Source: Stentor roeselii | Lineage: Eukaryota > Ciliophora > Heterotrichea > Heterotrichida > Stentoridae | Direction of reading: 5' to 3' | NCBI GenBank assembly: GCA_006503475.1 | Contig: RSEH01000247.1 | Span: 1-64,000 of the forward strand | Length of the DNA: 64,000 nucleotides | Part shown: positions 1-64,000 of the stretch, one piece after another | Layout: the number at the start of each line of letters is the position of its first letter | How positions within the stretch are numbered: position 1 is the first letter of the stretch | Made by a program: the position numbers and the translations under genes | Notes under the pieces: model-generated | Told to the model about the DNA's origin: nothing | What the model saw: the letters and a program-made list of their open reading frames with translations, nothing else | Databases searched by the model: none

Positions 1-385
1 TAACAGTCGACTGATCAGATGACTAACCTCTTGTCCATATCGCAGCTGTTATTAAGACTCCAATGAGTTTGTTTATTGAAGTCATCAAGTCTGAGATTTC
101 GCTTTCAAAAGTTTCAGAAAATTATGAACTTAATCAAGACAATTGAAAGATCACTGTGAAGAAAGGTTCCTATTCATCAATAAAAACAGATCATTTATCA
201 TATCATCCTGTAAATACATATGAATTCTGCAATTTTAAAATAACTCTATCTTCTATGATATTTAATATTATAACTAAATGAAATTTAAAAGTGAATATTC
301 AGGATATAAATACGAAAACATCCAAATATATACATTCTATAGACTATTAAATTTAATCAATCAAATAAAATATAAACTATCTAAA
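1..385. other. AT-rich spacer, no gene seen
   Basis: No open frame, RNA gene or repeat that I can support. It lies downstream of the minus-strand gene ending at 386, and its left part is cut by the window edge. Confidence 0.5.
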
Positions 386-1695
386 TTAATACCTAAGCAT
401 TCGCATGTACTCTGAAGCTCTTGCTAAATAGTATTCATCAATTTCATGGTTTAAACTACAATGACGTCGATTTGAATTAATTATTTCCTTCAAGCAATGT
501 AAACAAAGAATGCAAGTACATTTAAAACCAAATAATTGAATATCTTCAAATGAATTCTTACATTGTTGACAAATTTTGTTTGTGAGTTTAATTTGATAAT
601 TGAAATCGGAATTACAATATAGACAATATCTGATTCTTGATGAGATAAATGAGCATCGGTTACATAAATAATGATTTCCACAGTTATTTTCAGCAGCAAG
701 CTCATCACAATATGAACATTTTACTATTCCTTGATGTTCTTCATAATTAAAATTTATCAATTCCTTATATATTTGTTTAATATGCTCCATTTCGTTTTGA
801 TTAGCATTAATTTTTAGAATGTTAATCAATCTAATTAACTCATAGTTAAATTCACAGTATTCACGATCATTTTTACTAAGTTTTCCTTGGGCTTGTTTTA
901 CTGCATTGAAAATATTGTAAATATTAGGATATTCAGGCTTAAAAAAATTTAAATCACAATTTTGCGGTATGATATATTCAAGAGTTTGACAATCGTATCC
1001 ATCATATTCCATCATCTGCTGATGATAAATAATATTAAGTTTTTGTCCTAATTTTAGGTATATTATTGGATATTGTTGGCTGATATCGAATGGTGTATAG
1101 GTTTTCCAATCATTTAATGATTCATTTGTTGTGTAAATTATCAAATTGTAAGATTCGCTTATTAAATTGAAGTTATAAGGGTCTTTGATCATTTCTTTTG
1201 CACAACTACTAAAGAGAATACTGTTATCTTGAAATAATTTATAAAGTTTTTCTATCTGTCCAAGAGAGCAATCTCTAAAAATTCCATATATCTGGTCTAC
1301 TATTGCACATAAATTCGGAGACTTCCTCCAAATAATATTTTGCAAGTTTCTATAAAGACATTCTCTTCCAGGCCACTGAGGATGCCTAAATAATACTTCA
1401 AATAGACTTAAAAGCAAAATTGAGTTACTATCAAAAACGCTGTTTTCCTTTTCGAACCAATCATATAGTATTTTTGATCTCTTACCGAATACGGGATTTG
1501 CAGAGAGGTCGAATTGGCTACTTCTTCTATAATTTAAGTTTTGAGAGCCATCTTGGCTTCTTGAATTAGATGAATCTCGTGATATCAATTCATTTTCCTT
1601 TGGCTGATCCTGAACTTCAGCAAATATTTGTCCACCTTGAATAGAAACTTTTACTTCTATGCCTATTAATGATGATACTGAACTAGAACTAAAAT
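386..1695 (-). CDS. Otubain-like domain (inactive) plus C-terminal Cys/His zinc fingers; 5' end unclear
   Basis: This frame is open from about 1695 down to the TAA at 386, roughly 435 codons, but has no early in-frame ATG (the first is about a third of the way in). It is therefore probably the 3' part of the gene that starts at 2289. Two regions resemble otubain-type deubiquitinases: a helix ending LLLSLFEVLFR where otubains have their catalytic-Cys helix, and a strand pair YPIIYLKLGQKLNIIYHQ where otubains have xxVYLLYRPGHYDILY. The catalytic Cys and His are absent. The last 100 residues hold a RING-like set of CxxC pairs (CSYC, CNRC, CLYC, CQQC, CTCILC) followed by a late His. It could be a ubiquitin-pathway scaffold, which is an inference. 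It is AT-rich, and the joint with the upstream part needs a frame change, so it may be a decaying gene. Confidence 0.45.
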
Positions 1696-2289
1696 TTTAG
1701 ATTTCCCTTTATAAAAGGTAAAATTTTTATGAATCTTATAACGTATGAGTCTATCATCTTTGAGAATTATATACTCAGTTTCTAGTTGCCCTAATGGATT
1801 AGTAACAAAATTATCCAATTTAAATTTTAATTCAATTGATTCATCCATGAAAATTGCTTCAATTACGGCATATCCGTTAAAATAAATCAAAGCGTATTTA
1901 TTTATATATGAATTGATTGACTGCTCAACAATTGGTTTATTATCAGGGCCTATAACTTGATAAAATTCGACATCGATTGAAAAATGATAACCATCTGAAA
2001 ATTCAAGAGTACCGAAATCTGTTCTAAATAATACTAATTTTGCAAAAACTGCATCAATATCTAGCTTTGGATCAAGAAAAAATTCATATTCATTATCTTC
2101 CCTTGATTTGAAAAGTAACTTTGTGCCTTTATTCAATAAATTTTTAGGTGCTGGACGTCCTCTAAATAATATCTTATTCATTCGTCTTAAATAAGATTTA
2201 GAATCACAACATATTGTTATCATCACGGAATTTGAATTAACAATTCGAACAATCTCAGCTATTCCTTCTCTCTTTTGATTCTCACACAT
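1666..2289 (-). CDS. Unknown protein, probable N-terminal part of the otubain-like/zinc-finger gene
   Basis: It starts with a clear ATG at 2289 and encodes 207 residues before a TAA at 1666. No family is recognised. It looks beta-rich and well ordered, for example FGTLEFSDGYHFSIDVEFY near the middle. The next frame downstream on the same strand (386 to about 1695) overlaps its last 30 bases in another frame and lacks a start codon, so the two are best read as one gene of about 640 codons broken by a frame change at 1666-1695. The 16-nt GT...AG string in the overlap shifts to the wrong frame, so a simple micro-intron does not explain the break. Either an indel (real or assembly) or two separate genes remain possible. 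Confidence 0.45.
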   Translation of the reverse strand: MCENQKREGIAEIVRIVNSNSVMITICCDSKSYLRRMNKILFRGRPAPKNLLNKGTKLLFKSREDNEYEFFLDPKLDIDAVFAKLVLFRTDFGTLEFSDGYHFSIDVEFYQVIGPDNKPIVEQSINSYINKYALIYFNGYAVIEAIFMDESIELKFKLDNFVTNPLGQLETEYIILKDDRLIRYKIHKNFTFYKGKSKILVLVQYHH

Positions 2290-2524
2290 ATTGTCTATAA
2301 TTATAATCTTATATACTTTAATTAAATTTCCATTGTAATTTTAAAAATATAATCCTAATTTCTTTAGACTACCAAACATATCATCTAGAATTAAAAGCTT
2401 ATTTATACATAAATCAAAATCTTGCTATTTTCGTAAAATTTTTTGTTTCTCCCTGAACGTAGGACTAATATCAAATTGTTTCGCAGCAGTTTGAGAGAAA
2501 ATCTTTTATATTGCAAGATGCAGC

Positions 2525-3394
2525 TTAAAGGTGTATAGTATTCATTTTCTTCAGCTTGTTTAAGTGGACTATGCGAGTCATGAGCTTAGGCCTCCTCGTG
2601 ACTTTATTAACAGCAAAGTGATAACTGAACCCCTGTTTTTCCTTAACCTTAATAGTATTTTTCTTTTTGTCATTAGTTTCATTAAGAACTTGGACAAGTT
2701 CTCTAGAAAACATGACTCGATTTCTCTTAGGAACACTATTCGAGTTCCTCAAACACGAAATCAGCCTCGAAGACTCCTCAGGTTTCCCTTTAACCTTATT
2801 GATTTCATTAATCAACTCCTTAATTTTTCAGCTTGTTTTTAATTTCATTTCCTTAGTTCCTTATTCCTTTTTCAGTTGTTTCCCATCTTCACCAGTCTTT
2901 CAGCAGGGCCATTTCATATTTTCTGGTTTTTTTGGTATCAAATAAGTTGGTTGTGCTGCTTGCTTTTACCACTTCTGAGTCATTTTTCGGGCGATAAGGG
3001 TTTAAATATCACATTTTTTCCTCAAGTTAGAAATATAATCAAAATTCGATTTCACATTTATTCAGTCCAAATCTCTTCAATACGAAAGAAGAGCCTTTCA
3101 CATCTTTTCAACATTTCTAAATCCGCCAGTGAAATCCTTAAAATCCTGCAAATAAAAATGTTTCATCCCGCAGACCACTCCGAAAACCAGAAAATCGCGA
3201 TTCACATCAAAGACCTCAGCGATTAATCCTAAAAACGAAGGGATCTTCAAGCAAAAAGTCCTTCCAAAGTTAAATTCAATTCTAAACACATCTTCCGGAC
3301 TAGTCTCCAAGCTCATCAGCTTCTCGGGAGGTCTTTGGAAAAAAGCAAGTCGCTTAAGGTGAGTCGATCCAATCATCGAGTTACTACTCATCAT
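2525..3394 (-). pseudogene. Decayed protein-coding gene, unknown family
   Basis: The minus strand carries a chain of coding-quality stretches in changing frames. The first starts with an ATG at 3394 and runs about 98 codons. A second covers about 3000-2890 and contains NLFDTKKTRKYEMALLKDW. The last covers about 2920-2525 and has three in-frame stops near its start, then about 95 open codons with many Lys/Arg and an NRVMF string that matches the RVxF protein-phosphatase-1 docking pattern. Codon choice and residue content look like real protein, but no single frame or set of 15-16 nt introns joins the pieces. I read it as a host gene with at least two frame changes and several stops. The family is unknown. 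Confidence 0.45.
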
Positions 3395-3399
3395 TGATT

Positions 3400-3990
3400 A
3401 TTTTTGATGACTCGGCTGACAATGTCATTGTGAGCAGGCAAAAGTATATGGAAGACGAGAAAGGTTCAATCAAGAGTTCGCTATTAATTTAAAAAAACTC
3501 AGAAATGGAAGGTTTTCTGAAAATATTCAAGAAAACACTTCGGACTCAATGCGGACTCTGATGTCCAGCCACAGATTGTCACGTTGAGGGAGTCTTATGT
3601 TGAACAAAGGAAAAGAACTGAAAGTTGCTATCCACGGCTTGGGCATCAGAAAAGTCAACAGGAATTTTTTAGTCTTTCGGAAATAGGGAAGGGCCACTTG
3701 GAAGTCAACAGGATAAGCCTGATTATGGAGAACAGCAAGAAATTTTAAGTGAATTAGAAGATGAAAAGTTTAGAACGGGATTCGCTTATGTTAATTGCAG
3801 GGCTAGGGGGAAGAAGGACCAGCAGGATAGTCAGGAGTTTGATGGGTATCGCACTCATGACTTTGAAAGATCTGATGTTGAACAAGAGCCTTGGGGTAGT
3901 ATGAGTTGTATGCAAAAGCTGTAAAATGAAAAAAAGGCTGAAATCTTCAGCCGATGTTGAAGTCTGGAGTGTTTTCATTAATGGAAAGAT
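3400..3990 (+). pseudogene. Decayed protein-coding gene, unknown family
   Basis: The plus strand, divergent from the 2525-3394 relic, holds coding-like pieces. About 3407-3492 reads DSADNVIVSRQKYMEDEKGS and then meets a TAA. About 3680-3927 gives some 80 open codons including FRTGFAYVNCRARGKKDQQ and ends CMQKL followed by TAA. About 3928-3999 continues in another frame with VEVWSVFINGKIF. The acidic, Gln-rich content is typical of the neighbouring real proteins. The frame changes and stops argue for a broken host gene. No domain is recognised. Confidence 0.4.
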
Positions 3991-4019
3991 ATTCTAGTAC
4001 TTTGATAAAGCGCAACTAT

Positions 4020-4345
4020 GCAGCAGCTGTTTGGATAGATTCTAATCGATCCTCAAGAAGATTTCACACTCTCAAAACTTTATCATCTGATCCAGTAGCA
4101 ACAAATCTTCCATAATTAGAGAATGAAACAGAATTAACTTTTGCTCTATGCTCAAATTCGACAATTGGGACCGCTCTTATCTCAAAGATCTTTCTCTTGA
4201 TACAATAATTAAGATACTCCCTAAGCTTCGTTGATGTTGCTTTCTTCGATATACTTGAAGTATTCATACTCTTGGCTAAATCTCCAGGAGCTACCTTGAC
4301 TATATCACTTGCGCTATACTGTGGTTCTAAATCACTTATTTATAA
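4020..4345 (-). pseudogene. WD40-repeat fragment
   Basis: The frame is open from about 4335 to 4064 with an ATG at 4267, and it carries one WD40 repeat (VNSVSFSNYGRFVATGSDD, then KVLRV). The codon right after V, where the family has Trp (V-W-N-L), is TGA; the frame continues NLLEDRLESIQTAAA to a TAG. One repeat is far below the seven blades of a WD40 propeller, and the open frame runs upstream of the ATG without another start. It is most simply a leftover of a WD40 gene related to the broken array just upstream at 4893-6449. Confidence 0.55.
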
Positions 4346-4892
4346 GGAAATTTCTAAAATTAAACTACCTAAAGAAGTTTTATACAATAGTAATATATTC
4401 ATATAATTAAGATCTAAGTTCCATGTAATGTTTAATTTTCCCTTTAAGTTGGAACTTAAATTTAAAAATTCCAACTAATTTTCTTTCAATAGATATTCAA
4501 ATCTTAATAACTTCTCATGCATTTGATCGAAGTAGGATTTTAGCAGAAACTTTTGATTATTTAGATTAATTTTTTATGCTTTCTTATTTCATAATCTGCA
4601 TATAGATGAAATATTCAAATGGTTAACATTATGGGTTTGAATAATTTGGTAATTGAATATTTATCAGTCCTATTGGCGTGGTACTCATTATTAATTTTAT
4701 AAAAATGATATAGATAATCATCTAAAGATAAGTTTACTAAGTAATTTTAAGAAATATTAGAAGCTTTAAAAATTATTTGAATTCATCCTTACAATATTTT
4801 TAAAAGAACTTAATATTTTCTGTAAAAAATCCGAAGAAATTAATCTTAAGCATAAATTTCTAAGGAGAAAAATTCAAAGGTATAGAACAATT
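4346..4892. other. AT-rich spacer, no gene seen
   Basis: It lies between the detached WD40 fragment and the 3' end of the broken WD40 gene. I see no supported open frame. It could be the decayed middle of a once continuous WD40 locus, but no repeat sequence is visible in it. Confidence 0.4.
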
Positions 4893-6449
4893 TCACTCAA
4901 TAGTTTTAAAGAACCAGCTTCGAAAGTAAAAGTCTGCTCTCTTCTTCTGAAAATTCCAAATTTTAATACTTTTATCCTGAGATCCAGTCACAAAAAATTT
5001 TCCATCTTGACAAAAAATAACTGAAAGTATCCAATTTGAATGGCCTTTGATAGTGAAAACTTCTAGCTTATCTTGCAAATTCCAAATCTTAATATCTTGA
5101 GACCCACTTACAAGATAATGCCCATCAGGAGAAAAGACAACTGAATATACCCAACCTGAATGGCCTTTGAGAGTGAATTGCTCGCGCATGTCTTCAAAAT
5201 TCCAAACTTTAATAGTCTTATCCATTGATCCGCTCGCCAAAAATTTTCCATCAGGAGAAAATACAACTGATTTAATTTCTTTCTTATGGCCAAAAAGATT
5301 GAATTCTTCTTTGATCTCATGAAAGTTCCAATCAAATCTCCATTTTTTGAATCCTTTACTTAAATGCTTTCCATCATGAGTAAACATAACTGAGTTTGGG
5401 TAAAGTGAATATCCATAAAGTGTAAATTTTTTTATTTCCTTCTTCAAATTCCAGACTTTGATGCACTTATCGTTTGATCCGCTAGCTAAGAACCTACCAT
5501 TAGGAGAAAAGACAATTGAGTTTACAGAAGCTGAATGGCCATTAAGACTAAATTCTTCTCGTCTATCCTGAATATTCCAAACTTTAATGCTCTTATCATT
5601 TGACCCGCTCGCGAGAAAAGTTCCATCAGGAGAAACAGCAACCGAATTAACACAAAAACATGACTCATAAAAAATGAATTTTTCCTCATTTTCTGCCAAT
5701 TTAAAGCTCTGGTATTCACTTTTTTATATTCAATCAAAAGAAGTTTTTCATCTGGTGAAAAAATAACTAAGTTTGAATATTTTGAAAAGCTAGAAAGAGT
5801 GAAAAATAGTCGATTTTCCCTTAAGTTCCAAACTTTTATGCTGTTATCGCTGGACCCGCTTGCAAGATGTTTTCTATCTAGAGAAAATACAACACAATTC
5901 ACAGATTTTGAATGCCCATTAAGAGTGGTTTCTTCTCGGTTTTCCTGTAAGTTCCAAATTTCCATCATCAGAAAATACTACACAGTTTACAGCTTTTGAA
6001 TGGCCATTTAGAGTAAATTCTTCTTCAAACTTCAAAAAATTAAAAACCTTGATACTTTCTCCTCTAATTCCACTTGCAAAGAGCTTTCCATCCAAAGTAA
6101 ACATAACTGAGTGTATAATATATGGATGTGTTTGTATTTCGAAAATAACTTCTATAGATTCATTGTCTTTAATTTCGTTTTCAATTTTTCGATTGCTTAT
6201 AGTACTATCCATATATTCATGTATCAGATATTCGATCGGATAATCTTGAATAATTTTTATCTAGCTCCGAACTAAATGAGTAGAAATCTCAGATTCTCTA
6301 GTATTCATTACAATTTCACTAGGCAATTCATAATTAAATTTTTCATCTAATATTGTTAGCTTACTATCTGATGGTTCTTGACTTATCATATACATATTAT
6401 TTAGGGGCTTAAAAATATAATAAATTATATCATCATCTAAGAATATCAA
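4893..6449 (-). pseudogene. WD40-repeat protein gene, broken (ten repeats)
   Basis: The minus strand encodes about ten WD40 repeats of 40-42 residues with the consensus HSxxVNSVVFSPDGKFLASGS then DKSIKVWN, giving seven or more propeller blades and a presumed protein-interaction role. The piece from 5699 to 4893 alone has six repeats in one frame. Upstream the reading breaks: the N-terminal part starting with ATG at 6449 has an in-frame TAG at 6261-6263; the second repeat loses about 14 residues and the frame near 5960-5975; and another frame change lies near 5700-5720. None of these fits a 15-16 nt GT...AG intron. A shorter protein starting inside 5699 could still be made. I call it a pseudogene with three breaks, although indels from assembly within a repeat array are possible. 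Confidence 0.6.
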
Positions 6450-7040
6450 AGATTCCTATATATCTGATAAAAAATGAACCAATAAAGGTATGATGAATAG
6501 ATAAATAATTAATTTAAAAGCTATACTAATCATTACAGAGAAATTTAAATGATGATTACAAAATATTCCAACTAAAGTATTCGATAATCATTACTTATTA
6601 TCATAGTTCATTTTAATATATATAATATAATTGAAGGTTCAAATTAAAGTTATAGTAACGACTCTCCAAAAAGATATTATTACAGTTAATTATCTATTGA
6701 GTTTAAAATTCAGCCAATTCAACCCAAAGAATTTTAATACTAAAGAAAAGATTCTAATTAGACCAAAGTGTATAAAAAACCCTTTTGTAATTGAAAATAT
6801 TAATAGATATTTTTTCAATAGAAAATTTTTATATAAATGTTTGAAATCTTACAGTGATTGAAAACTCATAAAATATTTAGAGACTGATTGCTTATCAGGA
6901 CTCTATTACCAAGTTTCCTTGAACAAAGCATTTCGCAATTCAATTACATATTATTTATTTCTTTTTTATTATTATTTTTAATAATTTTAAACAAAACTGA
7001 CCTAATTTTACCAATTTATTATCACATCTCAAAAATTGTC
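6450..7040. other. AT-rich spacer, no gene seen
   Basis: Very AT-rich with long T and A runs. A 76-codon frame at 6631-6861 starts at TTG and has the residue content of translated AT-rich DNA, so I do not count it as a gene. Confidence 0.4.
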
Positions 7041-7190
7041 ACAAACCAGGTACTCCAACTCTTATCAGCCAAGGGGAAAGCTCAGGCCTCGAAGTCTTTT
7101 CTTCCAATGTCGAGCTTTTAGGTAACCCAATTAAGCCTCAAGAGCTTCGCACTCAGAAAGTCGAATTAAAAAGACCAGATTCTTGAGCCA
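7041..7190 (+). pseudogene. Short relic of a coding sequence
   Basis: About 45 codons are open without a start and read TPTLISQGESSGLEVFSSNV and then ELLGNPIKPQELRTQKVELK before a TGA. The base content is clearly richer in G and C than the surroundings, and the residue content is like the intact genes nearby. No domain is recognised. It could instead be an exon with unseen partners. Confidence 0.3.
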
Positions 7191-7245
7191 GGGTCTTATG
7201 GTCCACCTCAAATGAAAAAGGTTAAAAAATTATTATTTAACCTAA

Positions 7246-7812
7246 TTAACTATCCATAATTTCTCTCTCTCTTCTCACAATTTCAGGCGCGAAGTAAATA
7301 ATAAAAGTGGTTTTTTCCAGAACCTCACCTCTTGAATCCTCATTTTCATAAACTGCTGATACTCTACAAGAAAATCCTGCTGCATTTAAAAATCCTTCTA
7401 AAATTCCTGCAACGAATGCTGCACAATTGACTCCTTTTGAGCCTTTGGGAAGACAGGCGTATCTGTTGCATATGTTAGATTCCTCTTTGAGCATGTATAT
7501 GTGACTGTGATTTGCATGAACTTCTAATGAAGGAGCTGGCTTGTTAAAAACATTGAGCCAAAAAGGTTTAGCGATAAACCAAAGAATATCAACAATTTTA
7601 GTCTCTTTTTTACATCCTCGTTCACGAAAACAAAGCAATTCCAAATATCTTGGCCCTAAAGAGTATCCGAACTCCTCAAGTTGCTCTGAGAGTGAGTTTT
7701 TATCCTTCTTAAGACAATATTGAACGATTTCAGAGAACAAGAAGTGAAAAGCTGCTTCAGAGACTTCCTTTTTCGCTTTCAAGTTTTTCTCAAAAATTGA
7801 TGTCCTTCTCAT
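7246..7812 (-). CDS. TRAPPC5: TRAPP complex subunit 5 (Trs31/Bet3 family)
   Basis: This is a subunit of the TRAPP tethering complex, which acts as a Rab/Ypt1 exchange factor at ER-Golgi and Golgi membranes. The 188-residue product matches the TRAPPC5 layout: an N-terminal linker, then FHFLFSEIVQYC, a short helix pair ending RYLELLCFRERG, a KIVDILWFIAKPFW strand-helix segment, and the diagnostic VNCAAFVAGILEGFLNAAGF block seen as NCxSFxAGIVEA in other eukaryotes. Length is normal for the family. I chose the ATG at 7812 (MRRTSIFEKN); an upstream TTG in frame is not needed. It is divergent from the gene at 8043, with a 40-bp tandem repeat in the shared spacer. Confidence 0.85.
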   Translation of the reverse strand: MRRTSIFEKNLKAKKEVSEAAFHFLFSEIVQYCLKKDKNSLSEQLEEFGYSLGPRYLELLCFRERGCKKETKIVDILWFIAKPFWLNVFNKPAPSLEVHANHSHIYMLKEESNICNRYACLPKGSKGVNCAAFVAGILEGFLNAAGFSCRVSAVYENEDSRGEVLEKTTFIIYFAPEIVRREREIMDS

Positions 7813-7907
7813 AACTATAAACAAGATAAGTAATCGAAGATAAATGCTGAAAACTCAATAAAAAAATATGAAATATCTCACCAAGTCAAATTCACAAAAC
7901 TTTTTGA

Positions 7908-8018
7908 CCCTTTCAACATAAACTTCTTCAATCTTCCAGTACTTTCACCCTTTCAACATAAACTTCTTCAATCTTCCAGTACTTTCACCCTTTCAACATA
8001 AACTTCTTCAATCTTCCA
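7908..8018. repeat. 40-bp tandem repeat, 2.75 copies
   Basis: A 40-bp unit beginning CCCTTTCAACATAAACTTCT starts at 7908, 7948 and 7988; the last copy is partial. The first two copies are identical. It fills most of the 230-bp spacer between the divergent starts at 7812 and 8043, so it sits in the presumed shared promoter. Confidence 0.9.
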
Positions 8019-8042
8019 CTAAATTCGAACCATAATAAATCA

Positions 8043-8516
8043 ATGCAACTTCAAATTCAAGGAACCAAATGTAAAAAATACATTCCTCCATCATCATACC
8101 GAAAGCGATCAGTGCACATTTCTCTATTCATCGGTAATCGTCCTTCTTCATCCAAAGCAGAGCGTCCAAAGTCATCAGTCGTCTCTTACGTGCAGCGACG
8201 ACTGTTGACCCCTTCAGTGAAAGAAGACAATCAAGACACATGTGTGAGTCCGATTTACATGCCGAAAATGTTGAGCAAGACTCCATCTCCTCAAAAGCTG
8301 AGATTTTACAGCCACAAATTTAAAACTCCAAAAAACTCTGACCAGTCAGTCCCTGCCCAAGCAGCATTGAAAAAGCTGACAATGAAAAACTGTTCAATGA
8401 CTCAAGCATTGAACTTGAGCATCAACATTGGCAGGTTTAATTCACAGAGTGACAAGAAGTCTTCAACTTTATCACAAATCAACCCAGTCCTGAAGATAGT
8501 AAGTCTAATACATTAA
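8043..8516 (+). CDS. Small basic Ser/Lys-rich protein, unknown
   Basis: The 157-residue product starts with an ATG at 8043 and ends at TAA. It has no recognised domain. It is basic, rich in Ser, Lys and Pro, with several SP or TP pairs (TPSVK, KTPSPQKL, FKTPKN) that would suit proline-directed kinases, and looks mostly disordered. The last residues after KIV are encoded by GTAAGTCTAATACATTAA, which begins like a splice donor but has no AG at 15-16 nt, so I keep the colinear end. It is followed after 25 bp by the MED8-like gene on the same strand. Confidence 0.6.
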   Translation: MQLQIQGTKCKKYIPPSSYRKRSVHISLFIGNRPSSSKAERPKSSVVSYVQRRLLTPSVKEDNQDTCVSPIYMPKMLSKTPSPQKLRFYSHKFKTPKNSDQSVPAQAALKKLTMKNCSMTQALNLSINIGRFNSQSDKKSSTLSQINPVLKIVSLIH

Positions 8517-8541
8517 AATGAATAACTAACATTGACGAGAT

Positions 8542-8952
8542 ATGGACAGGAATAAAGCTTTTATCAAGTTTAAAGACTCGAATAGTCTCTTGAAAATTAA
8601 ACAAAAGGCGATTGTTTTAAGAGATTTAATTGAGAAAAACCTTGACCAGAACAAGACTTGGCCAGAAAGACTGGAACTTTACTCGCTATGCGCGAATAGT
8701 CTTCAAGACCTGCAGACTGACTTGTCTGATATTCCTGAGTCGAACAACTTGACATTGGTCCCTGACTATGAACTTCATGAAGTTCCTGATTATGTTCCAA
8801 ACCTTATTTGCCCTATTTTGAATGAAAATATTGAAAAGGTCGCGAATGAGTGCTCGGATGAGTTCAAGTCGTCAATTGTTCATAACCATGAACAGCAAGC
8901 TATGAACTTCAATGCCTTTTGCCATGAACTCAGGAGATTATTCAAAAAGTAG
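8542..8952 (+). CDS. Mediator subunit 8-like protein
   Basis: The 136-residue product resembles MED8, a head-module subunit of the RNA polymerase II Mediator complex in the nucleus. Shared features in the same order are an N-terminal helix (LKIKQKAIVLRDLIEK), the conserved TWP followed by an amphipathic helix (ERLELYSLCANSLQDLQTDL), and the HEVPDYVPN block where animal MED8 has HEVVPDHLRTKP, then a terminal helix. It is shorter than human MED8 (about 270 aa) but close to the core. The match was made by eye; a coiled-coil protein with a chance TWP is the alternative. Spacing to the next same-strand gene is 17 bp. Confidence 0.5.
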   Translation: MDRNKAFIKFKDSNSLLKIKQKAIVLRDLIEKNLDQNKTWPERLELYSLCANSLQDLQTDLSDIPESNNLTLVPDYELHEVPDYVPNLICPILNENIEKVANECSDEFKSSIVHNHEQQAMNFNAFCHELRRLFKK

Positions 8953-8969
8953 TTAATCATGACTATAAA

Positions 8970-9428
8970 ATGGGAGTGATGGATGAAGAGTACTTTTACG
9001 TGGCTCAGACAGAGCTACCTCCTGCGGAACAAGAGAGAGCGGATAATCAGGTTTTGGAAATTCAGCAGAAGTTCCTGTTCGATTGGGTTGTTAATACTAG
9101 TTTAGACCTATACAAGACTGATCAAGAACGTGACTGGGCCTACGTGGTCCGCAAAGAACTAACATACATCGAAAGAAAGTCATATGGGGTCGGCTTCTGT
9201 CAATCCTCATTATTGGCGATGATGTTCTCAATTTCTTCTAAAAAAATCTCATTTATCCCTTTCGTATTGACGCCAATATTAGCAGCAATAGATTACTACC
9301 CTCGACTCGACCTCAACACGAGAAGACTCTTTGGAATGCTCAACTTGGGCACAGAGTTCGAATTAGGCGCTGAAAGAAACAGAGTTCTGGAAGAGTCAAA
9401 CAGAATATCCAGACGAGCCGACTTTTAG
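8970..9428 (+). CDS. Small protein with a hydrophobic hairpin, unknown
   Basis: The 152-residue product has a start ATG preceded directly by TATAAA. Residues about 78-108 are hydrophobic with a central Lys pair and Pro (LLAMMFSISSKKISFIPFVL and TPILAAI), fitting a short transmembrane hairpin. The flanks are acidic and Arg-rich. No family is recognised. Its stop is 4 bp from the stop of the convergent gene at 9433, which encodes a protein of similar size and layout. Both could be mitochondrial inner-membrane subunits, which is a guess. Confidence 0.6.
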   Translation: MGVMDEEYFYVAQTELPPAEQERADNQVLEIQQKFLFDWVVNTSLDLYKTDQERDWAYVVRKELTYIERKSYGVGFCQSSLLAMMFSISSKKISFIPFVLTPILAAIDYYPRLDLNTRRLFGMLNLGTEFELGAERNRVLEESNRISRRADF

Positions 9429-9432
9429 CTAT

Positions 9433-9918
9433 TTAGTTAATCTTTAGAAGAAACCCACGAGATTCTGCATAATTCTCGAATTTCTTGAGTGGTTCTTGAC
9501 GATAGTGAAATTTCGAGTGAAAGTCCTGCAAGATTTGAGCTTTTTTCTCGAACTTTCGACTCATCCAATGATTTGGAAGTTCTTTGATGTAATTTTCTCG
9601 AATCAAGTTGCCAGTTGAAGTGTTTTCAAGGCCTCGGGAAAGGAAGACTTTTTGTTCATGAAATAACTGAAGGTAGAGAAAAGTCAGAGAGAAGAAAAAA
9701 CTAGGAACTACGAAGCGGATGGAAAAAGGTTGCTTTCTGATCAGGTAGCAAATAGAAAAAGTGGATATCAAAGTTGTGATGTAGTATTTCAGCATTGGTT
9801 GAAGGACTTCAGACTCTTGACCTGATTTGGAAAGTTCTCTTGTTATGTGTCGACGAACCATTAGTTCTTCGTGGAACTGGTAAATCAACTTGGACCACCA
9901 GCTGTGTAATGGATCCAT
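9433..9918 (-). CDS. Small protein with two membrane segments, unknown
   Basis: The 161-residue product starts with an ATG at 9918. Two hydrophobic stretches, about residues 44-60 (YYITTLISTFSICYLI) and 67-86 (IRFVVPSFFFSLTFLYLQLF), form a likely transmembrane hairpin between basic flanks. No family is recognised. It is convergent with the gene ending at 9428, leaving only four bases for both 3' ends, so transcripts must overlap or have extremely short 3' UTRs. Confidence 0.6.
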   Translation of the reverse strand: MDPLHSWWSKLIYQFHEELMVRRHITRELSKSGQESEVLQPMLKYYITTLISTFSICYLIRKQPFSIRFVVPSFFFSLTFLYLQLFHEQKVFLSRGLENTSTGNLIRENYIKELPNHWMSRKFEKKAQILQDFHSKFHYRQEPLKKFENYAESRGFLLKIN

Positions 9919-10441
9919 TTAGATATTAGGAAGAAAGACCTTGGCTAAAATATCGTTTGATTCGTAGTACTTCCCTGTGCAGTTGGTTATGCATTGCTTT
10001 TCCGGGTTGGTTAGGAGACTATCTTTAAAACTTAGACAGGATCGACGACATGATCGTTCAAGACTGTTTTTTTATTACTTTTCAAGAAAATTTTCAGATA
10101 TTTTTGATTGGGTATCTTTCTCTAAGATTTTCAAGGAATCCATCTAATTTAATATTTTCTTATCTTAAAATCGAAACTGGAAAATTTTATATCGAATCTT
10201 TGCATTAAAGATTTAGTTTTCATTACTTTAATAAATCTACTCAGAAAATATTTAGGATATTTGAATTATTATAAAAATTGAAAGACAGGGTGTATAAATT
10301 AATGGATTTATATTTACACATTGTTTACTGAATCTCATCCAAATAAAATTCTATTAAATTTAAGTCTACTCTTCAAAGAGACAGCACCTTGAACATAGAT
10401 TTATTCCTACCATAAAACTCTACCCAAATAATTAAGATAAA
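9919..10441. other. Spacer, no gene seen
   Basis: It is upstream of the gene at 9433-9918 and downstream of the zinc-finger gene. No supported coding frame, RNA gene or repeat was found. Confidence 0.5.
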
Positions 10442-10909
10442 TTAAACCTTAAAAATTGAAGAAAAACTTGGAAGCTGCTCAAAAGTATTCCCCTCAGAAA
10501 CAGGTTTCAAAACGATATTCACTTCTCCTAAGTTTTCATTAAAATTTGGTTTTTCCTGCTCGATTTTTGTAATTTTCTTAACCAAAAAGTTCAGTACTAA
10601 TTGAAGACTGGAACTTGAATCGACTCTAAGATCTATTTCTTTGTGTAGCTGTAAATGAACATAAAACTGGCTAAGTTGTCTGAATCTCGCTGCACAATTT
10701 AAAACCTTGCAGACATAAGGCTTGGCACCAGTGTGAATATTAGAATGGTCTAAAAGGTTTTGCTTCGAACTTAACTTCTTCCCACAGGCCGTACACATGA
10801 ATTTACTGATCCCTTTATGAACAGAGTCGACGTGCCGGTTCAAATTCAACTCGTTGCTGTATCTTTTGTGGCATCCTTCGTAAAGACATGGAAGAAAAGG
10901 TCTTTGCAT
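10442..10909 (-). CDS. Three-finger C2H2 zinc-finger protein
   Basis: The 155-residue product contains three tandem C2H2 fingers in its first 90 residues: CLYEGC with paired His after RYSNELNLNRH, CTACGKKL followed by LLDHSNIH, and CKVLNCAARF followed by FYVHLQLH. The first and third fingers have the C-x4-C spacing seen in TFIIIA/ZAP1-type fingers, and the HTGAKPY linker between fingers two and three is canonical, so DNA (or 5S RNA) binding is likely. The remaining 65 residues are unrecognised and acidic. It is far shorter than TFIIIA. It is probably a nuclear transcription factor. Confidence 0.8.
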   Translation of the reverse strand: MQRPFLPCLYEGCHKRYSNELNLNRHVDSVHKGISKFMCTACGKKLSSKQNLLDHSNIHTGAKPYVCKVLNCAARFRQLSQFYVHLQLHKEIDLRVDSSSSLQLVLNFLVKKITKIEQEKPNFNENLGEVNIVLKPVSEGNTFEQLPSFSSIFKV

Positions 10910-11154
10910 ATTAATAATTATTCGCCAATAAATATGAATTTAAATATAAACTTCTTAATAGTGGGATAAACTAATTTGAGATAGCTTTTAAGGAAAATTT
11001 TTAAAATTTTAGTTTATCAGAAATTTATGAAGATTCTTCTTCAAATAAAAATTTGGATTGAATTTGAAAAATTTGCTTAGTTACAGAAAATGATTGAAAA
11101 TATAATCGAAAAGCATCCATTTATCAAAGATTTATTTTTCTAGTCCTAATGTAA

Positions 11155-11850
11155 TTATCTAAATCTTTCATTAATCACCCTAACTGAACCTTCGAAGTCC
11201 TCTCTTATAGTGAAATTATCCTTAAAGAAAGGAGAGTTGATATATTTTTTTAATTGAATTTGTTGGATTTTTTTTTTTTCGATGATTTCTTGACTACTTT
11301 GATTTTTCAATTCTTTGTTCGAGTCTGTTTTGTTTTTTATCTCATTAATTTTATCAAAAAATCCCAAAGTTTTTGTTTTATTGCCAAATTCAATATTGTT
11401 TTTAGAGTCAAACTTGCCATATGCCTGCTGTTTTTTTTCATTCAAACTGAATGAATTTTCTGAAGTCACTTTCGGTTTTTTATCTACTTCTAACTGATCC
11501 TTATTCTTTTGAGGATCATTGAAACTATAAGACTTAGGATTTGATTGTTTAATGAAATTCAACTTCTTTTCAAAAGGATTTAATGAAAAAGATTCAACCA
11601 ATGATTTCGGGTGGTCTTTCATCACTTTAACAGCAAGATTGAAATTGGTAACCTTCTGTTTTTTTATATTTTCGATGATACCTGGAAGATTTTCATCGTC
11701 ATCTATATTTACGTAACAATTGTACCTCCTTAGTATGATTCTCGCTGAATCTGGAAGAAATGGTCTCACATCTGATTCTTTTGGGATTTCTGGCAAGTTC
11801 GAAATCAACAGATTAACCCGATTTAAAGATCGGATGAGAACCCTGAGCAT
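11155..11850 (-). CDS. RRM-like N-terminus plus disordered Lys-rich tail, unknown
   Basis: The 231-residue product starts with ATG at 11850, with TATAA just upstream. Residues 11-75 resemble a degenerate RNA-recognition fold (VNLLISNLPEIPKESDVRPF and later CYVNIDDDEN). The rest is Lys/Asn-rich and likely disordered, with a short conserved-looking end (FTIREDFEGSVRVI). The first dozen residues are Arg/Leu-rich and free of acid, so mitochondrial import is possible. The RRM reading is weak. Confidence 0.5.
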   Translation of the reverse strand: MLRVLIRSLNRVNLLISNLPEIPKESDVRPFLPDSARIILRRYNCYVNIDDDENLPGIIENIKKQKVTNFNLAVKVMKDHPKSLVESFSLNPFEKKLNFIKQSNPKSYSFNDPQKNKDQLEVDKKPKVTSENSFSLNEKKQQAYGKFDSKNNIEFGNKTKTLGFFDKINEIKNKTDSNKELKNQSSQEIIEKKKIQQIQLKKYINSPFFKDNFTIREDFEGSVRVINERFR

Positions 11851-12152
11851 ATTTATAAGTTTCAGCCAAGCCTATAATATTAAATTTAATTAGAACGACG
11901 ATAAAACCGCTTACAACCCTTTCTGAAGTCCAGAGAAGATAAGCTCTAATACATCCACTCCCAACTAATCAACCAATCCCTTATAACCCAAATAATTACT
12001 TAAAAGGAAACATTTGAACTTCCTTTATATTCCCTAAATCTCCAAATTCTAGAAAGGCTCTGCCATTTTCAGTCTTACAGTCAATGTTATTATTTCCATT
12101 CTAACAAAAAAAGTTTGCTATTTCCTAGTTTTTTTTTGATTTGCTATATTTA

Positions 12153-12797
12153 ATGGCTGAAACGAAGCTACCTCAAAAACTCTCATTGAGCAAGCCAATT
12201 CACATAATAGGAGACATTTGGCTGGTGCCTTGCGTGGCGAACAAACAAGAAAACAACTACAGCCCGATTCCAAGGCCTCTGGACCAGTCATTGAAATCCG
12301 ACCAATTCAGTAAAAAGCATTTCTGGACGTCTGAAGAAGACCAGGCCCTGATCTCAATTGTTTCAACAATCAAGTCCAAGCCTTGGAATCAAGTCGCAAA
12401 AATTTTAAATGAACAGGTTCATAAAAACATCCCCATTCGTAAAGGACGACAATGCCGAGAACGATGGCTCAATTTCTTAAATCCTGACCTCAAACGAGAA
12501 AAGTGGACACCTCAAGAAGATGAACTACTGGTAAAACTTCATCAACAACTTGGGAACAAGTGGAGCGAAATTTCTAGAAGGATCCATGGAAGGAATGAAA
12601 GGTCAGTCAAAAGTCGATTCAAGGCTCTCCAAAATGTGGAGAGTTTCGACGACTTGATGCTAGATGAAATCTCGGCTGATTCTTTTGACTCAGTCAATAA
12701 TTTCCATCCATCGACTGAGTTCGAGTCCTTTGGAAGCGAAGACATTCAGGGATTTGACCCACTTTTTGATTTTGAAGGACTAGATTTAATTGTTTAA
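12153..12797 (+). CDS. Myb R2R3-type DNA-binding protein
   Basis: This is a 214-residue nuclear transcription-factor-like protein. Residues about 56-108 form one Myb repeat (FWTSEEDQALISIVSTI ... GRQCRERWLNFLNP) and residues 109-158 a second (KWTPQEDELLVKLHQQLGNK ... RSVKSRFKAL), with the spaced Trp residues and the recognition helix of R2R3 Myb proteins. The tail is acidic (DEISADSFDS, DPLFDFEGLD) and may be an activation region. I place the start at the ATG at 12153; upstream codons in frame lack an ATG. The second Trp of each repeat is kept, and the third is Phe in the second repeat, as in many Mybs. Confidence 0.85.
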   Translation: MAETKLPQKLSLSKPIHIIGDIWLVPCVANKQENNYSPIPRPLDQSLKSDQFSKKHFWTSEEDQALISIVSTIKSKPWNQVAKILNEQVHKNIPIRKGRQCRERWLNFLNPDLKREKWTPQEDELLVKLHQQLGNKWSEISRRIHGRNERSVKSRFKALQNVESFDDLMLDEISADSFDSVNNFHPSTEFESFGSEDIQGFDPLFDFEGLDLIV

Positions 12798-13300
12798 AGT
12801 TGAAATATTTTTTATTGGGATGAAACTTGACTTGTTGATAGCGTGATCTGCGAAAAAACTGATGTTGAATTAATATGAAAAAGAAAATGCTTAAAGCTGG
12901 CAAAAAGTTTTAAAATTTCATCAGATTCGTTTGAAGATATTTTGGGGAATTTTAGATGAAAAATACGGGATAAAGGATTGAAATTCACTGAAATTTGTGG
13001 AAGAGAAATAACTTGAGATTTTTTTTTATGGGTGAATGAAACTCTATGAGAAAATGCTGAATTTCTGAATTTTTATCTAAGGTTTTGAACAAAGAGGCCT
13101 GGATTTATTATCGAATAACAATCTCTTGAAGAATAATATAATTTTGTGACTATTTCAGGAATGGTTTTATTATCAAAATTGAATCAGTCTATAATTCTCT
13201 TATTGTTGAACTATATTCCAAAAGTTCAATCCATCTTCATAAAGTAAATACCCAGAGCTCCATCAGTCGTACACAGCCAGAAAGTACCTTCCTTGGTTTT
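12798..13300. other. Spacer, mostly AT-rich
   Basis: There is no confident gene. From about 13142 the plus strand is open in the frame of the small ORF that ends at 13465, so the right part may be coding. Confidence 0.4.
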
Positions 13301-13465
13301 ATGAATCCAAAGCTAGTCCATTCACCACAAAGATTCATGGAGCAACTGTCACAGCATAACCTTACCTCAAACGATGATTCCAAAATTCTCAGAGCCAAGC
13401 CAAAGAAACCCAAACTGTTGAAATCAAGAATTTTCAAACAAAATGACCATAACCCTATTCAATAG
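13301..13465 (+). CDS. Possible small basic protein
   Basis: An ATG at 13301 gives 54 codons (MNPKLVHSPQRFMEQL ... KPKKPKLLKSR) ending in TAG. The frame is open without an ATG back to about 13142, reading IESVYNSLIVELYSKSSIH, and composition looks coding throughout. Another ATG at 13162 in a different frame could be joined by a 14-nt GT...AG removal (13243-13256), shorter than the introns seen elsewhere here. I cannot settle the 5' end. The Ser/Pro/Lys-rich content resembles other small proteins in this window. Confidence 0.3.
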   Translation: MNPKLVHSPQRFMEQLSQHNLTSNDDSKILRAKPKKPKLLKSRIFKQNDHNPIQ

Positions 13466-13532
13466 AAAGTCCTTAAATCTAATCTAATAACTACCTTCCA
13501 GGATTAATTCCAGCCTGTCATTTGTAATAAAA

Positions 13533-14675
13533 ATGTTGTCAAGACTGTGCAGATCAATCTCAAGAACTGCTCGATACGACAACCAAGAAGCAGGAGGTGT
13601 TGACAACCAGACTCGTAATTTGAACACAATAAAAGACGATAACAACTACACCAGAGAAAGACTGATCAGAGTGATCCGTTCTTACTTCTTCGTGACAGTC
13701 GAGTCTGAAAAGAGGAAAGAGAGGAAAATATGGGGAAAAGACCCAGTGATTCAAGAATCAGTCCGAAAAATAGCGCCTTTCATTAGTGAGATGGACCCTG
13801 ACGCCCTTCACCTGCTCATTGTGAACTTCGGGCTAATGAGTGTTTTTAACGCAGGACTGTGGCGAGACATTGAGACAAACTTTTTGTCGAATTCTCATAA
13901 CTACCTGCCACCAAGTCAACTGGTGTCCATTTGTGAAGCTTTTGACAATGCAAGACGGTCCAACAACGAAATCTGGACTCTTCTGGCGCATAAAGTGAAC
14001 ACAGATATTTACTCTGTTGGACAACTCGAACCTAGAGACGTGGCAAAGTTATTTAAAGCCTTTGTGAGCTCAGGACATGAGCCTGATGAACTTATGAGGA
14101 ACATCATCAGCAACATCAAAGCAACTCTTGATAACTTCAGGACTAGAGAACTGTTTATTGTATTGGAATTTCTAAGTTTCTCGAAATTAAAGGATCCTGA
14201 ACTGATCAATGCAGTGAATCAAAAAGCTCTTGATCATATCAGCAATACAGAGAGGAAATCCTATTTTAGCATTTTGAAATCAAATGTGAGGTTGAATAAC
14301 AGTGCATTCCTGGATCAAATTGAAGATCTTTACATTGAAAATAAAAATGAAATCAACGTCGTTCAGTTGTCAAGTCTCATCCTTAGTTATTGTAAAGATG
14401 AGCTCTACCTAGAGTCAAAAAGAAAGAACTTCGTTCAGTACCTCGTCATCCAGTTCGAAACCGTGAAATCAGCAAATACCATCCAACTCAATTTGCCCCT
14501 CGCTTATTACGAAGCTAAAGTTTTGTACGCCTCGTTGAAGTTCGGTCTTCCTGTTGATAAAAAAGAAGCCTTGAGGATTTTTAACCTTATTCAAGGTGAT
14601 GAATTAGAGAAAACCAATGTTCTTAGATTGAAATCGAATATTGAAACTGAACTTAAAGCGAAGGAGTGGATTTAG
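13533..14675 (+). CDS. Mitochondrial helical-repeat protein (FASTK/OPR-like), putative
   Basis: The 380-residue product begins MLSRLCRSISRTARYDNQ, a good mitochondrial presequence (Arg/Ser/Leu-rich, no acid). The body is a run of 35-40-residue helix pairs, for example PPSQLVSICEAFDNARRSNN, QLEPRDVAKLFKAFVSSGHE and TRELFIVLEFLSFSKLKDPE. These resemble the octotricopeptide/heptatricopeptide arrays of FASTK and apicomplexan or ciliate organellar RNA-binding proteins. No RAP domain is visible at the C-terminus. RNA processing or mitoribosome function is an inference from the repeat type. Confidence 0.6.
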   Translation: MLSRLCRSISRTARYDNQEAGGVDNQTRNLNTIKDDNNYTRERLIRVIRSYFFVTVESEKRKERKIWGKDPVIQESVRKIAPFISEMDPDALHLLIVNFGLMSVFNAGLWRDIETNFLSNSHNYLPPSQLVSICEAFDNARRSNNEIWTLLAHKVNTDIYSVGQLEPRDVAKLFKAFVSSGHEPDELMRNIISNIKATLDNFRTRELFIVLEFLSFSKLKDPELINAVNQKALDHISNTERKSYFSILKSNVRLNNSAFLDQIEDLYIENKNEINVVQLSSLILSYCKDELYLESKRKNFVQYLVIQFETVKSANTIQLNLPLAYYEAKVLYASLKFGLPVDKKEALRIFNLIQGDELEKTNVLRLKSNIETELKAKEWI

Positions 14676-14709
14676 ATTAGTTAATAATTCTCAATGTGCG
14701 AAAATCCTA

Positions 14710-16551
14710 TTAGTTTAAAGAACCTTCGTCGGAATCTGTAAAATTTAGAAGTTCATTAAAGTTAGATCTTTGATGAACGACTTTTTTCCCTTTTTGCTTC
14801 GGAAGAATCCTGATTTTTTGACGCGTTCTTTCAGTACTTGCCCCTTCTTTCAACTTTTTGTGAATGTCAGGCGTGAAAGTGCATTCGCCCATGTTTCTTT
14901 CAATTTCGAAGTCATCTGCAGTCCTTCTCCCCTTTTCCTTCCTCTCCTGCTCGACCTTGGAAAAATCGAATAAAATTTCGCATCGATGCTGTTTTTCATT
15001 CAAAATCTTGAAATAATCGCAAGCTAACGAATTTGACTCACTCCAGAACTCGTCTTCAAGGCAAGGCCCTCTGCTAGTCTTCGGTCGAAAGGAACATTTC
15101 AAAAATGCATCATTTTCGGCTTTTTTTCTTTGTTCCTCTACTTTTTTATCAGCTTCTTTCTGAATGATGAGCAAGACTTTCTCAGGCCGGGCAGTTGAAT
15201 ACGAATTCATTCTTTTCCCTCGGACAGTCTTCGCAAGGTCAAGAGAAACAGGGTTGATTTCAGGTTTAAATGAAAAATTTAAAGAAATCTTCTGTTTTGG
15301 GAAGTCTTTTGATAGTTTTCGGTTGTCTGTTAGAAGTTTGTACTCGAAAAACAATTTGGAATCATTAGGATGAGAAAGGTTTTGAATCACTAACAAAAAT
15401 TCTTTGACCTTTGAAGGACTTGCAATGTTTTGGGCACCTGAAAGATGTTTCCAAGCTTTTTTTACCAGGTCGATTTCTTCAGTACTTCTGTCGATTTCCT
15501 CTTGATGGATGAAACGAGTTGTTTCTAGAACATGCAAGAAGGAGTTGATGTCTAAGTCCTCATTTGGAAGAACTTCTTCTAGTTCTTTTAAGAACTTTTC
15601 TCTGATGATAGTCTCTGAGTTCTCGCTTATCAGTTTTTCTGACTTTCTCTGAATATTTTCTTGAATCAGAAGATTTTCACGCGGCTTTTCTGATTTTTTT
15701 AACTCAATATAATTTTGGTTGAGAAGAACTGGTTTGAATGGGCAGGTCTGCTTTAAAAGCTCTTCAGATTCTTTCGCTTTTTTCAGTTTCAGTTCTTCTG
15801 ATTCCTTGAAAAGTTTTTCGTGAAGGTTTGAAGTACTTTTGTGCTTTTTTGCTATTTTTTGTGTCATTTTTGAGAGAGTTGGTTTGAAAAGTTTTGTTTT
15901 TGCAAGTTTTTCTTCAGCTTGTTTCTCGTTTTGGATTTTTTCCAGGTTTTTTTTGTGGTTTTCGTTTACGAGTTCCATGTGCTTTAAAAAGTGAGGAAAA
16001 CTTAACTTTTCTGTTTGTATTGAAGAGGTTTTAGGGTGAAAAGTACAGATTTCTGACTCTTTCGCCTGTTTTTCTTCTTTTAAAGTCTCGATTTTCAGGT
16101 TCACCTTTCGTTTAAACTCGTAAAATCTTTTCTCTACGTCGACTTTTCCTTTTTTCACTTCTTTTTCATCGAAAACTTCTTTCAGGTGTTGACTTGTCAA
16201 TTTTTTTACCTTTTTCATCAAGTCTTTGCTGCTTTTTAATGAGGATTTTCTTGAACTTTTTGAAAAACTCTCGATTTTGCTTTGTTGCGCCTCGTCGTTT
16301 GACTCTGAATTTCGTTTTTTGTCGAGGGCTTCAATTAACTGGATTATTTCAGCGTTTTCTTGAATTGCTGAGTTGGCTTCTGCTGATTTTTGATCTTTTT
16401 CTTCTTCGAATTCTTTTGACTTTTCTGGGACTTTGAAAAGAGATGCTTGCATTATTGAAGCGTGAAGTGAACTTTGGACGACTCTTATGCAAGCGCCTTC
16501 GCCTGTTTCTCCGGCGTCGAGATCTGATCCGCTCATGCTGTCATCTGACAT
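14710..16551 (-). CDS. Large charged coiled-coil protein with repeated TFxP motifs
   Basis: The 613-residue product is rich in Lys/Glu with predicted coiled coil over most of its length. It carries at least five copies of a short motif of the form C/L-(T/S/P)-F-x-P-x: CTFHPKT, LFKPTL, CPFKPVL, CSFRPKT and CTFTPDI. The same TFxPxI motif is spread through many ciliate and trypanosome cytoskeletal proteins, so a basal-body, cortex or axoneme role is plausible. The N-terminus is acidic (SGSDLDAGETGEG). The start ATG at 16551 is preceded by TATAA at short distance. Confidence 0.6.
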   Translation of the reverse strand: MSDDSMSGSDLDAGETGEGACIRVVQSSLHASIMQASLFKVPEKSKEFEEEKDQKSAEANSAIQENAEIIQLIEALDKKRNSESNDEAQQSKIESFSKSSRKSSLKSSKDLMKKVKKLTSQHLKEVFDEKEVKKGKVDVEKRFYEFKRKVNLKIETLKEEKQAKESEICTFHPKTSSIQTEKLSFPHFLKHMELVNENHKKNLEKIQNEKQAEEKLAKTKLFKPTLSKMTQKIAKKHKSTSNLHEKLFKESEELKLKKAKESEELLKQTCPFKPVLLNQNYIELKKSEKPRENLLIQENIQRKSEKLISENSETIIREKFLKELEEVLPNEDLDINSFLHVLETTRFIHQEEIDRSTEEIDLVKKAWKHLSGAQNIASPSKVKEFLLVIQNLSHPNDSKLFFEYKLLTDNRKLSKDFPKQKISLNFSFKPEINPVSLDLAKTVRGKRMNSYSTARPEKVLLIIQKEADKKVEEQRKKAENDAFLKCSFRPKTSRGPCLEDEFWSESNSLACDYFKILNEKQHRCEILFDFSKVEQERKEKGRRTADDFEIERNMGECTFTPDIHKKLKEGASTERTRQKIRILPKQKGKKVVHQRSNFNELLNFTDSDEGSLN

Positions 16552-17001
16552 TAGAATTATACAAGATGATGAAGTATTTGAATGGATTTAATTATTTGGA
16601 AAAAACGGTTTGAGGACTGAATACTTATAAATGATTTAGATTAGACAGATTGTTGATTTTTTAGAATAGTTATATCTAAATTCTGCATAAGGCCTACTTA
16701 TTCAAAGTTCTTCGTGTGGTTAAATTTAACAAATATTATAAGAAAACCTAGGATAATACTCAAATACTTTAAAATTAATATCTACAAAATCACTTGACTA
16801 CAAAATATATTCAATCTAATTCATCAACCGTCAGTAGTTTAATTTAAAAACAGTCATCATCTTTAAAAGCACAAAAACAAAAATTCCACATTCAAAAGTC
16901 ATACAATCCTAAATTTCCCCTTCCCCAAAAAAAATCCAACAATTTCTAATTTCCCTTCAAATTTCTCATAAAAACAATAAAATCCTCTTAAAATCCAATC
17001 C
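16552..17001. other. AT-rich spacer, no gene seen
   Basis: It is between the starts of one minus-strand gene and the end of the next. Its right half is rich in A and C on the plus strand. No feature is supported. Confidence 0.5.
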
Positions 17002-17430
17002 CTAAACATTATTAATACTCGAAGTACAAGGCGGTTTGCCCTTCCTCCACCGAAGATCCAGATCCTCTATTTCACAGCTATATCTTTCCTTTCCCAGCAT
17101 TAAATTCACCCCATTATGCATGCGACAAAGCCATTTAGAGACTTCAACACGATTTTCAACATTCGGAGGGTCTTCCTTCATCATGAACTCGAAGTGCTTT
17201 CCACATGCTCTGCACGGATAAACCTTTGCAAAAGAACTAAAAAATCTGAAATGTTTTTCTTTCCACTTCTCGTCAGGGTTCTCAGGGTAATGAGCAGCAA
17301 TGGTATGAAGCAATCCCCATCCAGCCCTTCCAATGGCTTCTTTCTGAGGAGGACATTTGATTTCTCTGCCGTCTGAAAATACGAACTGTGTGAATTTCGC
17401 TTCTTCACAGACATCTTCTCCGCATTGCAT
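17002..17430 (-). CDS. FAD-dependent sulfhydryl oxidase, Erv1/ALR family
   Basis: This small oxidase makes disulfides and passes electrons to cytochrome c or oxygen in the mitochondrial intermembrane space. The 142-residue product has the family's core: GRAGWGLLHTIAAHYPENP (FAD helix 1), the YPCRAC active-site pair at residues 73-76, WLCRMHNGVN (FAD-contacting helix), and the C-terminal DLRWRKGKPPC, close to the D-x-RWRDGWKDGSC ending of ALR. The shuttle cysteines near the N-terminus may be C3 and C8. Length is normal. It lies 4 bp after the stop of the upstream same-strand gene. The same window encodes cytochrome c. Confidence 0.88.
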   Translation of the reverse strand: MQCGEDVCEEAKFTQFVFSDGREIKCPPQKEAIGRAGWGLLHTIAAHYPENPDEKWKEKHFRFFSSFAKVYPCRACGKHFEFMMKEDPPNVENRVEVSKWLCRMHNGVNLMLGKERYSCEIEDLDLRWRKGKPPCTSSINNV

Positions 17431-17434
17431 GGAA

Positions 17435-18373
17435 TTAATATAACTTAATTAAGTCGATGATGATTGACTCTTGGATTAACTCGGAAAGCTTTTCGGGACT
17501 TTTCTGTGAATAAAAGTTGATTGATAAGAGATGCTCGATGGACAATCGGATGTTCTCAGATGACGGCAAAAGTTTCCATATGGAAAAATCGTCAGGCTCT
17601 GGGTCTTGAAATCGCGAACTTAGAGTAGTTAACTCCAATGATGAAACACTACCTAAAGTTTCGTTTAGTTCATGTAAACGCTCTTGGAGAGTGAAAATCA
17701 AAACTCCTTCAAATGATAGAAACTCGTCGAATGAGATTAACTTGAAAAATTCAATCATTTTTAAAGTCGACATTATCTCTTTTTTGTTCACGCTTTCTTT
17801 GCTTACTTTTAAAAGACATGTGTGGAATGTTGGTAAGATTCTTCTGAAAAGTACTTGAAAATCATCTTGTTCTAGTTTTAAAAATAAAGTCTTCAAAAGG
17901 AGACAAGAAGTGGGTAAAAGTTCAGTGCTTTTAAAAGAGTTAAAAAGTAAATCACTTAAATCAATCAAAATTTGTGTTTTTTTGACTGTTTTTTGTGATA
18001 ATACAACAACAACAAGTAAATCAAGAGGCTCGTAGAACTGGCTTCCTTTTGTCAAGACCTCTTCAACAAGTCCAAACGACTTTTCAATGATTTTTTCTAG
18101 AAAAGTAGTTTTTCCCTTATAATAATGTTTCGAAATCTTTTTAATGATTTTAAGCCAATCAAAAAACGTTTCTTCACAAGAACCAAAAGATCTCTTAAAG
18201 TTCCTATCACAAATAACATCTAAAACCATTCCATGAACAGCTTTCGAGGTATTCCAAGGGTCCTGATTCAAGCAATTATTCAAAATCTTAGCTAAATATC
18301 TTACCTGTTCAGAATGATGTAAAGGAATAAGTGAAACTTTCTTAGAAATCTGTGCGAGAGTGAATTCTTTCAT
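17435..18373 (-). CDS. Helical protein, unknown
   Basis: The 312-residue product looks all-helical, with long Leu-rich segments (TSCLLLKTLFLKLEQDDFQV, LLVVVVLSQKTVKKTQ) and an armadillo/HEAT-like feel, but I recognise no family. It starts with ATG at 18373, with TATAA about 5 bp upstream. Its TAA stop at 17435 is 4 bp before the ATG of the Erv1-like gene on the same strand, and 17 bp separate its start from the upstream gene's stop. Confidence 0.6.
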   Translation of the reverse strand: MKEFTLAQISKKVSLIPLHHSEQVRYLAKILNNCLNQDPWNTSKAVHGMVLDVICDRNFKRSFGSCEETFFDWLKIIKKISKHYYKGKTTFLEKIIEKSFGLVEEVLTKGSQFYEPLDLLVVVVLSQKTVKKTQILIDLSDLLFNSFKSTELLPTSCLLLKTLFLKLEQDDFQVLFRRILPTFHTCLLKVSKESVNKKEIMSTLKMIEFFKLISFDEFLSFEGVLIFTLQERLHELNETLGSVSSLELTTLSSRFQDPEPDDFSIWKLLPSSENIRLSIEHLLSINFYSQKSPEKLSELIQESIIIDLIKLY

Positions 18374-18390
18374 CTTTATAATCTAAACTA

Positions 18391-19272
18391 TTAATCTTTC
18401 ATCGCCGCGTCTTTTAAGACCTGCAAAGGGCCGACTTCTTTGATAAATTTCAGTTCTTCCTGGTTTTTCACGAGAAGAATCCCGGTGTAGGCCATTGAGT
18501 TTAAGTCGAATTTATTGTAGCTTCTTTCTTTCGCACGAGAAACCATCAACATCCACGTCTGGGTGATGATCAGGTTGTAAGAAGAAGGAGATAACAGGTT
18601 CAGTAGTTTTGAGTAAATTTTGAAGAGTTCCTCGGAATTTGTTATTGTATGAAAAAAATGCTTGAATTCGAAGGCTTCTAGGGTGAATGGACCTTCTTGA
18701 ATTGATGATTGAACTTGACTTTCTAATGGAAATCTTGAAAGGGATTGATTTGGGATCAATTGGATGTGCTTGTGCTCTTGGCTGTAACCTGAATGCTCAC
18801 CTGAATTAAAAAATGCGAAACCGTCGATTTCGTTTATGATTTTAAAAGTTTGGTCGAGGTCTTCTTTTGTTAGGGGGTCTGATTGTTTTTCGAATTGATA
18901 AGTCACAAGTAACAAGTGCTTATCAAGAATAGGGTACTTATTAAAAAGAAGTCTGTACTTATTTCCGAAGTTTGTTATATGTATACCAGACTCGAAAGGG
19001 TACAGAAAGGGATTCGTTACTTTAGCCCCTCTTTTCGGTTTAGCAGTCTCTTGATTCCTAACGAAAACAATGAAGTTGATCTCATTGTCCACAATTGTTT
19101 CTTCATGAGTCTGAATTTTTTCAATACAACTTGGATTTAGTTGGTTGATCCTTTTTTTCAACAGCGAATTCGGTCTTTTTGAGAAAAGTCTCTTCAAAAC
19201 TAGAGCTGAAATCAGAGAGGCTCCGAGAAGTAAAAGAATCCCTTTGGTGTTTCGTGATAAGGTGAACTCCAT
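18391..19272 (-). CDS. Ap4A phosphorylase (ATP adenylyltransferase) with an N-terminal membrane anchor
   Basis: Members cleave diadenosine tetraphosphate with phosphate to ATP and ADP. The 293-residue product has the family blocks LFNKYPILDKHLLLVTYQFE, the PLTKEDL helix, FAFFNSGEHSGYSQEHKHIQ (HIT-like HxHxx site, residues 154-171), YNLIITQTWMLMVSRA, and a terminal MAYTGILLVKNQEEL ... GPLQVLKDA. Unusually, residues 11-27 (GILLLLGASLISALVLK) between basic flanks look like a membrane anchor, while known members are soluble. I start at the ATG at 19272; codons further up lack an ATG. The start is only 6 bp from the start of the divergent gene. Confidence 0.85.
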   Translation of the reverse strand: MEFTLSRNTKGILLLLGASLISALVLKRLFSKRPNSLLKKRINQLNPSCIEKIQTHEETIVDNEINFIVFVRNQETAKPKRGAKVTNPFLYPFESGIHITNFGNKYRLLFNKYPILDKHLLLVTYQFEKQSDPLTKEDLDQTFKIINEIDGFAFFNSGEHSGYSQEHKHIQLIPNQSLSRFPLESQVQSSIQEGPFTLEAFEFKHFFHTITNSEELFKIYSKLLNLLSPSSYNLIITQTWMLMVSRAKERSYNKFDLNSMAYTGILLVKNQEELKFIKEVGPLQVLKDAAMKD

Positions 19273-19278
19273 TTTATA
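19273..19278. promoter_or_regulatory. Six-base spacer between two divergent start codons
   Basis: The ATG of the Ap4A phosphorylase gene (minus, 19272-19270) and the ATG of the gene at 19279 (plus) are separated by TTTATA only. Any promoter elements for one gene must lie inside the other's coding sequence, or the two 5' ends must overlap. The spacer makes a TATAAA on the minus strand and TTTATA on the plus strand. Confidence 0.7.
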
Positions 19279-19737
19279 ATGAACCGAGTTCAAAAAACAC
19301 CCTGCAAAAAACTCTCAGCTCCTCGAAGCGAGTTTAAAAGTCCTTCGAAACAAGTAGTGAAACCAGTCCACAAGCACACTTCTTCAACTCCCATACCTTT
19401 CCGCTCTCCATCGCCAGCAAAAGAAAAGAAGACGTTGGCTCCGACATCGAGTGTAAACAAACTCGGCTTTAGCAAAATCGACCTTCGCAAAGGAATTTTT
19501 TCGAAAAAACAAAGTTTTTCTGCAGTGCTTCAAGAAAAGCCAGTCTCAGGGTCGTCCCAAGGAACTCCAGTTCCAGCTGTGAAGCAGAACAAGTACCATG
19601 CTTTATCAAAAGAATTCAAAATCGACAAAAGAGGAATGCTTCATTCAAAACCAGACTTCCGTGACAGTCAAGGCTTTTACATCCCAGAGGCCCCCCCAAT
19701 GATTTACGAAGACCTGTCTAAATGTAAGGATAATTAA
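19279..19737 (+). CDS. Basic Ser/Pro-rich protein, unknown
   Basis: The 152-residue product is basic and rich in SP/TP pairs (RSPSPAKEK, KSPSKQ, GTPVPAVK), with KxxP-type strings like those of microtubule-associated proteins. A more ordered C-terminus (HSKPDFRDSQGFYIPEAPP) may be an interaction segment. No domain is recognised. The stop TAA at 19735-19737 shares the TTAA tetranucleotide with the stop of the convergent gene at 19734. Confidence 0.6.
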   Translation: MNRVQKTPCKKLSAPRSEFKSPSKQVVKPVHKHTSSTPIPFRSPSPAKEKKTLAPTSSVNKLGFSKIDLRKGIFSKKQSFSAVLQEKPVSGSSQGTPVPAVKQNKYHALSKEFKIDKRGMLHSKPDFRDSQGFYIPEAPPMIYEDLSKCKDN

Positions 19738-20057
19738 CCCTCTTGTTCTAAATTATCTAGCAAAAAAGTCAACCTATCAAAAATTTCTCTTGTTTTCAAT
19801 TCCTCTTGAAAGTCGAGTTTCCACTGAAACGACCTTCCATTAGAATGAAAGTCAATCAACAGTAAAAGACAATCATTTTCCCTGACAGTCCCAGCAACGC
19901 CTACAGACTCCAAAAGTTCTTCAAAGCACCCATCAGAGAACTCAAACAACACCCTAAAGTTACTCATCCAAAACCTCCCAAAAACACCATCCAAAGTCCT
20001 CATCAAAGCAAAAGTCCTCTCAACAACTTCTCTTTCACCTACCAAAAGACTTTCCAT
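19734..20057 (-). CDS. Small acidic protein, unknown
   Basis: The 107-residue product has a start ATG at 20057. It is acidic, with many Leu/Phe and strand-like segments (NFRVLFEFSDG, CLLLLIDFHSNGRSFQWKLD). No family is recognised. Its stop overlaps that of the plus gene ending at 19737, and its start lies 24 bp from the divergent PDI-like gene, so it is wedged between two neighbours with essentially no free DNA. Confidence 0.55.
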   Translation of the reverse strand: MESLLVGEREVVERTFALMRTLDGVFGRFWMSNFRVLFEFSDGCFEELLESVGVAGTVRENDCLLLLIDFHSNGRSFQWKLDFQEELKTREIFDRLTFLLDNLEQEG

Positions 20058-20081
20058 GTAATATCTAAAATTCTTCCATAA

Positions 20082-21251
20082 ATGGCAATTTTACACGTGT
20101 TTTTCTCAGTAATCCTCGCAAGTGCTTCAGAAATTTACGAAAAAACCAACCCCGATGTTTTTTTCTTAAATAACCAGAACTTCGACAAACAAATTACGAA
20201 AAAGAGAGACAAATTTGTAAGCATTGTTCATTTTTACAAACAACGAGATGGAAAATCTGCAGCTTGGGCAAAGGAAATAAAAGAACTTGCAAAGGACTGG
20301 CAGGGTGTTTATGTTATTGGAGTAATCGACTGTGACGTGAACAAAGCCACTTGTGACGCCCAGGATGTGAAAAGCACTCCATTGGTCAAGGTTTACCCGC
20401 CTTTCCCTGCACCTGTTCAAGAGTACGACGGTGAAGTCTCAGGAAAGTCTTTAAACAATTTCTGTGCCAGGTTCGTGCAATCATCAGTCGTTGACTTGAC
20501 CGATGAAAACTCAGAGACCTTTTTAAGCGAAAAGCCCTCAATGCCGAAAATTCTTCTGTTTACAGAAAAGTCAGGAATTCCGACTTTATTCAAAAGTCTC
20601 AGCACGGTCTTTGAAGGGAAAATGCTTTTCGGCATTGCAAGGCCTGATGACAAGTCACTCGTTGCCAAGTTCAAAGTAAAGACTTACCCGAAGCTTTTAC
20701 TTTACAAGACCTCTACTCAGAAAACTCATGATTACAACGGCGAGTTGAAGTTTAGAGGAATCCATGATTGGCTTAATGTCTTTGCTGAGACTTTTGTATC
20801 AGGAGGACAAGACGAGATCCTCAGTACCAAGCCTTGGATGAACCAAGGCATTCCTCAACTTGTGAAACAATCAGGAGATGACTTGTGCTTTAAACATGAA
20901 GGCTTTGTTTGTGCCATTCTTTTTCTTGATTCGTCGCCGAATGACTCGCAAATCTCGGTTTTCAAGAGTTTGTCTGAAAAATACGCAGTTAAAAAAGATA
21001 GAGGCGCTGATGTCAAGTTCATGTGGGTCAATACTCTTAATGACCCTGCATTTCTTGCTAGTTTTGAAGGAGCGAAAGAAGGAAAAGTTGCATTTTTGAA
21101 ATATGGGAAAAGAAGCAGGTTTGTCTTACATGATGGAAAAATCACTGTCGCTGAACTTGCGGAGACTATTGAGAAAATCGCGTCGGGAGAGGGAAAGTTT
21201 GTTAATATTAAAGGAGGAATCGCGGAATTGACACTTGCCAAGACAAAATAG
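20082..21251 (+). CDS. ER thioredoxin-fold protein, PDI-like, without active-site cysteines
   Basis: The 389-residue product has a signal peptide (MAILHVFFSVILASASE) and then two or three thioredoxin-like domains in the PDIA6/P5 arrangement. The first domain has the usual framework (KFVSIVHFYKQRDGKSAAWA, GVIDCDVNKATCDAQDVKST, PLVKVYPPF), but where PDIs carry WCGHC it has QRDGKSA, so it cannot be a dithiol oxidoreductase at that site. A second domain (ILLFTEKSG ... KTYPKLLLYK) also lacks CxxC. There is no KDEL-type tail (it ends LAKTK), so retention is unclear. A holdase/chaperone role in the ER is an inference. The stop is 1 bp from the convergent RING gene. Confidence 0.75.
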   Translation: MAILHVFFSVILASASEIYEKTNPDVFFLNNQNFDKQITKKRDKFVSIVHFYKQRDGKSAAWAKEIKELAKDWQGVYVIGVIDCDVNKATCDAQDVKSTPLVKVYPPFPAPVQEYDGEVSGKSLNNFCARFVQSSVVDLTDENSETFLSEKPSMPKILLFTEKSGIPTLFKSLSTVFEGKMLFGIARPDDKSLVAKFKVKTYPKLLLYKTSTQKTHDYNGELKFRGIHDWLNVFAETFVSGGQDEILSTKPWMNQGIPQLVKQSGDDLCFKHEGFVCAILFLDSSPNDSQISVFKSLSEKYAVKKDRGADVKFMWVNTLNDPAFLASFEGAKEGKVAFLKYGKRSRFVLHDGKITVAELAETIEKIASGEGKFVNIKGGIAELTLAKTK

Positions 21252-21252
21252 A

Positions 21253-22209
21253 TTAGATAGATGAGTAAAAAAGACTTAAAAGTGAAAGAGATCGCCCGTT
21301 TAACAGGGTTTTGCACAGGGTGCATCTTAAGTTGTCTCCTTGGCAAGAAAAGCAAATCATTTCAGAACAACAGTGCTTTGGTAAGAAGTTTTCAATAGTT
21401 TTTTCCGTTTTGCAATTCACACATTGACTCAAAAGAAACTTCTCCACTTCCTGCATTTCTAAATCACTTAAACACTTCCTACAACAAGCACATTCTCCAG
21501 TGTCCTTCACCTGTTTCAAACAACTTAAGCAGTAAGTCTGGTGATTTTCAAGGTGAAAAGTAAAGTCTCCTACCATATAAACCACTTCTTTACACCAAGA
21601 GCACAGAACCTGTTTTTCAAAAAGACTTTCAGCAGGTTCGAACTGAAAAGAGCATTTTTCACAGAAACAGTTGTTTTTCCAGTACTTTTCAGCAACACAC
21701 TGACTGCAATAATCCCCGCATTTCAAGTCATCTGAAGCAGGTCTTGCACATTTAAAGCACTTTTTCAACTTGTTCACGCCGAACTCTTCCAAGTAACTCG
21801 AAGCGAACTGCTCTGAGATCTCGAAAGGAGAAAAAGGAAGACTGCAAATTGAGCATCTTAAGTCAGAAGCTTCAGAAATTAAGAGGTTCAAACAAGATTC
21901 ACAGAACATATGACCGCAGTTGATTCGGATCACTGAAGAATTTGCACAACTTGAACATTGAATCGAGGAGTAGATCTGAGAAAGTAATGACTGAAGAGAC
22001 TCTGGAACTTGATCTCCAAGAAGTTTACGGAAATAGTTCAACTTTTCTAGAATTTCAGACATGTGCTCTGAAAATGGTCTCGGGCACTTCAATGCTTCCA
22101 TCAGTTTTAAGACAAGTTCTAATGTTATCTGGAGAAGTTTTTCAGGAGTGTCTTGAAAAAGTGGCTTGGACTTGCTTTGGACGACTGGAAGATTGTAAAC
22201 TTTAGACAT
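21253..22209 (-). CDS. RING-finger protein with many extra Cys pairs
   Basis: The 318-residue product has an all-helical N-terminal 80 residues, then a RING finger (CSSC ... CGHMFCESC ... CSIC) typical of E3 ubiquitin ligases. After it come at least five further CxxC or CxxxC pairs (CFKC, CSQC, CEKC, CSWC, CLSC, CACC, CVNC, CTLC), suggesting tandem zinc knuckles down to the C-terminus (RCTLCKTLL). The layout recalls RBR ligases, but the spacing does not clearly fit IBR. The zinc array is similar in style to the C-terminus of the gene at 386-1695. It is convergent with the PDI-like gene, one base apart. Confidence 0.7.
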   Translation of the reverse strand: MSKVYNLPVVQSKSKPLFQDTPEKLLQITLELVLKLMEALKCPRPFSEHMSEILEKLNYFRKLLGDQVPESLQSLLSQIYSSIQCSSCANSSVIRINCGHMFCESCLNLLISEASDLRCSICSLPFSPFEISEQFASSYLEEFGVNKLKKCFKCARPASDDLKCGDYCSQCVAEKYWKNNCFCEKCSFQFEPAESLFEKQVLCSWCKEVVYMVGDFTFHLENHQTYCLSCLKQVKDTGECACCRKCLSDLEMQEVEKFLLSQCVNCKTEKTIENFLPKHCCSEMICFSCQGDNLRCTLCKTLLNGRSLSLLSLFYSSI

Positions 22210-22386
22210 GATGAGAGAATTATAGACAAATTTAGAAAGTTTTAAGATTTTCTTTGAATGATGAAAAATTCGGATTTTTCGTGATTTTTTTAGTTGTTTT
22301 TTTTAGAAATTCTAAAAAATCTAAGATTTTTTAGACAAATCACTGACGTTCTCTCTGCTCTTATCCTTCTTTCAAAGGATATAAAA

Positions 22387-22722
22387 ATGTCTGAACCCAC
22401 AGGAAACGCAGCGAATGGCAAGAAAATCTTCATTAGAAATTGCCAAAACTGTCACAACGCAGCGAAAGGTGGCAAAAACGCGATCGGTCCTGCATTGTGG
22501 GGGGTCTACGGACGAAAAGTGGCGACTGGCAACGGATTCAAATACTCTGGAGCCATGTCTTCAAAGAAAAATTTAGAGTGGAATGCTGAAATTTTAGACA
22601 AATGGCTTGAAAACCCAGCTGGTTGGGCACCGGGCAACGCGATGGCCTACGCTGGGCTGAAGAGCAAGGAAGAAAGAGATGACGTGATCAGATATCTTTA
22701 CGAGTCTCGTCCTAAGAAATAA
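22387..22722 (+). CDS. Cytochrome c, mitochondrial
   Basis: This soluble electron carrier between complexes III and IV has 111 residues. The haem motif CQNCH is at C19-C22-H23 and the axial Met is in NAMAYAG (M86), where animals have TKMIFAG. GPALWGVYGRKVAT matches the conserved GPNLxGLFGRKxG loop, and YL in the last helix (DDVIRYLYES) is typical. I start at the ATG at 22387, preceded by GGATATAAAA; the frame is open further up but without an ATG. It also accepts electrons from Erv1/ALR, encoded nearby. Confidence 0.93.
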   Translation: MSEPTGNAANGKKIFIRNCQNCHNAAKGGKNAIGPALWGVYGRKVATGNGFKYSGAMSSKKNLEWNAEILDKWLENPAGWAPGNAMAYAGLKSKEERDDVIRYLYESRPKK

Positions 22723-23278
22723 GTTAGAATAGTTTACGTCGGATTAACTTATGTTTTATAAATTTTCTTTGGTTTATTTGATGAGATGTTGGAATTGGCT
22801 TTTGGGACTTTTAGTTTTAGGGTAGTTAAATTTTTACTGATAGGGAAGATTATTCATGATTTTTAGATGGTCAGAGATTCATTTGGTGAAGTTGATGGCT
22901 TTAGAGGATTTAGATTGGAATTTGATTTATGAGAGGTTTTTAAAGGGTTTGGATGTTTTGGTTTAATGATTTTAAGGGTTTTTGAAAAGTTTTAAGGTTT
23001 TAAGGTTTTAAAGTTTTAAAGTTTTAAAGTTTTTAAAGTTTTTAAGTTTTTAAAGTTTTTAAGTTTTTAAGTTTTGGAATTTTGAAGTTTTAGAAAGTTT
23101 GAAGTGATTTTTATGGTCTTGTTGTTAATGATTCAGTATGATTGAAAAGTATTTTCATATAAATCGAAAACTGCTAATGGCTAGTTCAATGATTATTCAC
23201 TAAAGTATTAAAGAATCTTACCCAGAAATAATTCAAAAGATTCACATATTCCAAAATAATCTTAATTTTTCAATCTAA
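22723..23278. other. T/G-rich spacer between convergent genes
   Basis: It holds no gene. The centre is a low-complexity array of GTTTTAAAG-like words, listed separately. The plus strand is rich in T and G through most of its left two thirds. Confidence 0.6.
22960..23092. repeat. Low-complexity GTTTTTAAA-type array
   Basis: About fifteen successive words of the type AAGTTTT or AAAGTTTTT with small length changes, which look like slippage products. It lies between the 3' ends of two convergent genes. Confidence 0.75.
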
Positions 23279-23908
23279 CTATAAAGACTTCTTAATAATC
23301 AAGTTCTTCACGTCATTTAAAGACTTATCCTGCTTCGATACAAGTTTTCTCAACAAAATATTCAACCCTTCTCCTTTCTTCACAATTTCAGCAACTTTCG
23401 CTAGAAGTTCTTTGTTAGACCGAGTGATAGCCCAGATGCCGACATTAAGAGCAACCTTCTGATCAACATTACTTTCATTCAACTCATGAAAGTTGATGAT
23501 TTTCAGATATTCTTCTTTGTTTTTGTCATCTTCCAGGTTCATCAACATGCTGAAGCCAGTCGAAAAGTCTTTAGAGTCAAAAGCTTTCATGATTGGGTCG
23601 ATTTGAGGACTCAGTTTTTGATTGGCTAAAAAGATTTGGATGGACTTTAGCATGTCTAGGTTCTTTTGAAGGTGCTGGTAAATGTCGATCACTACTGAGT
23701 TTATGTGAGACTTTATCTCTTCGATCTCTTGTTGTACGATGTTTTTTATAAGGTTTTCTACTTCTCGTTTTATGTACTCGTCGATGTATTTACTTATTGA
23801 ACTCATTAAGGACTGGTTGATTATACTGCTGATGGTTTCTGGACACATCTGTTGAGAGATGAAGTTCATTAGGTTTTGGGTTTCTTGTGAGATACAGCCT
23901 GATGACAT
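23279..23908 (-). CDS. Helical/coiled-coil protein, unknown
   Basis: The 209-residue product has a probable coiled coil at residues 40-75 (YIDEYIKREVENLIKNIVQQ and onward) and then helix pairs around MKAFDSKDFSTGFSMLMNLE and VALNVGIWAITRSNKELLAK. The second half resembles the C-terminal helical repeats of mRNA-decapping scaffold EDC4, but too weakly to name. The start ATG is at 23908, 48 bp from the divergent phosphomannomutase gene. Confidence 0.55.
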   Translation of the reverse strand: MSSGCISQETQNLMNFISQQMCPETISSIINQSLMSSISKYIDEYIKREVENLIKNIVQQEIEEIKSHINSVVIDIYQHLQKNLDMLKSIQIFLANQKLSPQIDPIMKAFDSKDFSTGFSMLMNLEDDKNKEEYLKIINFHELNESNVDQKVALNVGIWAITRSNKELLAKVAEIVKKGEGLNILLRKLVSKQDKSLNDVKNLIIKKSL

Positions 23909-23956
23909 ATTTATACCGGATTTGGGTATCTTTTCTTGAACTTCAAATCACTATAA

Positions 23957-24685
23957 ATGGACTCAACAATCCTCCTCTTCGACGTGGACGGAACATTAAC
24001 AGCCCCTCGTCAAGAAATCACAGAATCCATGAAACAATTCATGCTTTCCCTAAGCAAGCAAATCCCAGTAGGTCTAGTGGGAGGTTCAGACTTCTCAAAA
24101 ATCCAAGAACAATTAGGTCCAGAGCTAATAAACTCCGTACATTTCGTATTCGCCGAAAACGGTTGCGTATCCTTAAAACAAGGCCAACTTTTCCACGAGG
24201 AGTCCATTTCAAGTGAGGTGGGCGAAGAAGTATTAAAACGTCTAATCAACTTTTCCCTCCGTTACATTTCCGAAATCGACATTCCATTAAAGCGAGGGAC
24301 TTTTATCGAGTACCGTAAAGGAATGTTAAACCTTTCACCAATCGGTAGAAATTGTTCCTTATCCGAAAGAAACCAGTTCGTACTTTGGGACCAAGCCGGA
24401 AAGATCAGAGAAAAATTCGTTGAAGCTTTGAGAGAAAACTTTTCAGATACTTGTCTTCAATTTTCAATAGGCGGTCAAATCAGTGTCGACGTGTTTCCTA
24501 AAGGCTGGGACAAGACTCATTGTTTAAAGTTTCTTGAAGACTTTCGAACCATTCACTTCTTCGGCGACAGGACCGACCCAGGCGGGAACGATCATGAAAT
24601 CTTCGCAAGTGAAAGGACCATCGGGCATAAAGTGACTAGTCCAGATGATACACGTGCTCAAGTTAATAGTTTATTAGGGTGTTAG
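23957..24685 (+). CDS. Phosphomannomutase (PMM1/PMM2 family)
   Basis: It converts mannose-6-phosphate to mannose-1-phosphate for GDP-mannose, needed for N-glycosylation and GPI anchors; it is cytosolic. The 242-residue product has the HAD nucleophile motif DVDGTLT at residues 9-15, LVGGSDFSKIQEQLG, FAENGCVSLKQG, the cap segment KRGTFIEYRKGMLNLSPIGR with substrate Arg residues, the GGQISVDVFPKGWDK block and the HAD acid motif FFGDRTDPGGNDHEI. Length is typical. The start ATG follows TATAA directly (CTATAAATGG). Confidence 0.95.
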   Translation: MDSTILLFDVDGTLTAPRQEITESMKQFMLSLSKQIPVGLVGGSDFSKIQEQLGPELINSVHFVFAENGCVSLKQGQLFHEESISSEVGEEVLKRLINFSLRYISEIDIPLKRGTFIEYRKGMLNLSPIGRNCSLSERNQFVLWDQAGKIREKFVEALRENFSDTCLQFSIGGQISVDVFPKGWDKTHCLKFLEDFRTIHFFGDRTDPGGNDHEIFASERTIGHKVTSPDDTRAQVNSLLGC

Positions 24686-24704
24686 CAGATTCGCTTAGGA
24701 TTAA

Positions 24705-25064
24705 TTAGTTAAACCTTAACATTTTTCCTAAGTCGCCGCTCGAAAACCCGTCGTTTAGTTCTTTTAGACTACCGTAAAACTTTCCCTTGATGAATATGAA
24801 AGGAGTTGATTTGTTGTGGGTTATTTTCTGGAGAACTGATAAAAGTTGAGGACCTTCGTGCATGTTGTCTACTTCGAAGTACTCGAAAGTGATGCTGTTT
24901 TGACGGAATAAGAGCTTTGCTTTCTGGGAATCTTGACAGTCGGATTTGGAATACATTAGAACTTTGTATTCTTCGAATTGAGACCTTATCACGTCGATTA
25001 ACGGCTCGGTTATGTTTGTTTTGATTTCTTCGTTGTGATCAAATGTGGAGCATTGGCATCCCAT
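24705..25064 (-). CDS. Glutaredoxin-like protein with an N-terminal lipidation signal
   Basis: The 119-residue product has a glutaredoxin fold: YKVLMYSKSDCQDSQKAKLL with a monothiol-type site C43-Q-D-S, FEYFEVDN, STPFIFIKGKFYGSLKEL (cis-Pro and glutathione-binding strand) and a final helix. The N-terminus MGCQCSTF has Gly2 with Ser6 and two cysteines, the pattern for myristoylation plus palmitoylation, so a membrane-bound redox protein is predicted. The second active-site Cys is absent, as in class II glutaredoxins, though the CGFS motif is not kept. Its stop is 19 bp from the convergent PMM gene's stop. Confidence 0.75.
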   Translation of the reverse strand: MGCQCSTFDHNEEIKTNITEPLIDVIRSQFEEYKVLMYSKSDCQDSQKAKLLFRQNSITFEYFEVDNMHEGPQLLSVLQKITHNKSTPFIFIKGKFYGSLKELNDGFSSGDLGKMLRFN

Positions 25065-25408
25065 TTTATTAAGTTTTAATTTTAGAATTGTTTGGATATG
25101 TGAGAGATTTTGTTTAGGGAATTGGATTTTTATTGAGGATTGAGGATTAGGTTTTAGTTTTAGAAATAAATGAGCAATTGAAATGTTGAGATTTTATTGT
25201 TTTTGATTGAAGTGAAGGTTTTAAGGGTTTATTTGGAACTTTTTTAACGAATTTAATAGTTTTAAACTTATAAATTTCAGGTTAATTGATTTTTATTCTT
25301 GTAAATTTAAGGTTATTGGATTTTTTATAGGGTGTTAAAGTTAATTAGGAAGTTATGAATAATAAAATCTTATTCTTTTAGACTTACTCAATAATTTTTA
25401 AGCATAAT
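25065..25408. other. AT-rich spacer, no gene seen
   Basis: Rich in T and G on the plus strand with short repeated TTTAAGG-like words. No coding frame was found. Confidence 0.5.
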
Positions 25409-26386
25409 TTAACTATTTAAACTCTTCGATGCACTTAACACCCTAAAATCAGTGAATCTCTCAAAACATGAAAAATAATCAGGAAGCCTATCCTCAAAAC
25501 TCCAAACCTCTTTAAATTTCCAGTCATAAACCAAAAACTCCATCTTCATATTTTCATCAAATCTTAAAACAGCAGCCAAGTTTTTGTGCAACTGAAAATT
25601 AGAAGCTGAAAAAATAGTAACAATATTTCCACCCTGCTCTTGTGAAAATCCTTCCATAACAAGTTGATGCGACCTGACAATCATTTTCAAATCATTTTTC
25701 TCTAAAAACTTCGAAGTTACATCAGTTCCAAAGCCAAAATCATAACTTTTCGGAGAAACTGACCATCCAAGACCACTAAAAGGAAAATTCCACAACAAAT
25801 GCATCAAAGGTCCATCACTCTTCACATCAGAAAACCTTTCAACAGCCATTAACTCTTCAATCCTTTCAACTGAAAATGAAATCCCAGAATGTACACAAAA
25901 CACCTGACCTCCAACAACAGCAGCAAAGGGAAAACAGTTAAAAACCTTTAAAAAACCTTCAAAAACCAGAAAATCTCCGAATTTTTCTAAGATTTCTTGA
26001 AAAAAGCCATAAGTTTGACCTGCACCTGCACATTCGTGACATCCTCGCAAAAGGGTAAGTTTTGAAGGGAAAAGTATTTTGTATATAAATAAAATGCAAA
26101 GGACTTCAACTGAAAATTTCCCTTTGTTGATGTAATTTCCAAGAAAAAGGAAGTTTGAAGCTGGAGGACGACCTGATAGTTTAAAGATTTCTTGAAGGTC
26201 TTCTAATGAACCTTGAATGTTTCCACAGATTGTTACAGGACTTTCGATTTGAAGCACGTTTGGCTCTTGGATTAGAAGTTTCGATACTTTTTGGCAGAGA
26301 AGAGTCACTTCGGATTTTGAAGGTGTTTTAGAGTTTTGAATGGATTTTAAAAGAGTTTTCAGTGATTTTCTGGTGGGTTCTGACAT
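25409..26386 (-). CDS. PPP-family protein phosphatase with a disabled metal site (pseudophosphatase)
   Basis: The 325-residue product has the whole PP1/PP2A/PP6 scaffold in order, but the metal-ligand motifs are altered: GDxHG is GNIQG (residues 55-59), GDYVDRG is GNYINKG (83-89) and RGNHE is RGCHE (114-118). Thus three acidic/His ligands and the bridging Asn are replaced. HGG is HSG, while the RSHQ His and the SASNF segment are kept. Four substitutions of six metal ligands make metal-dependent Ser/Thr hydrolysis unlikely; a phosphate-binding or scaffold role is an inference. Apart from the active site the gene is intact, which argues for selection on the fold rather than decay. Confidence 0.85.
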   Translation of the reverse strand: MSEPTRKSLKTLLKSIQNSKTPSKSEVTLLCQKVSKLLIQEPNVLQIESPVTICGNIQGSLEDLQEIFKLSGRPPASNFLFLGNYINKGKFSVEVLCILFIYKILFPSKLTLLRGCHECAGAGQTYGFFQEILEKFGDFLVFEGFLKVFNCFPFAAVVGGQVFCVHSGISFSVERIEELMAVERFSDVKSDGPLMHLLWNFPFSGLGWSVSPKSYDFGFGTDVTSKFLEKNDLKMIVRSHQLVMEGFSQEQGGNIVTIFSASNFQLHKNLAAVLRFDENMKMEFLVYDWKFKEVWSFEDRLPDYFSCFERFTDFRVLSASKSLNS

Positions 26387-26473
26387 TTATTTTGGATTTG
26401 AGAGGGGTTTTTAGGTAGATTTCATGAGGGTTTTAAGTGGTTTGGTGTGTGGAATGATTTCTCTTCAACAAAA

Positions 26474-27901
26474 ATGGACTCTTTTCTGAAGGCAGTGACA
26501 TCCTTCAAAGACAAGATAGTTAAGACTCCTTTAGAGCGTCTAGTCCACGACGCCTGCACAGACGAGAACTGGGGAGTAGCAAACACTTCACTTCACCAGA
26601 TCTCCGACAAGACTCACAACTCAGAAGAGCGTTCAATAATAATGCGAAACATCTGGGAGCTTCTATCCTCCCCATCAAAAGAATGGCGTCGTCTATACAA
26701 AGTTTTAAACCTTTTAGACCATTTACTGAAGTTCGGTTCATTAAATTGTGTAAACGAGATAAAAGACAACATCTTCAAAATCAAAATGTTTCAAGATTTC
26801 TCATTTCGAGAAGGTATCGAAGAAAAAGGAATCGGTGTAAGAGACAAAGCAAAATATTTAACTCAAATGATTAGCGATTCAAGAGTTTTTGATGAGGAAA
26901 GAGAAAAAGCTCAGAAAATGTGGAATAAAATGAGCGGGTCGAATAGTTATTCAACTGGAGCTGGCTTCAGAGATCGGAATAGCTTTGATAGTGGGTCAAG
27001 GTATGAAGGATTTGGAAGCAAGGACTTTGGATATAGTGCTGGAACGACAGGGGGGGGTAGAAGTGATCAGGGAATTGGAGGGTATCGAAGTGAACCCGCT
27101 TCTGCTGGGTTGAGGAATGAGGATAAGAGGGAGGATATCAGGAGTGAGGATATTTTTAAACAAAATCAGCAAAATAAGTATAGTCTTTGGGATGCGCCTA
27201 GTATTCGACCTGCTGCTTCTCCAAGTAACGGATCCGTAAAATCACTAAAACCACCGACAGGTTTCCACCCATCAAACGTGCAATCAAAGCCAACTCTGAC
27301 CCACAGCCAAAGTGTATCATCCACAACCTTGGACCTTCTATTCGAAGCGGCAAGTCCTCATCCCTCATCTTTTTTCCCATTGCCACAGTCCACATCAAAT
27401 AAAGCCCATTCACCATCAGGAGGAGATCTTCTATCAATGACAAAAGCAAGTTCATCCCCTCCCTCACAATCACTTCCCTTAAGCCAAGGACTAGACGACC
27501 TTCTTTTCCATCCAATAGACTCAAAGTCTCTTCACTCTCATCAAGGTTCATTCCCTTCCTCCTCAAGTCCTCCATCAAACCTAGATTTTTCCCTGCCTTC
27601 AAATCTTTTCACAGAAGTTCCAATTCAAGGCACACTTTCCAAAGACAGGCCAGGGCCAGGCCCTGGCCAATTACTTTTAAACACTTTTTCTGAAAGTTCA
27701 GGGAAAAAGCTAAACGTGAATCTTTCAGGAGGAACAAGCATGGACCAAATGAAAACTTTCAACTCAGGCGGCTTTAGTAACTTCAGTGGCTTTGTCTCAG
27801 CACCGACGATGCCAGTAAGTCTCGAAAGTAAACTTTTTAACCTTGACGACCTGGAAGCCGGGCAGCCTAAGGCGAAAGAAGTGGTTAAAAACAAGTGGTA
27901 G
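26474..27901 (+). CDS. Epsin-type ENTH-domain endocytic adaptor
   Basis: The 475-residue protein links PtdIns(4,5)P2 membranes to clathrin. Residues about 12-150 form an ENTH domain (PLERLVHDACTDENWG, IMRNIWELLSSPSKEWRRLY, KVLNLLDHLLKFGS, VRDKAKYLTQMI). The remainder is disordered and Gly/Ser-rich, with adaptor-like DLLF boxes (LDLLFEAAS, LDDLLFHP) and a clathrin-box match LFNLD near the C-terminus (residues 454-458). I start at the ATG at 26474; the frame upstream has no ATG. No ubiquitin-interacting motif or NPF is visible. Confidence 0.9.
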   Translation: MDSFLKAVTSFKDKIVKTPLERLVHDACTDENWGVANTSLHQISDKTHNSEERSIIMRNIWELLSSPSKEWRRLYKVLNLLDHLLKFGSLNCVNEIKDNIFKIKMFQDFSFREGIEEKGIGVRDKAKYLTQMISDSRVFDEEREKAQKMWNKMSGSNSYSTGAGFRDRNSFDSGSRYEGFGSKDFGYSAGTTGGGRSDQGIGGYRSEPASAGLRNEDKREDIRSEDIFKQNQQNKYSLWDAPSIRPAASPSNGSVKSLKPPTGFHPSNVQSKPTLTHSQSVSSTTLDLLFEAASPHPSSFFPLPQSTSNKAHSPSGGDLLSMTKASSSPPSQSLPLSQGLDDLLFHPIDSKSLHSHQGSFPSSSSPPSNLDFSLPSNLFTEVPIQGTLSKDRPGPGPGQLLLNTFSESSGKKLNVNLSGGTSMDQMKTFNSGGFSNFSGFVSAPTMPVSLESKLFNLDDLEAGQPKAKEVVKNKW

Positions 27902-27910
27902 TTTAACTAA

Positions 27911-28711
27911 CTATCTCTGAATAAGTTGTTCAAATGAATAAGCTTCTGAATCTATTTCTTTTAACTCTTGAATGATTTTTTGAAGAATGTCTATTTGGTC
28001 TGCTTTTAAATTAAGAGAAGCTGTTTTTTTGATGAACTCTTTTATAGTGGTTAACTCGATTTCTTGGTAAGGGTCTCTCAGTGAAAGGTCGAAAAGAGAA
28101 GAAGTGTTCAAGTTGGCTTCGTGGATATTTTGGTAGTTTGAATGATAAAGCATGTAAAAGGTCTGTGGCTCTTTCTGGCAGAAGTAAAAGTTTAGAACTA
28201 TTGGGTCGATGTACCTGTTTGCAATGATCTGGTGTAGAAGTTGAGATTCACTGTAAAAAATGAACTGAATGTTTAAATTTGTAGAAGCATTATTCAATGA
28301 TTCTGTTATCTTCGAGAAGTCCATCTCAGAAACGTTGATTCTGTAGATGTCTAAAGAAAATAACTGAATTTCATTTAGTAAACTTATATCATCTTTCACC
28401 TGTTTTACAAAATCAATGTGGTCTACTTGTTTTTTTCCTTGAATTTCTAAAAAAAGCTGAAAAATTCTAGGATATTTTTCCTTTGCTTCATTTTCATCTA
28501 TCCTGCTTTGAAGTTACTGGTCGATGATAAAAGAAAGATTGTTAATTGTCTCATTTTGTCGCAAAATAAGAGATTCTATTAAATTCAGTCCTAAAACTTT
28601 AATATACCCGGAGTTCCCTGGTCCACAGTTCTTTGCTTTATTGAAGCCTTTTTCGACTAGAATTGGATAAGCTTCTTGAGATTTGATACTGCTTACTTTC
28701 ACTTCAGACAT
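27911..28711 (-). CDS. Otubain-fold protein without catalytic residues, one 15-nt intron
   Basis: Removing the 15-nt intron at 28503-28517 gives a continuous 261-residue protein from the ATG at 28711. Residues 28-50 (NCGPGNSGYIKVLGLNLIES) align with the otubain active-site helix GDGNCFYRAxxFSxLE, with Asp replaced by Pro and the catalytic Cys by Ser. Residues 179-193 (TFYMLYHSNYQNIHE) align with VYLLYRPGHYDILY, with the catalytic His replaced by Asn. The protein should therefore bind rather than cut ubiquitin, if it binds it at all. The tail after residue 195 is helical. It is the second of three such genes in this window. Confidence 0.65.
28503..28517 (-). other. 15-nt intron GTAACTTCAAAGCAG
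   Basis: On the minus strand the frame hits one TAA, then stays open in the same frame for 190 codons. The 15 bases from GTAAC to CAG include that stop. Removal joins CA and G to keep the Gln codon (DQ-IDENE). Its length and GTAAC...CAG borders match the Sec62-like gene's first intron. Confidence 0.85.
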
Positions 28712-28760
28712 TTATTAATTCCAAATGTTGAATATATAACTATTAATTTCAAATACAGAA

Positions 28761-29174
28761 ATGGAAATCGAGAATATCGCTGATGATGAGACCTGTATCA
28801 AGAAAAGTAAAGAATTTATTGGGTTTAAATTCAGACCTGTCTTAAGAAGGACCAAATATAGTCAAAAGGATTCCGATGAATGCTTGAAGTTCAAGAAAAG
28901 TCTTTTAAGGAAACCTGTTGTTAATTTTGTTGACTCGGTTTATGTCAGTCGAGATGCGAAGATGAAGAAAAAGTTACTTGTTGTTAAACCTTTTGATAGG
29001 AATCATTTCATTAATGTTCATGGACCTGTTCTTGGAAAAAAAACGAGTTATGAGAAAAGATCGGTTTCTGTTGCTCCTGTTAAAAAGGAAGCTGTGCCCT
29101 CGTTTTTTCGATATGATGACTTGACTTTACCGATTTTGTCTATCAGACATAAAAAGTATAAAAGTAAAGAATAA
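28761..29174 (+). CDS. Small basic protein, unknown
   Basis: The 137-residue product starts with an ATG at 28761, 49 bp from the divergent gene's start. It is Lys/Arg-rich with Val/Phe patches (RKPVVNFVDSVYVSRD, KKLLVVKPFDRNHF). No domain is recognised. The ending YKSKE precedes a TAA. Confidence 0.5.
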   Translation: MEIENIADDETCIKKSKEFIGFKFRPVLRRTKYSQKDSDECLKFKKSLLRKPVVNFVDSVYVSRDAKMKKKLLVVKPFDRNHFINVHGPVLGKKTSYEKRSVSVAPVKKEAVPSFFRYDDLTLPILSIRHKKYKSKE

Positions 29175-29764
29175 TTGTTTATAGATTTTTGTGGGTTTTT
29201 GTGAGAAAGGATTTTATTATATGAGGATTTTTAATTATTCAAGTATTTTATAGAGTGACTTGAAAATATTCATTATTGTTTAAATCTTAGGATTATTTAG
29301 GATTGGGAACCTTTTGTTATATAGTGCTTTGTATCTTTTATTTTTATTTGAAGTATCTCATCCAGTAGTTTAGTTTAAATTCTTATTTGTAGCTTTAAAT
29401 ATTGTCTTATTACTGTTTACAACATATATAATTTACTATATCTAAATGGAATTATGGTATGATATATTTTTTCTAGTAGAGAAAAACTAAATTTTTGATC
29501 GATTAATTGAAGAAAGCAGCTAATCAAACTAATCTTCTTTCCACAAAAAGTTTTGGTTAAAAATCTACTCAGAAAATGTTGCTAAAATTAGAGCACTGTT
29601 TAGGATTATCTAGAATCTTATATCAGTTAATGCCATGATAAATTCGCTAAGATTTTCTTTAATTATTGTTAAATATTTGGTTAATTCTCCACTTTCATAC
29701 AGTAATTCTTGTACCAAATCATAAATTTTATAATACTTAAACAATATTTACTTGTAGAAAGACT
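29175..29764. other. AT-rich spacer, no gene seen
   Basis: No coding frame or repeat can be supported. The right end merges into the decayed copy of the otubain-like gene. Confidence 0.45.
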
Positions 29765-30030
29765 TCTTGATGATTAATTTCTATGAAAAACTTTTTTTTA
29801 TATGATAAACATAAACACTTCAGTAATAAAATTCTCATGTAAAGTTCATACAAAGTTTGATACTGAATATATTTCGAAAGACTTTGATTCAAGTAAGCCT
29901 GCTGTTTACTTAGAAGTTCATGAAGGAAATTCTCTTTTCTGTACCCTCAACAGTTTTCAGACTGCATGTATAATAAAGACTATGATAGTAACCTTCTGAG
30001 ATTTTTCCGTTTACTTTACCAGAAAGAAAG
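29765..30030 (+). pseudogene. Truncated decayed copy of the otubain-like gene at 30422
   Basis: About 265 bp closely match the C-terminal part of the otubain-like domain of the gene at 30422 (around 30835-31105), for example KDFDSS, then VYLEVHEG and FQTAC where the intact gene has FLDCM. The relic has lost the N-terminal half and the Pro-rich tail and shifts frame after LEVHEGNSLF. It is in direct orientation about 1 kb upstream of the intact gene, so a tandem duplication followed by decay is the simplest history. Confidence 0.8.
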
Positions 30031-30130
30031 ATAAATAAGAAGCATAAGCTTAATATAAAATCTATTTAAACTCACTAGTTAACCATAAGGGTTTAAACCT
30101 TGTTGAAAACATCATCTTAAAACATTTAAT

Positions 30131-30370
30131 TCTTAAAAATATAAATCTTATATTCAATCCTTAAACCTAAATAAACTCGTCTAATCAATGCTAATACAAA
30201 TATAATTTCCCGATCACTTCATTTACATATCATTACCTAATATTTTATATTCTTAAATAGTATAAATCTTATATTCAATCCTTAATCCTAAATAAACTCG
30301 TCTAATCAATACAAATAAAAATATCATTTCCCGATCACCTCATTTTCCTATCATAACTAAACCTAATACT
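30131..30370. repeat. Direct repeat of about 121 bp, two copies
   Basis: The segment starting at 30131 recurs at 30251 with small changes. Both copies share ATAAATCTTATATTCAATCC, AAATAAACTCGTCTAATCAA and TTTCCCGATCAC words in the same order. It fills the spacer between the decayed copy and the intact otubain-like gene and reaches its presumed promoter, so it may mark the duplication. Confidence 0.85.
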
Positions 30371-30421
30371 TTAATATACTTAAATAGGACATCTAATTTC
30401 CATATTATAAATATAGACATT

Positions 30422-32587
30422 ATGTCTAACTGGGGTGTTCAATTGTTTGCCAACGATAATCCTGAATTATCTCAAGAATTCCCTGCAAAACTTAGCTGTA
30501 CAGATAAGCATCCTTCTTTTTATGCTATGCTAAGTTATGCGATCTTGGAAGTACTTCTCAGATTCAAAGGATCCAACCATTTGATCAAAAATTTCCAGGA
30601 TGCTTACATCGACGTAATGACAAATATTGGTCAAGTTTTAGAGAATCAAGGAAAACAGATTCCGGACTATAATTTTTTCATTGAGTGGCAAAATTATCTT
30701 GTAAATTCAACTGAGCCAAAAACGACCATTTTTAAACAGCATTTGGCAGGTCTCTATATCAATGATCAATTCAATGAATCATGCAAAAACCACAGCAAGG
30801 CTATAATGATGTACTGCTTTCTGAATAGTTCTTATGAACTTGAATTTTATGAAAATGAATCTTCTCCACCAAATATCGATTATACTTTCAACACCGTGGC
30901 TTCAGTATTAAAGCTCTCATTCAAAGTTCTTACACAGTATGATACTGGATATTATCCGAAAGACTTTGATTCAAGTATGCCTGTTGTTTACTTAGAAGTT
31001 CATGAAGGAAGTTACTCTCTGCTGTACCCTCAACAGTTTTTAGACTGCATGAATAATGAGGAATATGATAGTAACCTTTTGAGGTTCTTCCCGTTTACTT
31101 TACTTGAGGAAAATAATCAGCCAGAGCCACCTGCTGATCTTGTAGATGAACCAGGAAGAAATGATAATCAAGATGATGATATTAATATTGAACCGCAAGG
31201 GGATATAGGGAATGGGCCGATTGATGAGATAATTCCTAATCAAGTTCATGTTGAGGTTAATAATCAAAATGAAGATGAAAATAACAGAGAGAATGGAAAA
31301 AGAGTAAAGACTAGACCACATTACAAGATAAGACTCGATAAAGCCTCTTTAACGTTTCCTGATAAGGTAATACCTCCACCAATAATTGGACTACCACCTG
31401 CTCTAGGAGGCCCACCTGGACTTGGAGGCCCACCTCCTCTTGGAGGCCTACCTGGACTTGGAGGCCCACCTCCTCTTGGAGGTCCACCTGGACTTGGAGG
31501 CCCACCTGCTCTTGGAGGTCCACCTGGACTTGGAGGCCCACCTGCTCTTGGAGGCCCACCTGGACTTGGAGGCCCACCTCCTCTTGGAGGTCCACCTGGA
31601 CTTGGAGGCCCACCTGCTCTTGGAGGCCCACCTGGACTTGGAGGTCCACCTCCTCTTGGAGGCCCACCTGCTCTTTCAGGCCCACCTGGTCTTGGAGGCC
31701 CACCTGGTCTTGGAGGCCCACCTGCTCTTTCAGGCCCACCTGGTCTTGGAGGCCCACCTGCTCTTTCAGGCCCACCTGCTCTTTCAGGCCCACCTGCTCT
31801 TGGAGGCCCACCTGGACTTGGAAGCCCACCTGCTCTTGGAGGCCCACCTGGACTTGGAGGCCCACCTGCTCTTGGAGGCCCACCTGGACTTGGAGGCCCA
31901 CCTGCTCTTGGAGGCCCACCTGGACTTGGAGGCCCACCTGCTCTTGGAGGCCCACCTGGACTTGGAGGCCCACCTGGACTTGGAGGCCCACCTGCTCTTG
32001 CAGGCCCACCTGCTCTTGGAGGCCCACCTGCTCTTGGAGGCCCACCTGGACTTGGCCTTAGTGCACCTGTGGTAACAATTCCTCATCAAGTAAGTGGCGG
32101 TGGAATTGCTCCAGGTTCAACATCAACAGTTCCTCCTGTAGGTCTTTCAGGTCCTCCACCTCTTTCAGGTCCTCCACCTCTTTCAGGTCCTCCAGGTCCT
32201 CCAGGTCTTTCAGGTCCTCCAGGTCTTTCAGGTCCTCCACCTCTTTCAGGTCCTCCAGGTCCTCCAGGTCTTTCAGGTCCTCCAGGTCTTTCAGGTCTTT
32301 CAGGTCCTCCACCTCTTTCAGGTCCTCCAGGTCCTCCAGGTCTTTCAGGTCTTTCAGGTCCTCCACCTCTTTCAGGTCCTCCAGGTCTTTCAGGTCCTCC
32401 AGGTCTTTCAGGTCCTCCACCTCTTTCAGGTCCTCCAGGTCTTTCAGGTCTTTCAGGTCCTCCACCTCTTTCAGGTCCTCCAGGTCCTCCAGGTCTTTCA
32501 GGTCCTCCACCTCTTTCAGGTCCACCATCCTTAGGAACATCTCCGTTATCAGGCCCACCAATCCTACGACATCCTTCAAACCAATAG
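30422..32587 (+). CDS. Inactive otubain-like domain fused to a long Pro-Gly repeat tail
   Basis: The 721-residue product starts with ATG at 30422. Residues 24-48 ([20 protein letters not shown]) parallel the otubain Cys helix, and residues 186-203 ([18 protein letters not shown]) parallel VYLLYRPGHYDILYK; both the catalytic Cys (Pro/Ser here) and His (Ser here) are missing. An acidic linker (residues 235-290) follows, then about 385 residues of Leu-Gly/Ser-Gly-Pro-Pro hexapeptide repeats that resemble SH3/WW/profilin ligands and could form polyproline-II rods. The tail is fully in frame over more than 1.1 kb, which suggests selection. Location and partners are unknown. Confidence 0.7.
31390..32055 (+). 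repeat. Hexapeptide-coding repeat block 1 ([12 protein letters not shown])
   Basis: About 37 tandem units of 18 bp based on GGAGGCCCACCTGGACTT and GGAGGCCCACCTGCTCTT, in alternation, with a few TCA (Ser) variants in the middle. Larger 36-bp pairs are visible, so expansion went by multi-unit steps. The repeat leaves long open frames in other frames and on the other strand, which are not genes. Confidence 0.95.
32143..32560 (+). repeat. Hexapeptide-coding repeat block 2 ([12 protein letters not shown])
   Basis: About 25 units of 9-18 bp based on CTTTCAGGTCCTCCACCT and CTTTCAGGTCCTCCAGGT. It encodes nearly the same peptide as block 1 but with Pro codons CCT CCA instead of CCA CCT and Gly GGT instead of GGC, so it arose by a separate expansion. 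An 85-bp non-repeat stretch separates the blocks. Confidence 0.95.
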
Positions 32588-32715
32588 TTAACCTAGTTAA
32601 AATTCAAACAAAATCCATCTCTTCATAAAATTTACCCTCTTCCTCTAAATTCCTCTCAAAAAAAAAAATCCAACAATCCATAAAAATTCAAAAGAATTCA
32701 AATTCAAATTATTAA

Positions 32716-34143
32716 ATGGAATCAAGCGAATCACTTCAAACCGCCTGCAGAACAGGTGACCTTCCTCTATTAAAGCGAATTCTAAGTGAAAGCAGGTCTC
32801 AAATAAACGAAAAAGACCAGAACCTAGGTTGGACCGGTTTATATCGATCAGTGATCTGCGGTCACTACGAAGCAACTGAGTATCTTTTAAAGCAAGGAGC
32901 CGATCCCAACATAAAGACAAGAATGGGCGACACAGCTTTACATCAAGCAACAGACAATAAACAGTACAAATTAGCAGAACTTTTAATTTTATACAATGCT
33001 GACGTGAATTCACAACAAAATGACGGAGAGACACCTTTGCATCTCGCTTGTTTTAAAGGGGATCATGAGATGGTCAATATTTTACTTTTTCATAAAGCTA
33101 ACCCAAACTTGAAAAATTTGACTTTTGGAAAAACTCCTCTTCATTATGCTGTTGATTATTGTTATAATGAAATTATTGCCATGCTTGTTTCTAATAAGGC
33201 TAGTGTTGAAATACCGGATAAACATGGAAAGACTGCTAAGGATATTGCAAGAACTTCAGAGATTTTAGGGTTGCTTGTTGGGGAGGAAAGTGAGAAACAT
33301 TCTATGGGGGCTGTTAGTCCTATTTTGTCGAGAAGTAATTCGGATTTTTCGGTTTATTCTGATTGTAAATCTGTTGAGTTTCAGGTGAAACAGCTAGAAG
33401 ACATCCACAAGAAAATCAGAGAAAAGGTAAGAGCCTCATTCGAGCAAGGTAAAGTTCAAACATTAAGCCGAGATACCAGTTCTCTATTCGAGCCAGACGC
33501 AGAAAAAACAGGTTTCGAGCTTTTTGTAGACAAAAACAAAATAATCTCCTTTGGCGGTACAGAAAGAAATCCAGAACTTCACAATTTTCTTCTGAAATTT
33601 CGACTTGATGAACTTTTCTGCCCTTTAATCTGCGCAGGGTATGATGACTTAGACCAGCTGACCTTCCAGATGACGACATCAATGCCGATTACTGAACAAA
33701 GCCTTAAAGAAATTGGGATTCACAAGCAAGGAATGCGAAAACGTCTTTTGTTAGCTTTGGATTTGCAGTTGAATAAGGAAAATCAGATGCGAAGTCCTAA
33801 AAAAGGATTTAATTGTTGTGCTGTCAGTGTTCCGAATAACTTTTGGCTTGGTAGTCTACCTTCTGTGGACATCTGGCTTGAAAGCCTAAACCTGAAGAGT
33901 TGTTTTAAAAACTTCTGTGAAGCTGGATATGATGATTTAGAAGACATGCTAATGATCATGAACAGCTGCTGGGAAATCACGAATACAGATCTAATAGAAA
34001 TCGGTATAGAAAAACCCGGGTATCGTCATCGTATCCTGGCGAAGTTAAAGGAAGACTGCCTTGGACAGAGCTCAATGAAACGAGAGGTTTTATTTGAAAG
34101 GAACAGCAATATCGTCGCATGTGAGTCTTGCCACATTTTTTAA
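32716..34143 (+). CDS. Ankyrin-repeat protein with two SAM domains and a CaaX-type end
   Basis: The 475-residue product has five ankyrin repeats in residues 1-190 (GDTALHQATDNKQYKLAELL, GETPLHLACFKGDHEMVNIL, GKTPLHYAVDYCYNEIIAML). After a Ser-rich linker come two SAM domains, about 285-352 (FLLKFRLDELFCPLICAGYD ... LKEIGIHKQGMRKRLLLAL) and 375-445 (WLESLNLKSCFKNFCEAGYD ... LIEIGIEKPGYRHRILAKL). The order ANK-SAM-SAM is that of ANKS1/caskin-type scaffolds. The C-terminus CESCHIF ends in C-H-I-F, a possible CaaX box (Phe favours geranylgeranylation) with an upstream Cys for palmitoylation, so membrane tethering is predicted. Confidence 0.85.
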   Translation: MESSESLQTACRTGDLPLLKRILSESRSQINEKDQNLGWTGLYRSVICGHYEATEYLLKQGADPNIKTRMGDTALHQATDNKQYKLAELLILYNADVNSQQNDGETPLHLACFKGDHEMVNILLFHKANPNLKNLTFGKTPLHYAVDYCYNEIIAMLVSNKASVEIPDKHGKTAKDIARTSEILGLLVGEESEKHSMGAVSPILSRSNSDFSVYSDCKSVEFQVKQLEDIHKKIREKVRASFEQGKVQTLSRDTSSLFEPDAEKTGFELFVDKNKIISFGGTERNPELHNFLLKFRLDELFCPLICAGYDDLDQLTFQMTTSMPITEQSLKEIGIHKQGMRKRLLLALDLQLNKENQMRSPKKGFNCCAVSVPNNFWLGSLPSVDIWLESLNLKSCFKNFCEAGYDDLEDMLMIMNSCWEITNTDLIEIGIEKPGYRHRILAKLKEDCLGQSSMKREVLFERNSNIVACESCHIF

Positions 34144-34167
34144 TAATTCAATAATTATTTCCTATAA

Positions 34168-34836
34168 ATGCATCAACAGATCACTGAACAGAGCAAAACA
34201 TTCACTCCTGTATCTTTTTACAATATGGTCATTAAACAGTATAATGACCCTGTTAATGTTCAGAATGGTGTCTTACTTGAAAAAGCTTATCAAAACTCAC
34301 TTTATAGGTTTTGGTTCAATATTCAGAAAACTCATCGAGTCTCTTTAGTTTTGATGTACTTTATGCCTTATCTGAATTTCTTTACGGTTTTTTGTAACTT
34401 GCTCCTGGTTGTTATTCATGAACTCGCTATTATCAAGTTTCATCAGAACAGGTCAAAAGTATTAGACCCACTCGAAAACATGATTTACGACCCAAGTCTT
34501 TGCACCCGTTCAAAATACATATATTATGAAGTCGACCGTTCAGAGCTTTCAGTGTTTAACCTGAGCCAAGAGTCATATACAAAGATCCTAAAGTTAAAAG
34601 AAAACGAGAATTCAAAAATCGTGCGATTCATGGCCTACAACCGAGACTTTCTGGCATGTTATTACTCAGTGCTCGAAAATCGTATACAATGCATCGTGCA
34701 TCTTCTGATATCTTCACTGTTGTTGATGCTAGTTTACTATTTCCTCTACTCCCACAACGGATGTTTTGCATTACTAAGTCCATTCCAATCGATTCAAAAG
34801 TGCATTCTCTCTCCTCCAAACCCAAAACTTCCCTAA
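34168..34836 (+). CDS. Membrane protein with two transmembrane segments, unknown
   Basis: The 222-residue product starts with an ATG preceded by CCTATAA. Residues about 59-88 (SLVLMYFMPYLNFFTVFCNL and onward) and 175-198 (IVHLLISSLLLMLVYYFLYS) are hydrophobic and likely span the membrane, with a charged 85-residue loop between. The second part of the first segment contains HEL. No family is recognised. It is 24 bp after the ANK-SAM gene on the same strand. Confidence 0.6.
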   Translation: MHQQITEQSKTFTPVSFYNMVIKQYNDPVNVQNGVLLEKAYQNSLYRFWFNIQKTHRVSLVLMYFMPYLNFFTVFCNLLLVVIHELAIIKFHQNRSKVLDPLENMIYDPSLCTRSKYIYYEVDRSELSVFNLSQESYTKILKLKENENSKIVRFMAYNRDFLACYYSVLENRIQCIVHLLISSLLLMLVYYFLYSHNGCFALLSPFQSIQKCILSPPNPKLP

Positions 34837-34870
34837 TATATTAACAAACGAACCATAGCCCATCATATAA

Positions 34871-35893
34871 ATGGAGTTCGGATACAACCAAGACGAAGTC
34901 GACGGCTTCAAAACTCTCTTCGACATGTTCGACAAAGACCAATCCGGAACAATCGACGTGTCCGACATGGAGCAAGTGATGGAGCAGCTGGGCAAAGACC
35001 CATCTCGTGCCAGGTCACTTTTAGAAGAAATCGACCCCAACCATGACGGAAAACTTTCATTTAACGAGTTCCTTCGAATGCTTTCTGACCTCGAAAAAGA
35101 ACTTGCAGCTCCTGAAGAAACCTCTGAAGCCGTTCAAGCTGAAAACAAAGTACTTGACTTTCTTCAGTTACTTGAAGAGTACCGACTTAAATGTCAGGCA
35201 GAGGGAAACTACCCTGAGGCAAAAAAGGCTCAATTGAAATATGACGAGTTAAAGAAAAAAGAAACTTTTCGTCAACTTCAACAAACTCGTGAAAGTCAAG
35301 AAAAAGAACTTCAATCTTTAGAAGAAGCTCAAAATACTCAACTTGATGAATTTAATAAGGCTTGGGATAGTTATATGGCGGAATATGAAGCCACTGCTTA
35401 TAAAAGTTTAGAGAAGTTGAAAGAAAAACATATTGCTGAGTACCAGGAAATGATGGAGAAAATCACGGTCGATGCACAGAAAAAAGTGAAACATTCGAAG
35501 GAACTTTTAGAGTTAAGGCAAAAACAACTCACACTTGCTAAGCAGAAGAATTATGAAGAAGCTGAAAAAGTAAAGGCTAAAGCTGATTTATTGGAAAATG
35601 TGGAAAATGAGAAAAATGAAGCGATTGTTAAATCGATTATTGAGAATAAGGAAAAGAAGTTAAGACAACAGCAACAAATGGCACTTTCTGCATTGTTGAA
35701 GAGAATTGAAAGGGATAGGAATGAGCAGATTAAACATCGTGAAGTGGATTCAAATCGACTGATAATGAGAAATAGGAATATCGTGAATGGTCTGATTATC
35801 AAGCAGAACACGGAAGCTAAGAAAACTTTGAAAATGGTCAAAGAAACCCTTGGGGATATTAAAAGGTCGATGAAAAGTGTCTCCAATGCCTGA
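34871..35893 (+). CDS. EF-hand protein with a long coiled-coil tail
   Basis: The 340-residue product has two EF-hands near the N-terminus with complete loops, DKDQSGTIDVSD (21-32) and DPNHDGKLSFNE (55-66), so it should bind calcium. The last residue of the first loop is Asp rather than Glu. From residue 80 the protein is an almost uninterrupted coiled coil (EEYRLKCQAEGNYPEAKKAQ and LAKQKNYEEAEKVKAKADLL repeat the NYxEAxK pattern of ciliary coiled-coil proteins). A cortical or ciliary calcium-responsive fibre protein is plausible. The stop is TGA, with a TAA two codons later. Confidence 0.8.
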   Translation: MEFGYNQDEVDGFKTLFDMFDKDQSGTIDVSDMEQVMEQLGKDPSRARSLLEEIDPNHDGKLSFNEFLRMLSDLEKELAAPEETSEAVQAENKVLDFLQLLEEYRLKCQAEGNYPEAKKAQLKYDELKKKETFRQLQQTRESQEKELQSLEEAQNTQLDEFNKAWDSYMAEYEATAYKSLEKLKEKHIAEYQEMMEKITVDAQKKVKHSKELLELRQKQLTLAKQKNYEEAEKVKAKADLLENVENEKNEAIVKSIIENKEKKLRQQQQMALSALLKRIERDRNEQIKHREVDSNRLIMRNRNIVNGLIIKQNTEAKKTLKMVKETLGDIKRSMKSVSNA

Positions 35894-35914
35894 TTAAGTT
35901 AATTTAACATTAGA

Positions 35915-37075
35915 CTATTTTTTCGGACGGATTTCAATTGAATCGATATCGATTCCTTGTAGTTTCTTCTGTGCTTCCAGGTAGCTTTTCATGTATTTTA
36001 TCTCTTCTTCTAGTTCAGTTATTTCCTTCAACACGTCTTTCGTCACTCTGAAGACTTTTCTTTCTTCAGCTTTTTTCTGCAGATTTTCATTTAAAACAGT
36101 AAGATCCTTCTTCCTCCTCTTTTCAACTTCAATCTTAGAATTAACCATTTCCAGTTCTTTTTTAACACTTTCCTGCTCCTCAGCGATTTTCCTCATTTTT
36201 TCATTTTCTTTCTTCAAATCCTTGATCTGTTCATCTAAACTATTAGGTTCTCTTTCAATTTCTACAATTTTCTCTTCATAGAACTCTTTTTGAGTTTCAA
36301 GTAAACTAGATAACAAACAATTATACTCAAACATGATACTTTCTACTTTTTTTCCATCTTGTACTTCAACGATTTTATCTGAACTGTTAATAAGTCGACT
36401 GATGGAAACTTGTCGTGAATAGTCCCAAGTTGTAGAAGTTTCAACTTCTTGAAAAAAAGTATGACCAGTTGAAGCGAAATGTTGATTTGAATGGGGATTA
36501 CACCCAAGTTCTCCACATATAAGACACATTCTGACATCAGTCTCTTCTCCACATGTATCACATGCGCTGGTATCAGGAGGAGACTGATGATATCGACAGA
36601 CTGGGCAAGTGGCGTCACTCCAAAGTGTCAAACATTTCACGTGGAACTGATGACCACAAAGAAGAGAAATCGTTATTTTGAAGATGTCTTCTAAACAAAT
36701 CGGGCACTTTTGAGGTGGAAGAGGAGATTGGTCTGGCTTTTTAAAGGACCAGCTTTTAAGACTTACTATGTTGCAGGTGTTTAACTCTATCGCGTTGAAG
36801 TGCTTTCCGTTTAACTCGGAGAGGAAGAGGCTTGGATTTGAGATTGGGTCTAAAAGGACGGCACAGTAGTATAATTTACTTGAAGAACCTCGGAGGATAC
36901 GAAGTTCTTCAATTGATGGAAGGAAGGATTGAAGGAAATCGCAGATGTCTTGGATTACTAGAGATGTTGGAATGTCGATTATGCATAAGGAGTGGCTTGG
37001 AGATGAACATACTTCTAACTCACCTTTGTATAACTCGATTGAGGGGTTACCGTACCAGAATTCTAGATCGTCCAT
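35915..37075 (-). CDS. BRAP2/ETP1-like RING E3 ubiquitin ligase
   Basis: The 386-residue product has the four-part layout of BRCA1-associated protein (BRAP, IMP; yeast Etp1). It has an N-terminal RRM-like domain (SLCIIDIPTSLVIQDICDFL ... YYCAVLLDPI), an H2-type RING (CPICLEDI ... CGHQFHVKCLTLW ... CPVC), a UBP-type zinc finger (CDTCGEETDVRMCLICGELG ... HTFFQEV) and a C-terminal coiled coil (about 240-375). Family members bind ubiquitin through the UBP finger and regulate Ras-MAPK or alcohol-stress signalling. It is somewhat shorter than human BRAP (592). It is a cytosolic protein. Confidence 0.9.
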   Translation of the reverse strand: MDDLEFWYGNPSIELYKGELEVCSSPSHSLCIIDIPTSLVIQDICDFLQSFLPSIEELRILRGSSSKLYYCAVLLDPISNPSLFLSELNGKHFNAIELNTCNIVSLKSWSFKKPDQSPLPPQKCPICLEDIFKITISLLCGHQFHVKCLTLWSDATCPVCRYHQSPPDTSACDTCGEETDVRMCLICGELGCNPHSNQHFASTGHTFFQEVETSTTWDYSRQVSISRLINSSDKIVEVQDGKKVESIMFEYNCLLSSLLETQKEFYEEKIVEIEREPNSLDEQIKDLKKENEKMRKIAEEQESVKKELEMVNSKIEVEKRRKKDLTVLNENLQKKAEERKVFRVTKDVLKEITELEEEIKYMKSYLEAQKKLQGIDIDSIEIRPKK

Positions 37076-37189
37076 GGGGATTATAAAGGGTTTTAGATGG
37101 ATTTGGTTAGGGGTTTTTTTAGGTTTGGAAAGTCATAAAAACCCATCCTTCACTAACCTCTCGTTAAATAAATTAAATTATAACCAAAT

Positions 37190-39493
37190 TCACTTCGAAG
37201 TATAAAAAGGGTTACTCTGTCTTTCCTTCACACTTTCCCTTCCAAAATTTTTCCTACTAAACGAAATCGGTTCATCATCGACCCTTGCCCTCGCCTTATT
37301 TTCCTTTTTCTTAAAACTCGTAAAACTAACAGGTGAGTCAACAAGTCCTCCAGTCCTAAATTCCTGTGGCTGATGTACAAAACTAACTCTATTACCAGGT
37401 TGATGTTCAAAAGAAGCCCCACTCACATAAAGTTTTTTAATCCTCTCTTCTTTATCCTGTTCCAAAAAACTATTAACCACGATTTCAGGCGGTTTAAACT
37501 TAGTCACTTCAATACTTTGCTTAACATTTTTTTTCGGTTTCTGTACAAGTGAAACAACAGTTTCCGTGAAAGCTGAATTATCAACAAAAGCTTCCTCAGG
37601 TATTTTTTTTCCTACATTTTTTTTCTTAATAGTCGTATTTTCATAAACAATAGGAAACCTTTCCCAAACATCTTCTTCTCCACGACTGAGCATTTTTTCA
37701 ATATTATGTCTAACACCCTGTGGAAGTCTCCAAATTTCAATTTTTCCATCAAGTCCAACAATAGAAAGCAATTTTCCATCATAGCTAAAAAAGACCTGAC
37801 TAGCAGCAACGATTCTTCCCATTTCAGCGACGACTTCACCAGTGCCGACTTCATAAACAGTGACTTTGCAAGGGTCGTCTCTAAGAAGACAAGCGAGGTA
37901 AAGTCCGCTGGAGTCAAGTGCAAGTCTTCCTGAGTCTTGAATGACGCCGACTAGTGAAGAAGTGAAAACTTCGAAGAGACAAATGCAGCCAAGGTCAAGT
38001 GCGACTAAAAGGTACTTTCCACTTGTGTGCATTTGGAAGTCCTCACATTTTGAATCGAGTTGTAAGTTGCTGAAGCCGATTATTTTAATGGTTTCTCTTT
38101 TGATTAATCGGTGGATCGAGATTGTTCGGTCGTCTTGAAGACTGCTCACTAGGATTAAAGTTTCTCGCGAGTCGCTTAGTTCGCAGTAGCTGAAAGGCTT
38201 GTTTTGAATGGTTTTAGAGTCGTGGAGAATTCCACCTATTCGGATGAATGATCGGTCCAGGAGAAGCAGGGGACCGTTTTCGTGTTGGACTAGAAGGACT
38301 TTTGAATGGGTTATGGATAACTTTAGGACTTTGCTCGGGGATAGACGGCAGGTTGAGGTTAATTCGAAGTCTTGGTTGTAGGTTCTTACTGTTCCTGAAT
38401 CGAAACCGACAGCAAGCAAGTCCTGATTCAAGTCAATAGAAGTGATTTGTTCAGATGACAACTGCATAGCCTCAAGTCCCCATCCCGACTCCTGCTTAGT
38501 CCAGACATAAACATTAGCCTCAAATCCAGCAGTTAAAAAATTTCCATCTAATCCCCAAACAAAGCTATGAACAGCAGTGCCATGATAAGCAACAGTTCTC
38601 AAAATCGAAGATTTTTCCAAATCAATGATATTTTTCGATGAGTTTTCATAAGACACACATGCTAAAGGGCCATTGTTTACCAAAATTTCGGTTATCATTG
38701 ACTCACTTTTACTAATCTCGCTTATCAGTGAGTAGTTCTTCAGTGAAAAGACCTGAAGACTTGAACCTGCAAGGAAAAGATACTCTTGAGTTAAACTAAA
38801 GGCAGAGTAATTTTCGCTGAAACTCGTCAAAATGTGCCCTGATGGGTTCACTACTAAAAATTGACCAGTTTTCAATAAAAGTCCAAATGCGCCTAAGTCG
38901 CTGGAATAGTCAACTTCTTTTATTTCACTTTTAAAATAAAGACTTTTTTCTAAACGGATTGACTTCGAGTTTTCCCAGATTTTTAAAAAAGTTTTTTCGC
39001 TTGTGAAGAAAAAGTCTCCGGATAAAAAACGTATTTTGAAGCATTTTTCTTTTGGATCTAATAACTGACAGTCTAGAAAGGATAAGTCGGATTCTTCCCA
39101 GTGCCATCTTGAGACTCGGTATCCTGAATCTTTTTCAACTTCTAGAACTAGAAGAGTTGAATCGAACAGGGCAAGGTCAAGTTTAAATAAAGAGTTTTTC
39201 CTAAGTTTACTCGGAAGAAACTTAACACATTTTTGAGAAAGGTCTTCAAAATGCCAGAGACTTAAAAAGGGGTCAGCTGATTTTTCAGCTGTAATAAAAA
39301 ACTCGCCGGTCAAATCAAAAAGAATGCATGCCACTGAATTATTATGGCAACGAAGGTGGAACTTTTGGTCATTATCCAAGTCCCATACAATTAATTGACT
39401 TCCGATTGAGTAGAGCAAGGTGTTGCTTGAAGGAGCGAGTGCCCAGGCGGTAAATTCTCCGATGATATCAACTAACTCCCATTCTTCTTCCAT
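37190..39493 (-). CDS. Large WD40 protein, MABP1/WDR62-like
   Basis: The 767-residue product begins directly with propeller-type repeats (AWALAPSSNTLLYSIGSQLI, VACILFDLTGEFFITAEKSA) and carries about fourteen WD40-like blades, i.e. two propellers. The last blade ends KIEIWRLPQGVRHNIEKML, close to the WDR62/MAPKBP1 pattern IWxLxxxMxxxI, where these proteins scaffold JNK signalling at spindle poles or cilia. The C-terminal 170 residues are disordered, basic and carry repeated SFxHQP strings. The MABP1 assignment rests on that end pattern and on length only. The stop is TGA with a TAA four codons later. Confidence 0.6.
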   Translation of the reverse strand: MEEEWELVDIIGEFTAWALAPSSNTLLYSIGSQLIVWDLDNDQKFHLRCHNNSVACILFDLTGEFFITAEKSADPFLSLWHFEDLSQKCVKFLPSKLRKNSLFKLDLALFDSTLLVLEVEKDSGYRVSRWHWEESDLSFLDCQLLDPKEKCFKIRFLSGDFFFTSEKTFLKIWENSKSIRLEKSLYFKSEIKEVDYSSDLGAFGLLLKTGQFLVVNPSGHILTSFSENYSAFSLTQEYLFLAGSSLQVFSLKNYSLISEISKSESMITEILVNNGPLACVSYENSSKNIIDLEKSSILRTVAYHGTAVHSFVWGLDGNFLTAGFEANVYVWTKQESGWGLEAMQLSSEQITSIDLNQDLLAVGFDSGTVRTYNQDFELTSTCRLSPSKVLKLSITHSKVLLVQHENGPLLLLDRSFIRIGGILHDSKTIQNKPFSYCELSDSRETLILVSSLQDDRTISIHRLIKRETIKIIGFSNLQLDSKCEDFQMHTSGKYLLVALDLGCICLFEVFTSSLVGVIQDSGRLALDSSGLYLACLLRDDPCKVTVYEVGTGEVVAEMGRIVAASQVFFSYDGKLLSIVGLDGKIEIWRLPQGVRHNIEKMLSRGEEDVWERFPIVYENTTIKKKNVGKKIPEEAFVDNSAFTETVVSLVQKPKKNVKQSIEVTKFKPPEIVVNSFLEQDKEERIKKLYVSGASFEHQPGNRVSFVHQPQEFRTGGLVDSPVSFTSFKKKENKARARVDDEPISFSRKNFGRESVKERQSNPFYTSK

Positions 39494-39548
39494 GACTTTA
39501 TAGGGAATTTTAAGGATATTCAGAAATTTAGAAACTTTAACTTGATTA

Positions 39549-40121
39549 TTAACTACTATACAACGAGCTCTTTCTCTTCCTTTCCACCCTAATAAACTTC
39601 TTCAAAGGAATTTTCCACCCAGAAAACCCTTTCCTAACAATAGGATGAGCAGTAGGAATAACTCGATCCTCTAAAATATTCTGAATCTTTTGCGCCGGTG
39701 AAGGAGTCCTGATAGCGACAAGTCCCTGAGGCAAGGCATACTGATGAATAATCAAATTTCCTCCGTCATTCCTTGGAAACTCTGGCTTAATCTCAGCAAG
39801 ACGTAGAATAGGAGGTGCACCATTTCGATAAGCTTTTCTTTTCGTTTTAAAAACCAGATATTTCTGCAACTTTTCAATTTTTTGCATGTGAATTTTCGTT
39901 TTTTTCTTATTTTCTACTTCAGGTGACAATGAAAAAGCTTTCTGTTGTGAAGAGAGTTGCTGAATCCTTTGAACTTTCTGAATTTCTTGGGTATTGTTAA
40001 AAGAAAGGTCTTTAAGGTTATCTTGTGAGTTGATAAACTGAGTGCCAATAGTGCAGGAAGGTGTTTTACAATGAGAATTAACAGAAAAGGCACCAGTTTG
40101 AGTGAGAGAAAAGGAAAACAT
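39549..40121 (-). CDS. Basic protein, unknown
   Basis: The 190-residue product starts with ATG at 40121, with TATAA nearby. It has a Gln/Ser-rich N-terminal half, a short coiled coil around KIHMQKIEKLQKYLVFKTKR, and a conserved-looking middle (GAPPILRLAEIKPEFPRNDG). The last 30 residues are strongly basic. No family is recognised. Confidence 0.55.
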   Translation of the reverse strand: MFSFSLTQTGAFSVNSHCKTPSCTIGTQFINSQDNLKDLSFNNTQEIQKVQRIQQLSSQQKAFSLSPEVENKKKTKIHMQKIEKLQKYLVFKTKRKAYRNGAPPILRLAEIKPEFPRNDGGNLIIHQYALPQGLVAIRTPSPAQKIQNILEDRVIPTAHPIVRKGFSGWKIPLKKFIRVERKRKSSLYSS

Positions 40122-40139
40122 GATTATAGTTTAGAAGAG

Positions 40140-41168
40140 TTAAGAAAAATAACTACCTCTGTTCAACATCACGATTTTTGATGTAAAACTTTGACTTTCA
40201 GAGCCGATTTGATTGAAGACTTTGGTAATTTTCGCGGAATTTTTATGATCGATGCCATTTCGGAGGTACCTGATAACCTGGCAGCGCTCGTTTTGTTTTC
40301 CACCTTGGAAGTCAGGGGAAATTGCCATACTTCTGCTCTTTGGAGTGGAACTTTGAATGCTTTTCACACTGCGGTTTGGACTGACTACTTCACTTTTCCG
40401 AGACTTGTTTAGAGAAATTTTTAAACGGTTGGATTTTCTTTCTTTTTCTTTGATTTTTCGAAGGACTTCAGCTATTTCTAGTTCTTTTTCCTTTACACGA
40501 TTTCTAAGAGCTTTTTGGATTTCTTCTGGTTTCGAGCAGGCTTTTTCAGTCAAAATGACCTGGTCGAGACTTTCTACTTCAAACTGCAAAAATCTGCAGT
40601 TTTCAGAAATTTTCTTTATTTCTGTTTTCACCTGTTCTAATTCTTGAAAACATTTCGAAACAGGACCGTTTAAAAGTGAATCTTTAAGCTTCAGGTGTTG
40701 ATTTCTAAGCATCACTAAATTTTCCTTTAAAAAACTAGTATTTTTTTCCTTTTCTCCTAAATATTCATGTAAAGATCGAAGCTTTGCATTTAAATTAGTC
40801 TCTTGTGAAAGACTTGAAGTGATTTTTTTATACTTGCTGAGAAGTTCTTCCTTTTCTTGCACTAAGACTGACAAGGCAACTGTGTGATTTTTGTATTGTT
40901 GATAAGCTCGAATAAGCCCAAAAAGCACTTTTTCAATCGACGTTCCTTTGAAAGTCTCATATTTTTCTCGCAGTTCATTTAAACAGCTTTCAGAGTCCCA
41001 AGTCGTGGAAATACTTGAAGACTTCGACTGAAGATACAACTTCTGAGCCTCCACTTCCCACAAGGCTTGTTTAGCCTGCAGGCATTTTTTTGAAAGTTCT
41101 GCCAGGGTGTTAACCCTGGCACTTAAAGACTCATTCAAGAACTCAAGTTCATTTTTAACCCTCGCCAT
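40140..41168 (-). CDS. Coiled-coil protein, unknown
   Basis: The 342-residue product is coiled coil from residue 1 to about 255 (FLNESLSARVNTLAELSKKC, ALRNRVKEKELEIAEVLRKI), followed by a Ser-rich basic tail with SP sites (SPNRSVKS, TPKSRSMAISP). It resembles cytoskeletal or basal-body coiled-coil proteins in general style only. Its ATG at 41168 lies 14 bp from the stop of the upstream Sec62-like gene. Confidence 0.6.
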   Translation of the reverse strand: MARVKNELEFLNESLSARVNTLAELSKKCLQAKQALWEVEAQKLYLQSKSSSISTTWDSESCLNELREKYETFKGTSIEKVLFGLIRAYQQYKNHTVALSVLVQEKEELLSKYKKITSSLSQETNLNAKLRSLHEYLGEKEKNTSFLKENLVMLRNQHLKLKDSLLNGPVSKCFQELEQVKTEIKKISENCRFLQFEVESLDQVILTEKACSKPEEIQKALRNRVKEKELEIAEVLRKIKEKERKSNRLKISLNKSRKSEVVSPNRSVKSIQSSTPKSRSMAISPDFQGGKQNERCQVIRYLRNGIDHKNSAKITKVFNQIGSESQSFTSKIVMLNRGSYFS

Positions 41169-41182
41169 AAATTACTTAATAT

Positions 41183-42100
41183 CTACTCAATTTCCTCATC
41201 TAAATGGAAGTTTTCCTCAACTTCATTTAAAATCGCGTCGTATTTGTTGTAGTTAGGAATTCCTGAGATCTGAGTAGAGTTCTAATTAAAAATCACTGAT
41301 AAAATCTTGTCTTCTCCCCAAGCGACCAATTCACTAACACCTCCAACACTGAGTTCTTGAATAGCTTCTATGACTTCAGGGTGTAAATAAGTATAAACCG
41401 AAGCAAAAACCACTAAAACGAAAGTAACAACACGAACTGAAATCTGACAACAAGAGTCATCTCGTTTCCGGAAGAAATAAAGAGGACTGAAAGTTTCCCA
41501 GAAGCCAGCTCGGTCATCATACATATTTGGAAGTATCCAGAAATCATATCCAACAATGAAGAAAAGTGTGAAAACCACATATCTGACAACAGTAACACCC
41601 ATAATCAAGCAAAGTAAAATCACTGAACAGTACCAAACACCCAGCTTTGCTGATATCGGCCAGATAGGAAAACAACAGGCGGCGATGATCCCGAGAACTA
41701 AGAAGACCAGGAACATTCCTTGCCAACGGACTTGCTGGATCTTTGGGTTCCAGATGTAGAAACCTTCTTGGACAAACTGATGACTTCGACTTGGAAGAAG
41801 TTGATTCGGAATTCGTGATTCGCCTTGACGAAATTCAGCTTCTACTCTTTTGAAAATGCTTTTTTGGATTAGTCTGGGTATTGGTTACTCGTCGCAAAAG
41901 TCGATTATTTGCTTCTTGGACTTGAAGTCTTTTTTGGTACCTTTGCATTCGAGATATTGCTTTTTACTTAAGCTTAAGATCACGTCTTTCCCTTTGAAAT
42001 ATTCTACTTTTTTTCCTGCGAAGACTGAGGTTCTGGATTTCAGCAGTTTTTTTAATAATCTGCCGAAAGCTAGACTGACTTGGTCAAGGTCTTCTGCCAT
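41183..42100 (-). CDS. SEC62: Sec62, ER post-translational translocon subunit, two 15-nt introns
   Basis: With two 15-nt introns removed (41874-41888 and 41282-41296) the gene encodes 295 residues from the ATG at 42100. Residues 108-145 (FYIWNPKIQQVRWQ then GMFLVFLVLGIIAACCFPIW) and the following VWYCSVILLCLIMGVTVVRY ... FWILPNMYDDRAGFWETFSP match Sec62's two membrane spans, the AAC-FPxWP bend between them and the FLPNLxxD...FxPLY block. An additional hydrophobic segment (VVTFVLVVFASVYTYL) follows, and the acidic tail ends EENFHLDEEIE. Sec62 works with Sec63/Sec61 in post-translational import into the ER. Confidence 0.88.
41282..41296 (-). other. 15-nt intron GTGATTTTTAATTAG
   Basis: This phase-0 intron in the Sec62-like gene contains the in-frame TAG that would otherwise end the protein at ILSVIFN. 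Past it the frame reads NSTQISGIPNYNKYDAIL and then an acidic tail to TAG at 41183. The borders are GTG...TAG. This downstream exon is otherwise unexplained coding sequence. Confidence 0.75.
41874..41888 (-). other. 15-nt intron GTAACCAATACCCAG
   Basis: It splits the Sec62-like gene after DFCDE. The unspliced frame has a TAA, and removal restores the Glu codon and joins to LIQKSIFKRVEAEF, giving the conserved FYIW region its N-terminal domain. The borders GTAAC...CAG are the same as in the 28503-28517 intron. Confidence 0.88.
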
Positions 42101-42519
42101 TTATCAGGAAGGAATAACTTGTGAAATTTTTAGTGGAAGGAAGAAATTTTTAATCTGGAGATGGGAGTTTTTTTGATTTGATGAAATTTTTTTGTTTTTG
42201 ATGAAATTTAGTTTTTTTTTGTTTTTGATGAAATTTTGTTTTTTTTTTTTGAGTTGAAGGGAATTGAAGAGATTTTTGAAAGAATTGATGAAAAAATAAG
42301 ATTAAGAAAAATTTCTCTTTTTTAGTGTTTTGTGAAAATTGATTCATGATGAATTAGCTGTTTTTTTAACAATATTGAAAAAATTTCTATATTTCATCGA
42401 TTTCATCATCAAAATCACTTAAAACCTAATCCAAGTAAAAAAAATCCTAATCAATCTAGAAAATTTTCCAAAAATCCAATAATTTAAAAACTGAAACTCC
42501 ATTTCACTAATAATCTCTC
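42101..42519. other. Spacer with T-rich repeat, no gene seen
   Basis: It lies between the divergent starts of the Sec62-like gene and the gene at 42520. The left part is T-rich with the TGATGAAATTT repeats listed separately; the right part is rich in A and C on the plus strand. No coding frame was found. Confidence 0.5.
42176..42250. repeat. Three copies of a TGATGAAATTT/poly-T unit
   Basis: Units of about 24-26 bp, each TTTGATGAAATTT followed by T runs and G, are repeated three times with T-run length changes just upstream of the Sec62-like start codon. Confidence 0.75.
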
Positions 42520-42975
42520 ATGGGAGGTAATCCATCAACATCAACAAAGCACATAAAAATAATCAACGCTTCAGAATTTTCATCTTCTCCAGATTTCTGC
42601 GAAAAAAGGCGACTTCATTACAAAAACGAGTTCAAAATCGCTAAAATTTCAATAAAAACATTAGAAAGTTCAACTCAAACTTGTAAACCTGAAGCTGAAA
42701 TCGTTTCAACAGGAAGAAGACCTAGTTTTCTAGAACCTCCTGAGATACACGACGAGATCTCTCGAGAATTGTTTCATCAGAAAAGCATTAAAAGTGAAAA
42801 AAACGAGTTTACTGTAGCAAAGTCGAGAATTTCACATAAAAAAAGCAGAAGTCACATTGAAAAGAAGGACAATGATGAGTCGATTTCATCGAAAAAAAGC
42901 GGAAAAAGTAAAAAAGATTCGAAGGGAAGAAGGAATAGTCATCAGCCGATTAGTTTTCAGGGGTCTCAGGTTTGA
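42520..42975 (+). CDS. Disordered basic protein, unknown, possible N-myristoylation
   Basis: The 151-residue product begins MGGNPSTST, with Gly2 and Ser6 fitting an N-myristoylation signal. The C-terminal 60 residues are a Lys/Ser run (SHKKSRSHIEKKDNDESISS) with many phosphorylatable sites. No domain is seen. The stop is TGA, with an in-frame TAA nine codons later. Confidence 0.5.
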   Translation: MGGNPSTSTKHIKIINASEFSSSPDFCEKRRLHYKNEFKIAKISIKTLESSTQTCKPEAEIVSTGRRPSFLEPPEIHDEISRELFHQKSIKSEKNEFTVAKSRISHKKSRSHIEKKDNDESISSKKSGKSKKDSKGRRNSHQPISFQGSQV

Positions 42976-43021
42976 GAATGGAAAATTAATGCAAGAGTTT
43001 AACAATAATTAGTTAGTGAAT

Positions 43022-43555
43022 ATGCAGCACGATGAGTTCTTAAGGCCAGCCATACTTCTAGAAGGTTATGTTGAAAAATATAAGAAAAAAACTACTCAGT
43101 TTGTAAGAAAGTGGTTCAAGCTTGACGGTAACATCCTAAGCTACTCAATCCGAGAACGTCTTGATGTAAGATCTAAACAGCCCAGAGCTTCAGTCTTCAT
43201 AGACAAAAATTTCTTATTCACTAAAAAAGACCCAAACTCTTTAATCATCGGAGTTGAGTTCATCGACAAGAAAGGGAAAAGAAAGGTCTGGGAACTTAAA
43301 TTCTCCACAATGTCTGACTATGTCGAATGGGCAAAACAACTCAGCATCGTTAAAAGACCAGTCTGGGAGCCCCAGACCTCTACAAAATGCTTTGAATGTA
43401 GCAGAAACTTTAATTTCTTTAGAAGGCAGCATCATTGCAGACACTGTGGACATGTTGTCTGTGGAGATCATTCAGAAAGCAGGTTTATTCTGGAAGATTT
43501 AGGATATAATGAACCAGTCCGAGTATGTGATACATGCAATAAACACCTTAGCTAA
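43022..43555 (+). CDS. PH-FYVE protein (phosphoinositide-binding)
   Basis: The 177-residue product contains a PH domain (residues about 11-108: AILLEGYVEKYKKKTTQFVR, KWFKLDGNILSYS, VWELKFSTMSDYVEWAKQL) followed by a FYVE zinc finger (CFECSRNFNFFRRQHHCRHC, CGDHS, VRVCDTC). The R-RxHHCR-type motif is kept as RRQHHCR, so PtdIns3P binding on endosomes is expected. The WxxD motif before the finger is changed (VWEPQTSTKC). I start at the ATG at 43022; a GTG two codons earlier is not needed. Confidence 0.92.
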   Translation: MQHDEFLRPAILLEGYVEKYKKKTTQFVRKWFKLDGNILSYSIRERLDVRSKQPRASVFIDKNFLFTKKDPNSLIIGVEFIDKKGKRKVWELKFSTMSDYVEWAKQLSIVKRPVWEPQTSTKCFECSRNFNFFRRQHHCRHCGHVVCGDHSESRFILEDLGYNEPVRVCDTCNKHLS

Positions 43556-43603
43556 TCCTTAGATACTCCTAAAATCCCTAAAATCATCCTAATCAATAAA
43601 CAT

Positions 43604-44698
43604 ATGTCTTCAAGACCATCATCTCAAAAATCAGAAGCTCTTCCTTTAAACGACATCGAATTCCGATTTCTTCTCGAACCTACTCCAACTCCAAGACCCT
43701 TCAAGCCCAGTCCTTCAATAAAATTTTCGCGAAAACCAACAAAATCTCACGATTTTTCAATAAAAACAACAGGAACTCCAACACCTTTAAGCCAAACAAG
43801 TCAATTTTTTTCAAAATACAGTCAAGAAAAACCCTCTAAATCTCGAACTAAAAGCAAAAAACAACCTCTTCACAAACCTGTCGATCCAAAATCTTTATTC
43901 AAAACTCACGCAATTTTTTTAAATAAAGAAGAAATTCAAAAAATTCATAAAAATGACGAGCCAAGAGTTTTCAGTGAAAAAATCACCTCAGATCTTTTAA
44001 AAATCAAAGAAAAACTTAAAAAAATTATTGATTTACCTGATTCTTCTTGCATTAAAAGCTTTAGAGGAGTGATTCAAGAAGTTTTTCAGGATTTTAGCAA
44101 ACTTTCAGTAGATGTTGAAGCGAAAGTCCAGGTGTTGATGGAAAAATTTGAAGAAAAAACTGAAGAATTGAATGAAAAGGTGAAAAAATACGAGAAAAAC
44201 TTGTCAGTTCAAGAAAAAGAAGTGATTGATTCTTTAGTTCAAAAAAATTTAACTCTTTCATCTGAAGTAGTTTCACTTGAAAAGTCTGAAAATCTCTTAA
44301 AGGTGATTTTTAAGCAGGAAAAAATCTTGAAACTCGAGGAAAACCTGAAACTTCTCACAGATCAATTCATTTTTTCTCTAAACGACCCTGAAGAGCATCG
44401 ATACCTGTCAACGGAAAACAACGCCGAAGACGGAAACAAGTTAAAAACTCAAGACTTATTACCAAACAACACAAAAACAATAATAAAAATCTTAGACTAC
44501 CAATTGAAACAAAAAGACCTTCACCTGCAATCAGTCCTTTCCGATCTTTCCAAATTAAACCATCTTTCAACCCCATCAAAACCATTACCCCAGCCTCGTT
44601 TCATCCGAGAAATTTCAAATTCACCCATCATCCCAACAAGAGACCTTCTCCACTTATTATCAATTCAAGCAAGTGCCTTGGAATCCCTTCTAATTTAG
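43604..44698 (+). CDS. Coiled-coil protein with a basic N-terminus, unknown
   Basis: The 364-residue product has a Ser/Pro/Lys-rich first 100 residues (TPTPRPFKPSPSIKFSRKP) and coiled coil over about 120-270 (VLMEKFEEKTEELNEKVKKY, VEIDS-like Leu heptads), with further helices to the end. It is probably a cytoskeletal structural protein. No named family is recognised. Its stop is 12 bp before the next same-strand start. Confidence 0.55.
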   Translation: MSSRPSSQKSEALPLNDIEFRFLLEPTPTPRPFKPSPSIKFSRKPTKSHDFSIKTTGTPTPLSQTSQFFSKYSQEKPSKSRTKSKKQPLHKPVDPKSLFKTHAIFLNKEEIQKIHKNDEPRVFSEKITSDLLKIKEKLKKIIDLPDSSCIKSFRGVIQEVFQDFSKLSVDVEAKVQVLMEKFEEKTEELNEKVKKYEKNLSVQEKEVIDSLVQKNLTLSSEVVSLEKSENLLKVIFKQEKILKLEENLKLLTDQFIFSLNDPEEHRYLSTENNAEDGNKLKTQDLLPNNTKTIIKILDYQLKQKDLHLQSVLSDLSKLNHLSTPSKPLPQPRFIREISNSPIIPTRDLLHLLSIQASALESLLI

Positions 44699-44710
44699 CC
44701 TAATAAAAAT

Positions 44711-45409
44711 ATGAGTCTGCCTCCCTTAAACCATTTAACTAGAAATGATCAGGTATTGCCAAGAAAATGCTTATATTATAAATTCAGTGCTTCAACCACC
44801 ACCCAAGCACTGAACCCAATTTTTTCATTAAAGTCAAAAATCCTCAGTCCTGGAGGACTCAACTCAAAAGCTTTCGAAGTCATGAGTCCAAATCCACCGT
44901 CTTGCATTAACAACTCCAAGTTCTCCATATCACGACTTTCACCTCCTCTGCCAACAGTGAGACCTCCAGCGAAGAAATCTTTAAATTCTTACTTAAAGCG
45001 AAAGTACATCGACTATTTAGACCTTGATCGAAAATCAGACGCTTCTATCAGCTTCACTCGTCCAATTCGAGACTATTTTCAAGAAACTGTCGACATTCAA
45101 CAGAAAAATGTTGAAATTCAACAGAAAACTGTTGATGTTGAGACGAAATCAGAAATGCCTGAAGTTCACTTGACTCCTCAACAAGGGTATAAAGAGCAGA
45201 AGTACTTGAAACCGAAGTACTCGAGTGTTGTTATGCCTTTTACAAGAGATGCTGAAAAGATGGTATCGAGGGAGATTAAGAGGCAGAGGAGTAAGGAGAG
45301 GAAGAGTGAAGGGAAAAAGGGTGACGGTGGGAAAATGGCTCATCGTAGTTTGCAGACTGATAATTTTGCTTTTGATTTTGATGAATGGGAATTTGATTAT
45401 GAGGCTTAG
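44711..45409 (+). CDS. Basic protein with QQKxVE repeats, unknown
   Basis: The 232-residue product has a Pro/Ser-rich first half, a middle with three near-repeats (VDIQQKNVEIQQKTVDVETK) and a Lys/Arg-rich segment (REIKRQRSKERKSEGKKGD), ending with an acidic aromatic tail (FAFDFDEWEFDYEA). No domain is recognised. It is convergent with the kelch gene, 25 bp apart. Confidence 0.5.
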   Translation: MSLPPLNHLTRNDQVLPRKCLYYKFSASTTTQALNPIFSLKSKILSPGGLNSKAFEVMSPNPPSCINNSKFSISRLSPPLPTVRPPAKKSLNSYLKRKYIDYLDLDRKSDASISFTRPIRDYFQETVDIQQKNVEIQQKTVDVETKSEMPEVHLTPQQGYKEQKYLKPKYSSVVMPFTRDAEKMVSREIKRQRSKERKSEGKKGDGGKMAHRSLQTDNFAFDFDEWEFDYEA

Positions 45410-45434
45410 GGAATGTAATAAAGAATGTCATTAG

Positions 45435-47663
45435 TTAAGAATTTTTTATCAGGTGAAGAATTTCTTGACTTTTTTCTAGATGGAGAAAACCTGTCAGGGT
45501 GTTAATGAAATTACTGTCGAGGATCTCGATGATGAAGCAGTTTTCATTGTTTTGGACTTTGTATTCCCAGAAGACTAGACGAGAGGAATAGTACATTAGG
45601 ACTGAAAAATAATTTTCTGATGTTTGAAATACTTTAAACCCACAAAAGTACTTAAAGACTTGTTTATTCAGAATCACTTGTTTGCATAGGATTTTATTTA
45701 CTATTACCCTTAAGTCCTCAACCATGTCCATGAAATTTACAAGGCTTCTTGAATTTAAATCGATTATATCTCCAGTTTCAGTTCTTTTTAGTCGGACTGT
45801 GTAAAGAAAAATGTCGATAAAGGAAGTGGAAGTTATTTCTTCTGATGATTTTAGATGAGAACGACTTAAAATGTTATTCAATGTCGCTGATGATAAAGAT
45901 GGTCCTGGTTTTTTTATGTTTAAATTTGAGTCTATTTCTAAGTAAAAGTAATGAAAAATCGATTCTTCTCTTTCGAATAATGCGACTGAATAAGTGTCTG
46001 AGACTCTTGATATTATTAATATCACTGGAGAAAATCGGAAAAATGGGGCGAGGGTCATGCAGTCTTTTTTTAACAGATGGTCTAGAAAATTTTCGTTTGT
46101 TTTTGGCTTTATTGAGAGTTTTAAGATGTTTCGGTGTTCTGATGGACTTCGTTTCCAGGAACTTAAAAGTTTTTGTCTTATGTGGAAATCATGGTCATTT
46201 AAACTGCGCTTTTTAGAAAAAATACTTTTTAATGAGTTTTTCGGATTCAGCTTACAAATCTTCTGAGATAAAAACGAAACAGTTCCCTTCAGCTGAATCT
46301 GGACACTAAAACTATTCCAAAGCCTGCAAATAAAAAGAATAGCAGAAAAATCATCAAGAAACATAGAATTAACCATTTTAACCTGTTCCATCTTAAGATC
46401 CATCAAATAAACAAGTTTTTCCTTCCTTTCCTCATTTTTTCTCATTTTTTTGTTACTTTTTTCCTGATTTTCTTTAAAACAATACAAAAACCTGACAAGT
46501 CGAGTATTAATCTCTCGACTCACTGTAGTTGATGGAGAATAACAACAGTTTGGATTAAAAACTTGCAAAAAAACCATATCTTTAGCGACAAACCTTTTTT
46601 CACAAGAGCCTCCAAAGACAATGAGTTTATCAGAATAACAAACCGAGCAATGTCCTTGTCTTGGAGCAATTTTATTGTAACCTTCAAATTCATGCCAAGA
46701 GTTTTCATTGAAGGAATAAAGCCAGATATCATTCAAACAGCCTTTAACACCCAAACCGCCAATAAGTGCAAAGACTCCTTCTTTCACCACACAAAGTGAA
46801 CTACATGCCCTAGCAGGTGGTCCCCCAGTGAGTTTTTTAACCCTAATCCTAAAAAACTCATCAAAACAAAACAAATCAAAAGCATCACAAATTTTTTCCC
46901 GACAAGTCCTTCCTCCAAAAACAAAAGCATTTCTACCAACAGCACAACAGGCCATCATTTCTCGATTTCTCAAAAAATCCTGATGAATTTGGCATTCCAG
47001 GTCTTCATTCCAGACAAGAGTTTGCAAGTCAAGTAAGAAAAAATCATTAAAAACATTATTTCCGTCTCCTCCTCCAAATAAAAACAAGTAGTCACCAGTT
47101 GTGAATAAAAGGCAGCCGGCCCTGCCGGCTGGAGAAGGACCCAGGGTGTTAATTTTTGCCCAAACTTCTGAATTTACATCAAAAGCCCAAAGATCGTTTA
47201 AGTAAATTGAACTGAATCCCCCGAATAATAGTAAAGTTTCATTGTAGAGTGAAATTGAACTGTTTAGGCGAAAGCCAGGACCTTTAGAAGTTTTCATTTC
47301 GATTAAATGAGTTAATAAGTCGAGTTTTCCCAGGAAAAAGTCATTCTTAGGGTTTTGACTTCGACCGCCATAGAAAAAAAGAATACTGTCGAAAAAAAGA
47401 TAAGAAAAATTTGTGAGTATCAGGTTTTCAGTATTTTTTAGATGGGATATCGGAAGAATTTCCCAGGTTTTTGAGGGGAATAGTGAAGAAAGTGATTTGA
47501 GATGTTTGGATTCTTGAGCTTTTAACAAGGTTGTTAAGGATTTTAGGGAATGACCAGATTTTGATGAGATTGATAAGATGTGGATCACCTAATTGGGAAG
47601 TACTTTTAGTTTCAGTCCATCGCTGATGTTTTCAAGGATGGACTCAAGCGAGTGAGACAACAT
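45435..47663 (-). CDS. Kelch-repeat protein with one 15-nt intron
   Basis: Removing the intron at 47589-47603 gives 737 residues from the ATG at 47663 (MLSHSLESILENISDGLK). Residues about 75-400 hold six kelch blades with the GG doublet and spaced aromatic residues (SILFFYGGRSQNPKND, LLLFGGFSSIYLNDLWAFD, YLFLFGGGDGNNVFNDFFLL, NAFVFGGRTCREKICD, VFALIGGLGVKGCLNDIW, KLIVFGGSCEKRFVAKD), a beta-propeller for protein contacts. The C-terminal 300 residues are basic and unrecognised, with an RLKRTETGDII segment. Without the intron there would be no start ATG. Confidence 0.8.
47589..47603 (-). other. 15-nt intron GTACTTCCCAATTAG
   Basis: This phase-0 intron carries the in-frame TAG that otherwise blocks the kelch frame from its only ATG. 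After removal ...GLKLK joins VIHILSISS. The borders are GTA...TAG. Confidence 0.85.
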
Positions 47664-47711
47664 TACAAAGGGGGGGGTCAAACAATTCAAGACTTCCTAA
47701 TCTTATATATA

Positions 47712-49601
47712 CTAATTAACTCCAGTTGCAAGAAATTCCTTATCATTCACAAGTTTTCCTTTAACATAGACATGCTTAATAACTCCCAGCAAGTCCTGCC
47801 CCACAAAAGGCGACTGATACTTACATTCAGTGACCTTAGCCCTAGTCCACGGGTCCCAAACAACAAGATCAGCAAATTTTCCAACTTCAATACTTCCTCT
47901 TTCCTTATCAACTTCAAGTACTTTCGCTGGGTGAAGACTCATCCATTTCGCAAGTCTCACAATATAATGTTCCAAAAGTTCTTTTCTTGTTATTGGAATG
48001 TTTAACACTGTCCAAACAGCCTGCAAACTACACCCAAGAGATGCGATTCCATTCAAGGATTGTTGGAAATTGTTAAATGGCTTGTGAGATGGGTCTATGT
48101 TCACGTGTTGAGATGTTATTAAATCGATTCCTTTCAGTTTTAAAAGATCCCATAAAAGGTTGAAGTTTCCTCGGTTTCGGATTGGAGGAGCGTTTTTGAA
48201 ACGGGTGTCACCTGTTGAGACTGAGTCGCTGTTGAAATAGAGATGAGCTGCAGGAATCTCACAAGTAACATTCTTAAACTTCTGCTTGATCTGCCTAATC
48301 CTATTCAAAGCACCAACAGAAGAAATATTCTGAAAGTGAACCTTCGAATGACTTTCCAAATACTCTACAATTTTTTCAATTCCAGCGATTTCCCAATGTT
48401 CCGGATAATTTGCAAGATGATGAACATAATACTCTTGACTTTCATTTTTACATTCACGTTTAATAACAATGCTAGAAGGCCGAAGCAGTTCTTTCCTCGT
48501 AGAAAATTTCGAAATGACAGTAGCTGAATGCGGTTCAGGTTCAGAAATCCGATCAAATGCAGAAGGCGACAAACTGAAAGAAAAGCATTTTTTAGGTAAA
48601 TTTTCATTACCAAAAGAAGTCGATCCAGAGCGGGAATAAGTGCTTTCTTCTGCTATTGATAAGTCTTTCATGTCATTTTGACAGGCCTTTATGCGTTCAT
48701 CGAGGTCGTTGTAGATGTCGTGGACGGTTAGATGCTTTTTCTTTGACCTGATTAAGTTACTCTCGGATTCTGTTGGCTTCAAGGTGGGGACTTGAGACAT
48801 TATTGGGTCGTCGTCAGAGACGGATCGTTTTTTTGTGTGGTTTACTGGAATTGAGTCGACGAATAATGACATCTTTCGAGTTTTTTCGAGTTCTGGGGAC
48901 TCCTCTTGTAGCTCTGGTGAATTTTCACTGCTTAATGACTCACTATCGGAAGATATCACGTCTGTAGGGAAGGCTGCAGCAAAAAATGTGTTTTCAGAGG
49001 TTTTGCTTCCTTTCCGGTCCTCAATCGGAAAAAGTCTCAAAGGCGAAGCCATATACAACAACCTTGGGTCAGGTAAAGTCGGATCAATAAAAAGTTTCAA
49101 TCCTCTATCATTGACAGTTTTCATAAAGTTCGCTAAGTTCGCCACAGTCTTCACATTAGGAGCAGGTGGAAAAAAATAAGCTTTAACAGCAAAAGTCTCA
49201 GGCTGAAGTGATTCAAATGAAAAGTTATCTCCAACACACTGAACGATTCCAACATCACAAAGAACTTCCTCAAAATCCTGCTGAGGTGTATAAAATCCTC
49301 TTTCAACTAATGCAAAAGTGACTCCTCCAGCTATAGCAGAGCGAGTTAAACATCTAAAGTCTTCCCATTCTTTCCTGATATTCAAGTCAATGATACCAGG
49401 AGAAACATAAAAGTTAGAAAAGTCTTTAATGTCATAATCTTTGTATTTTTGTTTCAAGCAGTTGAGTGAGTCAGTCGTTATCTGAATATCTGCTATTTTT
49501 GTATCATTTATTAGGATTATACCTCGAACTGCAGTTCTTGGGCGAGTTTCGTTAATACTTGTTAATACTAAGTGGTTACTGAAAATCCCGAGCTTGTTCA
49601 T
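47712..49601 (-). CDS. Allantoinase/dihydropyrimidinase-fold amidohydrolase lacking metal ligands, with a large insert
   Basis: The 629-residue product has the amidohydrolase composite fold: a beta-sandwich start (GIILINDTKIADIQ), the VSPGIIDLNIRKEWEDF block, ENIAHLY-like CEIPAAHLYFNS, DLITSQHVNIDPSHKP, GIASLGCSLQAVWTVLNI, and the terminal RGSIEVGKFADLVVWDP. In active enzymes the second block is PGxIDxHxH; here both His are gone (DLNIR), and the late D-H-A/S-P site is TSQHVN, so the metal site is lost. About 230 disordered residues rich in Ser/Glu are inserted near residue 190 (normal length is about 450). It may be a CRMP-like regulatory protein, as CRMPs are also inactive members. The start ATG at 49601 follows TATAATACC. 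Confidence 0.8.
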   Translation of the reverse strand: MNKLGIFSNHLVLTSINETRPRTAVRGIILINDTKIADIQITTDSLNCLKQKYKDYDIKDFSNFYVSPGIIDLNIRKEWEDFRCLTRSAIAGGVTFALVERGFYTPQQDFEEVLCDVGIVQCVGDNFSFESLQPETFAVKAYFFPPAPNVKTVANLANFMKTVNDRGLKLFIDPTLPDPRLLYMASPLRLFPIEDRKGSKTSENTFFAAAFPTDVISSDSESLSSENSPELQEESPELEKTRKMSLFVDSIPVNHTKKRSVSDDDPIMSQVPTLKPTESESNLIRSKKKHLTVHDIYNDLDERIKACQNDMKDLSIAEESTYSRSGSTSFGNENLPKKCFSFSLSPSAFDRISEPEPHSATVISKFSTRKELLRPSSIVIKRECKNESQEYYVHHLANYPEHWEIAGIEKIVEYLESHSKVHFQNISSVGALNRIRQIKQKFKNVTCEIPAAHLYFNSDSVSTGDTRFKNAPPIRNRGNFNLLWDLLKLKGIDLITSQHVNIDPSHKPFNNFQQSLNGIASLGCSLQAVWTVLNIPITRKELLEHYIVRLAKWMSLHPAKVLEVDKERGSIEVGKFADLVVWDPWTRAKVTECKYQSPFVGQDLLGVIKHVYVKGKLVNDKEFLATGVN

Positions 49602-49784
49602 TAGGTATTATAATAGTTTAAGTTATTTAAAAGGAAGGTTTTAAAATGAAATTGTTTATATTGAACATTGGGGCTTTATTAGTGAAAACTTTTAATTTTT
49701 AGAAAATTTTATCATTTTGCTGATCTTTTCAATATTGTTTAAACTTAACAAAATCTTCCATCTAGAACGATTCTAGTCTTATAA

Positions 49785-50321
49785 ATGGTAGAACCTGAAT
49801 CAAAAACTCAAGAAATGCTAAGCAAAGCAAACACTTTAAAAGAAGAAGGAAATAAGTACTTTAAAGCAGGTGAATATCAAGAAGCTATCAAGCGCTACGC
49901 GAAGATTTCCCTTTACATAAACGGGCTGGTATCAAAAGCCGACATGATGGCGCAGTACTCAAGAAACCTTGTCTCAGATGCTGAAAAAGAACAAGTCGAC
50001 GACTTGAAACATTCAACGAATTCAAACATGGCCGCCGCATTCTTAGAGCTAAAAAACTACCAAAAAGTAATCCAAAAGGCAAGTATCGCCTTAGAGGTCA
50101 AAGAGCATCCAAAGGCCTTTTATCGTCGAGCACTTGCTTATATTGAACTTGGAGACCCTGAACTTGCAGCGAAAGACCTTTTAAAAGCAAAACAATCAAA
50201 TCCTAAAGACCCTCTCATTTTAAAGGCTGAGGAAAAGTTGCAGATGAAAAGACTGGAAATCATGAGAATTGAAAAAAAGAAGTATCAAGGTTTTTTTGAG
50301 AAGTTAAATAATGAAGAATGA
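49785..50321 (+). CDS. TPR protein, FKBP/AIP-type co-chaperone module
   Basis: The 178-residue product has three tetratricopeptide repeats (ANTLKEEGNKYFKAGEYQEA, NSNMAAAFLELKNYQKVIQK, AFYRRALAYIELGDPELAAK) and a charged C-terminal helix. The K-x-x-GN-x-x-F, N-x-x-A-x-x-x-L and R-R-A residues fit the TPR clamp that holds the EEVD tail of Hsp90/Hsp70. The FKBP domain usually in front is missing. Stop is TGA, with an in-frame TAA seven codons later. The start follows CTTATAA directly. Confidence 0.8.
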   Translation: MVEPESKTQEMLSKANTLKEEGNKYFKAGEYQEAIKRYAKISLYINGLVSKADMMAQYSRNLVSDAEKEQVDDLKHSTNSNMAAAFLELKNYQKVIQKASIALEVKEHPKAFYRRALAYIELGDPELAAKDLLKAKQSNPKDPLILKAEEKLQMKRLEIMRIEKKKYQGFFEKLNNEE

Positions 50322-50368
50322 TTTTTTTCCTGTTTTAATTAAAAAAAGTTGAAAAGCTTTTCAAATAA

Positions 50369-52189
50369 ATGGATTTAATAGGACAAGTTATTGAATTTTT
50401 AAAAGAACAGAGACTTGACCCGATTGTAAAAACGATTCTAAACGAGCAGAAAAACCCGAAAAAGCCCTCGACTCAGGAAACTTGGCTTAATTCTGCTATT
50501 TCGGAGTATTGCAAACAACCTTTAGCGCCTCAGGACCAGAAGACCATGCAAAACTTTCTTAAAAAATTGGCGAAAAAACCTCTTCCGAAGCCTCCGAAAC
50601 TTTCGAAAATACCCAGAACGCTTCAGAAACCTGTCGTTGCACCTGTTTTGGCACCGCCTGAGGTTAGAACTTCGAAGCCTTCTGAAGTGGCGTCTGTGGA
50701 GGATGATGAGTTGTTCTCTGCGTCTCAAATTGATCCGAAGCAGGATTATTCTTCGATTATTCAACCTTCGAATATGTCTTTTGGACCTTTAGTGCTGGAA
50801 GATGATGTTGTTGATGAGTATGATAATGATGATGATTGCGGGTTTACTACTATAGAGTGCAAAGTAGACGAGTTATCAACAGCAGGTAAAGAAATAGCAG
50901 AAAAAAACGGTTTCCCCGAGCGAGGAATGTCAAAATCAAAGCCTCCCGACAGTCGTTTAGGTTTTACTCGAGAAGAAAGCCTAATCGAGGACAAAAAATC
51001 CGAGCGTCTCCTTCCAGACCACGTGAAATTTCCGAATTCAAACGACCCGTACTACCCAGTCGAGTTAGAAAACGTAATTTACGACTGCTACAACTTAAAA
51101 GTCCTTTACGACCGTGAAAAAACCGGTTTCGAAGAGACAAAAGACTTCCAAATCGTAATCGGAAGTATAATCGCTGGAAGATATCAAGTAGTAGAATTTT
51201 TAGGTTCAGCAGCATTTTCCAAAGCGATTCAATGTAAGGACTTAATAAAAAAAGACATGGTTTGTTTGAAGATCATTGAAAACAACAAGGATTACATGGA
51301 CCAGAGCATTGATGAGATAAAGATTTTGAAGTATGTGAATGCGAATGGCAATGTGGATGATAAAAATATTATTAAGTATATTGACTGCTTTTATCATAAG
51401 GAACATCTCATCATTGTGACAGAACTGCTTAAGGATAATCTTTATGAGTTTTTGAAGTATAACAGAGAACATGATAAAAAACTTTACTTTACTCCTGGTC
51501 GAATACAAAAAGTCGCTTATCAGGTACTTAAAGGTCTTGAACATATACATTCTTTGAATCTTATTCATTGTGATTTGAAACCTGAGAATATTTTAATCAA
51601 GTCGTATTCGAAGTGTGAAGTCAAAATTATTGACCTTGGGAGTGCTTGTTTCATTCATGATCATCTTGGGTCTTATGTGCAAAGTAGGTCTTATCGTGCT
51701 CCTGAAGTGATTTTGGGATGTCAGTATGATTATCGTATCGACGTCTGGTCCCTAGGGTGCATTTTATTCGAGTTGTACACAGGAAACGTATTATTCCAAA
51801 ACAACTCAGTCCAAGAACTACTAACCCGAGTCCTGGGGATATGCGGTCCTTTACCCGAAGAGGTCCACAAGACCGGCCGTCACACAAACAAATTCTTCAC
51901 AAAAGAAAAAGTCGTATTCCAAGAGGTCGAAGAAGAAAGAAACCTAGACAACCGTCACCTATCAGAAGAAATGATCGAACTAATAAAAATGGCAAGAAAA
52001 AACCGTAAAAAAATCAAAATGTTCATCCCAAAGCGTTCAAGTCTTCGTCACAGGATGCACTGCAACGACCTGATCTTTGTCGACTTCATCAAATCTTTAC
52101 TAGACCCTGACAAAGACCGTCGACCGACAGTGGCTGAAGCATTAAGACATCCTTTTATAACCGAGTGCAAATATGAAGATGGACTTTAA
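50369..52189 (+). CDS. DYRK-family protein kinase with an N-terminal LisH-like segment
   Basis: The 606-residue product has a kinase domain at residues about 265-600. It has VCLKII (the ATP Lys), a HCDLKPEN catalytic loop (HRD with Cys for Arg, as in DYRKs), DLG in place of DFG, the activation-loop YVQSRSYRAPEVILG with DYRK-type Tyr and SRxYRAPE, and DVWSLGCILFELYTGNVLFQ. The first 45 residues (GQVIEFLKEQRLDPIVKTIL) look like a LisH dimerisation motif. A CMGC-type insert with basic residues (MARKNRKKIKMFIPKRSSLR) lies near the end. DYRKs phosphorylate Ser/Thr and autophosphorylate Tyr. The N-terminal LisH placement resembles DYRKs of plants and protists. Confidence 0.85.
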   Translation: MDLIGQVIEFLKEQRLDPIVKTILNEQKNPKKPSTQETWLNSAISEYCKQPLAPQDQKTMQNFLKKLAKKPLPKPPKLSKIPRTLQKPVVAPVLAPPEVRTSKPSEVASVEDDELFSASQIDPKQDYSSIIQPSNMSFGPLVLEDDVVDEYDNDDDCGFTTIECKVDELSTAGKEIAEKNGFPERGMSKSKPPDSRLGFTREESLIEDKKSERLLPDHVKFPNSNDPYYPVELENVIYDCYNLKVLYDREKTGFEETKDFQIVIGSIIAGRYQVVEFLGSAAFSKAIQCKDLIKKDMVCLKIIENNKDYMDQSIDEIKILKYVNANGNVDDKNIIKYIDCFYHKEHLIIVTELLKDNLYEFLKYNREHDKKLYFTPGRIQKVAYQVLKGLEHIHSLNLIHCDLKPENILIKSYSKCEVKIIDLGSACFIHDHLGSYVQSRSYRAPEVILGCQYDYRIDVWSLGCILFELYTGNVLFQNNSVQELLTRVLGICGPLPEEVHKTGRHTNKFFTKEKVVFQEVEEERNLDNRHLSEEMIELIKMARKNRKKIKMFIPKRSSLRHRMHCNDLIFVDFIKSLLDPDKDRRPTVAEALRHPFITECKYEDGL

Positions 52190-52200
52190 TATTAGTATAG

Positions 52201-53076
52201 ATGAATTTATTTGAACTTCTCTTTCAAGAACAAAATGACTTGTTTTCAAAATTCTTCTTCTCAGCACCTTTCGCCGTTCATTCAAAAATCCTTCTTCAAG
52301 AAGGTCAGTTTAAAAATCAAATCATTCAACATCGCTCTGATGGACTTGAAATACGTTCAGCAGTCTTAGTTCCTCTTCATTTGAAAAACGGCTTCGATGG
52401 ACGGGTCAAAGTTCAGAAGTCGTCTTCAGGACTTTACAAAGTAAGACTATTTCTTGAACAAGAAAAAGACCTGCATAAGACTCATGCTTTAATTCAATAT
52501 CAAGTCGTTCAACATGGCATGTTTCTTAGATCAAAGCCACAAATCGGCCTCAGCTTCGCTTCGGAAAAAGTCTCTTTAGAAGCAAGGTTGAAAGGAAATC
52601 CTTTTATTATGGACTTTGGGTTAACTTCGAATTTTCAGCAGTTTTTTATGGGACTTTCTTTGAAACTTGCTGTGAATAGTCAGAAATATACGGAATATGC
52701 TTTTGCTTTTGGAAGGACTGGGAAAAATTATAGAATTATTGCGAAACATACTGCGAATGAAGTCGCTTTTGGAACTTTTTCGCTGTTTCAGGGGATTAGA
52801 CTTGGAGATAATACCCAGGCGGCTTCGGTTATTAGGAGTAGGTGGAATGTGAAGGAAACTTTCATGCAAGTCGCTCTTAGACATGTCAGGGATGATCTTG
52901 TTTATAAGGGAAAAGTTTCTAGTGATGGAAGGACTGCTTTTGTTGTCAATAAAAAAATGAATGATTTGTTTGATTTTTGCTTTGCTGTTGATTTTGATTT
53001 GAAGGAAGTTACGAGTTGTAGGGTTGCTGATTATAATCTTGGGGTTTTGATTAATTTTAAATATCGAGGTGAGTAA
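52201..53076 (+). CDS. Mitochondrial porin-like (VDAC-type) beta-barrel protein, putative
   Basis: The 291-residue product has an amphipathic start (FELLFQEQNDLFSKFFF) and then alternating strands (IRSAVLVPLHLKNGFDGRV, YKVRLFLEQEKDLHKTHAL, QIGLSFASEKVSLEARLKG, TFMQVALRHVRDDLVYKGKV), ending with DYNLGVLINFKYRGE, which fits a mitochondrial beta-signal. Length and strand number match VDAC/Tom40-type barrels (about 280-300 aa, 19 strands). No sequence identity is claimed. It begins 11 bp after the kinase stop on the same strand. Confidence 0.5.
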   Translation: MNLFELLFQEQNDLFSKFFFSAPFAVHSKILLQEGQFKNQIIQHRSDGLEIRSAVLVPLHLKNGFDGRVKVQKSSSGLYKVRLFLEQEKDLHKTHALIQYQVVQHGMFLRSKPQIGLSFASEKVSLEARLKGNPFIMDFGLTSNFQQFFMGLSLKLAVNSQKYTEYAFAFGRTGKNYRIIAKHTANEVAFGTFSLFQGIRLGDNTQAASVIRSRWNVKETFMQVALRHVRDDLVYKGKVSSDGRTAFVVNKKMNDLFDFCFAVDFDLKEVTSCRVADYNLGVLINFKYRGE

Positions 53077-56000
53077 TTAAGTGGCTTTAGTTGGTTGGTT
53101 TGATTAGGGTATTTAGGTATTAGGTTGGGTAATGAGTGGTAGAAGACTTATTATTAAAAATAGTGATTTTTTGATAGTTTAAAATTTTATCTTATAAATT
53201 TCTTTACTTTAGGATTTTGGAGATTTTTTTAGGTTAATTTTTTTTCATGTGATTAAATTTACCTTGGTTTTAAAATTTCCTTACTTTTCTTTTATATAAG
53301 CTTATCTTGGATATGTTAGTTTTTTTCTAATATATTTTTTATTTCTTCAAGATAAGTTTATTTTCTCTAAAATAATATATTTTTTATTTTCTAACTTTCA
53401 TTGATCTTTATGTCTTCAAATTATTTATTTTTAAGCACATTCAAAAAAGCTTAAGCTGATTATGATTATCTTTTCTATAATTTCGTTTTTTACTAAAGAA
53501 TATTCATGAATTTTCTAAATTAAAATATGGAAGATTTACCCAAAATAGAATTGAGAAAATTACAAAATCAGTTTTATCACTATAACAGAAATTCATTTGT
53601 TGATGAGAATTCAAGTTCATATCTTTTGATGAATTTTTTTTCTCTAAATGAAAGATTTCTGTCATTTGAAATTAATTATTTTGGTTTTTAGTTACTTATT
53701 AATTTCGATAATTCTTGATATTGAATCGATTTAATGATAGAATTTTAGAGATATTGTAACTTTCCAATTTTATAGAGTATTGTTGAGAGTTGCATAGGTT
53801 TATAATTATTATATTCTTGATAGAGTTGATGAATGTTTCTTTGATAATTTTGTGATTTAACTAATAACCTCTAAATCCAAGTTTAGCCAGAGCCTAGTCT
53901 TTAATAAATACTATGGACCATCAACACTTTCCTAAGATTTTAAAGAGGCATCAATATAAAATGATTTTCTAAAATTTTTAAGCTTATTTTACAGTTTAAA
54001 TATAATATAAATAAATAATGTACTGATACTGTCTCTAATCCTATAATTTCTTTTTTTAGTCATGATTGTAAATAATCAATAATTCACTTATCATTATATC
54101 GAAAATCTTAAATAGTCAAACTGGAAGAAAATTTTACACTTTTTACTTAAAAATCTCTTAAAACCTGAAGAAAGGATCAACTTTTAATTTCGATTTCTCA
54201 TTTAATAAATTTTCAATTTGAATAGATTCCATTACTTAAAATTGATTTTTCATGAATTTCTTTAGGATCTAAATTTAGTTCAGATATAAAATGCTAGCTT
54301 CTTTAAATTTTCGGATAATTTTTCTAGTCTGTGCTTAAAAAATTCATATCAATTAAAATGAATCAGTTTTTTTAGAATCTGAATAAGTTCAATAAATTTT
54401 TCTAAGGAATCTTTGAGTATTTGCAGTAGTTTCATTGATATTCAATGAGTTTTGATAGTATTTTTTAGTCTAGGCGTGCTTTTTTAAGATTTTTCAGTTC
54501 ATTTGTTTTTCGATTAAGTTTAACGATCATTTTTTTTAAATATAATAAAGAAATCTACTGTTTTATTCACGATTTTATCAGATTTTTATGATCTGAATGA
54601 ATATTTTACTCTAATTTGATATATGATGCCTATTTATATAAAGTATTAGTAAAATAATTGACAAAAATAAATTGATTAAAATAAATCAAAATTAAAGATA
54701 GAGTGATGCGAATCTGCTATGAAAACTAGATTTTTAAGTTGTTTTTATTAGGAAATATAAATTTAGACTTTAGAATTCAATTTCAAAAGTATTAAATTAA
54801 TAAAGAATCACTAATGAGGTTAAATTACTATTTAAAGGACTTTAGAAAAAGGAATTTCAAGATATATTTATTTTATCGAATATTCACTATTGGAATGGCT
54901 TTATTTTAATATATGAGGATTTTATGAGATTAAATATTAAATAGAATGAATTTTTGCCCAAACAGCAGCCTAACTCCTAGATCGATGAAATTATAAAAGG
55001 ATAAGTCATTAGGAGATATTGTTCTGATTTTATAAAGAATTATGGTTCTTTCTAGTGGCAAGAATTATTTTCACTTTTGGGTTAATATGTTGTTTAATTT
55101 GAATGAAGAATTTGTAATAATGTAAAGGTGAGAAATCAACTTTGTAATTGATTGAAAACTTATCGATGCATAAATGAAGACAAGGCTTCAAAGAACTTTT
55201 CTTCTTCAAATGATATTGATTTGATTTTCATAGTTATAATGGTTTCATCTGATAGCGAATCGAATATTATTGAAAAAAATACTTTTGAATAATGCAGTCT
55301 ATCTTAAGCAGATGTTTTAACACAAATCTCTAAAAGGAAGTGTTTTATATTTTTACTAATGAGCAGACAGAATGAAGAAATATTTTCCTGTTAATATTAT
55401 TCCTCACATTCTCATTAATCTGCCCATACTAAAATTAAAAAAATACAGTATATGACTTAAATTCACAAAGAGAGCTTTTGAAAACTTCATAGATCTATTC
55501 CATCAAACCTTTTTCTAAAATTCCAATTCATAACAACACTAAAGATCTATTCGCATTAAAACAACCCAGTTTCAACCTATTTTCTTAAAAGTTTCACTTA
55601 ACAGTTTAAATACTCGAAAACATAAAAAACTTCTACTTTTTACTACCTTCAATAAAAACCTTACAATTGGTTCTAATTCTTATTCTCAGTCTTTCCTTGT
55701 CACTATTAACATGTCAAATATTTTTAATTGTAAATCAAAGAAACTCTGAAATCAAAAAAAAATTTCCCACTCATATTTAAAAATCTGTAAATTGATTAAA
55801 TATTTCTGGAATTTCTTATGATCCTTTTCTGGTCCAAGTTTTAAATGATTAGGCAGGACCGAGCATGATGATTGACGAATTTATTCCTGGTGTTTAAGTC
55901 TTTAAGAGGGAATTGATTGAGTTGAAGATTTCTTATATGTTAAGGTTTGGAAATTATTTTTGAGATTTAAGGTTTTTAGGAGAAATGTTTCAGACTGGTA

Positions 56001-56640
56001 GTGAGATCGTTCTAGATCTTTAGATGATTTTAGTCTGATAATTAGGGATGAGATGAAGACATTTTACATAATCGACTTATTAAGAGAAATAATTCATAAT
56101 CTACTTAGGGGATGATGGAATTGTCTAAATCTAGGTATTTGAATCCCTAAATTTCTATAGGCCATCAATTTCGGCAAGCCTTTTTAACTTATGATGATGG
56201 TAAATCGTGATTATTAATAATAAGGTATTTTAATAATTAATTCGTTAAATGATTGAAGAAATTGGTCTCATTTACACAAAGTGATACTTTCATGGATAAA
56301 TCCAATTCTTCTTTCAAACAATATTAAAACTTACAAAATTAAATATAATAAAAAGTCCTCTACCTAATCAGTTAGTTTATAGATAGATTATATACAAACA
56401 TCAAGCATTACAAAATTTTCTATAAATAAATCTCTTGTTTTAAAATCTCAGTAAAAACAATAAAGTCTTGAACTATACAGATAATTAGTTGTTTCTTTTA
56501 TGATCGCTACACTGTAGGCCAATATTTATCAGCTCATATTTGCCAACAAAGCAATAAAAATGCAGAGATCAAATAATATAAGTGAACTCTATACTAGTGC
56601 TATAATCTATTCAGTAAAACCTATTAATCACACTATTAAA
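53077..56640. other. 3.5-kb AT-rich region without a gene
   Basis: It is about 80 percent A+T by eye, with many stops in all frames. No repeat longer than homopolymers, no tRNA-like box and no transposon end was recognised. A few short G-richer patches (53870-53960, 54955-55010) may be relics of coding DNA, but no frame is open. Contrast with the adjacent compact gene block is sharp. Confidence 0.5.
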
Positions 56641-57615
56641 CTATTGCTTAAATGATTTTTCACTTGTAAGACTGCTTTCAAAACCTGGCTCGATTAAAAT
56701 TTTCGCTTGTAAAGCATTCGAAGAGAACTTAATAATTCTAAAAGTTTCATCTGATAAAAAATCACGGATAAAATTCAAAATGACAACTTTGGACCCATGA
56801 AAACTATCCTTAAAAAGACACTTAGGCCAGGAATTTCTGGAAGGCACAATGACTTTATCTACCATTTCATTAATAGTTTTAACAAATTCAATATAAGTCA
56901 CATTCATTGCATCAACAGGAATATTATCAAAACTGCAATGCCTATTTCTAGCCAAGATAGGAAGAGGCATCAAATTGATAAACCTCACCCTTGAACATTT
57001 TAATCCTCTATTGCTATCAAATCCTTTTTCTTTTATATGCAAATCATAAATCATATTAAAAATTCTACTTGGTAAACCGTAATTGAATCTAATCCAAGTC
57101 CTATCATTTGCTTTTTTTATTAGTTCCAACACTTCAAAAGCATTAAAAACTTCAACTTTGGTAATAAATGAACATTTAGTAAATTTATATTGAAAAAACC
57201 TATTTGTTTCTAAATTATCCGTCATCATATCAAATATCTCTCGATTAAATATTAAGAAGATGCAAAGATGAACTGAAAAGTTTTCACCCAAATTTCGAAA
57301 AATTTGGAAAATCGATCGATTCATGATTCCTGGATTTCCTGCAGATCCGTTTAAGATTTTTGTTTTACATGATTGAGAATCTCCATGAATTATAATTGTT
57401 GAGCTGATTCCTGAATCGCAGTCTTGGAAAACTGGAGAGATTGAATTGAAAATATCTTCATTTGTAGATGTTTGAGGAAAGACTTTAGAAAAATTGAAGA
57501 CTTGCTTAGGTAGAGGGGATATTGAATTGTCTTCGGGATCTGGTAGTTTTCTTTGGTGTGAATCTTTAGGTAGTTTTGGACGGATTATCAGGTATGAAGA
57601 GATTGGGCAGCACAT
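56641..57615 (-). CDS. Degenerate kinesin-like motor domain protein
   Basis: The 324-residue product starts with ATG at 57615. It follows the kinesin motor in order: FNFSKVFPQTSTNEDIFNSI (F-x-FDxVF), ISSTIIIHGDSQSCKTKIL (TIFAYGQTGSGKTYTM; here the P-loop Gly before Lys is Cys), GNPGIMNRSIFQIF (GIIPR..IF), VRFINLMPLP (LNLVDLAGSE) and NSWPKCLFKDSFHGSKVVIL (SKLTxLLxDSLGG), then ETFRIIKFSSNALQAKI. Switch I and II are not conserved, so ATP hydrolysis is unlikely. No stalk follows. It may be an inactive motor under its own selection or an old paralogue drifting in this AT-rich flank. Confidence 0.7.
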   Translation of the reverse strand: MCCPISSYLIIRPKLPKDSHQRKLPDPEDNSISPLPKQVFNFSKVFPQTSTNEDIFNSISPVFQDCDSGISSTIIIHGDSQSCKTKILNGSAGNPGIMNRSIFQIFRNLGENFSVHLCIFLIFNREIFDMMTDNLETNRFFQYKFTKCSFITKVEVFNAFEVLELIKKANDRTWIRFNYGLPSRIFNMIYDLHIKEKGFDSNRGLKCSRVRFINLMPLPILARNRHCSFDNIPVDAMNVTYIEFVKTINEMVDKVIVPSRNSWPKCLFKDSFHGSKVVILNFIRDFLSDETFRIIKFSSNALQAKILIEPGFESSLTSEKSFKQ

Positions 57616-57805
57616 TTAATTCAGCTGAGGTAATAAATAATCAATTTCTTTAAGCAGATTGAATTTTACTAAAAAATTTACAAAGCTTTCTTATATGAAA
57701 GAACTCCTTTATTCTTTTTATAAAACATAGACATGATTATATGTCTATGTTCCATTTTTTTATTAGTTTAAAGTTTAAATGTCTGGATAATTATGATAGT
57801 TATAA

Positions 57806-59043
57806 ATGTCAAATCTTTGCTACTTTTCTGGTTGTAATGAATTAGTTATTGGGGGATGTTCTTGCTCTGAATCAATTTTCATGTGTGAATTTCATACTGC
57901 GAATCATTTATATTCTTATGGTGAGCACCTTCTTAAAAAGATTTACATAAAATAGAAGAAAAACAAAGAAAAATTCTAATCGAATCTATATTAATGAACA
58001 AAAAGATACTAATTGAAAATATAAAAAAAATAAAAATTTTAACAAAAGAGATGATCAACAATATCGAGATACAATCAAATTTCCTTTGTAAAAATTTTAT
58101 AAATCAATCCAATGCCTTAAAACAATATTTAGATATCCTGATGAGTAAGTCTTTAATAAAAATAGAAATCTTTGAAACTTTGACCAGTTTAAGGACTAGA
58201 CTTGCAAATCCATTAGCTATAAATACTAACCAACTTAACGTAGATATCAAGAAAATTATAGAAAAAAATATCATAAATGTCTTTGGGACTGATGATAATT
58301 TTGCTTTTTACTTTGATTGTTCATTAAGTAGCAGTTTGAACTTGATTGATCTTAATAATTTTAAAACTCACAAAATAGACTTGCAGTTAAAAGAAATGGC
58401 CTATTACTGTATGTGTTGTAAAGTAGATGATGGAAAATATTTTGTTTATGGAGGTTATGACAGCAAAAATAATACAAATCTTTCATCTGCAAAGGTTATT
58501 GACATAAAAAATAAAGCAGCAATTGTTCTTCCTGCAGATAGTCCAAATCGACTTATGGGAGGTTGCTTATTAGATGAAGAAGTATATATTTTTGGTGGTT
58601 ATAATACTGATTCTCTTAGTAATTGTAAGAAATTTAATTTGAAAAATAAAACTTGGCATACTATTGAATCTCTTCCAGAAGCATTTTTCCAAATAAGTAC
58701 TAATTATGTTAATAGTTGCATCAATATAATAGGATATAATACCACAAAGATATATAAATATGATCCGAAAAGGCAAAAGTTTTCAAATCTGAAATACTCT
58801 TTTAATTCAAGCACACATAAATTTATCATTCAAAATTTTATTGTATGTTTTGGCTCTTATTTATACGAATTAGATGAAAATGAAAATTTAATAAGCAGAC
58901 AGATATTATCAGATTCAGGAAATCATCCGAATTCTTTGGTATATTTCAAAAAAGAAAGATTCCTTTATTTTGTACTTAATGGTCTAAAGCTCTATAGAAT
59001 ATCTCAAGAATCAAAAACTATTGAATTACTTAGTTTAGCTTAA
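57806..59043 (+). CDS. B-box-type zinc finger, coiled coil and kelch protein; one frame break
   Basis: An ATG at 57806 opens a Cys/His-rich start (C5, C10, C18, C20, C27, H30, H34, H41: CYFSGCNELVIGGCSCSESI and FMCEFHTANH), typical of a B-box-like zinc domain, then stops at TAG 57953. A second frame, open from about 57934, reads DLHKIEEKQRKILIESIL, a coiled coil, then kelch repeats (DDGKYFVYGGYDSK, DEEVYIFGGYNTD) to TAA at 59043. The two fit as one gene of about 412 codons if one A is missing from the run at 57930s. A 20-nt GT...AG removal also restores the frame but is longer than the other introns. B-box/kelch layouts of this kind suggest a TRIM-like adaptor. Confidence 0.65.
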
Positions 59044-61866
59044 ATTTATAATTAGTTTGGTTATAATCTTTTTATGGTAAATGACTGACTATCTTAAAGA
59101 TTTTGAAAATCAAACTAAACTTATGAAAAAAACCAAATTTTGATTGCTAACAAATAAAATTCATCCCAAGATCATTAGCCAAAATATCATGAGGTAATTT
59201 AATTATAATAATCTCAGTGATAAATCGTATAAAATTTAACTAATTCATGCTTATTCTCTCAAAAGATGAACTTTAATGATTCCAATAAGAATTCCAGCAT
59301 CTCTTAAACACCAGTTAATATTATAAGGAAAGTTTTAATCTTAGTATCCTAATCAATAACTAACTCGAAGCATGTTCAATTTTAGGTAATTCAAAACATG
59401 AATTTCATAATATTTGACTGATTTACAAATCAAGAACTGAGATATAGAGTAAATTTTTTAAAAATCAGAAATAATAGATAGACTTTTTGAGCTTGGGCTG
59501 TGCTGGAATAAAATTTAACGAGTAAAAGAAGGAATTTTAAATATTTCGATTTTAGGTCGAAATTGAAGATAATTGTAATTAACTTATTATTTAATAGCTT
59601 AAAATGCATCATAATAAAATCGATCAAACTAAAAATCAGGCTTTTTCGAATGAATAATTTTTATGAGTTCTTTTCACTGATTTAAAATTTCCATTCAAAT
59701 TCATGAAACTTCAAAGAATTATCTATTGTTAACAAGTCTCAAGTTCAAACTAAATTCAAAAAAATATCCAAATTGATTTTAACGATTATTTAAATAAAAC
59801 TTAAATTTTAACGATTCATCTTTATAATCCTTTCAATTTTTCATATAGTTGAAAGGCAGCTGATTTGTCTCTCTGCAGACATCTGCAATTATCAGAGATA
59901 CAATTTGAGAAGATTTCACTTTACTTGCAGAAATAAAATAAATACCAGAAATTATTCAAAGAATTTCAAAGAGCACTAAACTCTTCTTTATCAAATGATG
60001 GAAAATATATTATTTTCCTCTCACAAAAAGATATCATTAGAGACTCAGCTATAAATGACTAAAATTTGAATTATCTATGAAGTTTTCAACAAATTTCTAA
60101 CATTATAAATGACACATATATTTGAAGTTAAGTTATGAGAAATAAAGAAAATCTATGAATTCATCTTAGTATTACATCTAAAAAAAAGATTTTATAAAAA
60201 AGATATTTCAAAGTAATTGTATCAAAAATTATTTGTGAATAAATATCATAAATTTAAAGAATTAAGATAATTTTCCGGCTGAGATCAGTAGATATATTTT
60301 CTTAAAAACAGAAGAGTTTGCTTTTTGGTATTAAAAAGTTATTTAGTTTTAAGACAGAATGGCAGGAATTGTAATTCTTCTGAGAGAATAGTTATTATCT
60401 ATAATTAGAATCACATAAATTTAAATAGTATTAATTATTGCCTGATTAGATTTTTATACTCTAAGCACCTTTTGACTTAATTGTAAATAATGAATGGCAT
60501 GGTATAATCTATTAAAGAATTCATAATTGAGTTGATTATGTTTAAGATTTGTATTATCTTCCTTCTTGGATGTGATTTTGCTTTGAATTAAGCAATTGAA
60601 ATCGATCTGGTAATAATCAATACATGAATAATTTCCTTTATGTTTAGATTACAGAAAATAAGAATTCAACTCTTTCCTTTATATCATTACTTTTTCTCTG
60701 AAAAGATATTAAACCCTAATTCTAACTCGTATTATATTATAAGCAATTATCTAGTAAGCCATCAACTAATAAATAATCTAATACTTTTAAAATGATAGAA
60801 AAATTCAAGGAGTTTTGCTTTCATGATATTGATGAAGCTTCATTATTCAAAATAAATATCTTAATTTACCGAATCCAAAATTAAAGATATCAAATTATTA
60901 AACAATTTTAATTTATATTCAATGATACAAGATGCACTTTGATAAAATAATTTGAATTGACATATATAAAAATTGTTTAGACTAATCAAAGCTCTTTGGA
61001 ACCGAATAGATATTATTGCCATGAAAATGAAGATGAAATATGTGTATGTAGTTGAAATACATAAGTATCATGAACTTTATTATACAATTACACATATTGA
61101 GTCCAGCATATGCTTTACTCTTAGCAACAATAATTGATTCAATCTATTTATAAAAATGATTATTAAATCATAAATAGTAAAAATTATCTAAAATATCTTT
61201 CAAATTATCTCTAATTCATTCTCTCTAGTCATTAAGGCCACCGATTAGGATAAATCAATAGATTGATCTCTTACCACTGTGATTCAAACCATTATAAATT
61301 GTAAAAGCATATTCTTCACTTTAGAAAACTAAATTCATTCATTCTAAAATATAAATATCTCATTACAAAAAAATGCAAAAACTGTCTATTGAGAGATCTC
61401 ATTAGTTTGTTCTAAAATTAATAAAAAATAATGATGAGCTTTTGTTTAAATTATCTAAAATATTGAATTAGTTGTATGCTAAAACTAATCAAAATCAATG
61501 ATAGTTTTTGTTTAAATTATCTATAATGATTGAATTAGTTCTATATAAGATCCATAGTTAGATCATTAGAATACTGAATAAGTTACACAATCAGAATAAA
61601 CATAACTATAACCAAATACACTTAGAATAGAACCTAATCATAATCCCGATGAAATATTTAATAAAAAATCAAAATTTACTCAAAATTTTCAAAATATTAT
61701 AAATTTCTAAAGTTTCCTAATCTAGCCCAAAAAAATCCTAAAGTCTAAAACCCAAACCTTAAAAAAATCCAACAACCCTAAATCCCTCATCTAAAATTAT
61801 CTATAAACACATTTCCAATTCCTTATTTAACCCAATGACACCCTAAAAATATTTCTTACAATTAAA
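59044..61866. other. 2.8-kb AT-rich region without a gene
   Basis: No supported open frame. Near 61015-61060 a short string YYCHENEDEICVCS recalls the Cys-rich start of the neighbouring B-box/kelch protein and could be a relic. The last 150 bp (61720-61866) are A/C-rich on the plus strand ahead of the next gene. No RNA gene was recognised. Confidence 0.45.
61431..61545. repeat. Direct repeat, two copies, period about 66 bp
   Basis: Two segments (61431-61478 and 61497-61545) share TTTTGTTTAAATTATCTA followed by TTGAATTAGTT in the same order with a few base changes. It lies in AT-rich non-coding DNA. Confidence 0.7.
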
Positions 61867-64000
61867 ATGTTTCTGGCCATTCTCTTAACTTTCGCAGTGC
61901 CTTCAATCAGCAACCTCTACTGCAAAACCTCTGCATGCACCTCATGTACCCAAGGAAATGTTTACCAGAACAAAAGTTGCCTTCCCTATTGTCCTGCAGG
62001 ATTCAATCTAGATTCCACTTCTCAATGCAAAGTAGGAGTAGACCTTCAAGTCTTCACTGCAGATTTTTACAAGTTTTCAACATTCTCAGCCACCCAGTTT
62101 AAAAATTTCAGCCACCCTGATCATATACAGTTTAATGACTCGAGTAGAAAAGCGCCTGTTCCAAGTAAATTTCAAGGATTTTATTTCACAAATGTTAGTG
62201 GCTTGATTGATAAGACAAGTGGGGTACTCGCGCCTGACTTCTGCTTTAGTGGCTTATTTAGAACATACAGTGACGGTGTAATTTTCACTGTGGGGAAAGA
62301 CTCGATGACATTTTTTAAGTTTTATTCATTCAACAAGACATTTTACGTCGAAATCAACTACACAAGTGGTTCAAGTTTTTCCATTCAAAAGATAAAGATA
62401 AATTTGAGTTTGAATTACTGGAACGCGTTTTTTATAAAAAACACTCAAGATGTCAATTCAGTGACTTTAAGTCTTTCTAACACTCCAGCAACAACTTATT
62501 CAAACAATGAATTCCGCGTGTCTTATAATAACATCAGCTATTTATTTGGTACTTTAAACAATGATTCCTTTACTGGATTCATTTCATATGCGACTTTATA
62601 CAACAGCATCACTTGCAAGTCACTATCACAAGATGGAAAGTGCTCGACTAATCAGTTCTTGATGGGCGACATCTGCCACAACTGCCCAAAATCAAATTTA
62701 TGGCCTTCTTGCGTCAGAAACTCGACAAATATTTGTTATTCTCAAAACTGCCTCAGTTGCATTGGCTACGGCATCGACGAATGCACGAACTGTGGAAACT
62801 TCGAACTTGACAACTGCAATGAAGGCAGAAATTGTTTAAATGGGAGTGAATTTAATTGTTCTATTTGTGAAGAAAGTTTTAATTTAAAAGAAGGACTTTG
62901 TCTTGCTAGTCCTTTATTAGATAAAGCGATTTTTTTGACTTTTAATGAATCGAAAGGAAAATATGGAAATTCTTTTAGAAGTGGAGGGAATGAATCGAGT
63001 TATTACTTTTTTAACTCTCCGGAAATTGATGATCCGGTGCCTTTGAAGAGTCGAGGGTTGTATTTTAATGGAAGTAGCTATTTGGAATCGGAAGAATTGG
63101 TAATAACAGCGAATTTCACGATGGTTGCTTGGATTTATCATTTAAATACTGCTTATATCATCCAGAAGCCTAATCTCAACATATCGAGTGACGCAAGAAC
63201 TACAGTTTATCTAAGCAATCATGAAGACTTTATTAAAAAAGATCTTAAACCAAGTTGTTCTACTTCATATTGGAGGTTCTTCGGAGTGACCTTTGAATTC
63301 AGCAATAAAAGTACAACAATTTCAATGTATTGTGATAAGATTATTTTACTTTCAGAAACTATTTCAGGATATGCGTTTTATGATAGTCCAAGTAAAATTT
63401 TAATAAAACCTCAGTCAGTTATTTTTATTTATAGACTTGGTATTTTTCCATACCTTGAAACAAGTTTAGACTCTAGTTCAAGTATTTGTTTTTCAACACC
63501 TTATGACCCTGCCTGTCTTTGGAGAGCCAGAATTGAATATTACAGTAATACTTATCTTAAATACAACCGTCTATGTGAAGATGAATGCCTTTTAGGATGC
63601 ACAACTTGGGGAACTTGTCATATTTGTAAGAGTCTCGCATGTGAAAAATGTGAATACTTTGACTCGAACTGCACTGAAAGTAATTCTTTTGATCCTTGTT
63701 CATCAGGGTTGAAATTAAATTATAACAAAACACTATGTTGCTACCAAAAATGCACTGATTGTTACGAAAAGTTTAAACATACTTGCTTGAAATGTGAAAC
63801 AGGTCTTTACCTTTTAGATAACATGTGTTATGAAAAGTGTCCGACTAGATTTACTCCTAATGGCTTGACTTGTAAGAAAAATTTTTCAACTTTGATATCA
63901 AAGGTAGAGTTTACTAAAACTTCGATATTTATTGAGAGCTCTGATGTGAAATACTATCAAAACAACGACTCGAATCTAGCAGTTTTCAATCCTATTCCAA
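61867..64000 (+). CDS. Large secreted or cell-surface Cys-rich protein with LamG-like domains, 3' end beyond the window
   Basis: The frame is open from the ATG at 61867 to the window end (711 codons). It begins with a signal peptide (MFLAILLTFAVPSISNLYC). Three Cys-rich stretches follow (residues about 19-55, 240-345, 560-670) with CxxC spacing like furin-type growth-factor repeats (CKTSACTSCTQG, CLSCIGYGIDECTNCGN, CHICKSLACEKCEYF). They alternate with two concanavalin/laminin-G-like segments: DFCFSGLFRTYSDGVIFTV (about 125-230) and GLYFNGSSYLESEELVIT then FTMVAWIY (about 350-530). Many NxS/T sites suggest N-glycosylation. Such proteins form ciliate surface coats or matrix; that role is an inference. 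Membrane spans, if any, lie beyond 64000. Confidence 0.85.
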   Translation, partial: MFLAILLTFAVPSISNLYCKTSACTSCTQGNVYQNKSCLPYCPAGFNLDSTSQCKVGVDLQVFTADFYKFSTFSATQFKNFSHPDHIQFNDSSRKAPVPSKFQGFYFTNVSGLIDKTSGVLAPDFCFSGLFRTYSDGVIFTVGKDSMTFFKFYSFNKTFYVEINYTSGSSFSIQKIKINLSLNYWNAFFIKNTQDVNSVTLSLSNTPATTYSNNEFRVSYNNISYLFGTLNNDSFTGFISYATLYNSITCKSLSQDGKCSTNQFLMGDICHNCPKSNLWPSCVRNSTNICYSQNCLSCIGYGIDECTNCGNFELDNCNEGRNCLNGSEFNCSICEESFNLKEGLCLASPLLDKAIFLTFNESKGKYGNSFRSGGNESSYYFFNSPEIDDPVPLKSRGLYFNGSSYLESEELVITANFTMVAWIYHLNTAYIIQKPNLNISSDARTTVYLSNHEDFIKKDLKPSCSTSYWRFFGVTFEFSNKSTTISMYCDKIILLSETISGYAFYDSPSKILIKPQSVIFIYRLGIFPYLETSLDSSSSICFSTPYDPACLWRARIEYYSNTYLKYNRLCEDECLLGCTTWGTCHICKSLACEKCEYFDSNCTESNSFDPCSSGLKLNYNKTLCCYQKCTDCYEKFKHTCLKCETGLYLLDNMCYEKCPTRFTPNGLTCKKNFSTLISKVEFTKTSIFIESSDVKYYQNNDSNLAVFNPIP

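Follow-up and report, generated by a model that had tools for sequence, protein, structure and literature searches.

Gene C, located in the 64,000-nucleotide stretch of Stentor roeselii DNA analysed here (the window), is read with moderate confidence as coding for a divergent otubain-like domain that has lost its catalytic triad and would serve as a non-catalytic adaptor, genes A and B being perhaps further dead members. The open reading frames (ORFs) of the three genes were recovered at the coordinates given in an earlier note on this DNA, which had attributed the otubain layout to all three. This layout was retrieved in gene C and is tentative in gene B, while gene A fails the direct tests. 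Similarly, the layout and the residue loss, said to be seen together, coincide in gene C and possibly in gene B. All comparisons within the window refer to a set of 47 proteins, namely those of genes A, B and C and of 44 other ORFs, overlapping ORFs being left out. Stop codons are the standard ones, with 21 TAA, 14 TAG and 4 TGA for 39 window ORFs.

The putative otubain-like domain of gene C

30422 to 32587, forward strand: gene C, 721 aa, with a putative N-terminal otubain-like domain, an acidic linker and a Pro/Gly/Leu tail
30503 to 30559, forward strand: gene C block 1, aa 28-46, aligned to GDGNCFYRAFGFSHLEALL (profile and alignment)
30515 to 30517, forward strand: gene C Ser32, at the Cys place, in block 1
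30983 to 31027, forward strand: gene C block 3, aa 188-202, aligned to KVYLLYRPGHYDILY (profile and alignment)
31010 to 31012, forward strand: gene C Ser197, at the His place, in block 3

Gene C displays both the sequence layout and the residue loss. Its motif reads PSFYAML...LEVLL, and Lys29, Ser32 and Ser197 stand where otubains have Asp, Cys and His; with the conventional triad gone, gene C therefore cannot act as a cysteine protease of this type. Indeed, the Asp, Cys and His expected of a catalytic otubain/peptidase C65 are all replaced in genes B and C, and gene A is devoid of Cys and His at the aligned places.

The match of gene C to otubains appears to exceed chance clearly in several tests. 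With a three-block otubain profile, gene C scores 57.3 and ranks first among the 47 window proteins, a score reached by none of 2000 shuffles, none of 2000 column-permuted profiles and none of 258 pieces of unrelated E. coli proteins (122 ORFs; top piece 36.2). Otubains left out of the profile score 209-230, far above gene C. Pairwise comparisons with four otubains give z values of 2.7, 3.4, 2.0 and 3.9, the mean of 2.98 being the best of the 47, and one of them, with rice otubain, is weak (71/1000 shuffles as high). HMMER also places gene C at the top of the window proteins, 21 of 1000 shuffles scoring as high, and hhalign ranks it first among 48 inputs, yet with a probability of 1.28% only. 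Block 2 is weak, with a score of only 7.7. It is put at aa 121-144 by the profile and at aa 150-170 by the OTUB1 alignment, so that the central part of the domain is not placed with certainty. Gene C seems to carry a very divergent otubain-like domain, the resemblance being good for this gene.

Genes A and B as candidate members

27911 to 28711, reverse strand: gene B, 261 aa spliced, with a tentative otubain-like domain and a C-terminal stretch
28503 to 28517, reverse strand: putative 15-nt intron of gene B, GTAA...AG, enclosing an in-frame TAA
386 to 1588, reverse strand: gene A ORF, 400 aa from TTG
389 to 721, reverse strand: Cys-rich segment of gene A, 111 aa, 14 Cys, 4 His
1666 to 2289, reverse strand: 207-aa ORF upstream of gene A, in another frame, overlapping the open frame of gene A

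The 261-residue reading of gene B is obtained, as announced, once the putative 15-nt intron is removed. The length of this intron and its branch-point A at position 10 are those reported for Stentor introns in PMC9505925. Both 15-nt frame-rescuing introns of the window start with GTAA and have an A at position 10; counted by length, the window contains two of 15 nt, five of 16 nt and three of 10 nt, with no excess at 15 nt.

The GPGNSGY motif is indeed found in gene B, together with a YxLY hairpin motif, and Pro, Ser and either Tyr or Asn occupy the places of Asp, Cys and His. The replacement of His by Asn claimed earlier depends on the alignment, as the one with OTUB2 gives Tyr at the His place and Asn next to it; a gap in this alignment also shifts GPGNS by one residue relative to the helix. 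In the three-block test, gene B scores 46.2 and ranks second of 47, with 3/2000 shuffles and 3/2000 column-permuted profiles as high, and none of the 258 E. coli pieces reaches this score. Allowing for the 47 proteins compared, the otubain signal of gene B seems borderline. It is unsupported by HMMER (479/1000 shuffles as high) and by three of the four pairwise otubain tests. With two versions of an hhalign profile combining otubains and gene C, gene B is only 26th and 15th of 46, with 56/100 and 33/100 shuffles reaching it, which gives no support. Its status as a dead otubain-like member can be called suggestive. Weak matches of gene B to AraC (E 0.075), SdpA (E 0.085) and DUF2441 (see below) were rejected.

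The frame of gene A is open from 1696 only, and the listed ORF is without ATG up to residue 133. Three candidate introns of 15 or 16 nt, lying roughly between 2400 and 1100, all fail to connect the gene to an ATG. The 207-aa ORF is perhaps the 5' part of gene A, with a frame break. A part of gene A similar to the C-terminal portion of the gene C domain is followed by the Cys-rich segment, whose spacing is zinc-finger-like as judged by eye and for which Pfam displays no family above cut-off. A weak match of gene A to FAM76 (E 0.89) was not retained. No Cys or His is found at the aligned triad places. Gene A is at chance with the three-block profile (1230/2000 shuffles as high), and 232 to 928 of 1000 shuffles score as high in its pairwise comparisons with the four otubains. 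The two hhalign profiles including gene C rank it 4th and 3rd of 46, with 12/100 and 5/100 shuffles reaching it, i.e., little support. The tie of gene A to otubains, which passes only via gene C, is suggestive.

A common origin of the three genes, as implied by the family proposed in the earlier note, did not find support. The pairwise score between genes C and A is 62 (13/2000 shuffles as high), the similarity between genes A and B is weak (117/2000) and that between genes C and B is nil (1904/2000). MAFFT aligned the blocks of the three proteins inconsistently. Gene C could be the sole otubain relative, genes A and B being unrelated lineage-specific proteins whose match to otubain motifs was picked by eye, with no three-gene family. 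This explanation, considered somewhat unlikely, fits the nil and weak similarities involving gene B, the chance-level score of gene A, the failure of gene B in HMMER, hhalign and most pairwise tests, and a weak full-length match of gene B to DUF2441 (E 0.017, below the family cut-off). It accounts less well for gene B still being second of 47 and above all E. coli pieces in the three-block test, and for genes A and C being mutual best partners in the window set, with a common stretch after the hairpin that includes QQ and YD. A wider family of genes A, B and C would be plausible. No relative was confirmed in viral contigs scanned with gene C, gene A, the second exon of gene B and an OTUB1/OTUB2 alignment, or in prokaryotic genome contigs scanned with genes C and A; this absence says little, as the collections scanned are those of viruses and prokaryotes. 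In the open-access papers searched, no report of such an otubain-like ciliate family was found.

Family and fold searches

Curated models do not recognise the domain. Pfam returned neither PF10275 nor any other OTU model on genes A, B and C at E values up to 10, a null result in which HMMER filters may have dropped weak matches. No OTU chain occurs among the matches of the PDB sequence searches with these genes (1, 3 and 6 matches), and NCBIfam gave no OTU match for genes A and C or for the second exon of gene B. The hhalign probabilities of the three genes do not exceed 1.28%. Single-sequence AlphaFold models of the 261-residue gene B protein (pLDDT 35.4) and of the first 247 residues of gene C (pLDDT 36.7) are uninformative. 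Foldseek found no OTU chain among the best 50 of 178 matches for gene B and in any of the 36 matches for gene C, results of little weight with models of pLDDT below 40, and nothing with E up to 0.001 appears among the matches listed for either model. In these poor models, the order of a helix followed by a hairpin looks OTU-like by eye; it was not counted as evidence. A weak match of gene C to PolC (E 0.019), below the cut-off, was discarded.

The silence of the curated models, the low hhalign probabilities and the unusable AlphaFold models would fit a convergent match, genes A, B and C being all non-OTU and resembling otubains only by the hydrophobic patterns of an alpha-helix and a beta-hairpin. 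Such convergence is nevertheless judged improbable, as the score of gene C was unmatched by shuffles, permuted profiles and unrelated pieces alike, and as its alignment with OTUB1 spans the whole domain, from FY to ILY. Finally, an OTU enzyme using a displaced Cys-His pair (Cys26 with His194 in gene C, Cys29 with His185 in gene B) is hardly credible: although both proteins have a Cys located 17 residues ahead of the LE-helix Glu and 5-6 residues ahead of the Ser at the Cys place, as well as a His that precedes the canonical His place by three residues, gene A has neither residue, the Cys precedes the helix instead of standing at its start, and such positions common to two proteins can be due to chance.

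The repeat tail and the relic

31373 to 32584, forward strand: gene C tail, aa 318-721, 404 residues
29818 to 30019, forward strand: relic, partial duplicate of the gene C hairpin region, DNA 87% identical, frame broken
30125 to 30354, no strand assigned: 121-bp tandem repeat, 1.9 copies, between the relic and gene C

The low-complexity tail of gene C contains 141 Pro and 126 Gly and is encoded by DNA largely made of 18/36-bp and related repeats. PPGL motifs occur 25 times in it. According to PMC12249416, PPG-hydrophobic motifs, PPGL included, are ligands of Smy2-type GYF domains, and all 25 correspond to the definition of such ligands, in which a hydrophobic residue, Trp excepted, comes after PPG. 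The relic, whose frame is disrupted by single-base gaps, is real; it is a partial duplicate of gene C only.

Proposed role

We infer the fold, binding and function of gene C from its sequence. As a divergent, triad-less otubain-like protein, it is probably a scaffold for binding, not an enzyme. The dead domain would bind one protein partner (ubiquitin, an E2 enzyme or another protein), and the PPGL sites of the tail may gather GYF-domain proteins or drive assembly. Gene A, with its Cys-rich C-terminus, and gene B, standing alone, may be further, more diverged dead members. More broadly, a heterotrich lineage might have made dead adaptors of its otubains, each copy having a module of its own (a Cys-rich finger, a helical stretch or the 25-fold PPGL tail that gathers proteins with a GYF domain); these adaptors would connect partners of the ubiquitin system with mRNA silencing or with other GYF machinery, an extension regarded as rather unlikely. 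There are few pseudo-enzymes in the OTU class, and their roles in binding are under debate. If the adaptor reading is true, gene C would be a clean natural case for asking what role is left to an OTU fold that is unable to cut, and would test whether adaptors combining a low-complexity tail and a dead OTU domain recur.

Comparison with known systems

Otubains (peptidase C65, PF10275), such as OTUB1, OTUB2 and rice OTUB1, present GDGNCFYRAF...LEALL followed by the hairpin VYLLYRPGHYDILY, a block order apparently kept in gene C. Gene C aligns with them over the domain, but its triad is lost, it has no Pfam match and, in the alignments, its segment after the first helix is shorter.

OTU proteins with Ser in place of the catalytic Cys are described in Drosophila, namely Otu and CG3251 of the OTUD4 family (PMC4654579). 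In this source, CG3251 is devoid of deubiquitinase activity and of significant ubiquitin binding, the latter being given as data not shown. Since this Cys-to-Ser protein, the best precedent found, has no detectable ubiquitin binding there, it speaks against the "ubiquitin reader" of the earlier note, which is not the default reading. Otu is called inactive in PMC4654579 and is said to deubiquitinate Cyclin A with Bam in PMC12006264 (citing Ji 2017); on its activity, the two sources disagree. Drosophila Otu and CG3251 belong to another OTU subfamily, and CG3251 retains the Asp and His that gene C has both lost. Drosophila Otu reportedly has a long low-complexity region, as implied by the title of Ji 2019. 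The tail of gene C is a Pro/Gly/Leu repeat, which sets it apart from both Drosophila proteins.

FAM105A/OTULINL is a relative of OTULIN (C101) found at the ER membrane, and it is not known to have a Pro/Gly tail. As an OTU-class pseudodeubiquitinase without DUB function (PMC10318531), it would resemble gene C, whose OTU fold is predicted from sequence. Inactive OTU proteins are an already described kind (PMC4654579, PMC10318531). In GYF ligands such as TNRC6A, PPGL is bound by the Smy2-type GYF domain (PMC12249416); the same motif, present in 25 copies in the repeat tail, makes gene C a candidate ligand of this type.

A probable otubain-like domain lacking the catalytic triad

30422-32587 (+): gene C, 721 aa, otubain-like domain with a Pro/Gly/Leu tail
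29818-30019: relic of the hairpin region of gene C
27911-28711 (-): gene B, 261 residues once spliced
386-1588 (-): gene A, frame open from 1696

An earlier note had proposed that these three genes and the relic form a family of otubain-fold proteins deprived of the catalytic Cys and His, plausibly a lineage expansion used as ubiquitin readers. Sequence comparison partly confirms the observation: the case is strong enough for gene C, tentative for gene B and indirect for gene A. The proposed expansion of ubiquitin readers is conjectural.

The ORF of gene C comprises an N-terminal domain of about 230 residues, an acidic linker and a 404-residue tail. A three-block profile, combining otubain sequence blocks with otubain spacing, was run on 47 proteins (A, B, C and 44 other non-overlapping ORFs of the window). 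C ranks first with a score of 57.3, which is matched by 0/2000 shuffles and by 0/2000 column-permuted profiles, while the top score in an unrelated control of 258 pieces from 122 E. coli ORFs is 36.2. True otubains withheld from the profile reach 209-230, which leaves C very distant from them. HMMER also places C first in the window, with 21/1000 shuffles at or above its score, and hhalign places it first of 48, with a probability of only 1.28%. Pairwise comparison of C with four otubains gives z values of 2.7, 3.4, 2.0 and 3.9, the best mean among the 47 proteins. Lone values of this size arise by chance, since a z of 3 is reached in 4 of the 176 comparisons between the 44 other window proteins and otubains, and in 5/141 comparisons with reversed decoys; four such values jointly, as in C, are seen nowhere else in this set.

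The alignment of C with OTUB1 extends from the FY following the catalytic Cys to the ILY following the catalytic His. On this alignment the OTUB1 triad of Asp88, Cys91 and His265 is replaced in C by Lys29, Ser32 and Ser197, respectively. The weak point of the match is the second profile block, placed at aa 121-144 with a score of 7.7, whereas the OTUB1 alignment takes a later helix-strand pair instead. The relic is real: it is an incomplete copy of C's hairpin region (the strand pair near the His place), 87% identical at the DNA level and broken in frame, and it adjoins a 121-bp tandem repeat.

Gene B and its putative intron

The in-frame stop of gene B sits within a 15-nt GTAA...AG stretch with an A at position 10. 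This form agrees with the introns described for Stentor, 92.8% of which are reported to be 15 nt long (PMC9505925). Among frame-rescuing introns counted by length in the window, the 15-nt length is not over-represented. Another 15-nt GTAA...AG stretch, GTAACCAATACCCAG, occurs at 41888 (-), and the frame stays open once it is removed.

In the three-block test, B ranks second of 47 with 46.2, a score reached by 3/2000 shuffles, 3/2000 permuted profiles and 0/258 E. coli pieces; the signal is borderline once 47 proteins are allowed for. Pairwise, B matches OTUB2 (2/1000 shuffles) and is unsupported against OTUB1 (458/1000) and the rice (101/1000) and Arabidopsis (639/1000) otubains. Neither HMMER (479/1000 shuffles) nor hhalign finds an otubain match for B, and no pairwise similarity between B and C is detected (1904/2000 shuffles). 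A weak full-length match of B to DUF2441 (E 0.017) lies below cut-off.

Gene A and its broken 5' end

Direct tests of A against otubains, by three-block profile and pairwise, are negative, and its suggested link to the family passes through C. A and C are mutual best partners within the window set; their likeness, which spans the hairpin and the residues that follow, scores 62 (13/2000 shuffles), and BLASTP gives E 0.008 for the single comparison. The C-terminal 111 residues of A contain 14 Cys and 4 His, and a Pfam search of this Cys-rich part returns nothing above cut-off. In the frame of A no ATG occurs ahead of residue 133, and an ORF lying upstream overlaps it in a different frame. This broken 5' end may stem from a slip in the assembly, from damage to the gene or from a structure that escaped notice.

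1666-2289 (-): ORF of 207 aa, end overlapping the open frame of A in another frame, without Pfam match

Genomic setting

The G+C content of the window is mostly 0.25-0.42. Among 30 ORFs scanned, eukaryotic genes include those for kinesin, ENTH, TRAPP, PMM and a eukaryotic porin, with others; a tRNA search of the window found none. Stop codons in 39 ORFs are TAA (21), TAG (14) and TGA (4). Taken with the form of the putative intron in B, this suggests a Stentor-like heterotrich ciliate.

35915-37075 (-): BRAP2-like protein carrying a RING and a zf-UBP domain; this probable ubiquitin ligase lies a few kb away from gene C
21253-22209 (-): ORF whose weak RING-type matches fall short of the Pfam cut-offs
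8043-9428 (+): three adjacent same-strand ORFs of 157, 136 and 152 aa, without match in a Pfam scan

Putative role and known inactive OTU proteins

Since none of the triad residues is kept, C is expected to be unable to cut ubiquitin. Its tail carries 25 PPGL, 16 PPAL and 12 PPPL motifs, and the ligand of Smy2-type GYF domains is described as PPG followed by a hydrophobic residue (PMC12249416). C may accordingly act as a scaffold or adaptor that could bind ubiquitin or some other partner through its domain and GYF-domain proteins through its tail.

Inactive OTU proteins are of a kind already known. In Drosophila CG3251 and Otu, the catalytic Cys is replaced by Ser, as in C (Ser32). CG3251 is reported neither to cut ubiquitin nor to bind it significantly, and activity is not regained when the Cys is put back (PMC4654579). 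Drosophila Otu, by contrast, is described in another paper as acting with Bam on Cyclin A (PMC12006264). OTULINL offers a further parallel to C (PMC10318531). Set against these proteins, C would be a novelty within this kind through its occurrence in a ciliate, its lack of the entire triad and its PPGL tail.
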